This document shows positions 1-64,000 of a stretch of 64,000 bases of DNA, one piece after another. The stretch comes from Liolophura sinensis (Eukaryota > Mollusca > Polyplacophora > Chitonida > Chitonidae): the NCBI RefSeq assembly GCF_032854445.1, contig NC_088297.1, forward strand, positions 550,169 to 614,168, read 5' to 3'. The notes under the pieces were generated by a model. That model ran no database searches. It saw only the letters and a program-made list of their open reading frames with translations, and had not been told where the DNA came from. The position numbers and the translations under genes are program-made. The first letter of the stretch is position 1. Every line of letters begins with the position of its first letter.

Positions 1-193
1 GTCACTTTGAATTCAAGTCCAGCTCATGCTGGCTTCCTCTCCAGGCGTACATGGGGAGATCTGCCAACAACCTGAGGATGGTCGTGGGTTTCCCCCGGGC
101 TCTGCCCGGTTTCCACCCACCACAATGCTGGCCGCCGTCGAATAATTGAAATATTCTTGAGCGCGGCGTAAAACAGCAAACAAATAAATAAAT
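1..193 (+). mobile_element. tRNA-derived SINE (family 1), cut by the window edge
   Basis: Runs from ttcaagtccagctcatgctg through gggtttcccccgggctctgc and ataatgctggccgccgtc-like sequence to the tail ttcttgagcgcggcgtaaaa and (aaat)n. Confidence 0.9.
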
Positions 194-301
194 TATTAAA
201 ATAACATTTTAGCATTTTAATCTCATGTCACCACAGTTTTTCCTTGAAGTAGATTGTTGTTTTTTTGTTTTCTTTCTCCCTGAATATTCGTAGAGCCAAG
301 C

Positions 302-412
302 TTTCCCCGGGCTCTGACCTGTTTCTTCCCACCGTAATGCTAGCCGTGATCATATATCATGTGTGAAATATTCTTTGGCACGACATAAAACATTTATGAA
401 ATCAAATCAAAT
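302..412 (+). mobile_element. SINE family 1, 5'-truncated
   Basis: Starts at ttccccgggctctgac and ends in a diverged tail with (aaatc)n. Confidence 0.8.
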
Positions 413-606
413 CATAATGCCAAGCCAAACACACCAGAGATGATGCCCCTCCATCATGACCATGACAGTGTAATATCCCAAATGATGTAGTAATTTATCT
501 GACTGGCGTTTATCGTTGTACTCAAAAATTTATCCATCGTTTCTATTTATATTGTCCTGTTTGTCATACTCAAGCATATTTTAACGACAACCATAAGCAT
601 GAAGAT

Positions 607-690
607 GAAACCGGGTTCAGCGGAAGCTCATGACGATTCACAGGCTGCTGGCAGACCTTCCCACATTATCTCCGGGGAAGAAAACAGCAA
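607..690 (-). mobile_element. SINE family 1, internal fragment
   Basis: Contains aggctgctggcagaccttcc; both ends are missing. Confidence 0.6.
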
Positions 691-967
691 GCCAAAATGG
701 CAAGTTTTGTTTTGTTTTGGGCTTCTCATGATTCACGTGAAATTTTAGTATACCGCACATGTAGTTACACGTAGTTGCACAAGTAGTTACAAGTAATTGC
801 ACATGTAGTTACAAGTAATTGCATAGGTAGTTACACGTACATGTTAGATGCAATAAAAACATAACCATTTATTTGTTTATTTACTATCTGAGGGTTCCAG
901 GCAGATCTTCCCATGTACTTGTATAAACAGAAAGGAACCCATAGCGATCATATTGGTAAGAGGTTCT

Positions 968-1110
968 TGATTTATTTATTTATTTGATTGGTTTTTTACG
1001 ACGTAATCAAGAATATTTCACTTATATGACGGAAGCCAGCATTATGGAGGGAGAAAACTGGGCAGAGCCCGGGGAAACCCACGACCATCTGCAGGTTGCT
1101 GCCAGACCTA
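968..1110 (-). mobile_element. SINE family 1, 5'-truncated
   Basis: Tail (ttta)n, then ttgattggttttttacgacg and gggcagagcccggggaaacc. It ends where the 35-bp minisatellite region begins. Confidence 0.88.
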
Positions 1111-1179
1111 ATGGGTTCTTGAGTCACAGTGGTGTGTTAGTTTGCATTGTTGTAAAATTGAGTACACGTCCTGATCTAA

Positions 1180-1782
1180 TGGTGTTGTAAAGTCAACTAC
1201 AAGTACTGATCTAGTGGTGTTGTAAAGTTGAGTACAAGTACTGATCTATTGGTGCTGTAAAGTCAACTACAAGTACTGATCTAGTGGTGTTGTAAAGTTG
1301 CGTACAAGTACTGATCTATTACTGTTGTAAAGTCAACTACAAGTACTGATCTAGTAGTGTTGTAAAGTTGAGTACAAGTACTGAACTAGTGGCGTTGTAA
1401 AGTCAAGTACAAGTACTGAACTAGTAGTGTTGTAAAGTCAAGTACAAGTACTGAACTAGTAGTGTTGTAAAGTTAAGTACAAGTACTGAACTAGTAGTGT
1501 TGTAAAGTCAAGTACAAGTACTGAACTAGTGGCGTTGTAAAGTCGAGTACAAGTACTGATCTAGTGGTGTTGTAAAGTCAAGTACAAGTACTGATCTGGC
1601 GGTGTTGTAAAGTTGAGTACAAGTACTGATCTATTGGTGTTGTAAAGTCAATTACAAGTACTGATCTAGTAGTGTTGTAAAGTTGAGTACAAGTACTGAA
1701 CTAGTAGTGTTGTAAAGTCAAGTACAAGTACTGAACTAGTGGCGTTGTAAAGTCGAGTACAAGTACTGATCTAGTAGTGATC
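1180..1782. repeat. 35-bp minisatellite, about 17 copies
   Basis: Unit approximately gttgtaaagt-caagtacaag-tactgatcta-gtggt, with variation between aagtca/aagttg and gatcta/aactag. It lies downstream of the last visible KIAA0319-like exon. Confidence 0.93.
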
Positions 1783-1833
1783 AAACTTTCATAAACAGGT
1801 TACCAATAATCATAAACTGAATGAAGTGCTTAC

Positions 1834-1915
1834 CTGGTGGAGATGTTGTTGTTTTTGTGGCTGTTGTTGTTGTTGTTGATGTTGTTTTCGTATTATCTTT
1901 CTTTTCAGGTGGTGT
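1834..1915 (-). CDS. KIAA0319-like gene, Thr-rich linker exon (exon 6 seen here)
   Basis: This 82-nt exon has a pyrimidine-rich acceptor ending tttgcag and donor CCAG|GTAAGC. It enters in phase 0, as the exon at 6525-6565 requires, and leaves in phase 1. It encodes TPPEKKDNTKTT followed by a run of Thr with Ala, Lys and Ser, ending SPP. Such Thr-rich segments are usually O-glycosylated stalks between extracellular domains. The rest of the gene (PKD domains, membrane segment and tail are expected if it is KIAA0319-like) would lie beyond the left edge. Low complexity makes this exon weaker on its own; phase agreement with the neighbouring exon is the main support. Confidence 0.55.
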
Positions 1916-1971
1916 CTGCAAATGAAAACATATAAACAACAATAAACAACTGTAACTGATCAAGTTGGGAA

Positions 1972-2330
1972 TGTTCCAATCAATACGAGACGCAGATGAT
2001 GAAAAACGGTCAATACGAGACACAGAAGGATGACAAATGGTCAATATGAGACACAGAAAGATGACAAATGGTCAATATGAGACACAGAAAAATAACAAAT
2101 GGTCAATATGAGACACAGAAAGATGACAAATGGTCAATACAAGACAAAGAAAAATGACAAAGGGTCAATACGAGACACAGAAAGATGACAAATGGAATGG
2201 TCAATATGAGACACAGAAAGATGACAAATGGTCAATACAAGACAAAGAAAAATGACAAAGGGTCAATATGAGACACAGAAAGATGACAAATGGTCAATAT
2301 GAGACATAGAAAGATGACAAATAGGGGACA
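1972..2330. repeat. 31-bp minisatellite, about 11 copies
   Basis: Unit approximately atggtcaata-tgagacacag-aaagatgaca-a. It begins about 60 bp upstream of the acceptor of the Thr-rich exon, inside the KIAA0319-like intron. Confidence 0.92.
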
Positions 2331-2445
2331 TACAAGGCAGGAAATATCAAACCAGGCATATAAAGTTTCAGTTAGAATACAAGGATGTCCGATGTTTAAC
2401 GACCAATTCTCACACCTAGCTTTGTACTGGCATTTAAGGACATAT

Positions 2446-5400
2446 TACACCTGACTGACTAGACATGCCTTAAATACTGCACACTGGACGTGTACAGTGG
2501 AGGGTTCAGTGGGGCCACAACACCTGACTGACCAGACGCGCCTTACATACTGCATATTGGATGTGTACAGTGGAGGGTTTAGTGGGGCCACTACACCTGA
2601 CAGAATAGACATGCCTTACATACTGCACATTGGACGTGTACAGTGGAGAATTAAGTGGGGCCACTACACCTGACTGACTAGACATGCCTTACATACTGCA
2701 CACTGGACGTGTACAGTGGAGGGTTTAGTGGGGCCACAACACCTGACTGACCAGACGCGCCTTACATACTGCACATTGGATGTGTGCAGTGGAGGGTTTA
2801 GTCGGGCCACTACACCTGACTGACTAGACATGCCTTACATACTGCACATTGGATGTGTACAGTGGAGAGTTCAGTGGGGCCACAACACCTGACTGACTAG
2901 ACATGATTTACAAACTGCACATTGGACGTGTGCAGTGGAGGTTTCAGTGAGGCCACTACACCTGACTGACTAGACATGCCTTAAATACTGCATATTGGAT
3001 GTGTACAGTGTAGGGTTCAGTGGGGCCACTACACCTGACTGACTAGACATGCCTTACAAACTGCACATTGGATGTGTACAGTGGAGGGTTTAATGGGGCC
3101 ACTACACCTGACTGACTAGACATGCCTTAAATACTGCACACTGGACGTGTACAGTGGAGAATTAAGTGGGGCCACTACACCTGACTGACTAGACATACCT
3201 TAAATACTGCACACTGGACGTGTACAGTGGAGGGTTCAGTGGGGCCACTACACCTGACTGACTAGACATGCCTTAAATACTGCACACTGGACGTGTACAG
3301 TGGAGAATTAAGTGGGGCCACTACACCTGGCTGACTAGGCATGCCTTAAATACTGCACACTGGACGTGTACAGTGGAGAATTAAGTGGCGCCAATACACC
3401 TGACTGACTAGACATGCCTTAAATACTGCATACTGGACGTGTACAGTGGAGGGTTTAGTGGGGCCACTACACCTGACTGACTAGACATGCCTTAAATACT
3501 GCACATTGGATGTGTACAGTGGAGAATTAAGTGGGGCCAATACACCTGACTGACTAGACATGCCTTACATACTGCATATTGGATGTGTACAGTGGAGGTT
3601 TCAGTGGGGCCACTACGCCTGACTGACTAGACATGCCTTAAATACTGCATATTGGATGTGTACAGTGGGGGGTTCAGTGGGGCCACTACACCTGGCTGAC
3701 TAGACATGCCTTACATACTGCATATTAGATGTGTACAGTGGAGGGTTTAGTGGGGCCACTACACCTGGCTGACTAGACATGCCTTACATACTGCACATTG
3801 GACGTGTACAGTGGAGAATTAAGTGGGGCCACTACACCTGACTGACTAGGCATGCCTTAAATACTGCACATTGGACGTGTACAGTGGAGGGTTCAGTGGG
3901 GGCACTACACCTGACTGACTAGACATGCCTTACATACTGCATATTGGATGTGTACAGTGGAGGGTTCAGTGGGGCCACTACACCTGACTGACTAGACATG
4001 CCTTACATACTGCACATTGGACGTGTACAGTGGAGGGTTCAGTGGGGCCACAACACCTGACTGACTAGACATGCCTTACCTACTGCACATTGGACGTGTA
4101 CAGTGGAGGGTTCAGTGGGGCCACTACACCTGACTGACTAGACATGCCTTACATATTGCACACTGGACGTGTACAGTGGAGGGTTCAGTGGGGCCACTAC
4201 ACCTGACTGACTAGACATGCCTTACATACTGCACACTGGACGTGTACAGTGGAGGGTTCAGTGAGGCCACTACACCTGACTGACTAGGCATGCCTTAAAT
4301 ACTGCACACTGGACGTGTACAGTGGAGAATTAAGTGGGGCCACTACACCTGACTGACTAGACATACCTTAAATACTGCACACTGGACGTGTACAGTGGAG
4401 AATTAAGTGGGGCCACTACACCTCAATGACTAGACATGCCTTAAATACTGCACATTGGATGTGTACAGTGGAGAATTAAGTGGGGCCAATACCCCTGACT
4501 GACTAGACATGCCTTACATACTGCATATTGGATGTGTACAGTGGACGGTTCAGTGGGGCCACTACGCCTGACTGACTAGACATGCCTTACAAACTGCATA
4601 TTGGATGTGTACAGTGGGGGGTTCAGCGGGGCCACTACAACTGGCTGACTAGACATGCCTTACATACTGCACATTGGATGTGTACAGTGGAGGGTTCAGT
4701 GGGGCCACTACGCCTGACTGACTAGACATGCCTTACAAACTGCATATTGGATGTGTACAGTGGAGGGTTTAGTGGGGCCACTACACCTGGCTGACTAGAC
4801 ATGCCTTACATACTGCACATTGGATGTGTACAGTGGAGGGTTCAGTGGGGCCACTACGCCTGACTGACTATAAATGCCTTAAATACTGCACACTGGACGT
4901 GTACAGTGGAGAATTAAGTGGGGCCACTACACCTCACTGACTAGACATGCCTTACAAATTGCACATTGGATGTGTACAGTGGAGGGATTAGTGGGGCCAC
5001 AACACCTGACTGACTAGACATGCCTTACAAACTGCACACTGGACGTGTACAGTGGAGGGTTTAGTGGGGCCACAACACCTGACTGACTAGACATGCCTTA
5101 CATACTGCATATTGGATGTGTACAGTGGAGGGTTCAGTGGGGCCACTACACCTGGCTGACTAGACATGCCTTACATACTGCATATAGGATGTGTACAGTG
5201 GAGGGTTCAGTGGGGCCACAACACTTGACTGACTAGACATGCCTTACATACTGCATATTGGATGTGTGCAGTGGGGGGTTTAGTGGGGCCACTACACCTG
5301 ACTGACTAGACATGCCTTAAATACTGCACACTGGACGTGTACAGTGGAGAATTAAGTGGGGCCACTACACCTGACTGACTAGACATGCCTTACATACTGC

Positions 5401-6385
5401 ATATTGGATGTGTACAGTGGAGGGTTCAGTGGGGCCACTACACCTGGCTGACTAGACATGCCTTACATACTGCATATAGGATGTGTACAGTGGAGGGTTC
5501 AGTGGGGCCACAACACTTGACTGACTAGACATGCCTTACATACTGCATATTGGATGTGTGCAGTGGGGGGTTCAGTGGGGCCACTACACCTGACTGACTA
5601 GACATGCCTTAAATACTGCACACTGGACGTGTACAGTGGAGAATTAAGTGGGGCCACTACACCTGACTGACTAGACATGCCTTAAATACTGCACACTGGA
5701 CGTGTACAGTGGAGAATTAAGTGGGGCCACTACACCTCACTGACTAGACATGCCTTACATACTGCACACTGGACGTGTACAGTGGAGGGTTCAGTGAGGC
5801 CACTACACCTGACTGACTAGACATGCCTTAAATACTGCACACTGGATGTGTACAGTGGAGAATTAAGTGGGGCCACTACACCTGACTGACTAGACATGCC
5901 TTTTATACTGCACACTGGACGTGTACAGTGGAGGGTTCAGGGGGGCCACTACACCTGACTGACTAGACATGCCTTACATACTGCATATTGGATGTGTACA
6001 GTGGAGGGTTTAGTGGGGCCACTACACCTGACTGACTAGACATGCATTACATACTGCATATTGGATGTGTACAGTGGAGGGTTCAGTGGGGCCACTACAC
6101 CTGACTGACTAGACATGCATTACATACTGCATATTGGATGTGTACAGTGGAGGGTTCAGTGGGGCCACTACACCTGGCTGACTAGACATGCCTTAAATAC
6201 TGCACACTGGACTTTTACAGTGGAGAATTAAGTGGGGCCACTACACCTAACTGACTAGACATGTCTTACAAACTGCACATTGGACGTGTACAGTGGAGGG
6301 TTTAGTGGGGTCACTACACCTGGCTGACTAGACATGCCTTACATACTGCACATTGGACGTGTACAGTGGAGGGTTTAGTGGGGTC
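2446..6385. repeat. 73-bp minisatellite, about 54 copies
   Basis: Period 73 bp, measured from successive ctgactgac starts at 3911, 3984 and 4057. The unit contains cctgactgac-tagacatgcc, ttacatactg, gtgtacagtg and ggggccacta. Sub-types alternate, for example gagaattaag versus gagggttcag or gagggtttag before tgggg, which points to multi-unit expansions. It fills most of the intron between the exons at 1834 and 6525 of the KIAA0319-like gene. Confidence 0.97.
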
Positions 6386-6524
6386 ACTTATCAGTGCAGA
6401 CAAAGCAGTGAGAAAACAAATTTATCAAAAAACAAGGATGAAGTCATATTGCCACAAGTTGGATTTGATCTTGAAGCCTTACAGGTGAAATACTACACAT
6501 ATAACAAGGTAAGGTTATACTCAC

Positions 6525-6565
6525 CTGATCAGAAGACCTGGATCCTGATGTATCCACAACCTCCT
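6525..6565 (-). CDS. KIAA0319-like gene, short linker exon (exon 5 seen here)
   Basis: A 41-nt exon lies between an acceptor ending gttgtacag and the donor GATCAG|GTGAGT. Joined to the second EGF-like exon (phase 1) it reads EEVVDTSGSRSSDQ and ends in phase 0, which is what the Thr-rich exon needs. This phase bridge is the reason for calling so short an exon. It sits 140 bp from the end of the 73-bp minisatellite that fills the next intron. Confidence 0.5.
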
Positions 6566-6658
6566 CTGTACAACAACAACAACCACATGTACCAAATTAT
6601 TTACGTATTTGATTATTGTTTAATGCAATACTTAGAACTGTTCCTCTTATTAATTCGA

Positions 6659-6937
6659 GGGGGCTTCCGTGGCACAGTTGGTTAGCGCGTTAGTGCAGGG
6701 TAATGACCCAGAAGCCTCTCACCAATGCGTCCTCGCTGTGAGTTCAAGTCCAGTTCATTCTGGCTTCCTCTCTGACCGCAAGTGGGAAGGTCTGGCAGCA
6801 ACCTGCGGATGGTCGTGGATTTCCCCTGGGCACTGCCCGGTTTCCTTCCACCATAATGCTGACCGCCGTAGTATAAGTGAAATATTCTTGAGTACGGTGT
6901 AAAACATCAATCAAATAAATAAATAAATAAAATAAAA
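6659..6937 (+). mobile_element. SINE family 1, near full length
   Basis: tRNA-like head gggggcttccgtggcacagt with A box, B-box-like gtgagttcaagtcc, the core, and tail gagtacggtgtaaaacatca plus (aaat)n. It lies in the KIAA0319-like intron. Confidence 0.92.
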
Positions 6938-7104
6938 TATTAATTCCATGGCTGTCAGCATTATGGGTCGAGGAGGAAAGCAGTTTTCTATATGGAATGT
7001 ACAGATCTACACATCATACTGGTGATGCAAATCTTAATGTTAAACGAACACTAAGCTGTGCAAAGGCCCAAAAACAGTCAGAGCCTGTCAATCTGTTAAT
7101 TGTA

Positions 7105-7192
7105 TGTCCAAAGCTGGGTTTGAACCTACACCTTGTTTGTCCTTGAGATTGAAAAGTAAGCGCCTGTAACCACTAGACCACAGTTCGTTACA
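7105..7192 (-). mobile_element. tRNA-like SINE head (family 3)
   Basis: The minus strand reads gtggtctagtggttacaggc, then ggtgtaggttcaaacccagc: A and B boxes of a Pol III promoter. Spacing and flanks do not make a complete tRNA cloverleaf with acceptor stem. Confidence 0.55.
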
Positions 7193-7470
7193 TACAGCAT
7201 TGCATTTAGAAACATTGACCAAGTCATAAGAGTCTAGGATTGTAGATTTCAGCATGACCGGTAACCAATCAGATGATTTTCACATCTCCTATAATCTGCA
7301 ATCCTGACAAGAACGGTTGAAATTTTGAAAAATTTTCTGTTTTTGAACTGAGGTAACCTTGGACCAGTACTATAATGATACGGTAATATACACGTCTGCC
7401 ATGAGACTATTGCTGTCCAATGAAAAGCAGAGTATTTTGTCTGATGTGGGACAAAAGACCAAACACCTAC

Positions 7471-7620
7471 CAGTTTTATGACAGTGCCTGGACACTGGGT
7501 CTCTCTGGTAGCCAGTCTTACACTCGCACAATCCCTGCCGAGATTTGGACCCCTCTCTCAAGGTACACTCCTCCCCTGGTTTACACTGATCCAGTCCATA
7601 TTCACACGGTAGACCCACAA
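7471..7620 (-). CDS. KIAA0319-like gene, second EGF-like exon
   Basis: A 150-nt, phase 1-1 exon with acceptor tgtattgtcag and donor AAAACTG|GTAGGTG. It encodes about 50 residues with the Cys pattern C-x6-C-x5-C-x13-C-x-C-x12-C (VVGLPCEYGLDQCKPGEEC, then CECKTGYQRD, then HC). This is EGF-like spacing, and phase 1-1 is the usual phase for shuffled EGF modules. It joins the first EGF-like exon without a break in frame. Confidence 0.75.
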
Positions 7621-7808
7621 CTGACAATACAACAGCCAGGAAGTCTCAGTCAATACGAGTCCTTGTACACTGTTTTCTTGTTATTACTTTTTGTTCAATT
7701 TGATGACAATGCCGCATTTTGAGTAATTCTAGACCAGTGACATCTAACAAATTGCTTTTCCTTAGTGTATATAATAACACTTTGGACACATTTTCATTAA
7801 TCCCATAC

Positions 7809-8012
7809 CTTGGCATTCCTTGGTGACAGAGTTCCTAACGAAACCCTCCTGACAGGTACATCTGTACTCCATGCCTGTGTCGTCCACCTCCAGGGTGCAG
7901 TGCTCATGGGCGGGGCAGTCTGTGTCCTGGGAACAGCGGTGATTTAAGATCAGTGGTTGATCAGAGGCGCCTAAACCAGAGGCTGCAGTCCTCAGTGCGG
8001 CATCAGTCTCTT
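7809..8012 (-). CDS. KIAA0319-like gene, first EGF-like exon
   Basis: A 204-nt, phase 1-1 exon with acceptor cttttctacag and donor TGCCAAG|GTATGGG. The frame is open throughout. It encodes a linker of about 28 residues and then an EGF-like module: HRCSQDTDCPAHEHC, then YRCTCQEGFVRN and a final Cys. A 22-bp minisatellite starts about 25 bp upstream of the acceptor, inside the intron. With the next exon it makes a pair of EGF-like modules after the MANSC domain. Vertebrate KIAA0319 proteins, as far as I know, have no EGF modules there, so the assignment rests on the MANSC domain. Confidence 0.75.
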
Positions 8013-8036
8013 CTGTAGAAAAGTAAACAAAGTGAA

Positions 8037-8716
8037 AGCATGTAACTTATGTTATCCAAGTATGTAACTTCTGTTATTCAGGTATGTAACTTATGTTAAC
8101 TAAGTATGTAACTTACCTTATCTAAAAATGTAACTTACGTTATCCAGGTATGTAACTTATGTTATCTTTATGTTATCCAGGTATGTAACTTATGTTATCC
8201 CTTATGTTATCCAGGAACGTACCTTGTGTTATTCAGGTATGTAACATGTTATCCAGGTGTGTAACTTATGTTATCCAGGTATATACCTTATGTTATCCCT
8301 TTTGTTACCCAGGTATGTAACTTATGTTATCTAGGTGAGTAATTTATATTATCCCTTATGTTATCCACATATGTAACTTATGTTATCACTTATGCTATTC
8401 AGGTATGTAACTTATGTTATTCAGGTATGTAACTTACGTTATCCAGGTATGTAACGTATGTTATTCAGGTATGTAACTTATGTTATCCAGGTATGTAACT
8501 TATGTTATCTAGGTGAGTAATTTATATTATCCCTTATGTTATCCACATATGTAACTTATGTTATCACTTATGCTATTCAGGTATGTAACTTATGTTATTC
8601 AGGTATGTAACTTACGTTATCCAGGTATGTAACGTATGTTATTCAGGTATGTAACTTATGTTATCCAGGTATGTAGCTTATGCTGTGCAGGTATGTAACT
8701 TCTGTTATCCAGGTAT
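8037..8716. repeat. 22-bp minisatellite with a higher-order block, about 30 copies
   Basis: Unit approximately gtatgtaact-tatgttatcc-ag. A block of about 180 bp (from taggtgagta at 8332) recurs at about 8510 with almost the same variants, so part of the array was duplicated as a block. It lies in the intron upstream of the first EGF-like exon. Confidence 0.93.
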
Positions 8717-8886
8717 TTATTTTATTTCATTTAATTGATTCATGAATCCTTTAAGCAACAAATTCTTGGTTTTCATTTCTTAAATTAAATAGTATGGGTG
8801 TGACCTAACACAAGAAACTACACACAAGCTTCTCAGCTTTCTTTTGGGGGCATAAAAATGGTGTTTTAACATGATTAAACTCAAGT

Positions 8887-9117
8887 TTTCCTGAGGCTCC
8901 AGCAAAGCAAATGTTTTCCTAAGGCTCCAGCGAAGCCAATGTTTTCCTAAGGCTCCAGTGAAGCCAATGTTTTCCTAAGGCTCCAGCGAAGCCAATGTTT
9001 TCCTAAGGCTCCAGCGAAGCCAATGTTTTCCTGAGGCTCCAGCAAAGCAAATGTTTTCCTAAGGCTCCAGCGAAGCCAATGTTTTCCTAAGGCTCCAGTG
9101 AAGCCAATGTTTTCGTA
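8887..9117. repeat. 28-bp minisatellite, about 8 copies
   Basis: Unit approximately ttttcctaag-gctccagcga-agccaatg. Within an intron of the KIAA0319-like gene. Confidence 0.92.
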
Positions 9118-9202
9118 CGGCTTGCAGGACACATTTCCACTGCTCTTTCATCTAGTGCTGCTTCATTGAGACGACATACCAAAGGCAAGTAAGCTGCCCA
9201 AG

Positions 9203-9376
9203 CTATTATACTGATACGGGTCAACCAGTAGATGCATTATCCCTTTAATGCTGAATGCCTAGCGGGGAAGCTGAGGCTTCCTCATTTCACGTCTTAGTGT
9301 GACCCGACCCTGGATTGACCCTGGATCTACCGCCCCTGAAGCGGACGCTCTACCAAATGAGCCATTAGGGCTGGTC
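9203..9376 (-). mobile_element. tRNA-derived SINE (family 2)
   Basis: The minus strand has an A-box-like ctcatttggtagagcgtccg, then ggtagatccagggtcaatcc and a gaagcctcagcttcc-like hairpin. Same family as 29098-29330. Confidence 0.8.
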
Positions 9377-9645
9377 ATACTCTTCGTTTTATAGTAACTT
9401 TTCATGTATCCTTTAATATCTTCAACATGAAATTTTCATGTGGTTGTATATGACTGATAGAAGTTAGCCTTATGGGTGAGGGAAACCGGAGCACAACAAC
9501 CTTTAGCAAGTTACATGAACTGACAGTTTTTCGTAGATGTCCACACCCTATTGGTGGAAGACAAGCAGTCTTCAGAAATGTCAACCGTTGAACGTTAGAC
9601 TCCGAAAATATGCATAGAGAGCAGGGGAATCAAAAAAATTCAAAG

Positions 9646-9712
9646 GCTGGGTTTGAACCTGTACATCTTTGCGTCTTTAATAGCCACTGAAAAGTAAGCG
9701 TCAATAAATCAT
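9646..9712 (-). mobile_element. tRNA-like SINE head fragment (family 3)
   Basis: B-box aggttcaaacccagcc and gacgcttacttttcagtg resemble the element at 7105-7192. Confidence 0.45.
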
Positions 9713-10229
9713 ATCAGCTCCCTTCTCCTGAGTAGAGGAAACGAGGCATACAAAACGGAGAGGAAACTACAACTGTCATTCTTCAAACTTTTCGCATGTT
9801 CTTGAGGTGTTTTACTCAAGCATGTTCTGACGGCAGAACTTCAGTTCCAAATTGAACTTGTAATTTCAAGCTAGTTACAGGAAAACTAATTCTATTTGAA
9901 GTTACATGGTCTTTTCATCAAGTTTCATCATGGTCGCCTGACCTCTTTACAAGTTTCATCTTGTAACTTCTAACTATATGTCTATTATTCACACAGATGG
10001 ATAAAATGATACATTTAGTGAAACCCTGAAATTGGCCAACCAAATCAATGTAGTTTTGTCCCTGAAATCAAATTAAAAATGTGCATAAATTGCATTAAAA
10101 GTTGCTCTTTCATTTGAGAAAAGGAGGAATTAGGGCACATCTAAAAAATGTGTCGACAAGGTCAAGGATTTAAATTTTGACCTTTCAAATCACAAATGGT
10201 TTTATGACATGGTCGCCTGACCTCTTTAC

Positions 10230-10529
10230 CTGTGGATCTAAGTTTAACGAAGTACGAGGAGGCGTATTTGGCTTCTGAGCGTTTCAGCGGGTCACATGCT
10301 CGCTGATCCGTGGAATTACAGTGGATCGTGTAGCAGATAGACTGGTGATAGAGGACAGCGTTACACCAGGACACGTCACAGCATCCCACAATGCACTTGG
10401 AGAGAGTGTCGGCTGCGGGAAGTTTGTTGAACGTCCCGGCGTTCAGCCCTGCCCAGGGAGTGGCGGATTTGGTGATAGCCTGCAGTAAGGTATCCTTGTT
10501 AGAGTGAAGACACAGATCACAGTGAATGC
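10230..10529 (-). CDS. KIAA0319-like gene, MANSC-domain exon
   Basis: A 300-nt, phase 1-1 exon (acceptor tttgtgtttcag; donor CCACAG|GTAAAG) encoding a complete MANSC (motif at N terminus with seven cysteines) domain. The diagnostic core is CIVGCCDVSWCNAVLYHQ, followed by CYTIHC and ACDPLKR, and it closes with SSYFVKLRS. MANSC domains occur near the N terminus of KIAA0319/KIAA0319L, LRP11, MANSC1 and SPINT1. The CCD-x-S-x-C core and the final SY..LR strand resemble KIAA0319 most. That family is made of type I membrane glycoproteins with PKD repeats, linked to neuronal adhesion and migration; KIAA0319L is also the AAV receptor. LRP11 remains an alternative. The upstream join, to a 13-residue hydrophobic exon at 22141-22180, puts the domain right after a signal peptide. 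Confidence 0.75.
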
Positions 10530-10633
10530 CTGAAACACAAACAGTTACAAGTATATACACACATTTACTTATTCATTTCATTCGTGTTTAATATCATGCC
10601 ATACTTAACAATACTTCATTACAATACACAAAT

Positions 10634-10860
10634 GGGGCCTCCGAGGCTCAGTTGGTTAGCGCGCTAGCGCAGCGTGATGATCCAGGAGTCTCTCACCAAT
10701 GCGGTCGGTGTGAGTTCAAGTCCAGCTCATGCTGGCTTCCTCTCCGGCCATACGTGGGAAGGTCTTTCAGCAACCTGCGGATGGTTGTGGGTTTCCCGCA
10801 GGGCTCTGCCCGGTTTCCACCCACCATAATGGTGGCCGTCGTCGTATAAGTGAAATATTC
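10634..10860 (+). mobile_element. SINE family 1, 3'-truncated
   Basis: Full tRNA-like head (ggggcctccgaggctcagtt) and core, stopping at gtgaaatattc without the tail. Confidence 0.92.
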
Positions 10861-11045
10861 TAGCTCCCCAACCACTTGGCCACAGAGGTCATTATGCTGG
10901 CATGACTTGTGGAAAATCATGTGATCTTTAAACGGCGGCACAAGGACAAATAATGGTTTATGACAAAAATTTAAAAAAAAAAAAAACATCTGTCATTGTG
11001 AGTCTGAACATGTAGATGATTGTCATTTCTATGTTTGTGATAATA

Positions 11046-11137
11046 TTTATTTATTTATTTATTTATTTATTTGATTGGTGTTTTACGCCGTACTCAAGAA
11101 TATTTCACTTATACGGCGGCAGTCAGCCCGGGGGAAG
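11046..11137 (-). mobile_element. SINE family 1, 3'-end fragment
   Basis: (ttta)n then ttgattggtgttttacgccg to gcggcagtcagcccggggg. Confidence 0.85.
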
Positions 11138-11545
11138 TTTATGATTATATATGTTTATGTAATTGATAAAACTGGTAAAAGGCAACTGGTGTCTTGTGAC
11201 ATGAAAATCAAACATTGTTCTATTTCTATTTCTATGTTCTATTTATTTTCTCCCTTTTTTTAATATACCGAAGGAATGCCTAAATCTGTGACACAAAGTC
11301 AATAAACCATTCGTCTAGCTAAAATTCGCCGGATGAATTTATCAAATACCATATGGGCTTAGTCTCACATACGCTCTCTAAGTCCTAAAGGTGGATCTGG
11401 TTTCTAACAGAACTGAGAGTGCCTGAACGTAAATCACTGTTCCTCTCTGTTCCTCTCAATTCCACATGTTTTCCCTTACGGACCCTCTAACACATTCATT
11501 ATTTTCATCACAATAGTGTCATAAATGATGCAATCCTCAGTTAAG

Positions 11546-11774
11546 TTTATTTATTTACCTGAGTGACATTTTACGCCGCACTCAAGAATAATTCACTTAT
11601 ACGATGGCAGCCAGCATTATGGTGGGTGGAAACCGGGCAGAGCCCGGGGGAAACCCACGACCATCCGCAGGTTGCTGGCAGACCTTCCCACGTACGGCCG
11701 GAGAGGAAGCCAGCATGAGCTGGACTTGAACTCACAGCGACTGCATTGATGAGAGGTTCCTGGGTCGTGACGCT
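11546..11774 (-). mobile_element. SINE family 1 (copy 1)
   Basis: Tail and core to the B-box region; the tRNA-like head is cut at ctgggtcgtgacgct. Confidence 0.92.
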
Positions 11775-11799
11775 GCCCTTTCTTGAGTCTTTCTTCATA

Positions 11800-12650
11800 C
11801 TAAGGGCATCAACATCTCATTCAGCCATAATGATTATAGTTTCCTGGAAAATGTGCATGAGCTTTAACCCATGCACTTTTTCAGCTTCCACTCAAGGAGT
11901 AGTAACTCCAGTTCTCTACATAATTCATGTTACTGTGACTGGTATGTGTGGCTATTTTATAGACGAAACTGTGTCGGAATTTTACTGACACACCCAAACT
12001 GTTTATTCAGATGTGTTAATTTCAGATACGAGAGATGTCTGAATTAATTAACATGTCTGAAAATGATTTTAGGATATATGAATGTGATTTCAAATTATCT
12101 CGAAATGATTTAAAATGGTTGCCAATAGCAACCGTTGATTTCAATAAAAGACATGTATATTACACACATGGAGATAAAAAGTAAAATACTAGTATGATAA
12201 AAAAGCTGAAGGAAAATAATTACACATGTAATTATCTTTATCAATCTACAGAATAAACATTCACATGGTACCAGTATCAAGACTGAATTTCATGAGTTTA
12301 GATTTTATATGCTGCTCTCGGTTTTAAAACAAGTACCAGTATGTAAACATTTACACACAGATGGGGTTATATGTACCTTATTTCTTCTAATTTTTGGGAA
12401 CCTGGTCTGCTCTTTTTAGCCAATATACATTAACTTAGCAAGAAAATTTATTTTCTTTCTTCTCACATGGTTAGGCCGGGATACGGACAAAAGTCCTCCT
12501 GTTACTGGAAGGGTGGACAAAAATGGGGGGGGGGGGGGTCACGGATGAAGCTGCAGGATGAAGTGTGGAGCTATGAAATAAAATGTGGTGAAAACACGTT
12601 GCAGGGATTAATATATTGGTGAAACACAGCAGCCACTAAGTAACCGTATT
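11800..12650. other. Non-coding or unassigned
   Basis: AT-rich sequence with a short frame (SENDFRIYECDFKLSRNDLK and following, better preserved in copy 2 at 40840-41001) that I do not recognise, and a G run at about 12524. Probably the upstream part of the degraded Penelope-like insertion. Confidence 0.4.
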
Positions 12651-12651
12651 A

Positions 12652-12891
12652 AACAACATCTAAACCAGCATCTAGTGGCTATGACTCTGCTGTGTTCCAA
12701 CATATATGTAATTCAGGTCACGGTTTTATTGGGGGACAACGTAAATATTTTATCCGAACAGCCCATTGGTTTGATAGAGGGGTTAAGGAAGCCATTTTCG
12801 TAAAGGTTAAAAATCCCACTCTCAACCACAATGGAGGACTCCAGATTTAAACCTATCACACACCTGGGACACAGTGTTGAAAAAATGTTAA
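12652..12891 (+). pseudogene. Penelope-like element remnant, GIY-YIG C-terminus, broken (copy 1)
   Basis: It matches the fragment at 41440-41688, but the frame is broken by small indels (ggggg run in attgggggacaac, extra c in ggactccagattt). The decoded pieces keep the pattern H-x-C-x-x-GH-F, then WFDRGVKEA. Confidence 0.5.
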
Positions 12892-13529
12892 TTAACTTGT
12901 GCAAATGTACCTCAACATGGTAAAATTTGTTCACTCATGTAAAACTGTATCTACTTAAATTCGGTCACCATATACCAGCTCCTGTTGTCTGTTTTTAAAT
13001 TGTATAGACCCAATGTATACATCAACCATGAATTTGAGATGTCTTCACCATGAAACTTGTACATACTGTTTTGTTAACTTTGTTTTTTGTATGTAAGTTC
13101 AATATAAATAGGGATTCTTTTTGTTTAACACCTTACTCTGTTGAAGGCGTTAGGTTGTCACTGCAACGTCAGTAAATAATATAAAATAATTGTTCAGTAG
13201 AACGGTTTTATAGTGTTATCTTTTATACAGCATATTAAATCCAAAGGTTGATAAAAGGAGCAGCAAAGAACACAAAACTGATGCTTTATTTTGTATAACC
13301 AGGTAAATTATTTCTGTTTTAAAATGCATATACTTTAATTTCACTTCAACAACAACATGGTTATCAGCTTTAATTTGCCGACCTTGGAAATGATGAGTAC
13401 AATAAAATGGTTATACCGTCATTAAACACGATCATCACGTCAGAACAAAACAGTCAGTTTTGAGTGAAATGAGGACAAAATGGTTGTCTTAACTTTCCAC
13501 TACAAATAAATAAGCAGGAACTGCCCCCG

Positions 13530-14071
13530 TGTCTGCCGGAGCAAACCCCGTCGCCGGACAAGCCTATCCGGTAATATACCTCAGGCACGTCTGCCGGAGC
13601 AACCCGTCGACGGACAAGCCTGTCCAGTAATATACCTCAGACGCGTCTACCAGAGCAAACCCGTCCACAAGACAAGCCTGTCCCAGTAATATACCTCAGA
13701 CGCGTCTACCAGAGCAAACTCGTCACTAGACAAGCTGCAATGTAATATACCTCAGACGCGTCTGCCAGAGCAAACAAGTCACTAGAACAAGCCTGTCCAG
13801 TAATATACCTCAGACGCGTCTACCAGAGCAAACTCGTCACAAGACAAGCCTGCAATGTAATATACCTCAGACACGTCTGCCAGAGCAAACCCGTCACTAG
13901 ACAAGCTGTCCGGTAATATACCTCAGACACGTCTGCCAGAGCAAACCCGTCACTAGACAAGCCTGTCCGGTAATATACCTCAGACACGTCTGCCAGAGCA
14001 AACTCGTCACTAGACAAGCTGTCCGGTTTTATACCTCAGACGCGTCTGCCGGAGCAAACCCGTCACTAGAC
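13530..14071. repeat. 57-bp minisatellite, about 9.5 copies (copy 1)
   Basis: Unit includes gcctgtccag-taatatacct, cagacgcgtc-tgccagagca and aacccgtcac-tagacaa. Several units carry one-base indels, so no long frame survives. This copy lacks about 450 bp of left flank present in copy 2. Confidence 0.95.
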
Positions 14072-14718
14072 TGAACCAGACACAAGAGTTTACTCTAAGA
14101 GCACTTTATATTCCATCACAGGGCCCTCTGCATATGTTTTTTCAATACCACTAGAAAATGTCCCAAAAAAGGGAACTGTCATTGTGCAAATACATGTACG
14201 TGTACATGCTGATACTGGTGAATAAAAGTTGTTCAAGCACAAATCTATGCTACATATATAAAGCCAAGTTCATGGGAACATCTGGTGTGTGACTGAGGTA
14301 AGATGTACATGTACTGTACAATGATCCTGAAAACCATGAGCCGGAGTACTGCAGGCATGACATCTTCAAAAGTACATTTGTTTACATTTGTCCAGATATT
14401 CTGAACTGGGCTGGATTGTTTATTACTTGCATGTAAATGTCCGCAGATATTCACTATAACAATAAACAGCAGATTGGCTGGACTTACATCAGGTACGTGT
14501 AAACTTAAAGGAGAATTAGAGTGCAGAAATTGCAGTGCTGGTCAAAAACTGCAGTAGAAAAAAAAAAAAAGAAAGTTTTATCACTGTTCGTACGACAACA
14601 CACAAAAAGAGCACTACAGTAGATGTCATAAAAGGGGATCAACCTTGTAGACACATAAACATGCGTGTATATTTACAATTTAGGGCTAATTCATGACAAA
14701 AAATCTGATGAACAGTTT

Positions 14719-14908
14719 TACAGCAAAATAACCTGTAAATGTAAGGTGTTTGCATGGGAAGGAGTTTCAGCAAAATAACCTGTAAATGTAAGGTGTTTGC
14801 ATGGGAAGGAGTTTCAGCAAAATAACCTGTAAATGTAAGGTGTTTGCATGGGAAGGAGTTACAGCAAAATAACCTGTAAATGTAAGGTGTTTGCATGGGA
14901 AGGAGTTT
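14719..14908. repeat. 47-bp minisatellite, 4 copies (copy 1)
   Basis: Unit approximately cagcaaaata-acctgtaaat-gtaaggtgtt-tgcatgggaa-ggagttt. In copy 2 only one unit is present (44078-44124). Confidence 0.93.
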
Positions 14909-14916
14909 CAATCAGC

Positions 14917-15140
14917 CACATGCGGGTGGTTGTGTGTTTCCCCCCCGGGCTCTGCCCAGTTTCCTCCCACCATAATGCTGGCTGCTGTCATATACATGTA
15001 CATGTGAAATATTGTTGAGTATGGTGTAAAACACAACTCAGTATACTCAACATCTAAACAATCTTGAGTACGGTGTAAAACACCATTTAGTATACTCAAT
15101 ACATAAACAATCTTGAGTATGGTATAAAAACACCACTCCA
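14917..15140 (+). mobile_element. SINE family 1 fragment with repeated tails (copy 1)
   Basis: A 3' half (gggctctgcccagtttcctc to gtgaaatattgttgagtatg) followed by two more tail-like units (atcttgagtacggtgtaaaa). Counterpart at 44127-44357, with a long C run (about 18) in place of ccccccc. Confidence 0.8.
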
Positions 15141-15157
15141 AAGCTGTTTCTGCAATC

Positions 15158-15556
15158 ACCTTTTGCAATGTCTTGCCCCTACTCACAGATCCTAATTTCT
15201 CACCTTTTGCAATGTCTTGCCCCTACTCAGACATCCTCATTTCTCACCTTTTGCAATGTCTTGCCCTTCTTGCCCCTACTCACAGATCCTAATTTTTCAC
15301 CTTTGCAATGTCTTGCCCCTACTCACACATCCTCATTCCTCACCTTTTGCAATGTCTTACCCCTACTCACACATCCTAATTTCTCACCTTTTGCAATGTC
15401 TTGCCCCTACTCACAGATCCTCATTTCTCACCTTTTGCAATGTCTTGCCCCTTCTTGCCCCTACTCACAGATCTAATTTCTCACCTTTTGCAATGTCTTG
15501 CCCCTACCCACACATCCTCATTTCTCACCTTTTCCTATACCTTGCCCCTACTCACA
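15158..15556. repeat. 44-bp minisatellite, about 9 copies (copy 1)
   Basis: Unit approximately cttttgcaat-gtcttgcccc-tactcacaga-tcctaatttc-tcac, some units with an extra cttcttgccc. Confidence 0.94.
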
Positions 15557-15599
15557 TATCACCGATATAAGCCATAGCTGCTCTGCAATCACCTCGTAA

Positions 15600-18500
15600 T
15601 TTCTCAACTTTCAGACTGTGTGTGATTTATGCAAAGTTTTAATTTGATTTCAGAAAACTGACGTACACTAGCTGAGTTGTCCAACTTCACGGCTACACAG
15701 AGAGTATAACTTCACAGAACACATACCTAATATATACCAGTACAACACGGAACAATTCCCTTTGAATATTCATGAATCAACCTCTTGCACACATGCCAAA
15801 ACATAGAAGAATTACCGTCCTGTAATCTCATTTCTCTCATGTGATTTATGAGCAACTCAAATCATGCAAATATTGATTTGCACTTTTTTGCCAGTTCAGT
15901 AGAACACATACATATGCTATATATACTTTACTTACCTGGTAAATCTTTCAAACTGTATATATATATATACACACACATTATGTGGATGCACTCATTTTGT
16001 ACAGGTAACATTACAGGGGCCCTTGACTGCATGGACTTACTTTACTCCAAAGTATATTACTATCTACATATATACATGCAATTTTCGTACACTTTCAAGC
16101 ATGTGAACAGAAATCAATGTGTACTGAAGGAAATTCCTAACTGGATGCTGGAAAGTCTGCTTTTGTCCTCAATGAATCAATGAATATTTCAATTCATGTC
16201 ACTTTTAAATATTTTACATGATACAATACATGTAGCTTATCCATTAAGCGGACACAGGTAATAATATGAGATCACTCAAGCATGTCACATGTAGACATGT
16301 AGACTAATAATTGACATGCAAGTACCCGTGACTTAGAACTTGGAGTCATTGGGCAGACAAAAGCCATTTGCTTCTTCTTGTTCTCAACAAATACTTTCTG
16401 TTAATTGGAACTACATGTATATGAGAGAACTGGACAAAATTGTAATTTAGAGGAATGAAAGGAGATACATGCGAGGCTGGATATTTTCTACAGCGCCATT
16501 ATACACCTGTAAGCGCACGTTGTAGGCTGCACATGCACTTCAATGCATTAAAGGAGGAGAAAACTTTTAAAAAATGGCACTAATGACACTGGAAAGAGCA
16601 CATGTTTTTCTATCTGATGGTGACGGCTGCATAATTTTGCCATTTTTCCTCGCCATACACGTAAATCCTGAATACGGCAAAGCTGGCATAAATCGCTAAG
16701 TCCATCGCGTCTTCCATCTTTAACACCCCGTAATTTGTGCTGGGGGGTGTGGTTGCCCCTCAGCCAATGAGATTCGCTAAAACTGCCGGCTTGTTCGTGT
16801 AACTCGGAACCTACATCCATCATTCCGGTTACCCGATCCTCAAGTGGAAAACGAACTGTACTGTTCTCTATATTCTGTGAAGAAGAGTTCCACCAGAATG
16901 TACGAACTGTACTTCTGCACTTTCCTATGGCAATTCTCGTCTTAACACAGAAGACTTCAGGACAAGTTCTTAGGCAAGATGGAGTCGCCCACAGCGGATT
17001 CTGGTGCTGACTTTATTTATAATTTATCAACTTGAGGTACATATTAGAATTTTCTTTATGGCATGCACCTGCAAGGAAATGCATACTCGTCTCAATGGTA
17101 TTTGATTGATATTTAAATTTTCTTCTCCTTTAAGTCTTTTAAGCAAAAACCAAATGTTAGACCCAGGTTCCCGTGAATTCCGCCCTTAGTAACTCAAGCA
17201 TGTAGTTCGTTACTTTACACATATTTCAGAAGGCATGAACAGAAGAGGTATGTAGTTTCGAACGCTATGGAAAACTTATAATGCTTACTTATGCATCCTT
17301 CACGCTCGTCTTTTCCATCTTCAATGGTATTTGACTGATATTTAAATTTTCTTCTCCTTTAATGTATCCACATGAACACAAATACTCATCTTCATTTCAT
17401 TTACTTGTAATACATTTGTTCGTTATTTTGTTTTTTTTTTTTTTAAATCAATCTGTGAACATAAAATCAAGTGTCTTGTGGAAAACCTTCATGAAATCCA
17501 TTGTCTATAGCATTACTGTATATGACACATTCATCTACAATATTTCACTGTGTTGATGTTGTACATTTATACACAATTTATTTTTGCCCCAACTTAGCAG
17601 TCAAAATGATGAAATACTGTACCTGTCCCAAATATGTCTTATACACTTGTACATGTGTAAACTGTGTATGTATCCGCAGAATATGGCTGCACCTGCACAT
17701 GTGTAAACTGTACATGTATCCGCAGATTAGGGCTGCACCTGTACATGTGTAAACTGTATATGTATCCGCAGATTAGACAATGCAAGTGTAAACCATCAAC
17801 CTTAACCAGGCACATGTTAATGTACCTGACAAACTAAGGATTTAAAGCTGCAGCCAAATTACATATAGCAAGATTTGAACCCTTAACCTCATAGACATTG
17901 GTCATCCAATCTCATTACCAGCAGCAATCCAGGGCTTACTTTCACTAAACTTTGTACATTAAGTTTTCATAACTTTTCTTGTAAATCTTTGACACGTTTG
18001 ACAAAAAAGTTATGAGATACACGTCTTGCGAAGTGAAAGTGAAAGTGATCCAGGGTTTCATTATAAAAACCATCTCAGCCATCGAAGTCATCTTTTATTG
18101 TCAAGTTGAATTTAACACATACTAGAGCTTTAATTTTTACATTTATTTTATAGGTCACCACCATTCACATGGGGCATCACCTGACAGGTTGTCTCTCCCT
18201 CTGCCACCAACACCACCCCCACTCCTCACCCCCCCCACCACGCTCCAATAACTGTCGTTACCCAAAGTGACATACCACACCATCAGTGATTTGGTCTGTA
18301 TGCACAAATATCACATGTTTACATGTGCACACCGGTATCATTTGCATGCAGCAATGTATAAAATGCCAGCAGCTGACACATAGCTCTTGTCTGCACCAAT
18401 AAATCTGATATTCATTTCAAACTATGGCTAGCCATTTTAGAATATTTTTTCTGAACACAAGCAGGTGTATATGTACACACAGTGTCATATGATGTACACA

Positions 18501-20380
18501 TGTACACATACTTGACCTTTTACTGTTCTTACATGTATGTCAATGATGGAGACATTATGCACTTCAAAAGGACTCTTCCAAAAAAAAAAAAAAAAATTCA
18601 AAAAAAATTTTGCATTTGGCTGTTTGGACATATGTGAAACACTATTTTGTACGGTCAAACAGATTACCTGTTAAAGAATTCATCACCTGCAATTTGACGA
18701 TACTTATCAATTCTCAAGCTTCAACTGGCCTACAGTTCTGCTCTAAATCATCTAAACAATTATTGGTAATACTTGTACGTAGTTTTTTTAGTCACAGGAT
18801 GTACAAAATGATACTTTTACAACATGTGCCCCATCACACAAGTACAGAACTAACGGTATACATGTACAACATGTATCTGGAACAGATGTGGGTAGGAACG
18901 TTGGCGTAGGAAGGGTGTTATATCACAGGAAGATGTTCACATCATACGCCAATCATACAGCCAAGATGGGTGTACTATTCTCGCAGCATGGGCGTAAGAT
19001 GGGCGTAAGATCCCACCATCATTCGCGTAGGGTTTTACGACTTACACTAACATTCACATTCAAACCCATCGAACTTATAACAAATGTCGCGTTATTTGAC
19101 ACCGACATTGCTTGTTCTCTCTGAATAAAAAAAAATATTCACAAACGGTCTCGTTCCCGGCATGGTTACTAATTCACACATAATCATGATCATACACAAA
19201 TCCAGTTCTTAATGTTTCCGCAATTATTCGGTAAATGCAAAACCATAGCCTTCATGTACAATACACGAATTTCTTCAATGCAAAAGTCAATTTAAGTACT
19301 AAATATAGTGTATAGTTATAACAGAACTTATACCTAATAATTTAGACACCACAAACGGCTAATTTATAATAATTGCACAGCTTTTGGCAAGAGCTGACAT
19401 CATCTCTGGTTGTCCAGGAATGCTGTTAGGATTTTACATCTCCACTGACACTAATAAATTTCACTGAGAAGTTGGCAAATCCTGTGACTGTATCAAGTAC
19501 AAGTGTATATATACATGTAGGTGAACAAAACAATTTATGTATCCATGATTTCTACACGAATACAGGTACATTACACTGGGCACTCTAAATACTGTACATG
19601 TATCATCTGGTTTACATCACAACGCCTTTACCTGATTTGTGTTTAATAACATAGCACAATCAAGATGGTCTTTTCTCCCATACATCTACATTTACATCTA
19701 CATACAATGACAATGACACGAGACGACTGGCGTATAAACGCACTCAGTTCCACCATGCCAAAAACCACCTGCAACTGAATAATGGTGTTTGAAGTCTCAA
19801 GAGAGACAAAATTAACGGCAGTACGGAAGGCATGCTATCCTAACTGTTTAAATCTGGTTGGCACAACACTGTTGTGCCACTCATCAACATGAGAACAGCT
19901 TAACATGCTTCTGTCTACCCTCTTTGTATTACATTATGTACCGCCTACATGTAGCTTGTTAACTGACTTAGTGATATATATGGTCAACACATGAAATATG
20001 CATATTTCAAGCAAATATTGATCCCAGTGTGTTAGAATAATGTGGTTATGGGGAAGGCAAGTTAAATGTCAAGTTGTCAACCATAAAACTACGTGCAAAT
20101 ATATGTGCTAATTAGCATTCCAAGTAAAGTGTTTGACCTTTACATAGCCACATGTGAAGCAGTCTTATGTTAAAATGTGCTGAGCGTGGAAGGGAACGCT
20201 GTGAGAACACACACAAATTACTGTATTACTGTTATTATTAAACTGTTCTGCATGTTTGAAAGATGTTTGATCATGTATATTCTGAAAACATTAATCTGAA
20301 GAGACTGATAAAATCATCATTTTTGTGACATGAAATTGGCCAGATCTACTGATGTAGTTTTGTCTCCAAAATCAAATTCA
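15600..20380. other. Unassigned, KIAA0319-like intron 1 (copy 1)
   Basis: AT-rich, with microsatellites (ta at 15957, poly-A at about 18580), a C-rich stretch at about 18205-18245 and the 46-bp repeats. No exon, tRNA or intact element was recognised. It lies inside the 11.6-kb first intron of the KIAA0319-like gene. Confidence 0.5.
17645..17785. repeat. 46-bp repeat, 3 copies
   Basis: Unit approximately acatgtgtaa-actgtatatg-tatccgcaga followed by ttagggctgcacctgt. Counterpart in copy 2 at about 46700-46830. Confidence 0.85.
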
Positions 20381-20401
20381 AAAGGTTAACAATTTAACTT
20401 T

Positions 20402-20935
20402 AACTGTTTTACTTACCAATTTCATGTTTAAGACTGAGTGAATGAATGCTTGGGGTTTAACATCGTACTTAACAATTTCATGTTGAAGACTGAATGAATG
20501 CATGCTTGGGGTTTAACATCGTACTTAACAATTTCATGTTGAAGACTGAATGAATGCATGCTTGGGGTTTAACATCGTACTTAACAATTTCATGTTGAAG
20601 ACTGAATGAATGCATGCATGGGGTTTAACATTGTACTTAACAATGTCATGTTGAAAACTGAATGAATGCATGCTTGGGGTTTAACATCGTACTTAATTTC
20701 ATGTTGAAAACTGAATAAATGCATGCTTGGGGTTTAACATCGTACTTAACAATTTCATGTTGAAGACTGAATGAATGTATACTTGGGATTTAACATCGTA
20801 CTTAACAATTTCATGTTGAAAACTGAATGAATGCATGCTTGGGGTTTAACATTGTACTTAACAATTTCATGTTGAAGACTGAGTGAATGCATGCTTGGAG
20901 TTTAACATCGTACTTGACAATTTCATGTTGAAGAA
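20402..20935. repeat. 56-bp minisatellite, about 9.5 copies (copy 1)
   Basis: Unit approximately acttaacaat-ttcatgttga-agactgaatg-aatgcatgct-tggggtttaa-catcgt. Its complement (acgatgttaaaccccaagca) resembles the tail of the SINE at 29098-29330 (gacgttaaaccccaatcact). Confidence 0.94.
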
Positions 20936-21711
20936 TCAAGGTACATGGACAGCTAGATTTAGACATATTTAGAGGATGTATAACTATGTTAACTTGCCTC
21001 ACTACAGTATATTATACATCAGAAAGGAAATTTTGTCTGTGACATTAAATACATGTGCACACTTTAAGGGCATTGATTCTCAGCCTTGGATGTTGTATAC
21101 AGTGTATACAGTGACCTGGTAATGGCAGCTGTCAAAACAAGAATGCAATAACATGAAACTGCGACAGGACTCTTGGACAGTTTGGCTAAAGTGTACAAAT
21201 GCATATACATGTGTAATATATGTAATACAAACTAAAATCAATCCACTTCAGTAACAAGGGCAATAATATGATTTCTTCTAGGGGGTGAGGTCAAAACGCC
21301 CTCTAGCAAGGATGCCCTCTATCTAAACACCCTCTGCCTAAATGTCAGGGGTCCCACATGTGAGTAGTTGATGGTTTACAACAACAGCACTGGTAAGTCA
21401 GCGAGCATCCCTGTAAGCCTAGATATTTTTGGAAGTACATCACAAATATCAGTAGGCCTAACTGCGTAATCTTTGTCAGAAATATCACGTCCACAACAGA
21501 TCACCGTGTTCATTTCTCTATACAACAACAATCATATTTACATGTAAGTAATTTACAAAGTTTAAAGTCCAGAAATAATATAAAATGTGTATTTTACAAT
21601 GGCAACATTTAACAACTTTTATAGGCCATATATACATAGAATACGATTTGATCACAGACATACATCAAAGCCCATGCCGCTAGCTTAAATATATATGCAT
21701 TATATACAGTA

Positions 21712-21805
21712 TAGAGGGCGTTCTGGCTATAGGATGTTCTGGCTATAGGATGTTCTGGCTAGAGGGTGTTCTGGCTAGAGGGCGTTCTGGCTAGAGGGCA
21801 TTCTG
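21712..21805. repeat. 16-bp repeat gttctggctagagggc, 5-6 copies, with an inverted partner upstream
   Basis: Tandem gttctggctagagggc/ataggat units. The complement, aacgccctctagc, occurs at 21296-21308, followed by ccctctatctaaacaccctc. The two blocks could pair across about 400 bp. The same arrangement is in copy 2 (about 50272-50310 and 50690-50782). Confidence 0.85.
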
Positions 21806-22140
21806 ACTCTAATTATCTTCTACATATGATGATCATCTACCATGTCTACATGCATACATGAACAGTTTTAATACTTTTCATGGAAGTTATACTTCGAAAA
21901 GGCCATCCGGAAAAAGATGTTTGTTAGGGTAAGCCAAACTTATCACGAAAATAGATCGAGCAATGCAGTGAGAATTTTTTTGAATTCTGGCTAATGAGAG
22001 ACGAACAAAAAAAATAACTTTCATCAAAGCTCAGAAAAAAAAAAAAACAACTTTAGAGTAGGTCCATTTATTAATAATTAATGGCCAACGAATGGCCAAC
22101 GAAAATATTTTTGATGATGGCCTGAGACTGAGTGACTTAC

Positions 22141-22180
22141 CTGGAATACATAAATATATGGTGACAATGGCAGCCAGCAT
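22141..22180 (-). CDS. KIAA0319-like gene, first coding exon (signal peptide), copy 1
   Basis: The ATG at 22180 (context GGAAGATGC, A at -3) reads MLAAIVTIYLCIP and ends one base into a Gly codon at a consensus donor ATTCCAG|GTAAGTCAC. The MANSC exon starts in the same phase, so the two join as IPG-IHCDLC. A short hydrophobic signal peptide just before the domain is the expected design for this family. The frame stays open upstream of this ATG, so a longer start is formally possible; I chose the Met that begins the hydrophobic core. Transcribed 5'-UTR probably extends towards 22500. The intron to the next exon is 11.6 kb. Confidence 0.6.
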
Positions 22181-22189
22181 CTTCCATAA

Positions 22190-23230
22190 GGACCTCGTCC
22201 GTTGCACAGAATGATACAACAGTGATGTTAGGGACCAAACAACTGGGTCTTTTCGTAAAGTGCCCACTTGGGGCCACCACAAGCCCTGAGGGACTACGTT
22301 CATCAAGACGTCCGAACAACAAAGCTTCCTAACACATGTGGGGTGATGCCATGGGCATCCAGATAAAATGTGTGCAGATCCATGGTTCTTGCAATCTCTG
22401 TTACCACACATATTTCTGTTTGTAAGATCGGTTGTGCGGGCAGCTTGCTGACCACACCTGTCCTTGTCATGATGACTTAATCCCATGGTCCCCAAACACC
22501 CACAAAATACAGCGCTCGTCAACCATGATCAAAGCTACACAAGATGAAGCCCCTATGCTTCCAGTAAACCTCACAGTTCCTCTGCTGTTATAACACAATG
22601 TATACACGCAGACAGGTAAATGCAATTAAGTTCCATCCTCCCCCACAGGTAACATCCACATTGTGCGACTACGCGTACTGGTAAATGTACCTGTTTTTAA
22701 CACATCCTTAGAACATTATTAGTATTTTTTCTTCTGGCTGTAGGATGAAATGTTTCCACACCTGAAACAGAAGAAGGGTAAACTGTTGTTACGCTGTTTT
22801 CTCAATAGATTTTATATTCTGTTACATGGTATAGACCCAGATGTCTATTCACTCAGCTGACCTCTGAGAGGCAACAGCTGTGTAAGTTAAGTACATGTCT
22901 GTCTAAACACTGATCCTAGAGCCAGTCAGTAGTTTATATAGGCCGGATGATGAAGACCCAAGGCTGCACCATGCACAGTTGTTCATCTAACCATACTCAT
23001 ATATCCCCTAAGTAATATTAAATGGATCAATGAAAAACTTGAGAACTCAGACAATTAATCTTGTCATTGAAATTCTAGCCTGAGGCAAACAGCACATGTT
23101 TTGTACCACATATTATACACATATGGCCTGATATGAAATGATGTGATGGTGATAATGACAGGAAAATGTAAATGGAGTGTTAAATAAAAGCTAATGAAGC
23201 AGATTTTACATGTATATGTGCAAAATGTAC
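22190..23230. other. Probable 5'-UTR/promoter side of the KIAA0319-like gene, unassigned
   Basis: On the minus strand this lies upstream of the first coding exon. A long frame, open up to 22522 (51613 in copy 2), runs through the first part without matching any protein I know. A pyrimidine-rich acceptor-like site (cttcttctgtttcag) at 22762 may mark an upstream untranslated exon. Confidence 0.35.
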
Positions 23231-23233
23231 GAT

Positions 23234-23505
23234 GATTTATTACTTGTTTATTTGATTGGTCTTTTACGCTGTACTCAAGAGTATTTCATTTATACAACGG
23301 CAGCCAGCTTTATGGTGGTGGAAACAAGCAGAGCCCAGGGGGAAACCCACGAACATCCCTGAACAGGTTGCTGGCAGACCTTCCCACTTACGGCCGGAGA
23401 CGAAGCCAGCATGAGCTGGACTTGAACTCACAGCGACCGCATTGGTGAGAGGCTCCTGGGTCATTAGGCCGCGCTAGCGCGCTGACCAACTAAACCACGG
23501 AGGAC
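23234..23505 (-). mobile_element. SINE family 1, near full length (copy 1)
   Basis: Tail, core and tRNA-like head (minus strand: tccgtggtttagttggtcag). A six-base insertion, tgaaca, interrupts the core. Confidence 0.92.
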
Positions 23506-23673
23506 TCTGCAGCAGAAATGAATTTTTTTGATTTAGTTCAGCAATTTTGTACCAAACCTTTTTATTTTAAGTTTATCGTGTACAGAAGAATGCAGGTAAA
23601 TGTTATTAAAACATACATATACACACTATGTATGCACTACGAATCTCGTATCGATTTTATAGTATACATCTAT

Positions 23674-23815
23674 TGTTTATTTATCTGATCGGTGTCTACA
23701 CTACACAGCATTATGGTGGGCATGCCAAGAGGAAAACTGGGCTGAGGTCATCCGCAGGTTGCTGGAAGACCTTCCCATGCACAACCAGAGAGGAAGCCAG
23801 CCTGTGCTAGTCTGG
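23674..23815 (-). mobile_element. SINE family 1, old degenerate fragment (copy 1)
   Basis: ttatctgatcggtgtctaca, then acagcattatggtgggcatg and gaggaagccagcctgtgct. In copy 2 about 80 bp of it is deleted, leaving 52662-52735. Confidence 0.7.
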
Positions 23816-24356
23816 GACCCTTATAAATGCGTAAGCATTTCACTGAAACCCATTTCTGTGTAACAAGGGCTCTTCTTCCTGGTCCACATTGGCGTCACCT
23901 CACGGAATCAAAAGCTTCCCCAAAATTATGTCTTGTGTGAAACCTACACAACTGGTTATAACACCAACATCAAAAGCTTCCTCCCAAAATTCAATTACAC
24001 AATTTAGACCAATTAAAGAGGCCATAATTGAATTTGATATGACGTTTATTTCTCTTAAAGTTTCTTTCAGTGTTAATTGCTTTACAATCTCTATCTCTTT
24101 CATTCACTTGGATAAAAAAAAATATTACCCTTCCAAAATACTCTATACAGTATTTCCTGATACGGTTGGGTTACCCCCAAGAAAGAATTTCTGAAGGGTG
24201 GCCTTAATGTCTCAATACAGTCAGGAGTTGTGCAGTCACGGGAGAATATGACCCCACTCACTGATCTCTACAGGTATATTTACACATATTCCCAGCAGAA
24301 GAACCTACTAAAGCTATCACATGTATACCACATTTCATGCAGCATGCTCCACGCCC

Positions 24357-24598
24357 TCCGTGGCCAAGCAAATAGTATGCTAGTACATAACTATGACTAA
24401 GAAGCCCCTCACTAATTCAAGTTTAAGCCCAACCCAGGCTGGTTTTCTGTCCTGTCTTACATCTACCAGCAACATGTGAGTTCCACCTGGGTTCTTACCT
24501 GTTTCCTGCCACCCTAATGCCGGTTGTAATCGCATAATGAAAGGTTCTTGAGAGTGGTGTAAAACCACCAATCAAATGAAAAAATACACATAAATAAA
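24357..24598 (+). mobile_element. SINE family 1, old degenerate copy (copy 1)
   Basis: The whole element can be followed, from ccctccgtggccaagcaaat to ttcttgagagtggtgtaaaa, with many substitutions. Counterpart 53270-53512. Confidence 0.75.
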
Positions 24599-25371
24599 TA
24601 ACTGTACAGCATTATCCTACTTGTGATATTTACCTGTGAGACAACGGCTTTTGACTGCAGCTGCAACCAGGAACCACTCTACATGTATGCCCCTCACCAC
24701 AGAATTTACAGAATACTAGAAAGCACCACTACCACTGTTGAACAACCCATTCAATTGACATTCAATTACAGCTAAAATGAGTGTCAGAAATTACAACCTG
24801 TACACCAGCAATGAGAACAAACAGGCCAGCAGTAAATACAAATACATAACACAGGTTAATAATACAAAACTTTCAAAGTTGTGCTTATCAACTTCTACAA
24901 AATGGTCAACAAACGATGACAGTCTAGTCATTTGAAACTAGAATCTTCCAGGTGTTTACAATTATAAGTTTGATGTTACATCTTATAGATTTGACAGTTC
25001 CTCACTTTAGCCTAGACGATAAATTTACATTCAATGCACATTTAAATGTGTATGTACAGGTGTGTTTAAAATAAACCATAAATTAAATGATCCATGCATG
25101 CACCAAATGTTTAATATACACATGACTTTGATTGCGACCAGAACATGTTACTTTCTGTACACAATTTAAAGATCTCACAACATTATTGCATGCAGTACAT
25201 TACAAAACTGGTTCTACTCCAACTGTTTAGTAACAAGGACTGAATAAATATTTGCATGGACAGCTGATCCAAAGGGAGTCTGCAGAACGAAATCCGACTG
25301 GTCTCCAATATCTTGTCAAATGTCACAAAGTAGAACAAAGTAGGTAAATATCTGCTATGGATTATGTAGGT

Positions 25372-25490
25372 CTACAATTTGAATGCATCAGCGATGTCCC
25401 TGATATGACTGATGTGAGTGCGAAGAAACGCGAAAGGAAGTCGTACACTGATCGCCACAGCGTTGACCTTTGGCGTTTTCTTTAACAGCT
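25372..25490 (-). CDS. Candidate terminal exon of an unidentified minus-strand gene (copy 1)
   Basis: After a good acceptor (catttttatgcag) the phase-1 frame stays open for 38 codons and ends in TAG. It reads ..LLKKTPKVNAVAISVRLPF, then ..THISHIRDIADAFKL. The alternation of hydrophobic and polar residues looks protein-like. No upstream exon in matching phase was found: the donor at 25635 (ACACCAG|GTAAGC) can pair only in phase 0 or 2. It may belong with the exon at 27498-27617 through unseen exons, or be part of a non-coding transcript. Weakly supported. Confidence 0.25.
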
Positions 25491-25751
25491 CTGCATAAAA
25501 ATGTCAGCTTACACAAACTACTAACAAAGACTGCTGCGAGTAAAATAAGTAGGTGGAATAATGAAATATCCCAACGTTCCGAGTAACATGCGAATGTTTT
25601 ACATACATCTGTGACCAGAATGCATGATGCTTACCTGGTGTTTGTGCTCATGAGAACTACGTCATCGATTCCAGTGCTCCTCTCTTAATTGGTCTGCAGA
25701 ATATTTTTCGTCCAATCGCCTTGCAAGAAAATGATTTGTTCGGAGGATGTA

Positions 25752-25771
25752 AACATGGCGGCGCCCACGTG
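25752..25771. promoter_or_regulatory. YY1-like site plus CACGTG E-box (copy 1)
   Basis: AACATGGCGGC at 25752-25762 fits the YY1 consensus (AAnATGGCGGC), and a CACGTG E-box follows at 25766-25771, in a locally GC-rich patch. YY1 sites of this kind usually lie at or just after start sites of housekeeping genes. On the minus strand the patch contains an ATG with a strong Kozak context (GCCGCCATGT) opening a 23-codon frame, and a donor follows at 25635. A minus-strand promoter is possible, but no complete gene was assembled from it. Confidence 0.35.
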
Positions 25772-25994
25772 TCAATGAACGTAAATATTTACAGCAAGTG
25801 AGTTTCTTTTTATAGCGGTGATATAAACTACTTGCGAAGTTCAAAAATCCCACTAACGGGCCCACGTTTTTTGCAAACAACTTATTTTTAGCCAATGTCG
25901 CGATTTTCTTACATCTCGAGATCTTAGTCTAGTCCCATTCGCCATGGTTTGATACACATTTCAAACGTTGCCCTAGGCACCCTAGGCTACAGTT

Positions 25995-26480
25995 TGCCCC
26001 GAAAGACTCCAGCTCCTTTTCTTACATTGACCTAGCGTCGTTGGAGTCTCATCACTTACAGCTTTAGTTTCGTACTCAACGAAGGTCCAGACCAATTCTC
26101 TTCGTTATCGAACATGTCTCGTGCAAATAAAAGACACCAACCTAATGACCTGCTTTCCGAGTCCACCGCATCACCCCCATACCTCCCTACTCGGTTTAGA
26201 GTAGATTTATTTTATCCATGAAGGCTTCTACGGTATATGTTCCTAACCCACTACTCCACTACTCTACTATGAAGCAGAACATGCGCCTAGCTGCTCAAAA
26301 TGGCTGCAGTCGCCGAGGAGTGTATACCTTGGAAGGCTTCATGGCTATAATAAATCTATTCTAAACCGAGTAGAGACATATGCTAGACCTTTGTTGAGTA
26401 CGAAATTAACATTGTAAACGTTGACACTTCAGTGGTGCTAGACCAGGATAAGAAAAGGAATTGGAGTCTTTCAGGACTAG
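25995..26480. repeat. Fold-back (imperfect inverted repeat), 480 bp (copy 1)
   Basis: The left arm starts ccccgaaagactccagctcc and includes tttcgtactcaacgaaggtc and ctactcggtttagagtagat. The right arm reads back the same motifs on the other strand: atctattctaaaccgagtag, gacctttgttgagtacgaaa and gaattggagtctttcagga. The loop is about 70 bp (26246-26318) and contains caaaatggctgc. The left arm has about 85 bp without a partner. No transposase frame is visible, so this is either a non-autonomous fold-back or MITE-like element or an old inverted duplication. Confidence 0.85.
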
Positions 26481-27129
26481 CGTATATTGTGATAAATGGC
26501 ATGAATAAACCCCAATCATTATTTCAGGTGTTTTGCCAGTTCCACAGTTTTAGGCAAGGCATGATTTGATGATAGTTGCTAGATTGAAAAAACATCTCGC
26601 ATAATCGGGTTTGTTGGCTCAATGGCACTGTTAGCAGCTACCTTAAAATCTTGTCCTTTAGCCGTATTAGTTTATGAGAGCCCACGCCTTATCCTGCCTA
26701 AATCTGTGTGAACTTGTGAGAACACTGAAATACTGATTCCACTTTTTAAGATGACAGTAATTCTGTGCATGTGGTCCGATCTATCAAGACACATCATCAG
26801 AGCGAGGCATATCAACATTGTGTCCGCCTGAATTATCTCTTACATTGTGCTACATGTATAGGTGAAATTTATTAAAGCATAATTATGACCCATTAGTTTT
26901 GTCCAGCTTGGAAGTTTGTAACATTAAAATGTACAACCAGTGTTCAACATATTGTCACATGATAAGTCTTTACTAAAGAAAGCTTAACAACTGGGTCATA
27001 ATTGTATGATTTCATATTACACTGTGAGATGATGTAGAAATTTGATTTGAAAAAGTTGAAATGTTGTTGTTGGATTAATCTACATGATATGAAATGACTT
27101 TACTCTCGGATGATCCTATATCTGAAATA

Positions 27130-27402
27130 AGGGCCTCCATGGTTCATTTGGTTAGCGCGCTAGCGCAGTGCAATGACCCAGGAGCCTCTCACCAATGCAG
27201 TCGCTGTGAGTTCAAGTCCAGCTCATGCTGGCTTCTTCTCCGGCCGTACGTGGGAAGGTCTGCGAGGAGCCTGCGGATGTTCGTGGGTTTCCCCCGGGCT
27301 CTGCTCGGTTTCCTCCCACCATAATGCTGGCCGCGGTCACATAAGTGAAATATTCTTGAGTACGGCGTAAAACACCAATCCAATAAAATAAATAAATAAA
27401 TA
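27130..27402 (+). mobile_element. SINE family 1, full length (copy 1)
   Basis: ggcctccatggttcatttgg head, B box, core and complete tail, about 100 bp from the divergent exon at 27498. Confidence 0.93.
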
Positions 27403-27497
27403 TATCTGAAATAGATGCGGCACAATCAGAAAATAACTCGCCTATAAGCATTCAATAGCTGTGTCTGCATGATCCTCTCTTTGCAGAGTAACCTTAC

Positions 27498-27617
27498 CTG
27501 GTTGAACTCAAAAACAATCCATAAGTAGTTTCTTACTTCAACTGCAGCTTGGATGTATTGTAGACGTGCTGTGTGGAAGGCTTTCACTTTTATCTTGAGA
27601 TTACCTGTGCACTTCAT
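27498..27617 (-). CDS. Unidentified first exon, divergent from PTRHD1 (copy 1)
   Basis: From the ATG at 27617 the minus strand reads 40 codons (MKCTGNLKIKVKAF..., ...NYLWIVFEFNQ) to the strong donor AACCAG|GTAAGG, phase 0. The start is 85 bp from the PTRHD1 start, on the opposite strand, so the two could share a promoter. The stretch is identical in the two copies of the segment, while flanking DNA differs. A second possible donor (CACAG|GTAATC) lies inside it, so it could instead be an alternatively spliced 5'-UTR. I do not recognise the protein. In human, PTRHD1 is head to head with CENPO, but this peptide does not look like CENP-O as I remember it. Confidence 0.35.
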
Positions 27618-27701
27618 GAAATAAGACAAAGTTCAACATTCCTAGCACTGCAACGCTGACGAGTTCAGTACTTCATAGAAGGTTTTTGGTTTCTGAGAAA
27701 G

Positions 27702-27887
27702 ATGTCCTACTTTGTGCAATATGTGGTTTTACGGAAAGACGTACTGAAAACACTTAAGTGGCCGTTCGGAGCGGTGGTCACGCAAGCGTGTCATGCTTGT
27801 ACTGCTGTTATACATGAGAACTACAGAGATCCGAACACACAACAATACCTGTCCAAAATTGACGAGATGCACAAGGTGGTCCTAGAG
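27702..27887 (+). CDS. PTRHD1: PTRHD1 exon 1 (copy 1)
   Basis: Start context is AAGATGT. The 62 codons read MSYFVQYVVLRKDVLK, then WPFGAVVTQACHACTAV, and end at VVLE|GTGAGA in phase 0. This is the N-terminal half of the Pth2-type peptidyl-tRNA hydrolase fold as found in PTRHD1: VQYxVLRKDL, WPxGAxVxQACHAxTA and KVVLE match vertebrate PTRHD1 closely. The protein is small (118 aa with exon 2, against about 140 aa in human, which has a longer N terminus). The enzyme family releases peptides from tRNA, but the activity of PTRHD1 is less certain; human variants are linked to parkinsonism with intellectual disability. The 734-bp intron holds a SINE tail fragment and a nearly full-length SINE. Confidence 0.93.
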
Positions 27888-28015
27888 GTGAGAAATTATT
27901 AAAGTGATTTGTGTATATTTGTTTGGTTATTGGTGTTTAAAGACATACATGTTCTCAAGGATGTTGACTTAAATTGGTGTATGAAAAATTTGGTTTGATC
28001 AATTTTAATTTTTGA

Positions 28016-28090
28016 ACCTGCCTTCTTTCCGTTGTACAAGTGAAGTATTCTTGAGTACGGCGTAAAACTCCAATCAGATAAATAAATTAA
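28016..28090 (+). mobile_element. SINE family 1 tail fragment in the PTRHD1 intron (copy 1)
   Basis: gtgaagtattcttgagtacg to (aaat)n only. Counterpart 56935-57008. Confidence 0.8.
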
Positions 28091-28163
28091 TTATTGTCAC
28101 AATGACATTATTAGGAACTTACATGATTTAGATAGTTATATCTGTGGCATTTCTGATTAATTG

Positions 28164-28425
28164 GGGGCCTCCGTAGCTCAGTTGGTTAGCGTGCTAGCGC
28201 AGTGTAATGACCTAGCAGTCTCTCACCAATGCGGTCGCTGTGAGTTCAAGTCCAGCTCATGCCTGGCTTCCTCTTTGGCCGTACCTGGGAAGGTCTGACA
28301 GCAACCTGCGGATGGTCGTGGGTTCCCCCTCAAGCTCTTCCGGGTTTCCTCCCACCATAATGCTGGCCGCTGATGTATAAGTGAAATACTCTTGAGGAAG
28401 GCATGAAACACCAATGAAATAAATA
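28164..28425 (+). mobile_element. SINE family 1 in the PTRHD1 intron (copy 1)
   Basis: Intact head ggggcctccgtagctcagtt and a slightly diverged tail (gaggaaggcatgaaacacca). Sense orientation relative to PTRHD1. Confidence 0.92.
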
Positions 28426-28621
28426 GGTGTAATTAATATGCGAATTATGCGAGTCTTAATGAACATTCAGGGTAATGTGCCTCATTAGGTTAACTCACTT
28501 GTGTGTGAAATAGTTTGTGAAAAGATATCGCGATAAAAAGGTAATCGTTAAAAGAAAACTGTAAACTAAAGAAAGAAAGATGCAAAACAAGGACAAATGC
28601 TTAACATGCTTTTTGTTTCAG

Positions 28622-28792
28622 GCAGATGGTGAGAGTGACCTTAGGAAGCTAGCAGAGTCTTTGACAGAAGCAAAAGTCGCCCACAAATTGTGGATAGAGC
28701 AGCCAGAGGGAATTCCCACGTGCCTGGCTGTCATGCCCTACAAGAAGGAGGACATTCAGTCCCATTTCAAAGGGCTTAAATTGTTTAAATAA
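28622..28792 (+). CDS. PTRHD1: PTRHD1 exon 2, terminal (copy 1)
   Basis: Acceptor tttttgtttcag, phase 0. It encodes 56 residues starting ADGESDLRKLAESLTEAKV, followed by AHKLWIEQPEGIPTCLA, and ends FKGLKLFK before TAA. The LWxEQPExxxTCxAxxPY block and the final KxxxLFK are hallmarks of PTRHD1. No AATAAA is obvious in the next 100 bp; an ATTAAA lies only a few bases after the stop. Together with exon 1 the gene looks complete and intact. Confidence 0.93.
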   Translation, partial: ADGESDLRKLAESLTEAKVAHKLWIEQPEGIPTCLAVMPYKKEDIQSHFKGLKLFK

Positions 28793-28985
28793 CTTAATTA
28801 AATTTAAAGTGTAAATTATTTTGTAATACATGTACGTTGTTGCTTTATAAATTGTTACATTTCTCTTTTGAATGCTATGACGTCAGGTTTATTGATTCAT
28901 TGGTTGATTATGAAATAATGTTTTTGATTTTTTCTGTAAAATGCCAGACATAAGCCATAGAAAAAGTGCAAACTACATGTGACTT

Positions 28986-30110
28986 AATACATCAGTAGTG
29001 TAACTCCTAAAAAAGACTTCATTGTGACTCAGTTTTTCGGCATTTTATGTAGCCATCATCAGGAGAGCATTTCCCTTCCCCTCCACCTCCTCCCATTGGC
29101 CCGAATAGCGCAGTTGGTAGAGCGCCCGCTTCAGGAGCGGTAGATCTAGGAGAGATAGATCCAGTATCAATCCTGGGTCGAGTCACACGTAAGACTTTAA
29201 AAGAGGAAGTTGTAACTTCCTCGCTTGGGGTTCAGCATGGAGGGGATAGTGCAACGACTGGTTGACCAGTATCAGTATAATGTTTTGGGCAGGGCACGAC
29301 GTTAAACCCCAATCACTCACTCACTCACTACACCTTCTCACCTCCCCTTCCAACCCACCTCCTCCCCCCCACTCCTCGGACTTTTTCTCTTGTCACAACC
29401 ATTCATAACAATAGTCATATTTTACTCGTCCTTTGTTTATTAGTCAGTAGGTTATCTAACCTATAGTTTATGATTAGTTTATTCTCTGTAATTTCTGTTT
29501 ACAAGCCCTTAAACTAACTGTTTATGGGTTTTGTTTGTTTAATTACTATAACAACCCATATCACTGCACAATGTATATATGTCATTGCCTGTTTCATTTT
29601 GAACACTCTCCTGATGAGGGCTAAAACAAAAGAAACGAAATATTGTGTCACACTGAAGTCTTTTTTTCGGAGTTACACTACTCGTGTATTCTGTAACTGT
29701 ATAAAGCACTTTGACAACTTACTTATGTAATTTCTACTTAATCTGCTTATTTACTAAGATAAGAGTTAACACTAAAACATTATCTCTTTATGAAAAACTG
29801 TAGAACAATTACTCTAAAATTACCTCACCTAGAGAGAGAGGAACTGACGAACAACAACATTTGGTGTGAAGATTTGTACTGAATGCTTGGAGTGTCTTTT
29901 ACAGCATAATCTTTTCAGATTGCACAAAGTTTACCCCATTAAAATCTGCGTTATTTTATGGTACAATACGATATAACAACCCATGTCACTGCACAATGGT
30001 CATTGGCTGTTCCATTTTGTACACTCTCCTGATGAGGGCTGGTATAAAAATGCTGAAATTTTTTGAGTTACAGCGAAGTCTTTTTTTCGGAGTTACACTA
30101 CTCATGTATT
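28986..30110. mobile_element. 1.1-kb element with about 80-bp inverted ends (copy 1)
   Basis: The left end (28986-29068) reads aatacatcagtagtgtaact up to gccatcatcaggagagc. The right end (30023-30110) is its inverted complement (ctctcctgatgagggct to ttacactactcatgtatt). A third copy of the right end, in direct orientation, is at 29604-29693, and 55 bp of sequence before both (tataacaacccatatcactg) is also repeated. A tRNA-derived SINE is inserted at 29098. No coding capacity was recognised. Confidence 0.7.
29098..29330 (+). mobile_element. tRNA-derived SINE (family 2) (copy 1)
   Basis: Head ggcccgaatagcgcagttgg-tagagcg with A box, gatcctgggtcgagtcac-like B box, hairpin gaggaagttgtaacttcctc, then cgacgttaaaccccaatcac and (tcac)n. 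It carries a short internal duplication (agagatagatcc) missing from copy 2. Confidence 0.88.
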
Positions 30111-30310
30111 ACATTAACCTCATCAGGACATGTGCCCTAAATGACTATAAATTTTGTCCATGATGAACTTGTCAGTTTTTCCTGATTTTCAGTTCTATTG
30201 AGTTTAGAAGGTGTTTTGAGGTTTGCTTGATTTTACATAGGATGATATTCTACGAGAAAATTATAAGTTTTCAACACCAAAAATAATATTTTGCGACATT
30301 TTACATGTAT

Positions 30311-30313
<3 letters not shown>

Positions 30314-30350
<37 letters not shown>
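30314..30350. repeat. Poly-C tract, 37 nt (copy 1)
   Basis: An uninterrupted C run. The counterpart in copy 2 (59212-59224) is only 13 nt long. Confidence 0.9.
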
Positions 30351-30351
<1 letters not shown>

Positions 30352-30661
30352 AAATGCACTTTTGTGGGTGAAATTATAGATCATGTGGGGTATTTGAGGA
30401 ATCCTCAGAGGTATTTGACTCCCGAGGTTTGCAGGGTTACTTTGTGCAGGCGGGTGGTTTTTCTCCAGGAATTTGACCTACAAACCCGATTGTCCATACT
30501 CAAGGATATTACGAACCTGACCTATGTGCCATCGCTTATATGTGGGAATCAGTTTTGAGCACCAATGGCTGTTTAATCCTCAATTCCTGGAAACAAACAT
30601 TGACGTCAGCTTCCCTGCAGATTTTTTCTATTTTATGTTCAGTTGTAGACATGCTGCTGCT

Positions 30662-30937
30662 TTATTTATTTATTTATTTATTTGATTGGTGTTTTACGCC
30701 ATACTCAAGAATATTTCACTTATACAAAGGCAGACAGCATTATGGTGGGAGGAAACCGGGCAGGGACCGGGGGGGGAACCCACAACCATCCACAGGTTGC
30801 TGACAGACCTTCCCACTTACGCCCTGAGAGGAAGTCAGCATGAGCTGGACTTTGAACTCACAGCGACCGCATTGATGAGAGACGGCTGGGTCATTACACT
30901 GTGCTAGCGCACTAACCAACTGAGCCAAGGAGACCCC
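30662..30937 (-). mobile_element. SINE family 1, full length (copy 1)
   Basis: (ttta)n tail, core with a G run (ggggggg), and tRNA-like head ending gagccaaggagaccccc. Confidence 0.93.
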
Positions 30938-31392
30938 CGACATGCTGCTACCGTGTAAGTTAAGACTAGTAATCGTGGTAATGGAGGCACACCTCTTCCA
31001 CCATGGAAAATTCAATAATCGCAAAAGTTTTTGGCTTATGCAAAGTGTTTACTGTCTAACCTCAACTGTCCCTTTTCACTGGTGTCACAAAACCCTGGGT
31101 CTTTCCACAGGACTTAAAACATTAGGCTTCAATGTTTCAAAGAAAGTGCTCAGTCACATCCAGTATAATTCCACTTATAAGGCCAGTTGTGGATGGAGGA
31201 AGTTTACCATCTATGATTTGCACGGGTTAAGTTTATTTGGCTATTTTAGTCACGTCACGAAGGTGTCTCCTTGTAGCAGGCAGCACCCAGTGCATACACG
31301 TTTATAATGCTGCCTCACTGGAATGCCATGCCAGAGACTTGGTGCTCGGTCCATTCCCACTGAGCACCAAGAGAGGTAGTACCAAGAGATTT

Positions 31393-31443
31393 GGGGAGCC
31401 CGGGGGAAAACCCCCGACAATCCAAGGTTGCTTGCAGACCTTA
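31393..31443 (-). mobile_element. SINE family 1 internal fragment
   Basis: gggagcccgggggaaaaccc then caaggttgcttgcagacctt. Counterpart at about 60263-60310. Confidence 0.65.
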
Positions 31444-31449
31444 CTTGGT

Positions 31450-32560
31450 CCGATCTTTGGAAGTTAAAATGTTAACCTACTGGAAAAATGTAAAAAACTA
31501 AAGTATTATTTCAGGACTTACATATAACACTAAAACTGAATTGTTGCGGATCAAATTTCAGGCCATTTGCCATCAGCATTAGTATCAAATTCCTCAGTAC
31601 ATGTACATTCATAAGCCTGCCAAGTAAAAATATTGGACAGTTGCACAGAAATAAAAAGAAAGGATAAAATTTCCAAAGATAAATTTATTACAAGACATTC
31701 AGTTGGATCATACAGATATTATACATGTAACACGTTTCCCAGCATGTCATAACTGATCACCAACATTTGATTCACATCACAGGATCTATCAGACTAATAA
31801 GAAAGAAATACAATAAACCCAAATGAAAGCACTTCCGTAATAAAGTTGGTTAGCCAGCATCACACTATATCGTCCAAAAATTGGATTAAAATATCGCGCA
31901 AGAAAAAATCGGCTGAAAGGAAAAGATTCCAAATCAAATCGTAACAAATTTATGCAACATAGAGTTGTTTGATTATGTAGTCATTATAACAAATGCAAAT
32001 TGGATTATCAGAAGAAAAACAAAGTGGTGAAGCTTAAAATGAGAAACGACATCAACGATGTAAAGAGAGTTTTAGAATACACGTAAAACTATGTATTTCC
32101 AATTTTTCACATGCAACAATTTCTAAGACTTGGAAAAGATCACTGAAGATAACCGTTATAGTACAGTATAATTTGCACTCACTTTCTGGATGAACTACAC
32201 AGAAAACAGAAGTATAAACATGCAACTACGTGGTAACTAAATGGACGCACATGGACCCGCTGCATTCTCGCCCATCCGCGAAAAATGACCTGTTTTACAA
32301 GAACAAGATTTTTCAGGACTTTCAAGGACCCCTGTTAGTGTACAAAGCTTTATAGTGGGAGTTCATGATAAATACTATTTTGGTCATATTTTCATTGTTC
32401 CATTTTGTACATAATGCCATGTATTCAGCTTTTTGAAAAAAAACAAGATCTTCGCAAAAATTCTTTTTTCGAGGACTTTCAAGGTTTCTAAAAACCTTTC
32501 ACCAAATAAATATACATACAGGTGTAAAAGGTTTCACTTTCCACAATAATGCCTAGCTAA
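31450..32560. other. Unassigned AT-rich stretch
   Basis: No exon or repeat recognised. The counterpart at 60315-61436 has only small indels. Confidence 0.5.
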
Positions 32561-32564
32561 AGGG

Positions 32565-32702
32565 AGCTGCAGCAACCTGTGGATGGTCGTGGGTTTCCCC
32601 CCGGGGCTCATCTCGGTTTCCTCCCACCATAATGGTCGCCATCGTATAAGTGAAATATTCTTGAGTACGGCGGTTAAAACACCAATTAAATAAATAAATA
32701 AA
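32565..32702 (+). mobile_element. SINE family 1, 5'-truncated (copy 1)
   Basis: Starts at agctgcagcaacctgtggat and has a complete tail. Counterpart 61437-61577. Confidence 0.9.
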
Positions 32703-32879
32703 GGGAGCTCAAGGCCACTTACACACTTTCCTGTCATGACATACTGGTAGACTTCGTGTAAGGCTGGCCAAATGGTTATACCAACCCATCAAGCATTAAC
32801 ACGCACCAAAGCTCAGAGGAACGGAATCTTAAAAGGAACCAACACCTACTGAGTCCCATCAGCTGAAGGGCAAATGTGT

Positions 32880-33150
32880 TTGTTTATTTATTTATTTACT
32901 TGACTGCTGTTCTTTCGTTGCACTCAAGAATATTTCACTTATAAGACGGCAGCCAGCATTATGGTGCGAGGAGACCAGGTAGATCCCGGGGGAAACCCCT
33001 GACCATCCACAAGTTGCTGACAGACCTTTCCATGTATGGCCAGAGAGGAAGGTCAGCATGAGCTGGACTTGAACTCACAGTGACAACATTGTTAAGAGGC
33101 TCTGTCATTGCGCCGCGCTGGCGCGTTAAGAACCTCGGCCATGGAGGCCA
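32880..33150 (-). mobile_element. SINE family 1, near full length (copy 1)
   Basis: Diverged tail ttgactgctgttctttcgtt and head ggcctccatggccgaggttc (minus strand). Confidence 0.9.
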
Positions 33151-33216
33151 ACTGGATGTGTTAATAAGGACCTGAGCACAACCCATTCTCGGTCTGTTAT
33201 AGGATAACGTGAAGGT

Positions 33217-33325
33217 GGCTGTACGTGAGAAGGTCTGTCAGCAACCTGTGGATGGTCGTATGTATCCCCTGGGGCTCTGCCCAGTTTCTTCCCACCATAA
33301 TGCTGGCCGCCATCGTATAAGTGAA
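33217..33325 (+). mobile_element. SINE family 1, truncated at both ends (copy 1)
   Basis: gctgtacgtgagaaggtctg to gtataagtgaaa. It lies 65 bp from a SINE of opposite orientation, so the pair could form an RNA hairpin. Counterpart 62093-62203. Confidence 0.88.
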
Positions 33326-33329
33326 AAAT

Positions 33330-34130
33330 GTAAAATCTGGAATACAGTGTAGCGTAAAATGTGTGAAGCAAATAAACACATCACACGAAGGTATGCTTAT
33401 GTATTTTCTCATGAGCAGTATGACACCTGAACATGCACAACAGAAGTACAAATATATATACAAATACGAACCACAGAATAAATCACATTCCAAAACACAC
33501 GAATCATATGCTCTCATACAACAGAAACTAAAAGTCGTACTATTTAAATATTTCTTTGTTCATCTGTAAATCTTGTCACCTCACAAATGAATATTCAAAC
33601 GCTTTCGTCTGTTCATAACTTAAAACAAAGAGAAAGATCTTGTGTATTAGCTTTATAAACTTTTGATCTCAAAATTAAGTTTACATTTAACGTTAAGCGA
33701 AATGAATTCTGTTATACAGCAGCGCATGTTTTCACTTCTGCGTTTTTATATTCACATAAAAATGAACATAAATTTTTTTTTCCATAACAGGTATATTCCC
33801 ACACTTAAGATTGTAATCACAGAGAAATCACACAGATTTACTGATACGGAAAAAAATAATTAAAACAAACTTTAAAAAAGGCGTATTACATCGTTAAGCT
33901 GTGTATCAAACTGGAGTACACTTTTACTTCAATGAGTCTTTTTCTTGCAACGCGGAAGCTTTCCTTCCACTCAATACCCGCCGTCACAATGAGAACTACT
34001 CATGGCTATGACAGCACTTTCCTTGACTTTTTCACATTTATTATGAAAATATCTCTGAAATGTTATATTGCTAAAATGGCCTTTTGCTCCTGGCCGACAG
34101 ACAGACAAATGAATCTACCTTGCTGATGAC
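33330..34130. other. ELOA 3' flank or 3'-UTR (copy 1)
   Basis: Downstream of the ELOA stop on the minus strand. No canonical AATAAA was confirmed close to the stop, and no other gene was seen. Confidence 0.45.
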
Positions 34131-34139
34131 AGGTGAATT

Positions 34140-34208
34140 CTAACGCCTTTGTAGCTTTTTGATCATTTTCATTGTTTTCCTGCATCATTGGGGCTGGTGC
34201 CTTCATCA
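34140..34208 (-). pseudogene. ELOA: ELOA terminal exon with one-base frameshift (copy 1)
   Basis: After acceptor ctctcttttcag the exon reads (V)MKAPAPMMQ and then loses frame. Copy 2 has ttttctgc where this copy has ttttcctgc (extra C at 34179-34180, plus strand). In copy 2 the frame goes on to the conserved basic Elongin-A end KTMKMIKKLQRR-stop; here it runs into ENNENDQKATK and past the normal stop. The coordinates given run to the position of the normal TAG. The rest of the gene shows little decay, so an assembly or consensus error is as likely as a true null allele. Confidence 0.75.
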
Positions 34209-34481
34209 CTGAAAAGAGAAAGTAAAAGAATACACAGTTTTACATGATATCGAGACAGAATTGCCTCACTTTGAGTCTCGGACACAACCTCTAAGGACAC
34301 TGCCAGTTATGCTTGGTATACACAAGAGCCTGGCGCCCAACTCAACTCAACTTGACGACTTCATCGAGTCATAACTGTTCGTGTGTGCGACATGAGTTGG
34401 ATGACATTTTAAGCTCTTGTGTATGCCGCGATTTAAAGACTAGAACAAGACGTAAGACAGTATTGACTAAGACTGACTCAC

Positions 34482-34676
34482 CTCTGCGTGGAGCTACAGG
34501 AGCTGTGTCCATGGCGAGGCGACTCTTGAGACTCGATCTCTGGTAGCCAGCTGGGTTAGGTTTGGACCCTGAGGGGCTCATGTCCACTGTAGCCGTCCCA
34601 TACTTCATCTGTTTTCGTCTCACATCTCGCGGCGGTTTGGCAACAGTGTCCACATATGCGAGCTTGGTGAGACGCA
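34482..34676 (-). CDS. ELOA: ELOA penultimate exon (copy 1)
   Basis: A 195-nt, phase 1-1 exon (acceptor ttattttcag; donor CGCAGAG|GTGAGTC). It contains KLAYVDTVAKPPRDVRRKQ followed by MKYGTA, almost the same as the Elongin-A motif KMAFVNSVAKPPRDVRRRQ that I recall from vertebrates. After this comes a Pro/Ser-rich stretch ending APVAPRR. Elongin A is the large subunit of the SIII (elongin) complex, which raises the rate of RNA polymerase II and also recruits elongin B/C and Cul5 to ubiquitinate stalled Rpb1. Confidence 0.92.
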
Positions 34677-34692
34677 CTGAAAATAAGAGTTG

Positions 34693-34937
34693 ATTTATTT
34701 ATTTATTAATTTATTTGACTGGTTTTACACGGTACACAGAAATACTTCAGCCAGAATTACAGTGGGAAAGAAACTGTGCAGAGCCCACAGGAAACAAACA
34801 AAAACAAACAAACCATCTGCAGGTTGCTGTCAGGGCTTCTTCCATACATCTCAAGTGGTGTAAGTTTGAGTGCATTAATGAGAGGAGCCTGAGTCATTGC
34901 ACTGCGCTAGAACACCAACAATTTGACCATAGAGGCC
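34693..34937 (-). mobile_element. SINE family 1, old copy in an ELOA intron (copy 1)
   Basis: Tail (ttta)n ttgactggttttacacggta and a diverged core with an (aaaac) expansion. It starts about 15 bp upstream of the ELOA acceptor. Counterpart 63668-63915. Confidence 0.82.
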
Positions 34938-35019
34938 TCTTTCAAACATTAGGACACATCCTGAACTGCCTATTAAGAAATAGCATGACTCCTTAAACGT
35001 GCAACTATAACAAACCCTT

Positions 35020-35128
35020 GTTTGACTCTTCCCTGTTTCCTGGCCACCATAATGCTGGCCACCATCATATAAGTGAAATATTCTCGAGTACATTGCAAAA
35101 CACCAACCAAATAAATAAATAAATAAAA
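35020..35128 (+). mobile_element. SINE family 1, 5'-truncated, in an ELOA intron
   Basis: gtttcctggccaccataatg, then the tail gtacattgcaaaacaccaac and (aaat)n. It faces the SINE at 34693. Confidence 0.88.
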
Positions 35129-35192
35129 CGCTTGATCACTGCTCTCTTGTCTGTTAAATTGGGGTTTCAGGTTAACAATTACGCTAACACAC

Positions 35193-35274
35193 CTGGGGCC
35201 TTCCTCGCCTCTTCTGAAGCTGCAATGTTAGCCTTTAATTTCTGAAGCTTCGCCTCTCTTTCATCGTAGCGTCT
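35193..35274 (-). CDS. ELOA: ELOA internal exon
   Basis: An 82-nt exon (acceptor gtttttgacag; donor GCCCCAG|GTGTGTT), phase 0 to 1, encoding RRYDEREAKLQKLKANI then AASEEARKAP. It corresponds to the charged helix after the ESWRELYL motif in Elongin-A. Its phases fit both neighbours. The second copy lies past the window's right edge. Confidence 0.88.
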
Positions 35275-36263
35275 CTGTCAAAAACAAATAAAATCTGAAA
35301 TCTTATTTTTTTTTTCACTCCCCTCATCTATTTCAATACACCCTGTGAGTGAGAAAACCTGTAAACACGTTTATTGTGCAGCCTCACTAAAACATATTTG
35401 CAAAGACACCAGGCATGAAGCCTCACTCAATCGCAATGTACTGACACTGGGCTGACCAGTGCTTGGCATATACCCTTATTAAACAAATCCAAAATTCACT
35501 TAAGAATCCCCTTTAGTGTGTGTGAAACTTCTTGTGACAGGGCAAGTCCATGCCCACAAAGTGCGCCACAACTGAAGTATTGTGCAGAAGACACCAGACC
35601 TGACACCGCAACACTGTCACATTATACTGACACCGGGCAAACTAGTCCGTTTCCTTGCTCTAACCTCTCAGTGTTGAGCGCAAAGCGAGACAGCAACAAG
35701 TGCCATTTTTGGTAAGACCAGAACCGGGTCCTGCATCTTACATTTAGGCCACTGAAGCAGTCATGCCAAGAGAGACGTCTCAGATCATTAAGCGTAGACT
35801 AATCCAATATGGGTGGATGTTAAACTGTCTTCAACAAACTTCATGTACAACTACCTGAATGACTCGACAAATGTTCTCGACAATTTAGCGCCACCAAGGT
35901 TTCAAGAACATTGCAGGCAGGCGAATCTCCGAGGGTCTTGTTTGAGGTTGGGATCGCTGCATATACTGCAGGGACAGACAGCTTCTTGTCAGAGCAAGTT
36001 GTCTGCCATAAGCTTTATGTAAGATCACCTTCATATCAGAGTACTCTTTCACAAAAGGAGCTTTTCGTTGACTTTCGTCGTACATAATGTCACCTTATGG
36101 CATTATAACCTAGGCAAAATCTTTTCAGAAAAACACTTACCAGAAAATATGACTTAATACAAAGTTTTATGAAAGTGGAGCCAGTGGAGGTAGTGAGGAG
36201 CATGACAAGGATTCCCTGTACAAAGCTGAGAATGAACCCATGTCCTATGGTTTGTTTCCTTAC

Positions 36264-36365
36264 CAGATACAGTTCTCGCCAGGATTCCATCTCGTCTGGT
36301 TTGGCGCCCCGGAAATCCCGGTTACACAAAATCACCCACAGCTCATCCGTCTCACCCAAAAATTG
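36264..36365 (-). CDS. ELOA: ELOA exon with ETDELW...ESWRELYL motif; probable one-base indel
   Basis: Acceptor tttttctttcag; donor TATCTG|GTAAGG. The frame reads FLGETDELWVILCNRDF, then AKPDEMESWRELYL, a clear match to the Elongin-A core (ETDxLWxxHCxRDF...ESWREMYL). As written the exon is 102 nt and enters in phase 0, but the preceding exon (37855-37953) ends in phase 1. Taking one base from the five-T run just after the acceptor (plus-strand AAAAA at 36358-36362) would restore both phase and an ungapped fit to Elongin-A. A homopolymer error in this contig is therefore likely. Confidence 0.85.
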
Positions 36366-36369
36366 CTGA

Positions 36370-37850
36370 AAGAAAAAAATCCATATAATTCAGCCTTTTT
36401 GCATTTGATTGGTGTTTCACTCCATTGCAAATAACATCCCAATGATGCCCAGAATGTTCTACACTGACAACAAAAACTGAGCAGATCTTCATAGCCAAAT
36501 ACTCACCATTCTGAAGAGAATATTTACTATTTCTATTTTTCAGAAACAAACCACAATCTCAGTTATGCCCCAGTTATTCCAAGTTATTCAGATTTATAAT
36601 TTACCTGTACACAAAAGTCATTACTGTAAATGTATAAATAAACGTAATTTATGCACATTTGGAATTTAATGTTTGGAGACAAAACTACATATGTTGGATT
36701 GGTCAATTTCTGGGCCTCACAAAAAGTACACTTTTATCAGTCTACACAGTCTGCCTTCTGCTTGAATACACACCTTGCAAACATGCAAAAATGCTGAACA
36801 ATTACTCAGTACCTAATTCTTCTAATTTTTGGAATAGATATTAAAAGTGCTGGAAACAAAGAATTACATTTCAATCCCAGTTTTTTTTTTGGGAGGGGGG
36901 GGGGTGTAAAGATGTGAATATATGTTGGTCTATAGATGGACCAACTATGTGCTAACAGACATTGAGTATTCCTGCTATGATCGTACGTATATTGGCATAA
37001 AAACGCAGATCAGGTGTCCAAAAAATTAAAGGAACTATGATATATGCAGATCAAGCCTTTTGGAAGCACACATATTGTGAAGTAAACACACGTTGTCCCT
37101 TAAAGGTCTAAGCATCCAGGATAGCTACATGTATGTCACATGAGAAACAAAAATGGCCATAATTAAGTCAAAAACACACAAAAAGTCCCTGAATTCAAAC
37201 TTGATGTGTAAGTTGGCATGGTGAACCATAATTTATGAAAAAGAAAAGAAAAAAAAAACCAGTCTGGAAAATTATCAAAGTACAAAAAACTGGATAAATA
37301 TGGCCATAATTCTGTGAAAAAAAAAAATATGCAAAACTGATGCAAAACAAAAAGATCACTCTGCCAGGCATCATACATGGAGTTAAGCCATGTACCAAAT
37401 TTCAATTTAACATGAACTGTTTTGAAATAAAGTCCAGAAAACTGATTTGTGAAGGACCGATGTGACTTGTTCCCTGCTGCACCAAAATGGGACGAATAAA
37501 GTGTTCTCAGAGAACTCCCAACTTTGTATGTATTGTTGGTATCTCAAGAACGGAATGGCTTCAGAAGACCTAACATTTTTTTTTTACCTAAGCAGCCTCT
37601 ATACCTGAAATGCATTCCACTGATATGTAAGTCATTTCAAAACACTCAACACCCAAAAACTACCAACGTAAGAAATGCAGTGTTATTGTAGTCATATAAG
37701 CGGAGGAATTTACTGACTGGTGGAATGAACGAGTTGTGCAACAACAACACTAGTGTTTTTGTGGATTTTTAGGAAGATTTGTGGATGATAAGGACTGAAT
37801 TTGGGCAATCTTAATTATACAGGTACAAAGATGGAGTGCTTAAATCAGAC
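36370..37850. other. ELOA intron, unassigned
   Basis: Intron between the exons at 36264 and 37855. A small SINE tail scrap (tttgattggtgtttcactcc) is at about 36405; the rest is AT-rich with poly-A and a G run at 36891. Confidence 0.6.
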
Positions 37851-37854
37851 TCAC

Positions 37855-37953
37855 TGGATTGTAGTCCTTCAAGTCTGTACAACTGTTCAGCAGAGCATTT
37901 CTCTAGGACAGGCTTCAGAATGTAATATGGTACACCTCCTACATAGTCCAGAC
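37855..37953 (-). CDS. ELOA: ELOA exon VGGVPYYILKPVLEKC
   Basis: A 99-nt, phase 1-1 exon (acceptor ctctttgaaacag; donor AATCCA|GTGAGTC). It encodes LDYVGGVPYYILKPVLEKC, then SAEQLYRLEGLQ, matching the Elongin-A segment after the elongin-C-binding box (EVGGVPYxxLxPVLExCxxxQLYRIE). The BC-box exon that should come before it was not found between 39500 and the N gap. The first half of this exon and its acceptor have been amplified into the adjacent 95-bp minisatellite. Confidence 0.87.
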
Positions 37954-39500
37954 CTGTTTCAAAGAGAAACACTGATGACTGTAACAAGACAGACAACACA
38001 GACAGGCATCAGAATATAATATAGTACAACACCTACACAGTCCCAGACCTGGAGTAGACCTACATTTAAGTAAAGGTGATTTGCATAGGCAATAATAAGA
38101 CAGAGTACACAAACAGGCATTAGAATGTAATATGGTACACCCCTACATAGTCTAGACCTGTTCAAAGAGAAACACTGATGACTGTAACAAGACAGAGAGT
38201 ACACAGATAGGCATCAGGATGTAATATGTACACCTCCTACATAGTCCAGACCTATTCAAAGAGAAACACTGATGACTGTAACAAGACAGACGACACAGAC
38301 AGGCATTAGGATGTAATACAGTACAACACCTACACAGTCCAGACCTGGAGTAGACCTACATTTAAGTAAAGGTGATTTGCATAGACAATAATAAGACCAC
38401 AGAGTACACAAACAGGCATTAAAATGTAATATGGTACACCTACATAGTCCAGACATGTTCAAAGAGAAACACTGATGACTGTAACAAGACAAACAGTACA
38501 CAGACAGGCATTAGAATGTAATATGGTACACCTACATAGTCCAGACATGTTCAAAGAGAAACACTGATGACTGTAACAAGACAAACAGTACACAGACAGG
38601 CATTAGAATGTAATATGGTACACCTACATAGTCCAGACATGTTCAAAGAGAAACACTGATGACTGTAACAAGACAAAGTGTACACAGGACGTCCATCAGA
38701 ATGTAATATGGTACCACCTCCTATATAGTCTACACCTGTTCAAAGAGAAACACTGAAGACTGTAACAAGACAAAGTGTACACAGACGACTATCAGAATGT
38801 AATATGGTACACCTCCTACATAGTCTACACCTGTTCAAAGAGAAACACTGAAGACTGTAACAAGACAAAGTGTACACAGATGACCATCAGAATGTAATAT
38901 GGTACACCTCCTACATAGTCTACACCTGTTCAAAGAGAAACACTGAAGACTGTAACAAGACAAAGAGTACACAGATAGGCATCAGAATGTAATATGGTAC
39001 ACCTCCTACATAGTCTACACCTGTTCAAAGAGAAACACTGAAGACTGTAACAAGACAAAGAGTACACAGATAGGCATCAGAATGTAATATGGTACACCTC
39101 CTACATAGTCTACACCTGTTCAAAGAGAAACACTGAAGACTGTAACAAGACAAAGTGTACACAGGACGACCATCAGAAATGTAATATGTTACACCTCCTA
39201 CATAGTCTACACCTGTTCAAAGAGAAACACTGAAGACTGTAACAAGGACAAAGAGTACACAGATAGGCATCAGAATGTAATATGGTACACCTCCTACATA
39301 GTCTACACCTGTTCAAAGAGAAACACTGAAGACTGTAACAAGACAAAGAGTACACAGATAGGCATCAGAATGTAATATGGTACACCTCCTACATAGTCTA
39401 CACCTGTTCAAAGAGAAACACTGAAGACTGTAACATGACAAAGAGTACACAGATAGGCATCAGAATGTAACATGGTACACCTCCTACATAATCCAGACCT
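37904..39500. repeat. 95-bp minisatellite derived from an ELOA exon, about 15-17 units
   Basis: Units of about 95 bp contain caaagagaaacactgaagac, tgtaacaagacaaag and atcagaatgtaatatggtac with acctcctacatagtc. Read on the minus strand, each holds the acceptor ctctttgaacag and the first 45-50 nt of the ELOA exon at 37855-37953 (VDYVGGVPYYIL). Two or three units have an extra segment (tggagtagacctacatttaa). The array ends close to an unrelated stretch at 39500. Confidence 0.93.
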
Positions 39501-39837
39501 GAATAGAATACATGTAAGTAATGTGATTTGTATAGATGTATAACCTTGACTTTGCAGATTACCGTAAGAGTAAACTATGCAAAAAAATTTATTATACTCT
39601 TTTCCACATGTGTGACGCCATATGTACGAGTCTGGGGAATAATGGCATTTTGTCTCCAACAGATATGCCCCAGCGCTTTCAAACTGTTGAACCACTTTCA
39701 CGTAAACAATGACACTGACCCACACAGTGACATCACTATGTTACCATGGTTACTGCAACAATGTTTATACAACAATGGCTCATTACTTCATGTCATGGAA
39801 TTCTAAATTTTCAAACACATAAGAAAAATGGACTAGT

Positions 39838-39949
39838 ACGGAGAAATGGTGTATCACAGAGAAATGGCCTATTACAAAGAGATGGCCTATTACAGATTAA
39901 TGGTGTATCACAGAGAAATGGCCTATTACAAAGAGATGGCCTTACAGAG
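39838..39949. repeat. 18-bp tandem repeat ending at the N gap
   Basis: Units such as agagatggcctattacaa and agaaatggtgtatcacag alternate for six copies and stop at the gap. The array probably continues into the gap and may have ended the contig. Confidence 0.85.
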
Positions 39950-40149
39950 NNNNNNNNNNNNNNNNNNNNNNNNNNNNNNNNNNNNNNNNNNNNNNNNNNN
40001 NNNNNNNNNNNNNNNNNNNNNNNNNNNNNNNNNNNNNNNNNNNNNNNNNNNNNNNNNNNNNNNNNNNNNNNNNNNNNNNNNNNNNNNNNNNNNNNNNNNN
40101 NNNNNNNNNNNNNNNNNNNNNNNNNNNNNNNNNNNNNNNNNNNNNNNNN
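39950..40149. other. Assembly gap, exactly 200 N
   Basis: A round-number gap of this kind is normally a scaffolding placeholder of unknown true length. It sits between a short tandem repeat on the left and the start of duplication copy 2 on the right. Confidence 0.98.
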
Positions 40150-40362
40150 AATTCGTCGGATGAATTTATCAAATACCATATGGGCTTAGTCTCACATACG
40201 CTCTCTAAGTCCTAAAGGTGGATCTGGTTTCTAACAGAACTGAGAGTGCCTGAACATAAATCACTGTTCCTCTCAATTCCACATGTTTTCCCTTACGGAC
40301 CCTCTAACATATTCATTATTTTCATCACAATAGTGTCATAAATGATGCAATCCTCAGTTAAG

Positions 40363-40590
40363 TTTATTTATTTACCTGAGTGACGTTTTACACCGCACTC
40401 AAGAATAATTCACTTATACGATGGCAGCCAGCATTATGGTGGGTGGAAACCGGGCAGAGCCCGGGGGAAACCCACGACCATCCGCAGGTTGCTGGCAGAC
40501 CTTCCCACGTACGGCCGGAGAGGAAGCCAGCATGAGCTGGACTTGAACTCACAGCGACTGCATTGATGAGAGGTTCCTGGGTCGTGACGC
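40363..40590 (-). mobile_element. SINE family 1 (copy 2 of 11546)
   Basis: Same truncation point as 11546-11774, so the insertion predates the divergence of the copies. Confidence 0.92.
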
Positions 40591-41439
40591 TGCCCTTTCT
40601 TGAGTCTTTCTTCATACTAAGGGCATCAACATCTCATTCAGCCATAATGATTATAGTTTCCTGGAAAATGTGCATGAGCTTTAACCCATGCACTTTTTCA
40701 GCTTCCACTCAAAGAGTAGTAACTCCAGTTTCTACATAATTCATGTTACTATGACTGGTATGTGTGGCTATTTTATAGACGAAACTGTGTCGGAATTTTA
40801 CTGACACACCCAAACTGTTTATTCAGATGTGTTAATTTCAGATACGAGAGATATCTGAAATTAATTAACATATCTGAAAATGATTTTAGGATATATGAAT
40901 GTGATTTCAAATTATCTCGAAATGATCTAAAATGGTTTCCAATAGCAACTGCTGATTTCAATAAAGGACATGTATATTACACACATGGAGATAAAAAGTA
41001 AAATACTAGTATGATAAAAAAGCTGAAGGAAAATAATTACACATGTACCAGTTCTTTATCACTCTACAGAATAAACATTCAAATGGTACCAGTATTAAGA
41101 CTGAATTTCATGAGTTTAGATTTTATATGATGCTCTTGTTTTAAAACATGTACCAGCTAGCTGTACTTACATGTACACTGTATGTGAACATTTAAACGCA
41201 AATGGCGTATATGTACCTTACTTCTAATTTTTGGAACCTGTCTTTTTTCTCACTTGGTTAGATCGGGATATGGACAAACAGTCCTCCTGTTACTGGAAGG
41301 GTGGACAAAAATGGGGGGGTGGGGGGGTATGGGGGCGGTCACGGCGTTGCTGCAGGATGAAGTGTGGAGCTTTGAAATAAAATGTGGTGAAAACACGTGC
41401 AGGGATTAATATATTGGTGAAACACAGCAGCCACTAAGT

Positions 41440-41688
41440 AACCGTGTTAAACAACATCAAAAACCGGCATCTAGTGGCTATGATTCTGCTGTGTTCCAAC
41501 ATATATGTAATTCAGGTCACAGTTTTATTGGGGACAACATAAATATTTTATCCAAACAGCCCCATTGGTTTGATAGAGGGGTTAAGGAAGCCATTTTCGT
41601 AAAGATTGAAAATCCCACTCTCAACCGCAATGGAGGACTCAGATTTAACCTATCACACACCCGGGACACAGTGTTGAAAAAATGTTAA
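41440..41688 (+). pseudogene. Penelope-like element remnant, GIY-YIG C-terminus (copy 2)
   Basis: The open fragment reads SAVFQHICNSGHSFIGD, then WFDRGVKEAIFVKIENPTLN and LSHTRDTVLKKC-stop. The order H..C..GH, RxxKEAIxI, LNRxxG, LSHTxD is typical of the GIY-YIG endonuclease end of Penelope-like retroelements. No reverse transcriptase was seen upstream, so this is a 5'-truncated dead copy. A host gene fragment is the less likely alternative. Confidence 0.5.
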
Positions 41689-42735
41689 TTAACTTGTGCA
41701 AATGTACCTCAACATGGTAAAATTTGTTCATTCATGTAAAACTGTATCATATTTAAATTCAGTCACCATATACCAGCTCCTGTTGTCTGTTTTTAAATTG
41801 TATAGACCCACTGTATATTTCAATCATGAACATGAACTGTGTTTCACCATGAAACTTGTACATGTGTATACCTTCAAAATAAATAGGAATTTCTTTTTGT
41901 TGAACACCTTACCCTGTTGAAGGCGTTAGTTTGTCACTGCAACGTCAGTAAATAATATACATTGTTCAGTAGAACAGTCTTATAGTGTTATCTTTTATAA
42001 AGCAAATTACATCCAAAACGTTGATAAAAGGAGCAGAGAAGAACACAAAACTGGATGCTTTTTTTTCGAATAACCAGGTCAATTATTTCCACTTTAAAAT
42101 GTGTACATTTTAATGTCAATTCAGCAACAACATGGTTATCGGCTTTAATTTGGCGATCTTGGAAATGACTAGTACAGTACTCCGTACGTCATTAAACACG
42201 ATCATGACATGTCAGAACAATGTGGTTTTGTGTGAAATGACGACAAAATGGTTGTCTTTACTTTCCACTACAAATAAATAACAAGGCACTGCCCTAGCCA
42301 CCCTCCTCACTCACCCCCAGTAACCCTACCCCCACACCCCAACCGCCATTCTGTAACTGCATATATATGCAGGCCTATAAGATAACTTTAGCCCACTGCC
42401 GAACTCACATGAGTGAAACGTTTTTTTCCAATTCAAATTGATCATTTGGATTTTGCTGAATTTAAAATCCATCCTTCATCACATACATATACACGTACAA
42501 TAACTAGTTAAAGGAAATAAAGCCATAGATTATAGACTATCTTGTTTGAGCACTTTATTCTGATTCTAAAACTCCGTTTTTAATAATTCTATCATTTGTC
42601 TTACTGAAATGACGCCATAAGAAACTTTATTTTTTGTCAGTCATGACGACACATGACAGTCAATCATAATGGAGATGTTGTATATGGTGGTTTCTTCTGG
42701 GCTCTGTCTGGTTTACTTACAAGCTGTACAAGTGC

Positions 42736-43425
42736 AAGCCTGTCCAATAACGTACCTCAAACGCGTCTACCACCAGGGCAAACTCGTCACTAGACAAGCC
42801 TGTCCAGTAATATACCTCAGACGCGTCTGCCAGAGCAAACCCGTCACTAGACAAGCCTGTCCGGTAATATACCTCAGACACGTCTGCCAGAGCAAACCCG
42901 TCACTAGACAAGCCTGTCCGGTATTATACCTCAGACGCGTCTGCCGGAGCAAACCCGTCACTAGACAAGCCTGTCCAGTAATATACCTCAGACGCGTCTG
43001 CCAGAGCAAACCCGTCACTAGACAAGCCTGTCCGGTATTATACCTCAGACGCGTCTGCCAGAGCAAACTCGTCACTAGACAAGCCTGTCTGGTAATATAC
43101 CTCAGACACGTCTGCCGGAGCAAACCCGTCACTAGACAAGCCTGTCAGGTAATATACCTCAGACGCGTCTACCAGAGCAAACTCGTCACTAGACAAGTCT
43201 GTCCAGTAATATACCTCAGACGCATCTGCCAGAGCAAACCCGTCACTAGACAAGCCTGTCCGGTATTATACCTCAGACACGTCTGCCAGAGCAAACCCGT
43301 CACTAGACAAGCCTGTCCGGTATTATACCTCAGACACGTCTGCCAGAGCAAACCCGTCACTAGACAAGCCTGTCCGGTATTATACCTCAGACGCTTCTGC
43401 CGGAGCAAACCCGTCACAAGACTGA
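42736..43425. repeat. 57-bp minisatellite, about 12 copies, frame open (copy 2)
   Basis: Same unit as at 13530-14071, but every unit is a multiple of three, giving a 276-codon open frame (42669-43499, plus strand) of 19-residue repeats (ACPVIYLRRVCQSKPVTRQ). Minus-strand frames across the array are also long, as expected for a 57-bp unit without stops. See findings. Confidence 0.95.
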
Positions 43426-44126
43426 ACCAGACACAAGAGTTTACTCTAAGAGCACTTTATATTCCATCACAGGGCCCTCTGCATATGTTTTTTCAATAAC
43501 ACTAGAAAATGTCCCCAAAAAAGGGAACTGTCATTGTGCAAATACATGTACGTGTACATGCTGATACTGGTGAATAAAAAGTTGTTCAAGCACAAATCTA
43601 TGCTACATACATAAAGCCAAGTTCACGGGAACATCTGGTGTGTGACTGAAGGTAAGATGTACATGTACTGTACAATGATCCTGAAACCATGAGCCGAAGT
43701 ACTGCAGGCATGACATCTTCAAAAGTACGTTTGTTTACATTTGTCCAGACATTCTGAAACTGGGCTGGATTGTTTATTACTGGCATATAAATGTCCGCAG
43801 ATATTCACTATAACAATAAACAGCAGATTGGCTGGACTTACATCAGGTACGTGTAAACTTAAAGGAGAATTAGAGTGCAGAAATTGCAGTGCTGGTCAAA
43901 AACTGCAGTAGAAAAATTAAAAAAAAGAAGTTTTATCACTGTTCGGTACGACAACACAAAAAGAGCACTACAGTAGATGTCATTAAAAGGGGGATCAACC
44001 TTGTAGACACATAAACATGCGTGTATATTGTACAATTTAGGGCTAATTCATGACAAAAAATCTGATGAACCGTTTTACAGCAAAAACCTGTAAATGTAAG
44101 GTGTTTGCATGGGAAGGAGTTTCAAT

Positions 44127-44357
44127 CAGCCACATGCGGGTGGTTGTGTGTTCCCCCCCCCCCCCCCCCCGGGCTCTGCCCAGTTTCCTCCCACCATAAT
44201 GCCGGCTGCTGTCATATACATGTGAAATATTGTTGAGTATGGTGTAAAAACACAACTCAGTATACTCAACATCTAAACAATCTTGAGTACGGTGTAAAAC
44301 ACCATTTAGTATACTCAATACATAAACAATCTTGAGTATGGTATAAAAACACCACTC
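44127..44357 (+). mobile_element. SINE family 1 fragment with repeated tails (copy 2)
   Basis: Counterpart of 14917-15140. Confidence 0.8.
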
Positions 44358-44376
44358 CAAAGCTGTTCTGCAATCA

Positions 44377-44876
44377 CCTTTTGCAATGTCTTGCCCCTAC
44401 TCACAGATCCTAATTTCTCACCTTTTGCAATGTCTTGCCCCTACTCAGACATCCTCATTTCTCACCTTTTGCAATGTCTTGCCCCTTCTTGCCCCTACTC
44501 ACAGATCCTAATTTTTCACCTTTTGCAATGTCTTGCCCCTACTCACACATCCTCATTCCTCACCTTTTGCAATGTCTTACCCCTACTCACAGATCCTCAT
44601 TTCTCACCTTTTGCAATGTCTTGCCCCTTCTTGCCCCTACTCACAGATCCTAATTTTTCACCTTTTGCAATGTCTTGCCCCTACTCACACATCCTAATTT
44701 CTCACCTTTTGCAATGTCTTGCCCCTACTCACAGATCCTCATTTCTCACCTTTTGCAATGTCTTGCCCCTTCTTGCCCCTACTCACAGATCTAATTTCTC
44801 ACCTTTTGCAATGTCTTGCCCCTACCCACACATCCTAATTTCTCACCTTTTGCTATACCTTGCCCCTACTCACACA
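44377..44876. repeat. 44-bp minisatellite, about 11 copies (copy 2)
   Basis: Counterpart of 15158-15556 with about two more units. A 165-codon frame across it is a by-product of the repeat. Confidence 0.94.
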
Positions 44877-47800
44877 TCAAGGATATAAGCCCATAGCTGC
44901 TCTGCAATCACCTCGTAATTTCTCAACTTTCAGACTGTGTGTGATTTATGCAAAGTTTTAACTTGATTTCAGAAACTGACGTACACTAGCTGAGTTGTCC
45001 AACTTCACGGCTACACAGAGAGGATAACTTCACAGAACACATACCAGTACAACACGGAACAATTCCCTTTGAATATTCATGAATCAACCTCTTGCACACA
45101 TGCCAAAACATAGAAGAATTACCGTCCTGTTATCTCATTTCTCTCATGTGATTTATGAGCAACTCAAATCATGCAAATATTGATTTGCCACTTTTTTGCC
45201 AGTTCAGTAGAACACATACGTATGTATATATATACTTTACTTAACTGGTAAATCTTTCAAACTGTATATATATATATATATATACACACATTAGGTGGAT
45301 GCACTCATTTTGTACAGGTAACATTACAGGGGCCCTTGACTGCTTAGACTTACTTTACTCCAAAGGTATATTACTATCTATATATATACATGCAATTTTC
45401 GTACACTTTCAAGCATGTGAACAGAAATCAATGCGTAGTGAAGGAAATTCCTAACTGGATGCTGGAAAGTCTGCTTTTGTCCTCAATGAATCAATGAATA
45501 TTTCAATTCATGTCACTTTTAAATATTTACATGATACAATACATGTAGCTTATCCATTAAGCGGACACAGGTAATAATATGAGATCACTCAAGCATGTCA
45601 CATGTAGACATGTAGACTAATAATTGACATGCAAGTACCCGTGACTTAGAACTTGGAGTCATTGGGCAGACAAAGCCATTTGCTTCTTCTTGTTCTCTAC
45701 AAATACTTTCTATTAATTGGAACTACATGTATATGAGAGAACTGGACAAAATTGTAATTTAGAGGAATGAAAGGAGATACATGCGAGGCTGGATATTTTC
45801 TACAGCGCCATTATACACCTGTAAGCGCATGTTGTAGGCTGCACATGCACTTCAATGCATTAAAGGAGGAGAAAATTTTTAAAAAATGGCCCTAATGACA
45901 TTGGAAAGAGCACATTTTTTTCTATCTGGTGGTGCCTGCTGTATAATTTTGCCATTTTTCCTCGTCATACATGCAAAGTCTGAAAACGGCAAAGCTGGCA
46001 TTAATCGCTTAGTGCATCTCGTCCTCCATCTTTAACACCCTGTAATTTATGCTGGGGGTGTGTTGCCTCTCTGCCAATGAGAGTCGTTAAAACTGCCGGC
46101 TTGTTCATGTAAACTCGGAGAAGCGGAAAACGAACTGTGCTGTTCGTTATTTTCTGTGAAGAAGAGTTCTACCGGGAATGTACAAACTGTACTTCAGCAG
46201 TTTCCGATGGCAATTCTCGTCTTAACACAGGAGACTTCAAGACAAGTTCTCAGGCAAAATGGAGTCGTCCAGAGCGGATGTTGGTGCTGACTTTATTCAT
46301 AATTTATCAACTTGAGGTACATATAGAATTTTCTATATGGCATGCACCTGTGAGGAAATACATACTCGTTTCAATGGTATTTGACTGATATTTAAATTTT
46401 CTTCTCCTTTAATGTATCCACATGAACACAAATACTCATCTTCATTTCATTTACTTGTAATACATTTGTTCGTTATTTTGTTGTTCTTTTTTTTAATCAA
46501 TCTGTGAACATAAAATCAAGTGTCTTGTGGAAAACCTTCATGAAATTCATTGTCTATAGCATTACTGTATATGACACATTCATCTACAATATGTCACTGT
46601 GTTGATGTTGTACATGTAAGCAAATTTATACACAATTTATTTTTGCCCCAACTTAGCAGTCAAAATGATGAAATACTGTACCTGTCCCAAATATGTCTTA
46701 TACACTTGTACATGTGTAAACTGTACATGTATCCGCAGAATATGGCTGCACCTGCACATGTGTAAACTGTACATGTATCCGCAGATTAGGGCTGCACCTG
46801 TACATGTGTAAACTGTATATGTATCCGCAGATTAGACAATGCAAGCGTAAACCATCAACCTTAACCAGGCACATGTTAATGTACCTGACAAACTAAGGAT
46901 TTAAAGCTGCAGCCAAATTACATATAGCAAGATTTGAACCCTTAACCTCATAGACATTGGTCATCCAATCTCATTACCAGCAGCAATCCAGGGCTTACTT
47001 TCACTAAACTTTGTACATTAAGTTTTCATAACATTTTCTTGTAAATCTTTGACACGTTTGACAAAAAAGTTATGAGATACACGACTTGCGAAGTGAAAGT
47101 GAAAGTGATCCAGGGTTTCATTCTAAAAACCATCTGAGCCATCGAAGTCATCTTTTATTGTCAAGTTGAATTTAACACATACTAGTCCTTTAATTTTGAC
47201 ATTTATTTTATAGGTCACCACCATTCACATGGGGCATCACCTGACAGGTTGTCTCTCCCTCTGCCACCAACACCACCCCCACTCCCCACCACCCCCCCCA
47301 CCCCACCCCCCCCACCAAGCTGCAATAACTGTCGTTACCCAAAGTGACATACCACACCATCAGTGATTTGGTCTGTGTGCACAAATATTACATGCTTACA
47401 TGTGTACACCGGTATCATTTGCATGCAGCAATGTATAAAATGCCAGCAGCTGACACATAGCTCTTGTCTGCACCAATAAATCTGATATTCATTTCAAACT
47501 ATGGCTAGCCATTTTAGAATATTTTTTCTGAACACAAGCAGGTGTATATGTACACACAGTGTCATATGATGTACACATGTACACATACTTGACCTTTTAC
47601 TGTTCTTACATGTATGTCAATGATGGATACATTATGCACTTCAAAAGGACTCTTCCAAAAAAAAAAAAAAATTCAAAAAAAATTTTGCATTTGGCTGTTT
47701 GGACATATGTGAAACACTATTTTGTACTGTCAAACAGATTACCTGTTAAAGAATTCATCACCTGCAATTTGATGATACTTATCAATTATCAAGCTTCAAC

Positions 47801-49385
47801 TGGCCTACAGTTCTGCTCTAAATCATCTAAACAATTATTGGTAATACTTGTACGTAGTTTTTTTAATCACAGGATGTATAAAATGATACTTTTACAACAT
47901 GTGCCCCATCACACAAGTACAGAACTAACGGTATACATGTACATGTACAACATGTATCTGGAACAGATGTTGGTCGGAACATCGGCATAGAAAAGGTGTA
48001 ACATCACAGGAAGATGTTCAAATCATATGCCAATCATACAGCCAAGATGTGTGTAGTATCCTCGCAGGATGGGCGTAAGATGGGAGTAAGATCCCACCAT
48101 CATTCGCACAGGGTTTTACGACATACACTAACATTCACACATAAACTCATCGAACTTACATGTATAACAAATGTCGCGTTATTCGACACCAACCTTCTTT
48201 GTCCTCTCAGAATAAAAAAAATATTCACATACCCGATATCATTCCCAGCATGGTTACTAATTCACACATAATCATGATAATACACAAATCCAGTTCTTAA
48301 TGTTTCCGCAATTATTCGGTAATTGCAAAACCATAGCCTTCATGTACAATACACGAATTTCTTCAATGCAAAAGTCAATTTAAGTACTAAATATAGTGTA
48401 TAGTTATAACAGAACTTATACCTAATAATTTAGACACCACAAACGGCTAATTTATAATAATTGCACAGCTTCTGGCAAGAGCTTACATCATCTCTGGTTG
48501 TCCAGGAATGCTGTCAGGATTTTACATCTCCACTGACGCTAATAAATTTAACTGAGAAGTTCGCAAATCCTGTGACTGTATCAAGTACAAGTGTATATAT
48601 ACATATAGGTGAACAAAACAATTTATGTATCCATGATTTCTACATGAATACACTGTACATGTACAGGTACATTACACTGGGCACTCTAAATACTGTACAT
48701 GTATCATCTGGTTTACATCACAATGCCTTTACTTGATTTGTGTTTAACAATATAGCACAATCAAGATGGTCTTTTCTCCCATACATCTACATTTACATCT
48801 ACATACAATGACAATGACACGAGACAACTGGCGTATAAACGCGCTCAGCTCCAACATGCCAAAAACCACCTGCAACTGAATAATGGTGTTTGAAGTCTCA
48901 AGAGAGACAAAATTAACGGCATTACAGAAGGCATGCTATCCTAACTGTGATATATATGGTCAACACATGAAATATGCATATTTCAAGCAAATATTGATCC
49001 CAGTGTGTTAGAATAATGTGGTTATGGGGAAGGCAAGTTAAATGTCAAGTTGTCAACCGTAAAACTACGTGCAAATATATGTGCTAATTAGCATTCCAAG
49101 TAAAGTGTTTGACCTTTACATAGCCACATGTGAAGCAGTCTTATGTTAAAATGTGCTGAGCGTGGAAGGGAACGCTGTGAGAACACACACAAATTACTGT
49201 ATTACTGTTATTATTAAACTGTTCTGCATGTTTGAAAGATGTTTGATCATGTATATTCTGAAAACATTAATCTGAAGAGACTGATAAAATCATCATTTTT
49301 GTGACATGAAATTGGCCAGATCTACTGATGTAGTTTTGTCTCCAAAATCAAATTCAAAAGGTTAACAATTTAACTTTAACTGTTT

Positions 49386-49915
49386 TACTTACCAATTTCA
49401 TGTTTAAGACTGAGTGAATGAATGCTTGGGGTTTAACATCGTACTTAACAATTTCATGTTGAAGACTGAATGAATGCATGCTTGGGGTTTAACATCGTAC
49501 TTAACAATTTCATGTTGAAGACTGAATGAATGCATGCTTGGGGTTTAACATCGTACTAAACAATTTCATGTTGAAGACTGAATGAATGCATGCATGGGGT
49601 TTAACATCGTACTTAACAATGTCATGTTGAAAACTGAATGAATGCATGCTTGGGGTTTAACATCGTACTTAATTTCATGTTGAAAACTGAATGAATGCAT
49701 GCTTGGGGTTTAACATCGTACTTACCAATTTCATGTTGAAGACTGAATGAATGCATACTTGGGGTTTAACATCGTACTTAACAATTTCATGTTGAAAACT
49801 GAATGGATGCATGCTTGTTGTTTAACATTGTACTTAACAATTTCATGTTGAAGACTGAGTGAATGCATGCTTGGAGTTTAACATCGTACTTGACAATTTC
49901 ATGTTGAAGAATCAA
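49386..49915. repeat. 56-bp minisatellite, about 9.5 copies (copy 2)
   Basis: Counterpart of 20402-20935 with the same copy number and a few private substitutions. Confidence 0.94.
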
Positions 49916-51129
49916 GGTACATGGACAGCTAGATTTAGACATATTTAGAGGATGTATAACTATGTTAACTTGCCTCACTACAGTATATTATACATCAGAA
50001 AGGAAATTTTGTCTGTGACATTAAATACATGTGCACACTTTAAGGGCATTGATTCTCAGCCTTGGATGTTGTATACAGTGTATACAGTGACCTGGTAATG
50101 GCAGCTGTCAAAACAAGAATGCAATAACATGAAACTGCGACAGGACTCTTGGACAGTTTGGCTAAAGTGTACAAATGCAGATACATGTGTAATATATGTA
50201 ATACAAACTAAAATCAATCCACTTCAGTAACAAGGGCAATAATATGATTTCTTCTAGGGGGTGAGGTCAAAACGCCCTCTAGCAAGGATGCCCTCTATCT
50301 AAACACCCTCTGCCTAAATGTCAGGGGTCCAACATGTGAGTAGTTGATGGTTTACAACAACAGCACTGGTAAGTCAGCGAGCATCCCTGTAAGCCTAGAT
50401 ATTTTTGGAAGTACATCACAAATATCAGTAGGCCTAACTGCGTAATCTTTGTCAGAAATATCACGTCCACAACAGATCACCATGTTCATTTCTCTATACA
50501 ACAACAATCATATTTACATGTAAGTAATTTACAAAGTTTAAAGTCCAGAAATAATATAAAATGTGTATTTTACAATGGCAACATTTAACAACTTTTATAG
50601 GCCATATATACATAGAATACGATTTGATCACAGACATACATCAAAGCCCATGCCGCTAGCTTAAATATATATGCATTATATACAGTATAGAGGGCGTTCT
50701 GGCTATAGGATGTTCTGGCTAGAGGGTGTTCTGGCTAGAGGGCGTTCTGGCTAGAGGGCGTTCTGGCTAGAGGGCATTCTGACTCTAATTATCTTCTACT
50801 ACATATGATGATCATCTACCATGTCTACATGCATATAATGCTACAATTTTAATACTTTTCATGGAAGTTATACTTCGAAAAGGCCATCCGGAAAAAGATG
50901 TTTGTCAGGGTAAGCCAAACTTATCACGAAAATAGATCGAGCAATGCAGTGAGAATTTGTTTGAGTTCTGGCTAATGAGAGACGAATAAAAAAAACAACT
51001 TTCATCAAAGCTCAGAAAAAAAACAACAACTTTAGAGTAGGTCCTTTTATTAATAATTAATAATAACTGGGTTAATATCCCTGGCCAACGAAAATATTTT
51101 TGATGATGGCCTAAGATTGAGTGACTTAC

Positions 51130-51169
51130 CTGGAATACATAAATATATGGTGACAATGGCAGCCAGCAT
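51130..51169 (-). CDS. KIAA0319-like gene, first coding exon, copy 2
   Basis: Same exon as at 22141-22180 in the second copy of the duplicated segment, with the same peptide and donor site. In this scaffold no MANSC or EGF exons follow it on the minus strand, because the copy is cut at the N gap at 40149. That suits an allelic contig that starts inside intron 1 better than a working second gene. Upstream, one copy has an extra A (cacaaaatac at 22501, cacaaatac in copy 2); this falls outside the chosen coding part. Confidence 0.5.
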
Positions 51170-52217
51170 CTTCCATACGGACCTCGTCCGTTGCACAGAA
51201 TGATACAACAGTGATGTTAGGGACCAAACAACTGGGTCTTTTCGTAAAGTGCCCACTTGGGGCCACCACAAGCCCTGAGGGACTACGTTCATCAAAATGT
51301 CCCCACAACAAAGCTTCCTAACACATGTGGGGTGATGCCATGGGCATCCAGATAAAATGTGCGCAGATCCATGGTTCTTGCAATCTCTGTTACCACACAT
51401 ATTTCTGTTTGTAAGATCGGTTGTGCGGGCAGCTTGCTGACCACACCTGTCCTTGTCATGATGACTTAATCCCATGGTCCCCGAACACCCACAAATACAG
51501 CGCTCGTCAACCATGATCAAAGCTACACAAGATGAAGCGCCTATGCTTCCAGTACACCTTACAGTTCCTCTGCTGTTATAACACAATGTATACACGCAGG
51601 CAGGTAAATGCAATTAAGTTCCATCCTCCCCCACAGGTAACATCCACATTGTGCGACTACGCGTACTGGTAAATGTGCCTGTTTTTAACACATCCGTAGA
51701 ACATTATTAGTATTTCTTCTTCTGGCTGTAGGATGAAATGTTTCCACACCTGAAACAGAAGGAGGGTAAACTGTTGTTACGCTGTTTTCTCAATAGATTT
51801 TATATTCTGTTACATGGTATAGATCCAGATGTCTATTCACTCAGCTGACCTCTGAGAGGCAACAGCTGTGTAAGTTAAGTACATGTCTGTCTAAACACTG
51901 ATCCTAGAACCAGTCAGTAGTTTATATAGGCCGGGTGATGAAGACCCAAGGCTGCACCATGCACAGTTGTGCATCTAACCATACCCATATATCCCTAAGT
52001 AATATTAAATGGATCAATGAAAAACTTGAGAACTCAGACAATTAATCTTGTCATTGAAATTCTAGCCTGAGGCAAACAGCACATGTTTGTACCACATATT
52101 ATACACGTATGGCCTGATATGAAATGATATGATGGTGATAATGACAGGAAAAATGTAAATGGAGTGTTAAATAAAAGCTAATGAAGCAGAAGATTTTACA
52201 TGTATATGTGCATAGTG

Positions 52218-52497
52218 TACGATGATTTATTTACTTGTTTATTTGATTGGTCTTTTACGCAGTGCTCAAGAGTATTTCACTTATACAACGGCAGCCAGCT
52301 TTATGGTGCTGGAAACCGGGCAGAGCCCAGGGGGAAACCCACGAACATCCATGAACAGGTTGCTGGCAGACCTTCCCACTTACGGCCGGAGAGGAAGCCA
52401 GCATGAGCTGGACTTGAACTCACAGCGACCGCATTGGTGAGAGGCTCCTGGGTCATCAGGCCGCGCTAGCGCGCTGACCAACTAAGCCACGGAGGCC
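52218..52497 (-). mobile_element. SINE family 1, near full length (copy 2)
   Basis: Counterpart of 23234-23505 with the same tgaaca insertion in the core. Confidence 0.92.
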
Positions 52498-53269
52498 TCT
52501 GCAGCAGAAATGAATTTTTTTGATTTAGTTCAGCAATTTTGTACCAAACCTTTTTATTTTAAGTTTATCATGTACAGAAGAATGCAGGTAATTGTTATTA
52601 AAACATACATATACACACTATATATACACTCGAACCTCGTATCGATTTTATAGTATACATCCACAGGTTGCTGGAAGACCTTCCCATGCACAACCAGAGA
52701 GGAAGCCAGCCTGTGCTGGTCTGGGGCCCTTATAAATATGTAAGCATTTCACTGAAACCCATTTCTGTGTAACAAGGGCTCTTCTTCCTGGTCCACATTG
52801 GCGTCACCTCACGGAATCAAAAGCTTCCCCAAAATTATGTCTTGTGTGAAACCTACACAACTGGTTATAACACCAACATCAAAAGCTTCCTCCCAATATT
52901 CAATTACACAATTTAGACCAATTAAAGAGGCCATAATTGAATTTGATATGACGTTTATTTCTCTTAAAGTTTCTTTCAGTGTTAATTGCTTTACAATCTC
53001 TATCTCTTTCATTCACTTGGATAAAGAAAAAATATTACCCTTCCAAAATACTCTATACAGTATTTCCTGATACGGTTGGGTTACCCCCAAGAAAGAATTT
53101 CTGAAGGGTGGCCTTAATGTCTCAATACAGTCAGGAGTTGTGCAGTCACGGGAGAATATGACCCCTCTCACTGATCTCTACGGGTATACATGTATTTACA
53201 CATATTCCCAGCAGAAGAACCTACTAAGCTATCACATATATACCACATTTCATGTAGCATGCTCCACGC

Positions 53270-53512
53270 CCTCCATGGCCAAGCAAATAGTATGCTAGTA
53301 CATAACTATGACTAAGAAGCCCCTCACTAATTCAAGTTTAAGCCCGACCCAGGCTGGTTTTCTGTCCTGTATTACATCTACCAGCAACATGTGGGTTCCA
53401 CCTGGGTTCTTACCTGTTTCCTGCCACCCTAATGCCGGTTGTAATCGCATAATGAAAGGTTCTTGAGAGTGGTGTAAAACCACCAATCAAATGAAAAAAT
53501 ACACATAAATAA
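53270..53512 (+). mobile_element. SINE family 1, old degenerate copy (copy 2)
   Basis: Counterpart of 24357-24598. Confidence 0.75.
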
Positions 53513-54286
53513 ATAACTGTACAGCATTATCCTACTTGTGATATTTACCTGTGAGACAACGGCTTTTGACTGCAGCTGCAACCAGGAACCACTTTACATG
53601 TATGCCCCTCACCACAGAATTTACAGAATACTAGAAAGCACCACTACCACTGTTGAACAACCCATTCAATTGACATTCAATTACAGCTAAAATGAGTGTC
53701 AGAAATTACAACCTGTACACCAGCAATGAGAACAAACAGGCCAGCAGTAAATACAAATACATAGCACAGGTTAATAATACAAAACTTTCAAAGTTGTGCT
53801 TATCAACTTCTACAAAATGGTCAACAAACGATGACAGTCTAGTCATTTGAAACTAGAATCTTCCAGGTGTTTACAATTATAAGTTTGATGTTACATCTTA
53901 CAGATTTGACAGTTCCTCACTTTAGCTTAGGTGATAAATTTACATTCAATGCACATTTAAATGTGTATGTACAGGTGTGTTTAAAATAAACCATAAATTA
54001 AATGATCCATGCATGCACCAAATGTTTAATATACACATGACTTTGATTGCGACCAGAACATGTTACTTTCTGTACACAATTTAAAGATTTCACAACATTA
54101 TTGCATGCAGTACATTACAAAACTGGTTCTACTTCAACTGTTTAGTAACAAGGACTGAATAAATATTTGCATGGACAGCTGATCCAAAGGGAGTCTGCAG
54201 AACGAAATCCGACTGGTCTCCAATATCTTGTCAAATGTCACAAATTAGAACAAAGTAGGTAAATATCTGCTATGGATTATGTATGT

Positions 54287-54405
54287 CTACAATTTGAATG
54301 CATCAGCGACGTCCCTGATATGACTGATGTGAGTGCGAAGAAACGCGAAAGGAAGTCGTACACTGATCGCCACAGCGTTGACCTTTGGCGTTTTCTTTAA
54401 CAGCT
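54287..54405 (-). CDS. Candidate terminal exon of an unidentified minus-strand gene (copy 2)
   Basis: Counterpart of 25372-25490. One substitution gives Ile to Val in the proposed frame (HIRDIAD versus HIRDVAD); the acceptor and stop codon are kept. Confidence 0.25.
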
Positions 54406-54666
54406 CTGCATAAAAATGTCAGCTTACACAAACTACTAACAAAGACTGCTGCGAGTAAAATAAGTAGGTGGAATAATGAAATATCCCAACGTTCCGAGTA
54501 ACATGCGAATGTTTTACATACATCTGTGACCAGAATGCATGATGCTTACCTGGTGTTTGTGCTCATGAGAACTACGTCAACGATTCCAGTGCTCCTCTCT
54601 TAATTGGTCAGCAGAATATTTTTCGTCCAATCGCCTTGCAAGAAAATGATTTGTTCGGAGGATGTA

Positions 54667-54686
54667 AACATGGCGGCGCCCACGTG
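54667..54686. promoter_or_regulatory. YY1-like site plus CACGTG E-box (copy 2)
   Basis: Identical counterpart of 25752-25771. The surrounding 250 bp has only about two differences between the copies, fewer than most of the segment. Confidence 0.33.
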
Positions 54687-54909
54687 TCAATGAACGTAAA
54701 TATTTACAGCAAGTGAGTTTCTTTTTATAGCGGTGATATAAACTACTTGCGAAGTTCAAAAATCCCACTAACGGGCCCACGTTTTTTGCAAACAACTTAT
54801 TTTTAGCCAATGTCGCGATTTTCTTACATCTCGAGATCTTAGTCTAGTCCCATTCGCCATGGTTTGATACACATTTCAAAGGTTGCCCTAGGCACCCTAG
54901 GCTACAGTT

Positions 54910-55387
54910 TGCCCCGAAAGACTCCAGCTCCTTTTCTTACATTGACCTAGCGTCGTTGGGGTCTCATCACTTACAGCTTTAATTTCGTACTCAACGAAGG
55001 TCCAGACCAATTCTCTTCGTTATCGAACATGTCTCGTGCAAATAAAAGACACCAACCTAATGACCTGCTTTCCGAGTCCACCGCATCACCCCCATACCTC
55101 CCTACTCGGTTTAGAGTAGATTTATTTTATCCATGAAGGCTTCTACGGTATATGTTCCTAACCCACTACTCCACTATGAAGCAGAACATGCGCTTAGCTG
55201 CTCAAAATGGCTGCAGTCGCCGAGGAGTGTATACCTTGGAAGGCTTCATGGCTATAATAAATCTATTCTAAACCGAGTAGAGACATATGCTAGACCTTTG
55301 TTGAGTACGAAATTAACATTGTAAACGTTGACACTTCAGTGGTGCTAGACCAGGATAAGAAAAGGAATTGGAGTCTTTCAGGACTAG
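54910..55387. repeat. Fold-back (imperfect inverted repeat) (copy 2)
   Basis: Counterpart of 25995-26480. The loop is 9-10 bp shorter (one ctactccacta unit fewer). Confidence 0.85.
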
Positions 55388-56043
55388 CGTATATTGTGAT
55401 AAATGGCATGAATAAACCCGAATCATTATTTCAGGTGTTTTGCCAGTTCCACAGTTTTAGGCAAGGCATGATTTGATGATAGTTGCTAGATTGAAAAAAC
55501 ATCTCGCATAATCGGGTTTGTTGGCTCAATGGCACTGTTAGCAGCTACATTAAAATCTTGTCCTTTAGCCGTATTAGTTTTTGAGAGCCCGCGCCTTATC
55601 CCGCCTAAATCTGTGTGAACTTGTGAGAACACTGAAATACTGATTCCACTTTTTAAGATGACAGTAATTCTGTACATGTGATCCGATCTATCAAGACACA
55701 TCATCAGAGCGAGGCATATCAACATTGTGTCAGCCTCAATTATCTCGTACATTGTGCTACATGTATGGGTGAAATTTATTAAAGCGTAATTATGACCCAT
55801 TAGTTTTGTCCAGCTTGGAAGTTCGTAACATTAAAATGTATAACCAGTGTTCAACATATTGTCACATGATAAGATAACAGTCTTTACTAAAGAAAGCTTA
55901 ACAACTGCGTCATAATTGTATGATTTCATATTACACTGTGAGATGATGTAGAAATTTGATTTGAAAAAGTTGAAATGTTGTTGTTGGATTAATCTACATG
56001 ATATGAAATGACTTTACTCTCGGATGATCCTATATCTGAAATA

Positions 56044-56320
56044 AGGGCCTCCATGGTTCAGTTGGTTAGCGCGCTAGCGCAGTGCAATGACCCAGGAGCC
56101 TCTCACCAATGCAGTCGCTGTGAGTTCAAGTCCAGCTCATGCTGGCTTCTTCTCCGGCCGTACGTGGGAAGGTCTGTCAGGAGCCTGCGGATGTTCGTGG
56201 GTTTCCCCCGGGCTCTGCTCGGTTTCCTCCCAGCATAATGCTGGCCGCGGTCACATAAGTGAAATATTCTTGAGTACGGCGTAAAACACCAATCCAATAA
56301 AATAAATAAATAAATAAATA
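56044..56320 (+). mobile_element. SINE family 1, full length (copy 2)
   Basis: Counterpart of 27130-27402. Confidence 0.93.
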
Positions 56321-56415
56321 TATCTGAAATAGATGTGGCACAATCAGAAAATAACTCGCCTATAAGCATTCAATAGCTGTGTCTGCATGATCCTCTCTTT
56401 GCAGAGTAACCTTAC

Positions 56416-56535
56416 CTGGTTGAACTCAAAAACAATCCATAAGTAGTTTCTTACTTCAACTGCAGCTTGGATGTATTGTAGACGTGCTGTGTGGAAGGCT
56501 TTCACTTTTATCTTGAGATTACCTGTGCACTTCAT
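56416..56535 (-). CDS. Unidentified first exon, divergent from PTRHD1 (copy 2)
   Basis: Counterpart of 27498-27617, with identical sequence over the coding part and donor. The first difference between copies lies about 25 bp upstream of the ATG (caacattc versus caagattc on the plus strand). Confidence 0.33.
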
Positions 56536-56619
56536 GAAATAAGACAAAGTTCAAGATTCCTAGCACTGCAACGCTGACGAGTTCAGTACTTCATAGAAGG
56601 TTTTTGGTTTCTGAGAAAG

Positions 56620-56805
56620 ATGTCCTACTTTGTGCAATATGTGGTTTTACGGAAAGACTTACTGAAAACACTTAAGTGGCCGTTCGGAGCTGTGGTCACG
56701 CAAGCGTGTCATGCTTGTACTGCTGTTTTACATGAGAACTACGGAGATCCGAACACACAACAATACCTGTCCAAAATTGACGAGATGCACAAGGTGGTCC
56801 TAGAG
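56620..56805 (+). CDS. PTRHD1: PTRHD1 exon 1 (copy 2)
   Basis: Second copy of the exon at 27702-27887, same length, start and donor. Amino-acid differences from copy 1 are RKDL for RKDV, AVLHENYGD for AVIHENYRD. Leu in RKDL is the residue I recall in vertebrate PTRHD1, so copy 1 carries the derived residue there. Confidence 0.9.
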
Positions 56806-57080
56806 GTGAGAAATTATTAAAGTGATTTGTGTATATTTGTTTGGTTATTGGTGTTTAAAGACATACATGTTCTCAAGGATGTTGACTTAAATTGGTGTAT
56901 GAAAAATTTGGTTTGATCAATTTTAATTTTTGAACCTGCCTTCTTTCCGTTGTACAAGTGAAGTATTCTTGAGTACGGCGTAAAACTCCAATCAGATAAA
57001 TAAATTAATTATTGTCACAATGACATTATTAGGAACTTACATGATTTAGATAGTTATATCTGTGGCATTTCTGATTAATT

Positions 57081-57345
57081 GGGGGCCTCCGTAGCTCAGT
57101 TGGTTAGCGTGCTAGCGCAGTGTAATGACCTAGCAGTCTCTCACCAATGCGGTTGCTGTGAGTTCAAGTCCAGCTCATGCCTGGCTTCCTCTTTGGCCGT
57201 ACCTGGGAAGGTCTGACAGCAACCTGCGGATGGTCGTGGGTTCCCCCTCAAGCTCTTCCTGGTTTCCTCCCACCATAATGCTGGCCGCTGACGTATAAGT
57301 GAAATATTGTTGAGGAAGGCATGAAACACCAATGAAATAAATAGG
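57081..57345 (+). mobile_element. SINE family 1 in the PTRHD1 intron (copy 2)
   Basis: Counterpart of 28164-28425. Confidence 0.92.
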
Positions 57346-57540
57346 TGTAATTAATATGCGAATTGTGCAGTCTTAATGAACATTCAGGGTAATGTGTCTC
57401 ATTAGGTTAACTTACTTGTGTGTGTGAAATAGTTTGTGAAAAGATATCGCGATAAAAAGGTAATCGTTAAAAGAAAACTGTAAACTAAAGAAAGAAAGAT
57501 GTGAAACAAGGACAAATGCTTAACATGCTTTTTGTTTCAG

Positions 57541-57711
57541 GCAGATGGTGAGAGTGACCTTAGGAAGCTAGCAGAGTCTTTGACAGAAGCAAAAGTTGCC
57601 CACAAATTGTGGACAGAGCAGCCAGAGGGAATTCCCACGTGCCTGGCTGTCATGCCCTACAAGAAGGAGGACATTCAGTCCCATTTCAAAGGGCTTAAAT
57701 TGTTTAAATAA
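57541..57711 (+). CDS. PTRHD1: PTRHD1 exon 2, terminal (copy 2)
   Basis: Second copy of the exon at 28622-28792, open and full length. It differs in protein by LWTEQPE for LWIEQPE. The Ile/Thr change is in the conserved LWxEQPE block, where a hydrophobic residue is usual. Other substitutions, such as gtcgcc/gttgcc, are silent. Confidence 0.9.
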   Translation, partial: ADGESDLRKLAESLTEAKVAHKLWTEQPEGIPTCLAVMPYKKEDIQSHFKGLKLFK

Positions 57712-57906
57712 CTTAATTAAATTTAAAGTGTAAATTATTTTGTAATACATGTACGTTGTTGCTTTATAAATTGTTACTACATTTCTCTTTTGCATGCCAT
57801 GACTTCAGATTTATTGATTCATTGGTGGATTTTGAAATAATGTTTTTGACTTTTGCTGTAAAATGCCAGACATAAGCCATAGAAAAAGTGCAAACTACAT
57901 GTGACT

Positions 57907-59009
57907 TAATACATCAGTAGTGTAACTCTGAAAAAAGACTTCATTGTGACTCAATTTTTCGGCATTTTATGTAGCCATCATTAGGAGAGCGTTTCCCTTC
58001 CCCTCCACCTCCTCCCACTGGCCCAGATAGCACAGTTGGTAGAGCGTCCGTTTCAGGAGCGGTAGATCCAGGATCAATCCTGGGTCGAGTCACACCTAAG
58101 ACTTTAACAGAGGAAGTTGTAACTTCCTCGCTTGGGGTTCAGCATGGAAGGGATAGTGCAACGACTGGTTGACCAGTATCAGTATAATGTTTTGGGCGGG
58201 GCATGACGTTAAACCCCAATCACTCACTCACTCACTACACCTTCTCACCTCCCCTTCCAACCCACCTCCTCCCCTCGGACTTTTTCTCTTGTCACAACCA
58301 TTCATAATAATAGTCATATTTTACTCGTACTTTGTTTATTAGTCAGTAGGTTATCTAACCTATAGTTTATGATTAGTTTATTCTCTGTAATTTCTGTTTA
58401 CAAGCCCTTAAACTCACTGGTTATGGGTTTTGTTTGTTTAATTACTATAACAACCCATATCACTGCACAATGTATATATGTCATTGCCTGTTTCATTTTG
58501 AGCACTCTCCTGATGAGGGCTAAAACAAAAGAAACAAAATATTGTGTCACACTGAAGTCTTTTTTTCGGAGTTACACTACTCGTGTATTCTGTAACTATA
58601 TAGAGCACTTTGACAACTTACTTATGTAATTTCTACTTAATCTGCTTATTTACTAAGATAAGAGTTAACACTAGAACATTATCTCTTTATGAAAAACTGT
58701 AGAACAATTACTCTAAAATTACCTCACCTAGAGAGAGAGGAACTGACGAACAACATTTGGTGTGAAGATTTGTACTGAATGCTTGGAGTGTCTTTTACAG
58801 CATAATCTTTTCAGATTGCACAAAGCTTACCCCATTAAAATCTGCGTTATTTTATGGTACAATACGATATAACAACCCATGTCACTGCACAATGTATATG
58901 TCATTGCCTGTTCCATTTTGTACACTCTCCTGATGAGTACTGTATAAAATGCTGAAATTTTTGAGTCACAGTGAAGTCTTTTTTTCGGAGTTACACTACT
59001 CATGTATTA
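57907..59009. mobile_element. 1.1-kb element with inverted ends (copy 2)
   Basis: Counterpart of 28986-30110 with the same three end copies and SINE. Its right-end copy reads ctgatgagtactgtataaaa where copy 1 reads ctgatgagggctggtataaa. Confidence 0.68.
58017..58240 (+). mobile_element. tRNA-derived SINE (family 2) (copy 2)
   Basis: Counterpart of 29098-29330 without the internal duplication. Confidence 0.88.
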
Positions 59010-59211
59010 CATTAACCTCATCAGGACATGTGCCCTAAATGACTATAAATTTTGTCCATGATGAACTTGTCAGTTTTTCCTGATTTTCAGTTCTATTGAG
59101 TTTAGAAAGGTGTTTTGAGGTTTGCTTGATTTTACATAGGATGATATTCTACAGGAAAATTATAAGTTTTCAACACCAAATATAATATTTTGCGACATTT
59201 ACATGTATCTG

Positions 59212-59224
59212 CCCCCCCCCCCCC
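59212..59224. repeat. Poly-C tract, 13 nt (copy 2)
   Basis: Short counterpart of the 37-nt C run at 30314. Confidence 0.9.
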
Positions 59225-59531
59225 GAAATGCACTTTTGTGGGTGAAATTATAGATCATGTGGGGTATTTGAGGAATCCTCAGAGGTATTTGACTCCTGAG
59301 GTTTGACAGGTACTTTGTGCAGGTGGGTGGTTTTCTCCAGGAATTTGACCTACAAACCCGATTGTCCATACTCAAGGATATTACGAACCTGACCTATATG
59401 CCATCGTTTATATTTGGGAATCAGTTTTGAGCACCAATGGCTGTTTAATCCTCAATTCCTGGAAACAAACATTGACGTCAGCTTCCCTGCAGATTTTTTC
59501 ATTTTTGGTTCAATTGTAGACATGCTGCTGC

Positions 59532-59807
59532 TTTATTTATTTATTTATTTATTTGATTGGTGTTTTACGCCATACTCAAGAATATTTCACTTATACAAAG
59601 GCAGACAGCATTATGGTGGGAGGAAACCGGGCAGGGACCGGGGGGAACCCACAACCATCCACAGGTTGCTGACAGACCTTCCCACTTACGCCCTGAGAGG
59701 AAGTCAGCATGAGCTGGACTTTGAACTCACAGCGACCGCATTGATGAGAGACGGCTGGGTCATTACACTGCGCTAGCGCACTAACCAACTGAGCCAAGGA
59801 GACCCCC
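59532..59807 (-). mobile_element. SINE family 1, full length (copy 2)
   Basis: Counterpart of 30662-30937 with a shorter G run. Confidence 0.93.
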
Positions 59808-61436
59808 GACATGCTGCTACCGTGTAAGTTAAGACTAGTAATCGTGGTAATGGAGGCACACCTCTTCCACCATGGAAAATTCAATAATCGCAAAAGTTTT
59901 TGGCTTATGCAAAGTGTTTACTGTCTAACCTCAACTGTCCCTTTTCACTGGTGTCACAAAACCCTGGGTCTTTCCACAGGACTTAAAACATTAGGCTTCA
60001 GTGTTTCAAAGAAAGTGCTCAGTCACATCCAGTATAATTCCACTTATAAGGCCAGTTGTGGATGGAGGAAGTTCACCATCTATGATTTGCACGGGTTAAG
60101 TTTATTTGGCTATTTTAGTCACGTCACGAAGGTGTCTCCATGTAGCAGGCAGCACCCAGTGCATACACGTTTATAATGCTGCCTCACTGGAATGCCATGC
60201 CAGAGACTTGGTGCTCGGTCCATTCCCACTGAGCACCAAGAGAGGTAGTACCAAGAGATTTGGGAGCCCGGGGGAAACCCCCGACAATCCAAGGTTGCTT
60301 GCAGACCTTACTTGGTCCGATCTTTGGAAGTTCAAATGTTAACCTACTGGAAAAATGTAAAAAACTAAAGTATTATTTCAGGACTTACATATAACACTAA
60401 AACTGAATTGTTGCGGGTCAAATTTCAGGCCATTTGCCATCAGCATTAGTATCAAATTCCTCAGTACATGTACATTCATAAGCCTGCCCAAGTAAAAATA
60501 TTGGACAGTTGCACAGAAATAAAAAGAAAGGATAAAATTTCCAAAGATAAATTTATTACAAGACATTCAGTTGGATCATACAGATATTATACATGTAACA
60601 CGTTACCCAGCATGTCATAACTGATCACCAACATTTGATTCACATCACAGGATCTATCAGACTAATAACAAAGAAATACAATAAACCCAAATGAAAGCAC
60701 TTCCGTAATAAAGTTAGTTAGCCAGCATCACACTATATCGTCCAAAAATTGGATTAAATATCGCGCAAGAAAAATCGGCTGAAAGGAAAAGATTCCAAAT
60801 CAAATCGTAACAAATTTATGCAACATAGAGTTGTTTGATTATGTAGTCATTATAACAAATGCAAATTGGATTATCAGAAGAAAACAAAGTGGTGAAGCTT
60901 AAAATGACAAAACGACATCAACGATGTAAAGAGAGTTTTAGAATACAAGTAAACTACGTATTTCCAATTTTTCACATGCAACAATTTCCAAGACTTGGAA
61001 AAGATCACTGAAGATAACCGTTATAGTACAGTATAATTTGCACTCACTTTCTGGATGAACTAAGCAGAAAACAGAAGTATAAACATGCAACTACGTGGTA
61101 ACTAAATGGACGCACATCCATGTGACATGGACCCGCTGCATTCTCGCCCATCCGAGAAAAATGACGTGTTTTACAAGAACAAGATTTTCCAGGACTTTCA
61201 AGGACCCCTGTTAGTGTACAAAGCTTCATAGTGGAGTTCATGATAAATACTATTTTGGTCATGTTTTCATTGTTCCATTTTGAACATAATGCCATGTATT
61301 CAGCTTTCAAAAAAAACCAAGATCTTCGCAAAAATTCATTTTTCGAGGACTTTCAAGGTTCTAAAAACCTTTCACCAAATAAATGTACATACAGGTGTAA
61401 AAGGTTTCACTTTCCACAATAATGCCTAGCTAAAGG

Positions 61437-61577
61437 GAGCTGCCAGCAACCTGTGGATGGTCGTGGTTTCCCCCCGGGGCTCATCTCGGTTTCCTCCCAC
61501 CATAATGGTCGCCATCGTATAAGTGAAATATTCTTGAGTACGGCGTAAAACACCAATTAAATAAATAAATAAATAAA
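61437..61577 (+). mobile_element. SINE family 1, 5'-truncated (copy 2)
   Basis: Counterpart of 32565-32702 with the same truncation point. Confidence 0.9.
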
Positions 61578-61753
61578 GGGAGCTCAAGCCACTTACACAC
61601 TTTCCTCAGTCACGACATACTGGTAGACTTCGTGTAAGGCTGGCCAAATGGTTATACCAACCTATCAAGCATTAACAGGCACCAAAGCTCAGAGGAACGG
61701 AATCTTAAAAGGAACCAACACCTACTGAGTCCTATCAGCTGAAGGGCAAATGT

Positions 61754-62026
61754 GTTTATTTATTTATTTATTTACTTGACTGCTGTTCTTTCGTTGCACT
61801 CAAGAATATTTCACTTATAAGACGGCAGCCAGCATTATGGTGCGAGGAGACCAGGTAGATCCCGGGGGAAACCCATGACGATCCACGAAGTTGATGTCAG
61901 ACCTTTCCATGTATGGCCAGAGAGGGAGTCAGCATGAACTGAACTTGAACTCACAGCGACAACATTGCTAAGAGGCTCTGTCACTGCGCCGCGCTGGCGC
62001 GTTGAGAACCTCGGCCATGGAGGCCA
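61754..62026 (-). mobile_element. SINE family 1, near full length (copy 2)
   Basis: Counterpart of 32880-33150. Confidence 0.9.
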
Positions 62027-62092
62027 ACTGGATGTGTTAATAAGGACCTGAGCACAAACCATTCTCGGTCTGTTATAGGATAACGTGAAGGT

Positions 62093-62203
62093 GGCTGTAC
62101 GTGAGAAGGTCTGTCAGCAACCTGTGGATGGTCGTAAGTATCCCCTGGGGCTCTGCCCAGTTTCTTCCCATCGTAATGCTGGCCGCCATCGTATAAGTGA
62201 AAA
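62093..62203 (+). mobile_element. SINE family 1, truncated at both ends (copy 2)
   Basis: Counterpart of 33217-33325. Confidence 0.88.
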
Positions 62204-63018
62204 ATGTAAAATCTGGAATACAGTGTAGCGTAAAATGTGTGAAGCAAATAAACACATCACATGAAGGTATGCTTATGTATTTTCTCATGAGCAGTATGAC
62301 ACCTGAACATGCACAACAGAAGTACGAATATATATACAAATATGAACCACAGAATAAATCACATTCCAAAACGCACGAATCATATGTCCTCATAACAACA
62401 GCAACTAAAAGTCGTACTATTTAAATATTTCTATGTTCATCTGTAAATCTTGTCACCCCACAAATGAATATTCAAACGCTTTCGTCCGTTCATAACTTAA
62501 AACAAACAGAAAGATCTTGTGTATTAGCTTTATAAACTTTTGATCTCAAAATTAAGTTTACATTTAACGTTAAGCGAAATGAATTCTGTTATACAGCAGC
62601 GCATGTTTTCACTTCTGCGTTTTTATATTCACATAAAAATGAACATAAATTTTTTTTTTCCATAACAGGTATATTCCCACACTTAAGATTGTAATCACAG
62701 AGAAATCACACAGATTTACTGATATGGAAAAAAATAATTAAAACAAACTTTAAAAAAGGCGTATTACACCGTTAAGCTGTGTATCAAACTGGAGTACACT
62801 TTTACTTCAATGAGTCTTTTTCTTGCAACGCGGAAGCTTTCCTTCCACTCAATACCCCGCCGTCACAATGAGAACTACTCATGGCTATGACAGCACTTTC
62901 CTTGACTTTTTCACATTTATTATGAAAATATCTCTGAAATGTTATATTGCTAAAATGGCCTTTTGCTCCTGGCCGACAGACAGACAAATGAATCTACCTT
63001 GCGGATGACAGGTGAATT

Positions 63019-63086
63019 CTAACGCCTTTGTAGCTTTTTGATCATTTTCATTGTTTTCTGCATCATTGGGGCTGGTGCCTTCATCA
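63019..63086 (-). CDS. ELOA: ELOA terminal exon, intact (copy 2)
   Basis: This 68-nt exon enters in phase 1 and encodes MKAPAPMMQKTMKMIKKLQRR then TAG. That is the usual Elongin-A C-terminus (APMMxKTxKxxKxxxxRR-stop). It serves as the reference showing that copy 1 (34140-34208) has a one-base insertion. Confidence 0.9.
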
Positions 63087-63457
63087 CTGAAAAGAGAAAG
63101 TAAAAGAATACACAGTTTACAGTCAGGAAGACACTTTGGCGTATAGCCTTACATCCACTCTGAGTCTCAGACACACCCTCTAAGGACACTGCCAGTTATG
63201 CCCCTGCGTACATGATATCGAGACAGAATTGCCTCACTTTGAGTCTCAGACACACCCTCTATGGACACTGTAAGCTATGCTTGGTATACACAAGAGCCTG
63301 GCGCCCAACTCAACTCCATTTGACGACTTCATCGAGTCGTAACCGCTCGTGTGTGCGACATAGTGAGCTGAGTTGGATGACATTTTAAGCTCTTGTGTAT
63401 GCCATGATTTAAAGACTTGAACAAGACATAAGACAGTGTTGACTAAGACTGACTCAC

Positions 63458-63652
63458 CTCTGCGTGGAGCTACAGGAGCTGTGTCCATGGCGAGGCGACT
63501 CTTGAGACTCGATCTCTGGTAACCAGCTGGGTTAGGTTTGGACCCTGAGGGGCTCATGTCCACTGTAGCCGTCCCATACTTCATCTGTTTTCGTCTCACA
63601 TCTCGCGGCGGTTTGGCAACAGTGTCCACATATGCGAGCTTGGTGAGACGCA
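63458..63652 (-). CDS. ELOA: ELOA penultimate exon (copy 2)
   Basis: Second copy of 34482-34676 with the same splice sites and length. The only coding difference I see (GGC/GGT at the Gly of AGYQ) is silent. Confidence 0.9.
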
Positions 63653-63667
63653 CTGAAAATAAGAGTT

Positions 63668-63915
63668 CATTTATTTATTTATTAATTTATTTGACTGTGG
63701 TTTTACACGGAACACAGAAATACTTCAGCCAGAATTACAGTGGGAAGAAACTGTGCAGAGCCCACAGGAAACAAACGAAAACAAACAAACCATCTGCAAG
63801 TTGCTGTTAGGGCTTCTTCCATACATCTCAAGTAGTGTAAGTTTGAGTGCATTAATGAGAGGAGCCTGAGTCATTGCACTGCGCTAGAACACCAACAAGT
63901 TGACCATAGAGGCCT
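63668..63915 (-). mobile_element. SINE family 1, old copy in an ELOA intron (copy 2)
   Basis: Counterpart of 34693-34937. Confidence 0.82.
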
Positions 63916-64000
63916 CTTTCAAACATTAGGACACATCCTGAACTGCATATTAAGAAATAGCATGACTCCTTAAACATGTAACTATAACAAACCCTTGTTT

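Follow-up and report, generated by a model that had tools for sequence, protein, structure and literature searches.

A 28.6-kb direct repeat at a scaffold gap in the Liolophura sinensis assembly, most likely a retained overlap between two alleles

The window analyzed here is the whole 64,000-nucleotide stretch of Liolophura sinensis contig NC_088297.1 (GCF_032854445.1; positions 550,169 to 614,168, forward strand). It holds a single run of Ns, 200 bases long, with contig A to its left and contig B to its right (Table 1). A Pfam scan in and left of the repeated block, which covered 117 hand-picked ORFs out of the 196 in the window of at least 55 amino acids most of the omitted ones being located in arrays or dispersed repeats, returned PTH2 (2 ORFs), KIAA0319_N (1 ORF), and Elongin_A (1 ORF) at E ≤ 0.001. 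The BC-box and PPRDVRR exons of Elongin A in copy 2 matched Elongin-A chain 8oev_M; the evidence for the copy 1 part of this gene includes one match at 29.1 bits, just below the cut-off of 29.8. Contig A yielded no 5' exon for Elongin A; the probable long 5' exon had a single match in the genome, to the right of the block.

Table 1. Coordinates of the features at the locus (position 1 is the first base of the window)
Feature	Position	Strand	Basis
Left flank, contig A only as far as tested	1..11322	+	Probe 9200-11000: one full-length genome match
KIAA0319-like N-terminal exon, outside the block	10165..10572	-	One genome match
Copy 1 (allele 1 in the present reading), at the right end of contig A; 28,627 bases	11323..39949	+	Collinear with 40150-67971; two full-length genome matches for two block probes
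Copy 1 PTH2-like gene, exons 27714-27896 and 28610-28786	27714..28786	+	Pfam PF01981
Copy 1 Elongin A 3' part, exons 37855-37951 (BC box), 36264-36356, 34474-34674, and 34143-34209	34143..37951	-	Exon matches
Copy 1 95-bp minisatellite; 17 matches to Elongin A acceptor/exon start, exon itself counted	37907..39501	.	
Start of 18/54-bp minisatellite where contig A stops	39822..39942	.	
Scaffold gap of 200 N separating contigs A and B	39950..40149	.	N run; published N per gap
Copy 2 (allele 2 in the present reading), at the left end of contig B; extends past the window to 67971, array to ~68789	40150..64000	+	Collinear match
Copy 2 PTH2-like gene, exons 56632-56814 and 57532-57705	56632..57705	+	Same two exons as copy 1
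Copy 2 Elongin A 3' exons in the window, 63450-63650 and 63022-63087	63022..64000	-	Exon matches
Copy 2 Elongin A beyond the window, exons 65238-65330 and 66817-66912; probable long 5' exon 75103-76854		-	

BLASTN of 40150-64000 against 1-39949 gave same-strand collinear pieces running from 40150, paired with 11323, to 64000, paired with 35023. The sequence-only reading had copy 2 starting immediately after the gap, in the same order and orientation as 11323-35023, and these coordinates were recovered. When the next 20 kb of the scaffold were compared, homology persisted for 3,971 bases beyond the window end, up to the homologue of 39949. One match piece extended to B 67797, within the 95-bp array, and the final 175 bases of A (39775-39949) aligned with B 67797-67971 at 92.6% identity. 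The homology spans contig B's first base to contig A's last base, amounting to 28,627 bases in A and 27,822 in B (to 67971). Since the 54-bp array in which A ends goes on in B to ~68,789, the right edge on the B side lies between 67971 and ~68789.

The repeat is therefore about 28.6 kb long rather than 24 kb. The direct repeat proposed earlier is present in the sequence, and the predicted overlap of ~28.6 kb was borne out; the stated length of 24 kb was too short because the window ends early. Sequence past 64000 had been expected to match the rest of copy 1, and it did so apart from A 39403-39775, a stretch of 373 bases (~270 of them outside the array) that has no counterpart in B. Homology ended only where copy 1 itself ends, and this continuation to the last base of copy 1 supports the suggestion of uncollapsed haplotigs. 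The copies were aligned by chaining unique 24-mers and aligning the intervals between them pairwise. Of the exact 24-mers unique in each copy and common to both, 13,708 of 13,735 fell into a single collinear chain, a match far beyond chance.

Genome-wide, each of two probes from within the block had exactly two full-length matches, whereas one left-flank probe (9200-11000, the part of that flank covered by the genome-wide test) and one right-flank probe had a single full-length match each, with the best 40 candidates scored per search. Each flank probe also matched a dispersed repeat. Hi-C joins are sometimes wrong, so that contig B could in principle come from a diverged paralogous locus elsewhere and have been misjoined here. 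We regard this as the least credible of the explanations considered: order, orientation, and end-to-end fit all agree, and the two block probes found no third copy among the best 40 candidates scored for each.

The repeat is most likely an assembly artefact rather than a real duplication, and we are confident that its two copies are two alleles of one chiton locus, left in the assembly as a retained heterozygous overlap, i.e., a heterotype false duplication. This interpretation is based on the end-to-end homology, the two-copy block as opposed to the single-copy flank probes, the assembly recipe, the expectation of breaks per haplotype, and the conservation of a truncated Elongin A gene.

Regarding the recipe, assembly GCA_032854445.1 was built by hifiasm, purge_dups, and YaHS from 14X HiFi data with a mean read length of 8,347 bases (~8.3 kb) and was scaffolded with Omni-C; it comprises 632 scaffolds with 1,110 gaps in 609 Mb, at a heterozygosity of 1.24%. 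The published gap number, together with 0.0364% N, corresponds to an average of 200 N per gap, and the mean spacing of gaps is ~550 kb. In a Lander-Waterman estimate, ~3-19 breaks are expected at 14.4X compared to 930-2,203 per haplotype at 7.2X, indicating that breaks are to be expected per haplotype and not per locus. That purge_dups had already been run counts against a retained overlap.

We propose that coverage per haplotype was only ~7-fold, half the 14X published for the assembly. With allele 1 at its right end, contig A would then have ended at 39949 for want of reads, within a minisatellite of which contig B reads through ~0.95 kb, and contig B, carrying allele 2, would start 28.6 kb earlier in locus coordinates. 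The assembler and the purging step may have left these ends unmerged because the alleles differ by ~2% and in array lengths, after which Omni-C scaffolding (YaHS) would have joined the contigs, correctly ordered and oriented, across a gap of 200 N.

Only a gap, and no sequenced junction, lies between the end of copy 1 and the start of copy 2. The same dovetail geometry would be expected from a real tandem duplication of 28.6 kb with its junction concealed in that gap, arising, for example, by unequal exchange between two diverged haplotypes. We consider this very unlikely. Of the ~1,110 gaps spread over 609 Mb, one would have to fall exactly at the unit junction, and breaks should be very rare at a locus with 14X coverage. 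A real tandem duplication would also cut a gene. The sequence-only reading had named KIAA0319, whose exon 1 would be orphaned. We rejected this candidate, as the sole N-terminal exon found lies outside the block and has one genome match, with PKD-domain matches further to the left on the same strand. The gene that would be cut is Elongin A, which would be left headless in copy 1.

The loss of constraint expected in such a cut gene copy was not observed, since the coding bases of Elongin A showed no drift. Across 152 codons (456 coding bases), the copies differ by a single synonymous change and no non-synonymous one, compared to 113 differences in 3,328 non-coding bases around these exons (3.4%). 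With both copies drifting, the Poisson probability of at most one coding change is 3e-6, and with drift in a single copy it is 0.004, although a very recent duplication from already diverged haplotypes would escape this test. Relative to copy 2, the copy 1 gene carries two one-base insertions, at 34179 and 37866, which shift the frame and could be read as decay in favor of a tandem duplication. Both, however, lie less than one mean read length from the right end of contig A. In this zone, such differences are 3.7 times as common per base as in mid-block and 2.4 times as common per substitution, and the two insertions can possibly be set aside as end-of-contig errors.

Over 26,389 aligned columns the copies differ by 708 substitutions (2.68%) and 216 indel events, with a median of 2.0% substitutions per kb (27 of 29 bins, those with >700 aligned bases); minisatellite lengths differ as well. 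With arrays excluded, substitutions reach 3.9% and 2.7% near the two contig ends, compared to 1.7% between them. Both the median and the mean, in a region with polymorphic arrays, exceed the published mean heterozygosity of 1.24%. This above-average divergence counts against two alleles and in favor of a tandem duplication, and the 373-base stretch of A that is absent from B also counts against the two-allele interpretation, as does the pattern of changes in the PTH2-like exons (4 non-synonymous and 2 synonymous). Assembly of the same haplotype twice, a homotype false duplication caused by read errors, would account for one-base homopolymer differences becoming denser toward both contig ends. 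Read errors nevertheless do not resemble the 1.7% substitutions (arrays excluded) seen in mid-block, where copy 2 also lacks stretches of 125 and 82 bases, and we consider this explanation extremely improbable.

In the zones that extend one mean read length from each contig end, these one-base homopolymer differences occur at 5.18 and 4.61 per kb, compared to 1.26 per kb in the sequence between (5.26, 4.91, and 1.33 with arrays excluded). The excess is partly explained by substitutions being denser there too; per substitution, it is 2.4-fold at the end of A (P = 0.008) and 1.7-fold at the start of B (P = 0.09). The direction expected of end-of-contig errors, with the extra base in whichever contig ends, is not established: P was 0.054 in zones set by read length, 0.21 with arrays excluded, and 0.003 only in zones drawn after the list had been seen. 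As independent proof of low-depth ends, homopolymer errors are accordingly weakened, the per-substitution excess being significant only at the end of A and the direction test having failed in the prefixed zones, and the excess gives weaker support to an allelic origin.

The 95-bp array repeats the Elongin A 3' splice acceptor together with 47 bases from the start of the BC-box exon, and it lies directly upstream of this exon. Matches to the acceptor and exon start, counted by BLAST with the exon included, number 10 in one allele and 17 in the other. The additional acceptors might act as decoys and make Elongin A splicing depend on array length, a proposal that we consider unlikely.

If the copies are alleles, the reference locus, which holds the PTH2-like exon set twice and Elongin A one and a half times, probably should hold each once, and local gene counts near gaps in the chiton assembly need care. 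Such overlaps leave marks in the raw sequence, namely, the position of the gap, the end-to-end fit, the single-copy flanks, and constraint persisting in a truncated gene.

In its two adjacent copies in direct orientation, the locus resembles a tandem segmental duplication, but it differs in having no visible junction and in that copy 1 would truncate a conserved gene without coding drift. Closer parallels come from assembly. Heterozygous overlap between primary contigs is the class for which purge_dups was written (PMC7203741); the chiton case is likewise a partial end-to-end contig overlap, read as homologous chromosomes and retained among the primary contigs of an outbred marine animal, but it persisted despite purge_dups, at a low depth of 14X. 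The account of heterotype false duplications in PMC9516828 takes as a criterion that the two duplicates stand on one scaffold with a gap between them, and it names divergence above the genome average as the main source of false duplication. The Liolophura locus shares both properties: a gap separates the copies on one scaffold, and their divergence is above the genome average. Consistently, the terminal parts of both contigs overlap, and the flank probes, one per flank with the best 40 candidates scored, are single.

Alignment of the sequence after the gap, the sole N run of the window, with the sequence before it yielded a direct, collinear repeat, and its in-window edges (40150/11323 and 64000/35023) agree with those placed by the sequence-only reading. 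When 20 kb downstream of the window were added to the comparison, homology persisted beyond position 64000 (window numbering is continued past its end) into a 95-bp array, up to position 67797 of contig B, the contig that begins after the gap. The final 175 bases of contig A, which ends at the gap (39775-39949), aligned with B 67797-67971 (92.6%). Copy 2 lacks a counterpart of A 39403-39775, a 373-base stretch close to where copy 1 ends; some 270 of these bases are not part of the array. Copy 1 ends in an 18/54-bp array, of which copy 2 crosses about 0.95 kb into new sequence. Because the match thus runs past 64000 to the final bases of A within the array, the overlap extends from the first base of B to the last base of A and comprises 28,627 bases of contig A. 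Such continuation had been put forward as a test of the idea that the copies are uncollapsed haplotigs, and the match indeed reaches A's last base. Geometry alone does not tell alleles from a tandem duplication if the gap conceals the junction of the latter.

Positions of the features discussed (window numbering unless stated)
Feature	Position	Strand	Details
Window	C3:550169-614168		within a contig of 27,489,247 bases
N run	39950-40149		sole N run of the window
73-bp minisatellite	2446-6388		54 copies; in the left flank, with the PKD matches on one side and the KIAA0319-like N-terminal exon on the other
KIAA0319-like exon	10165-10572	minus	PF23597, E = 2.4e-5, under the curated cut-off
Dispersed repeat	10634-10861		about 230-270 bases, perhaps a SINE; also in many other places
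PTH2-like gene	copy 1, 27714-28786; copy 2, 56632-57705		inside the duplicated block
95-bp minisatellite	allele A, 37907-39501; allele B, window-equivalent 66868-67793 (L003:2868-3793)
tRNA-like match	copy 2, 58021-58092		barely above the Rfam threshold (29.5 versus 29 bits); none reported in copy 1

Both probes from the duplicated block had two full-length genome matches each, whereas the probes from the flanks (one left of the block on A, one right of the overlap on B) had a single full-length match each, plus matches to a dispersed repeat. The flank probes drew 12,220 and 11,262 candidates, and the best 40 candidates were scored per search. Chained alignment of the copies gave 708 substitutions in 26,389 aligned columns (2.68%) and 216 indel events, and 612 substitutions in 23,859 columns when arrays were excluded. 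The longest indels included minisatellite length changes as well as other insertions and deletions. Divergence per kb had a median of 2.0% and ranged from 0.7% to 7.3% in the 27 of 29 bins with more than 700 aligned bases, the two excluded bins, in arrays at the end of A, showing 10.3% and 7.3%. The copies differed by 6.9%, 6.1% and 7.3% in three one-kb bins (copy 1 12323-14322 and 16323-17322), the second of which contains a minisatellite. That the copies diverge more than the mean heterozygosity published for Liolophura (1.24% by GenomeScope; PMC11068029) speaks against their being alleles, though haplotype sequence more diverged than the remainder of the genome is described as the main source of false duplications (PMC9516828).

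According to its published methods, the Liolophura genome was assembled with hifiasm, purge_dups and YaHS from one HiFi cell, reported as 14X with a mean read of 8,347 bases (PMC11068029); the species was renamed L. sinensis in a later correction (PMC12441733). The 1,110 gaps and 0.0364% N reported for the assembly (PMC11068029) correspond to an average of 200 N per gap, the same as in the gap here. By our own Lander-Waterman estimate, which ignores assembler details, about 3-19 breaks would arise genome-wide at 14.4X and 930-2,203 per haplotype at 7.2X, and breaks are therefore expected where haplotypes were assembled separately. Depth is in this way a first argument for alleles over a real duplication; the second comes from Elongin A.

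Over one mean read length at the start of B, the copies showed 5.18 one-base homopolymer differences per kb, and over one at the end of A 4.61, against 1.26 in the interval between (Fisher P = 1e-6 and 2e-5); with arrays excluded, the values were 5.26, 4.91 and 1.33 (P = 5e-6 and 2e-5). This excess would look like the pattern expected of ends with few supporting reads. The test is nevertheless less informative than it seemed at first. Substitutions were also denser at the ends (3.9% at the B start, 2.7% at the A end and 1.7% between, arrays excluded), and per substitution the homopolymer excess was 1.7-fold at the B start (P = 0.09) and 2.4-fold at the A end (P = 0.008). If these were errors, the contig that is running out should carry the extra base; a test of this direction yielded P = 0.003 when the zones were chosen with the list already in view, P = 0.054 when the published read length defined them, and P = 0.21 once arrays were left out. 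Since the low value came only from the post hoc zones, the direction of error at contig ends is not established.

The block holds the 3' part of Elongin A: PF06881 matched above the cut-off in copy 2 and just below it in copy 1, and two copy 2 exons had matches to 8oev_M, an Elongin-A chain of solved structure (E = 2.3e-8 and 4.5e-7). On the same strand, 6-7 kb past the block, lies a 584-codon open frame with a TFIIS-like domain, one genome match, and Elongin-A 6zuz as its best match (E = 4.9e-4), followed by TCEA1 (0.007). From strand, order and domain, we infer that this frame is the 5' exon of Elongin A. Because this probable 5' exon is single in the genome and lies to the right of the block, contig A carries the tail of the gene, whereas no head was found on it.

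Between the copies, the tail differed by one synonymous change in 152 codons (four exon pieces, with limits placed by eye), and 113 of 3,328 bases surrounding the exons differed. Drift of the orphan fragment alone would have produced about 7.7 changes (P = 0.004 for at most one), and drift of both copies 15.5 (P = 3e-6). With a single coding change seen against these expectations, both copies appear, on this sequence comparison, to be maintained as a working gene, as expected of alleles. The drift test is blind to a duplication that arose very recently out of two diverged haplotypes. The copy 1 frame is shifted by two one-base insertions (34179 and 37866), both within the last read length of A; these are possibly read errors, or possibly a null allele or decay.

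Read on the minus strand, the 95-bp array has the BC-box exon of Elongin A as its final member, and the array unit, whose length is not a multiple of three, includes the splice acceptor of this exon together with the initial 47 bases of the exon. A 67-base query (20 acceptor, 47 exon) matched 17 times in allele A and 10 times in allele B, the exon itself counted in each, with acceptor AG/GT intact in 13 of 17 and 8 of 10, respectively. A partial-array query matched at this locus only (2 candidates scored, in a search that skips simple repeats). Because the Elongin A frame, continued from the exon-adjacent unit, meets a stop within the exon's first bases, splicing to an upstream acceptor would probably disrupt the protein.

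The PTH2-like gene weighs against alleles, since its exons, with four non-synonymous and two synonymous differences in 119 codons, are without sign of constraint between the copies. Further PTH2 matches lie on contig C10 and elsewhere on C3, the contig holding the window. The sequence-only reading had supposed that a true tandem duplication would strand exon 1 of a KIAA0319-like gene; this does not hold, as that exon lies outside the block and has one genome match. Five PKD matches occur on that strand as well, 22-30 kb farther to the left, so the gene appears to extend leftward, with the block on its other side, and not to be affected by the overlap.

The overlap is local and without bearing on the partial genome duplication that has been claimed in Liolophura japonica (PMC12005716); gene pairs straddling gaps are worth excluding from such duplication counts. 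Overlaps of this class are already known: in outbred species, including marine animals, purge_dups is meant to clear assemblies of haplotigs and of "heterozygous overlaps" between contigs (PMC7203741). The marks described for false duplications include half depth and a gap that separates the copies on a single scaffold (PMC9516828), and a gap of this kind is present here.
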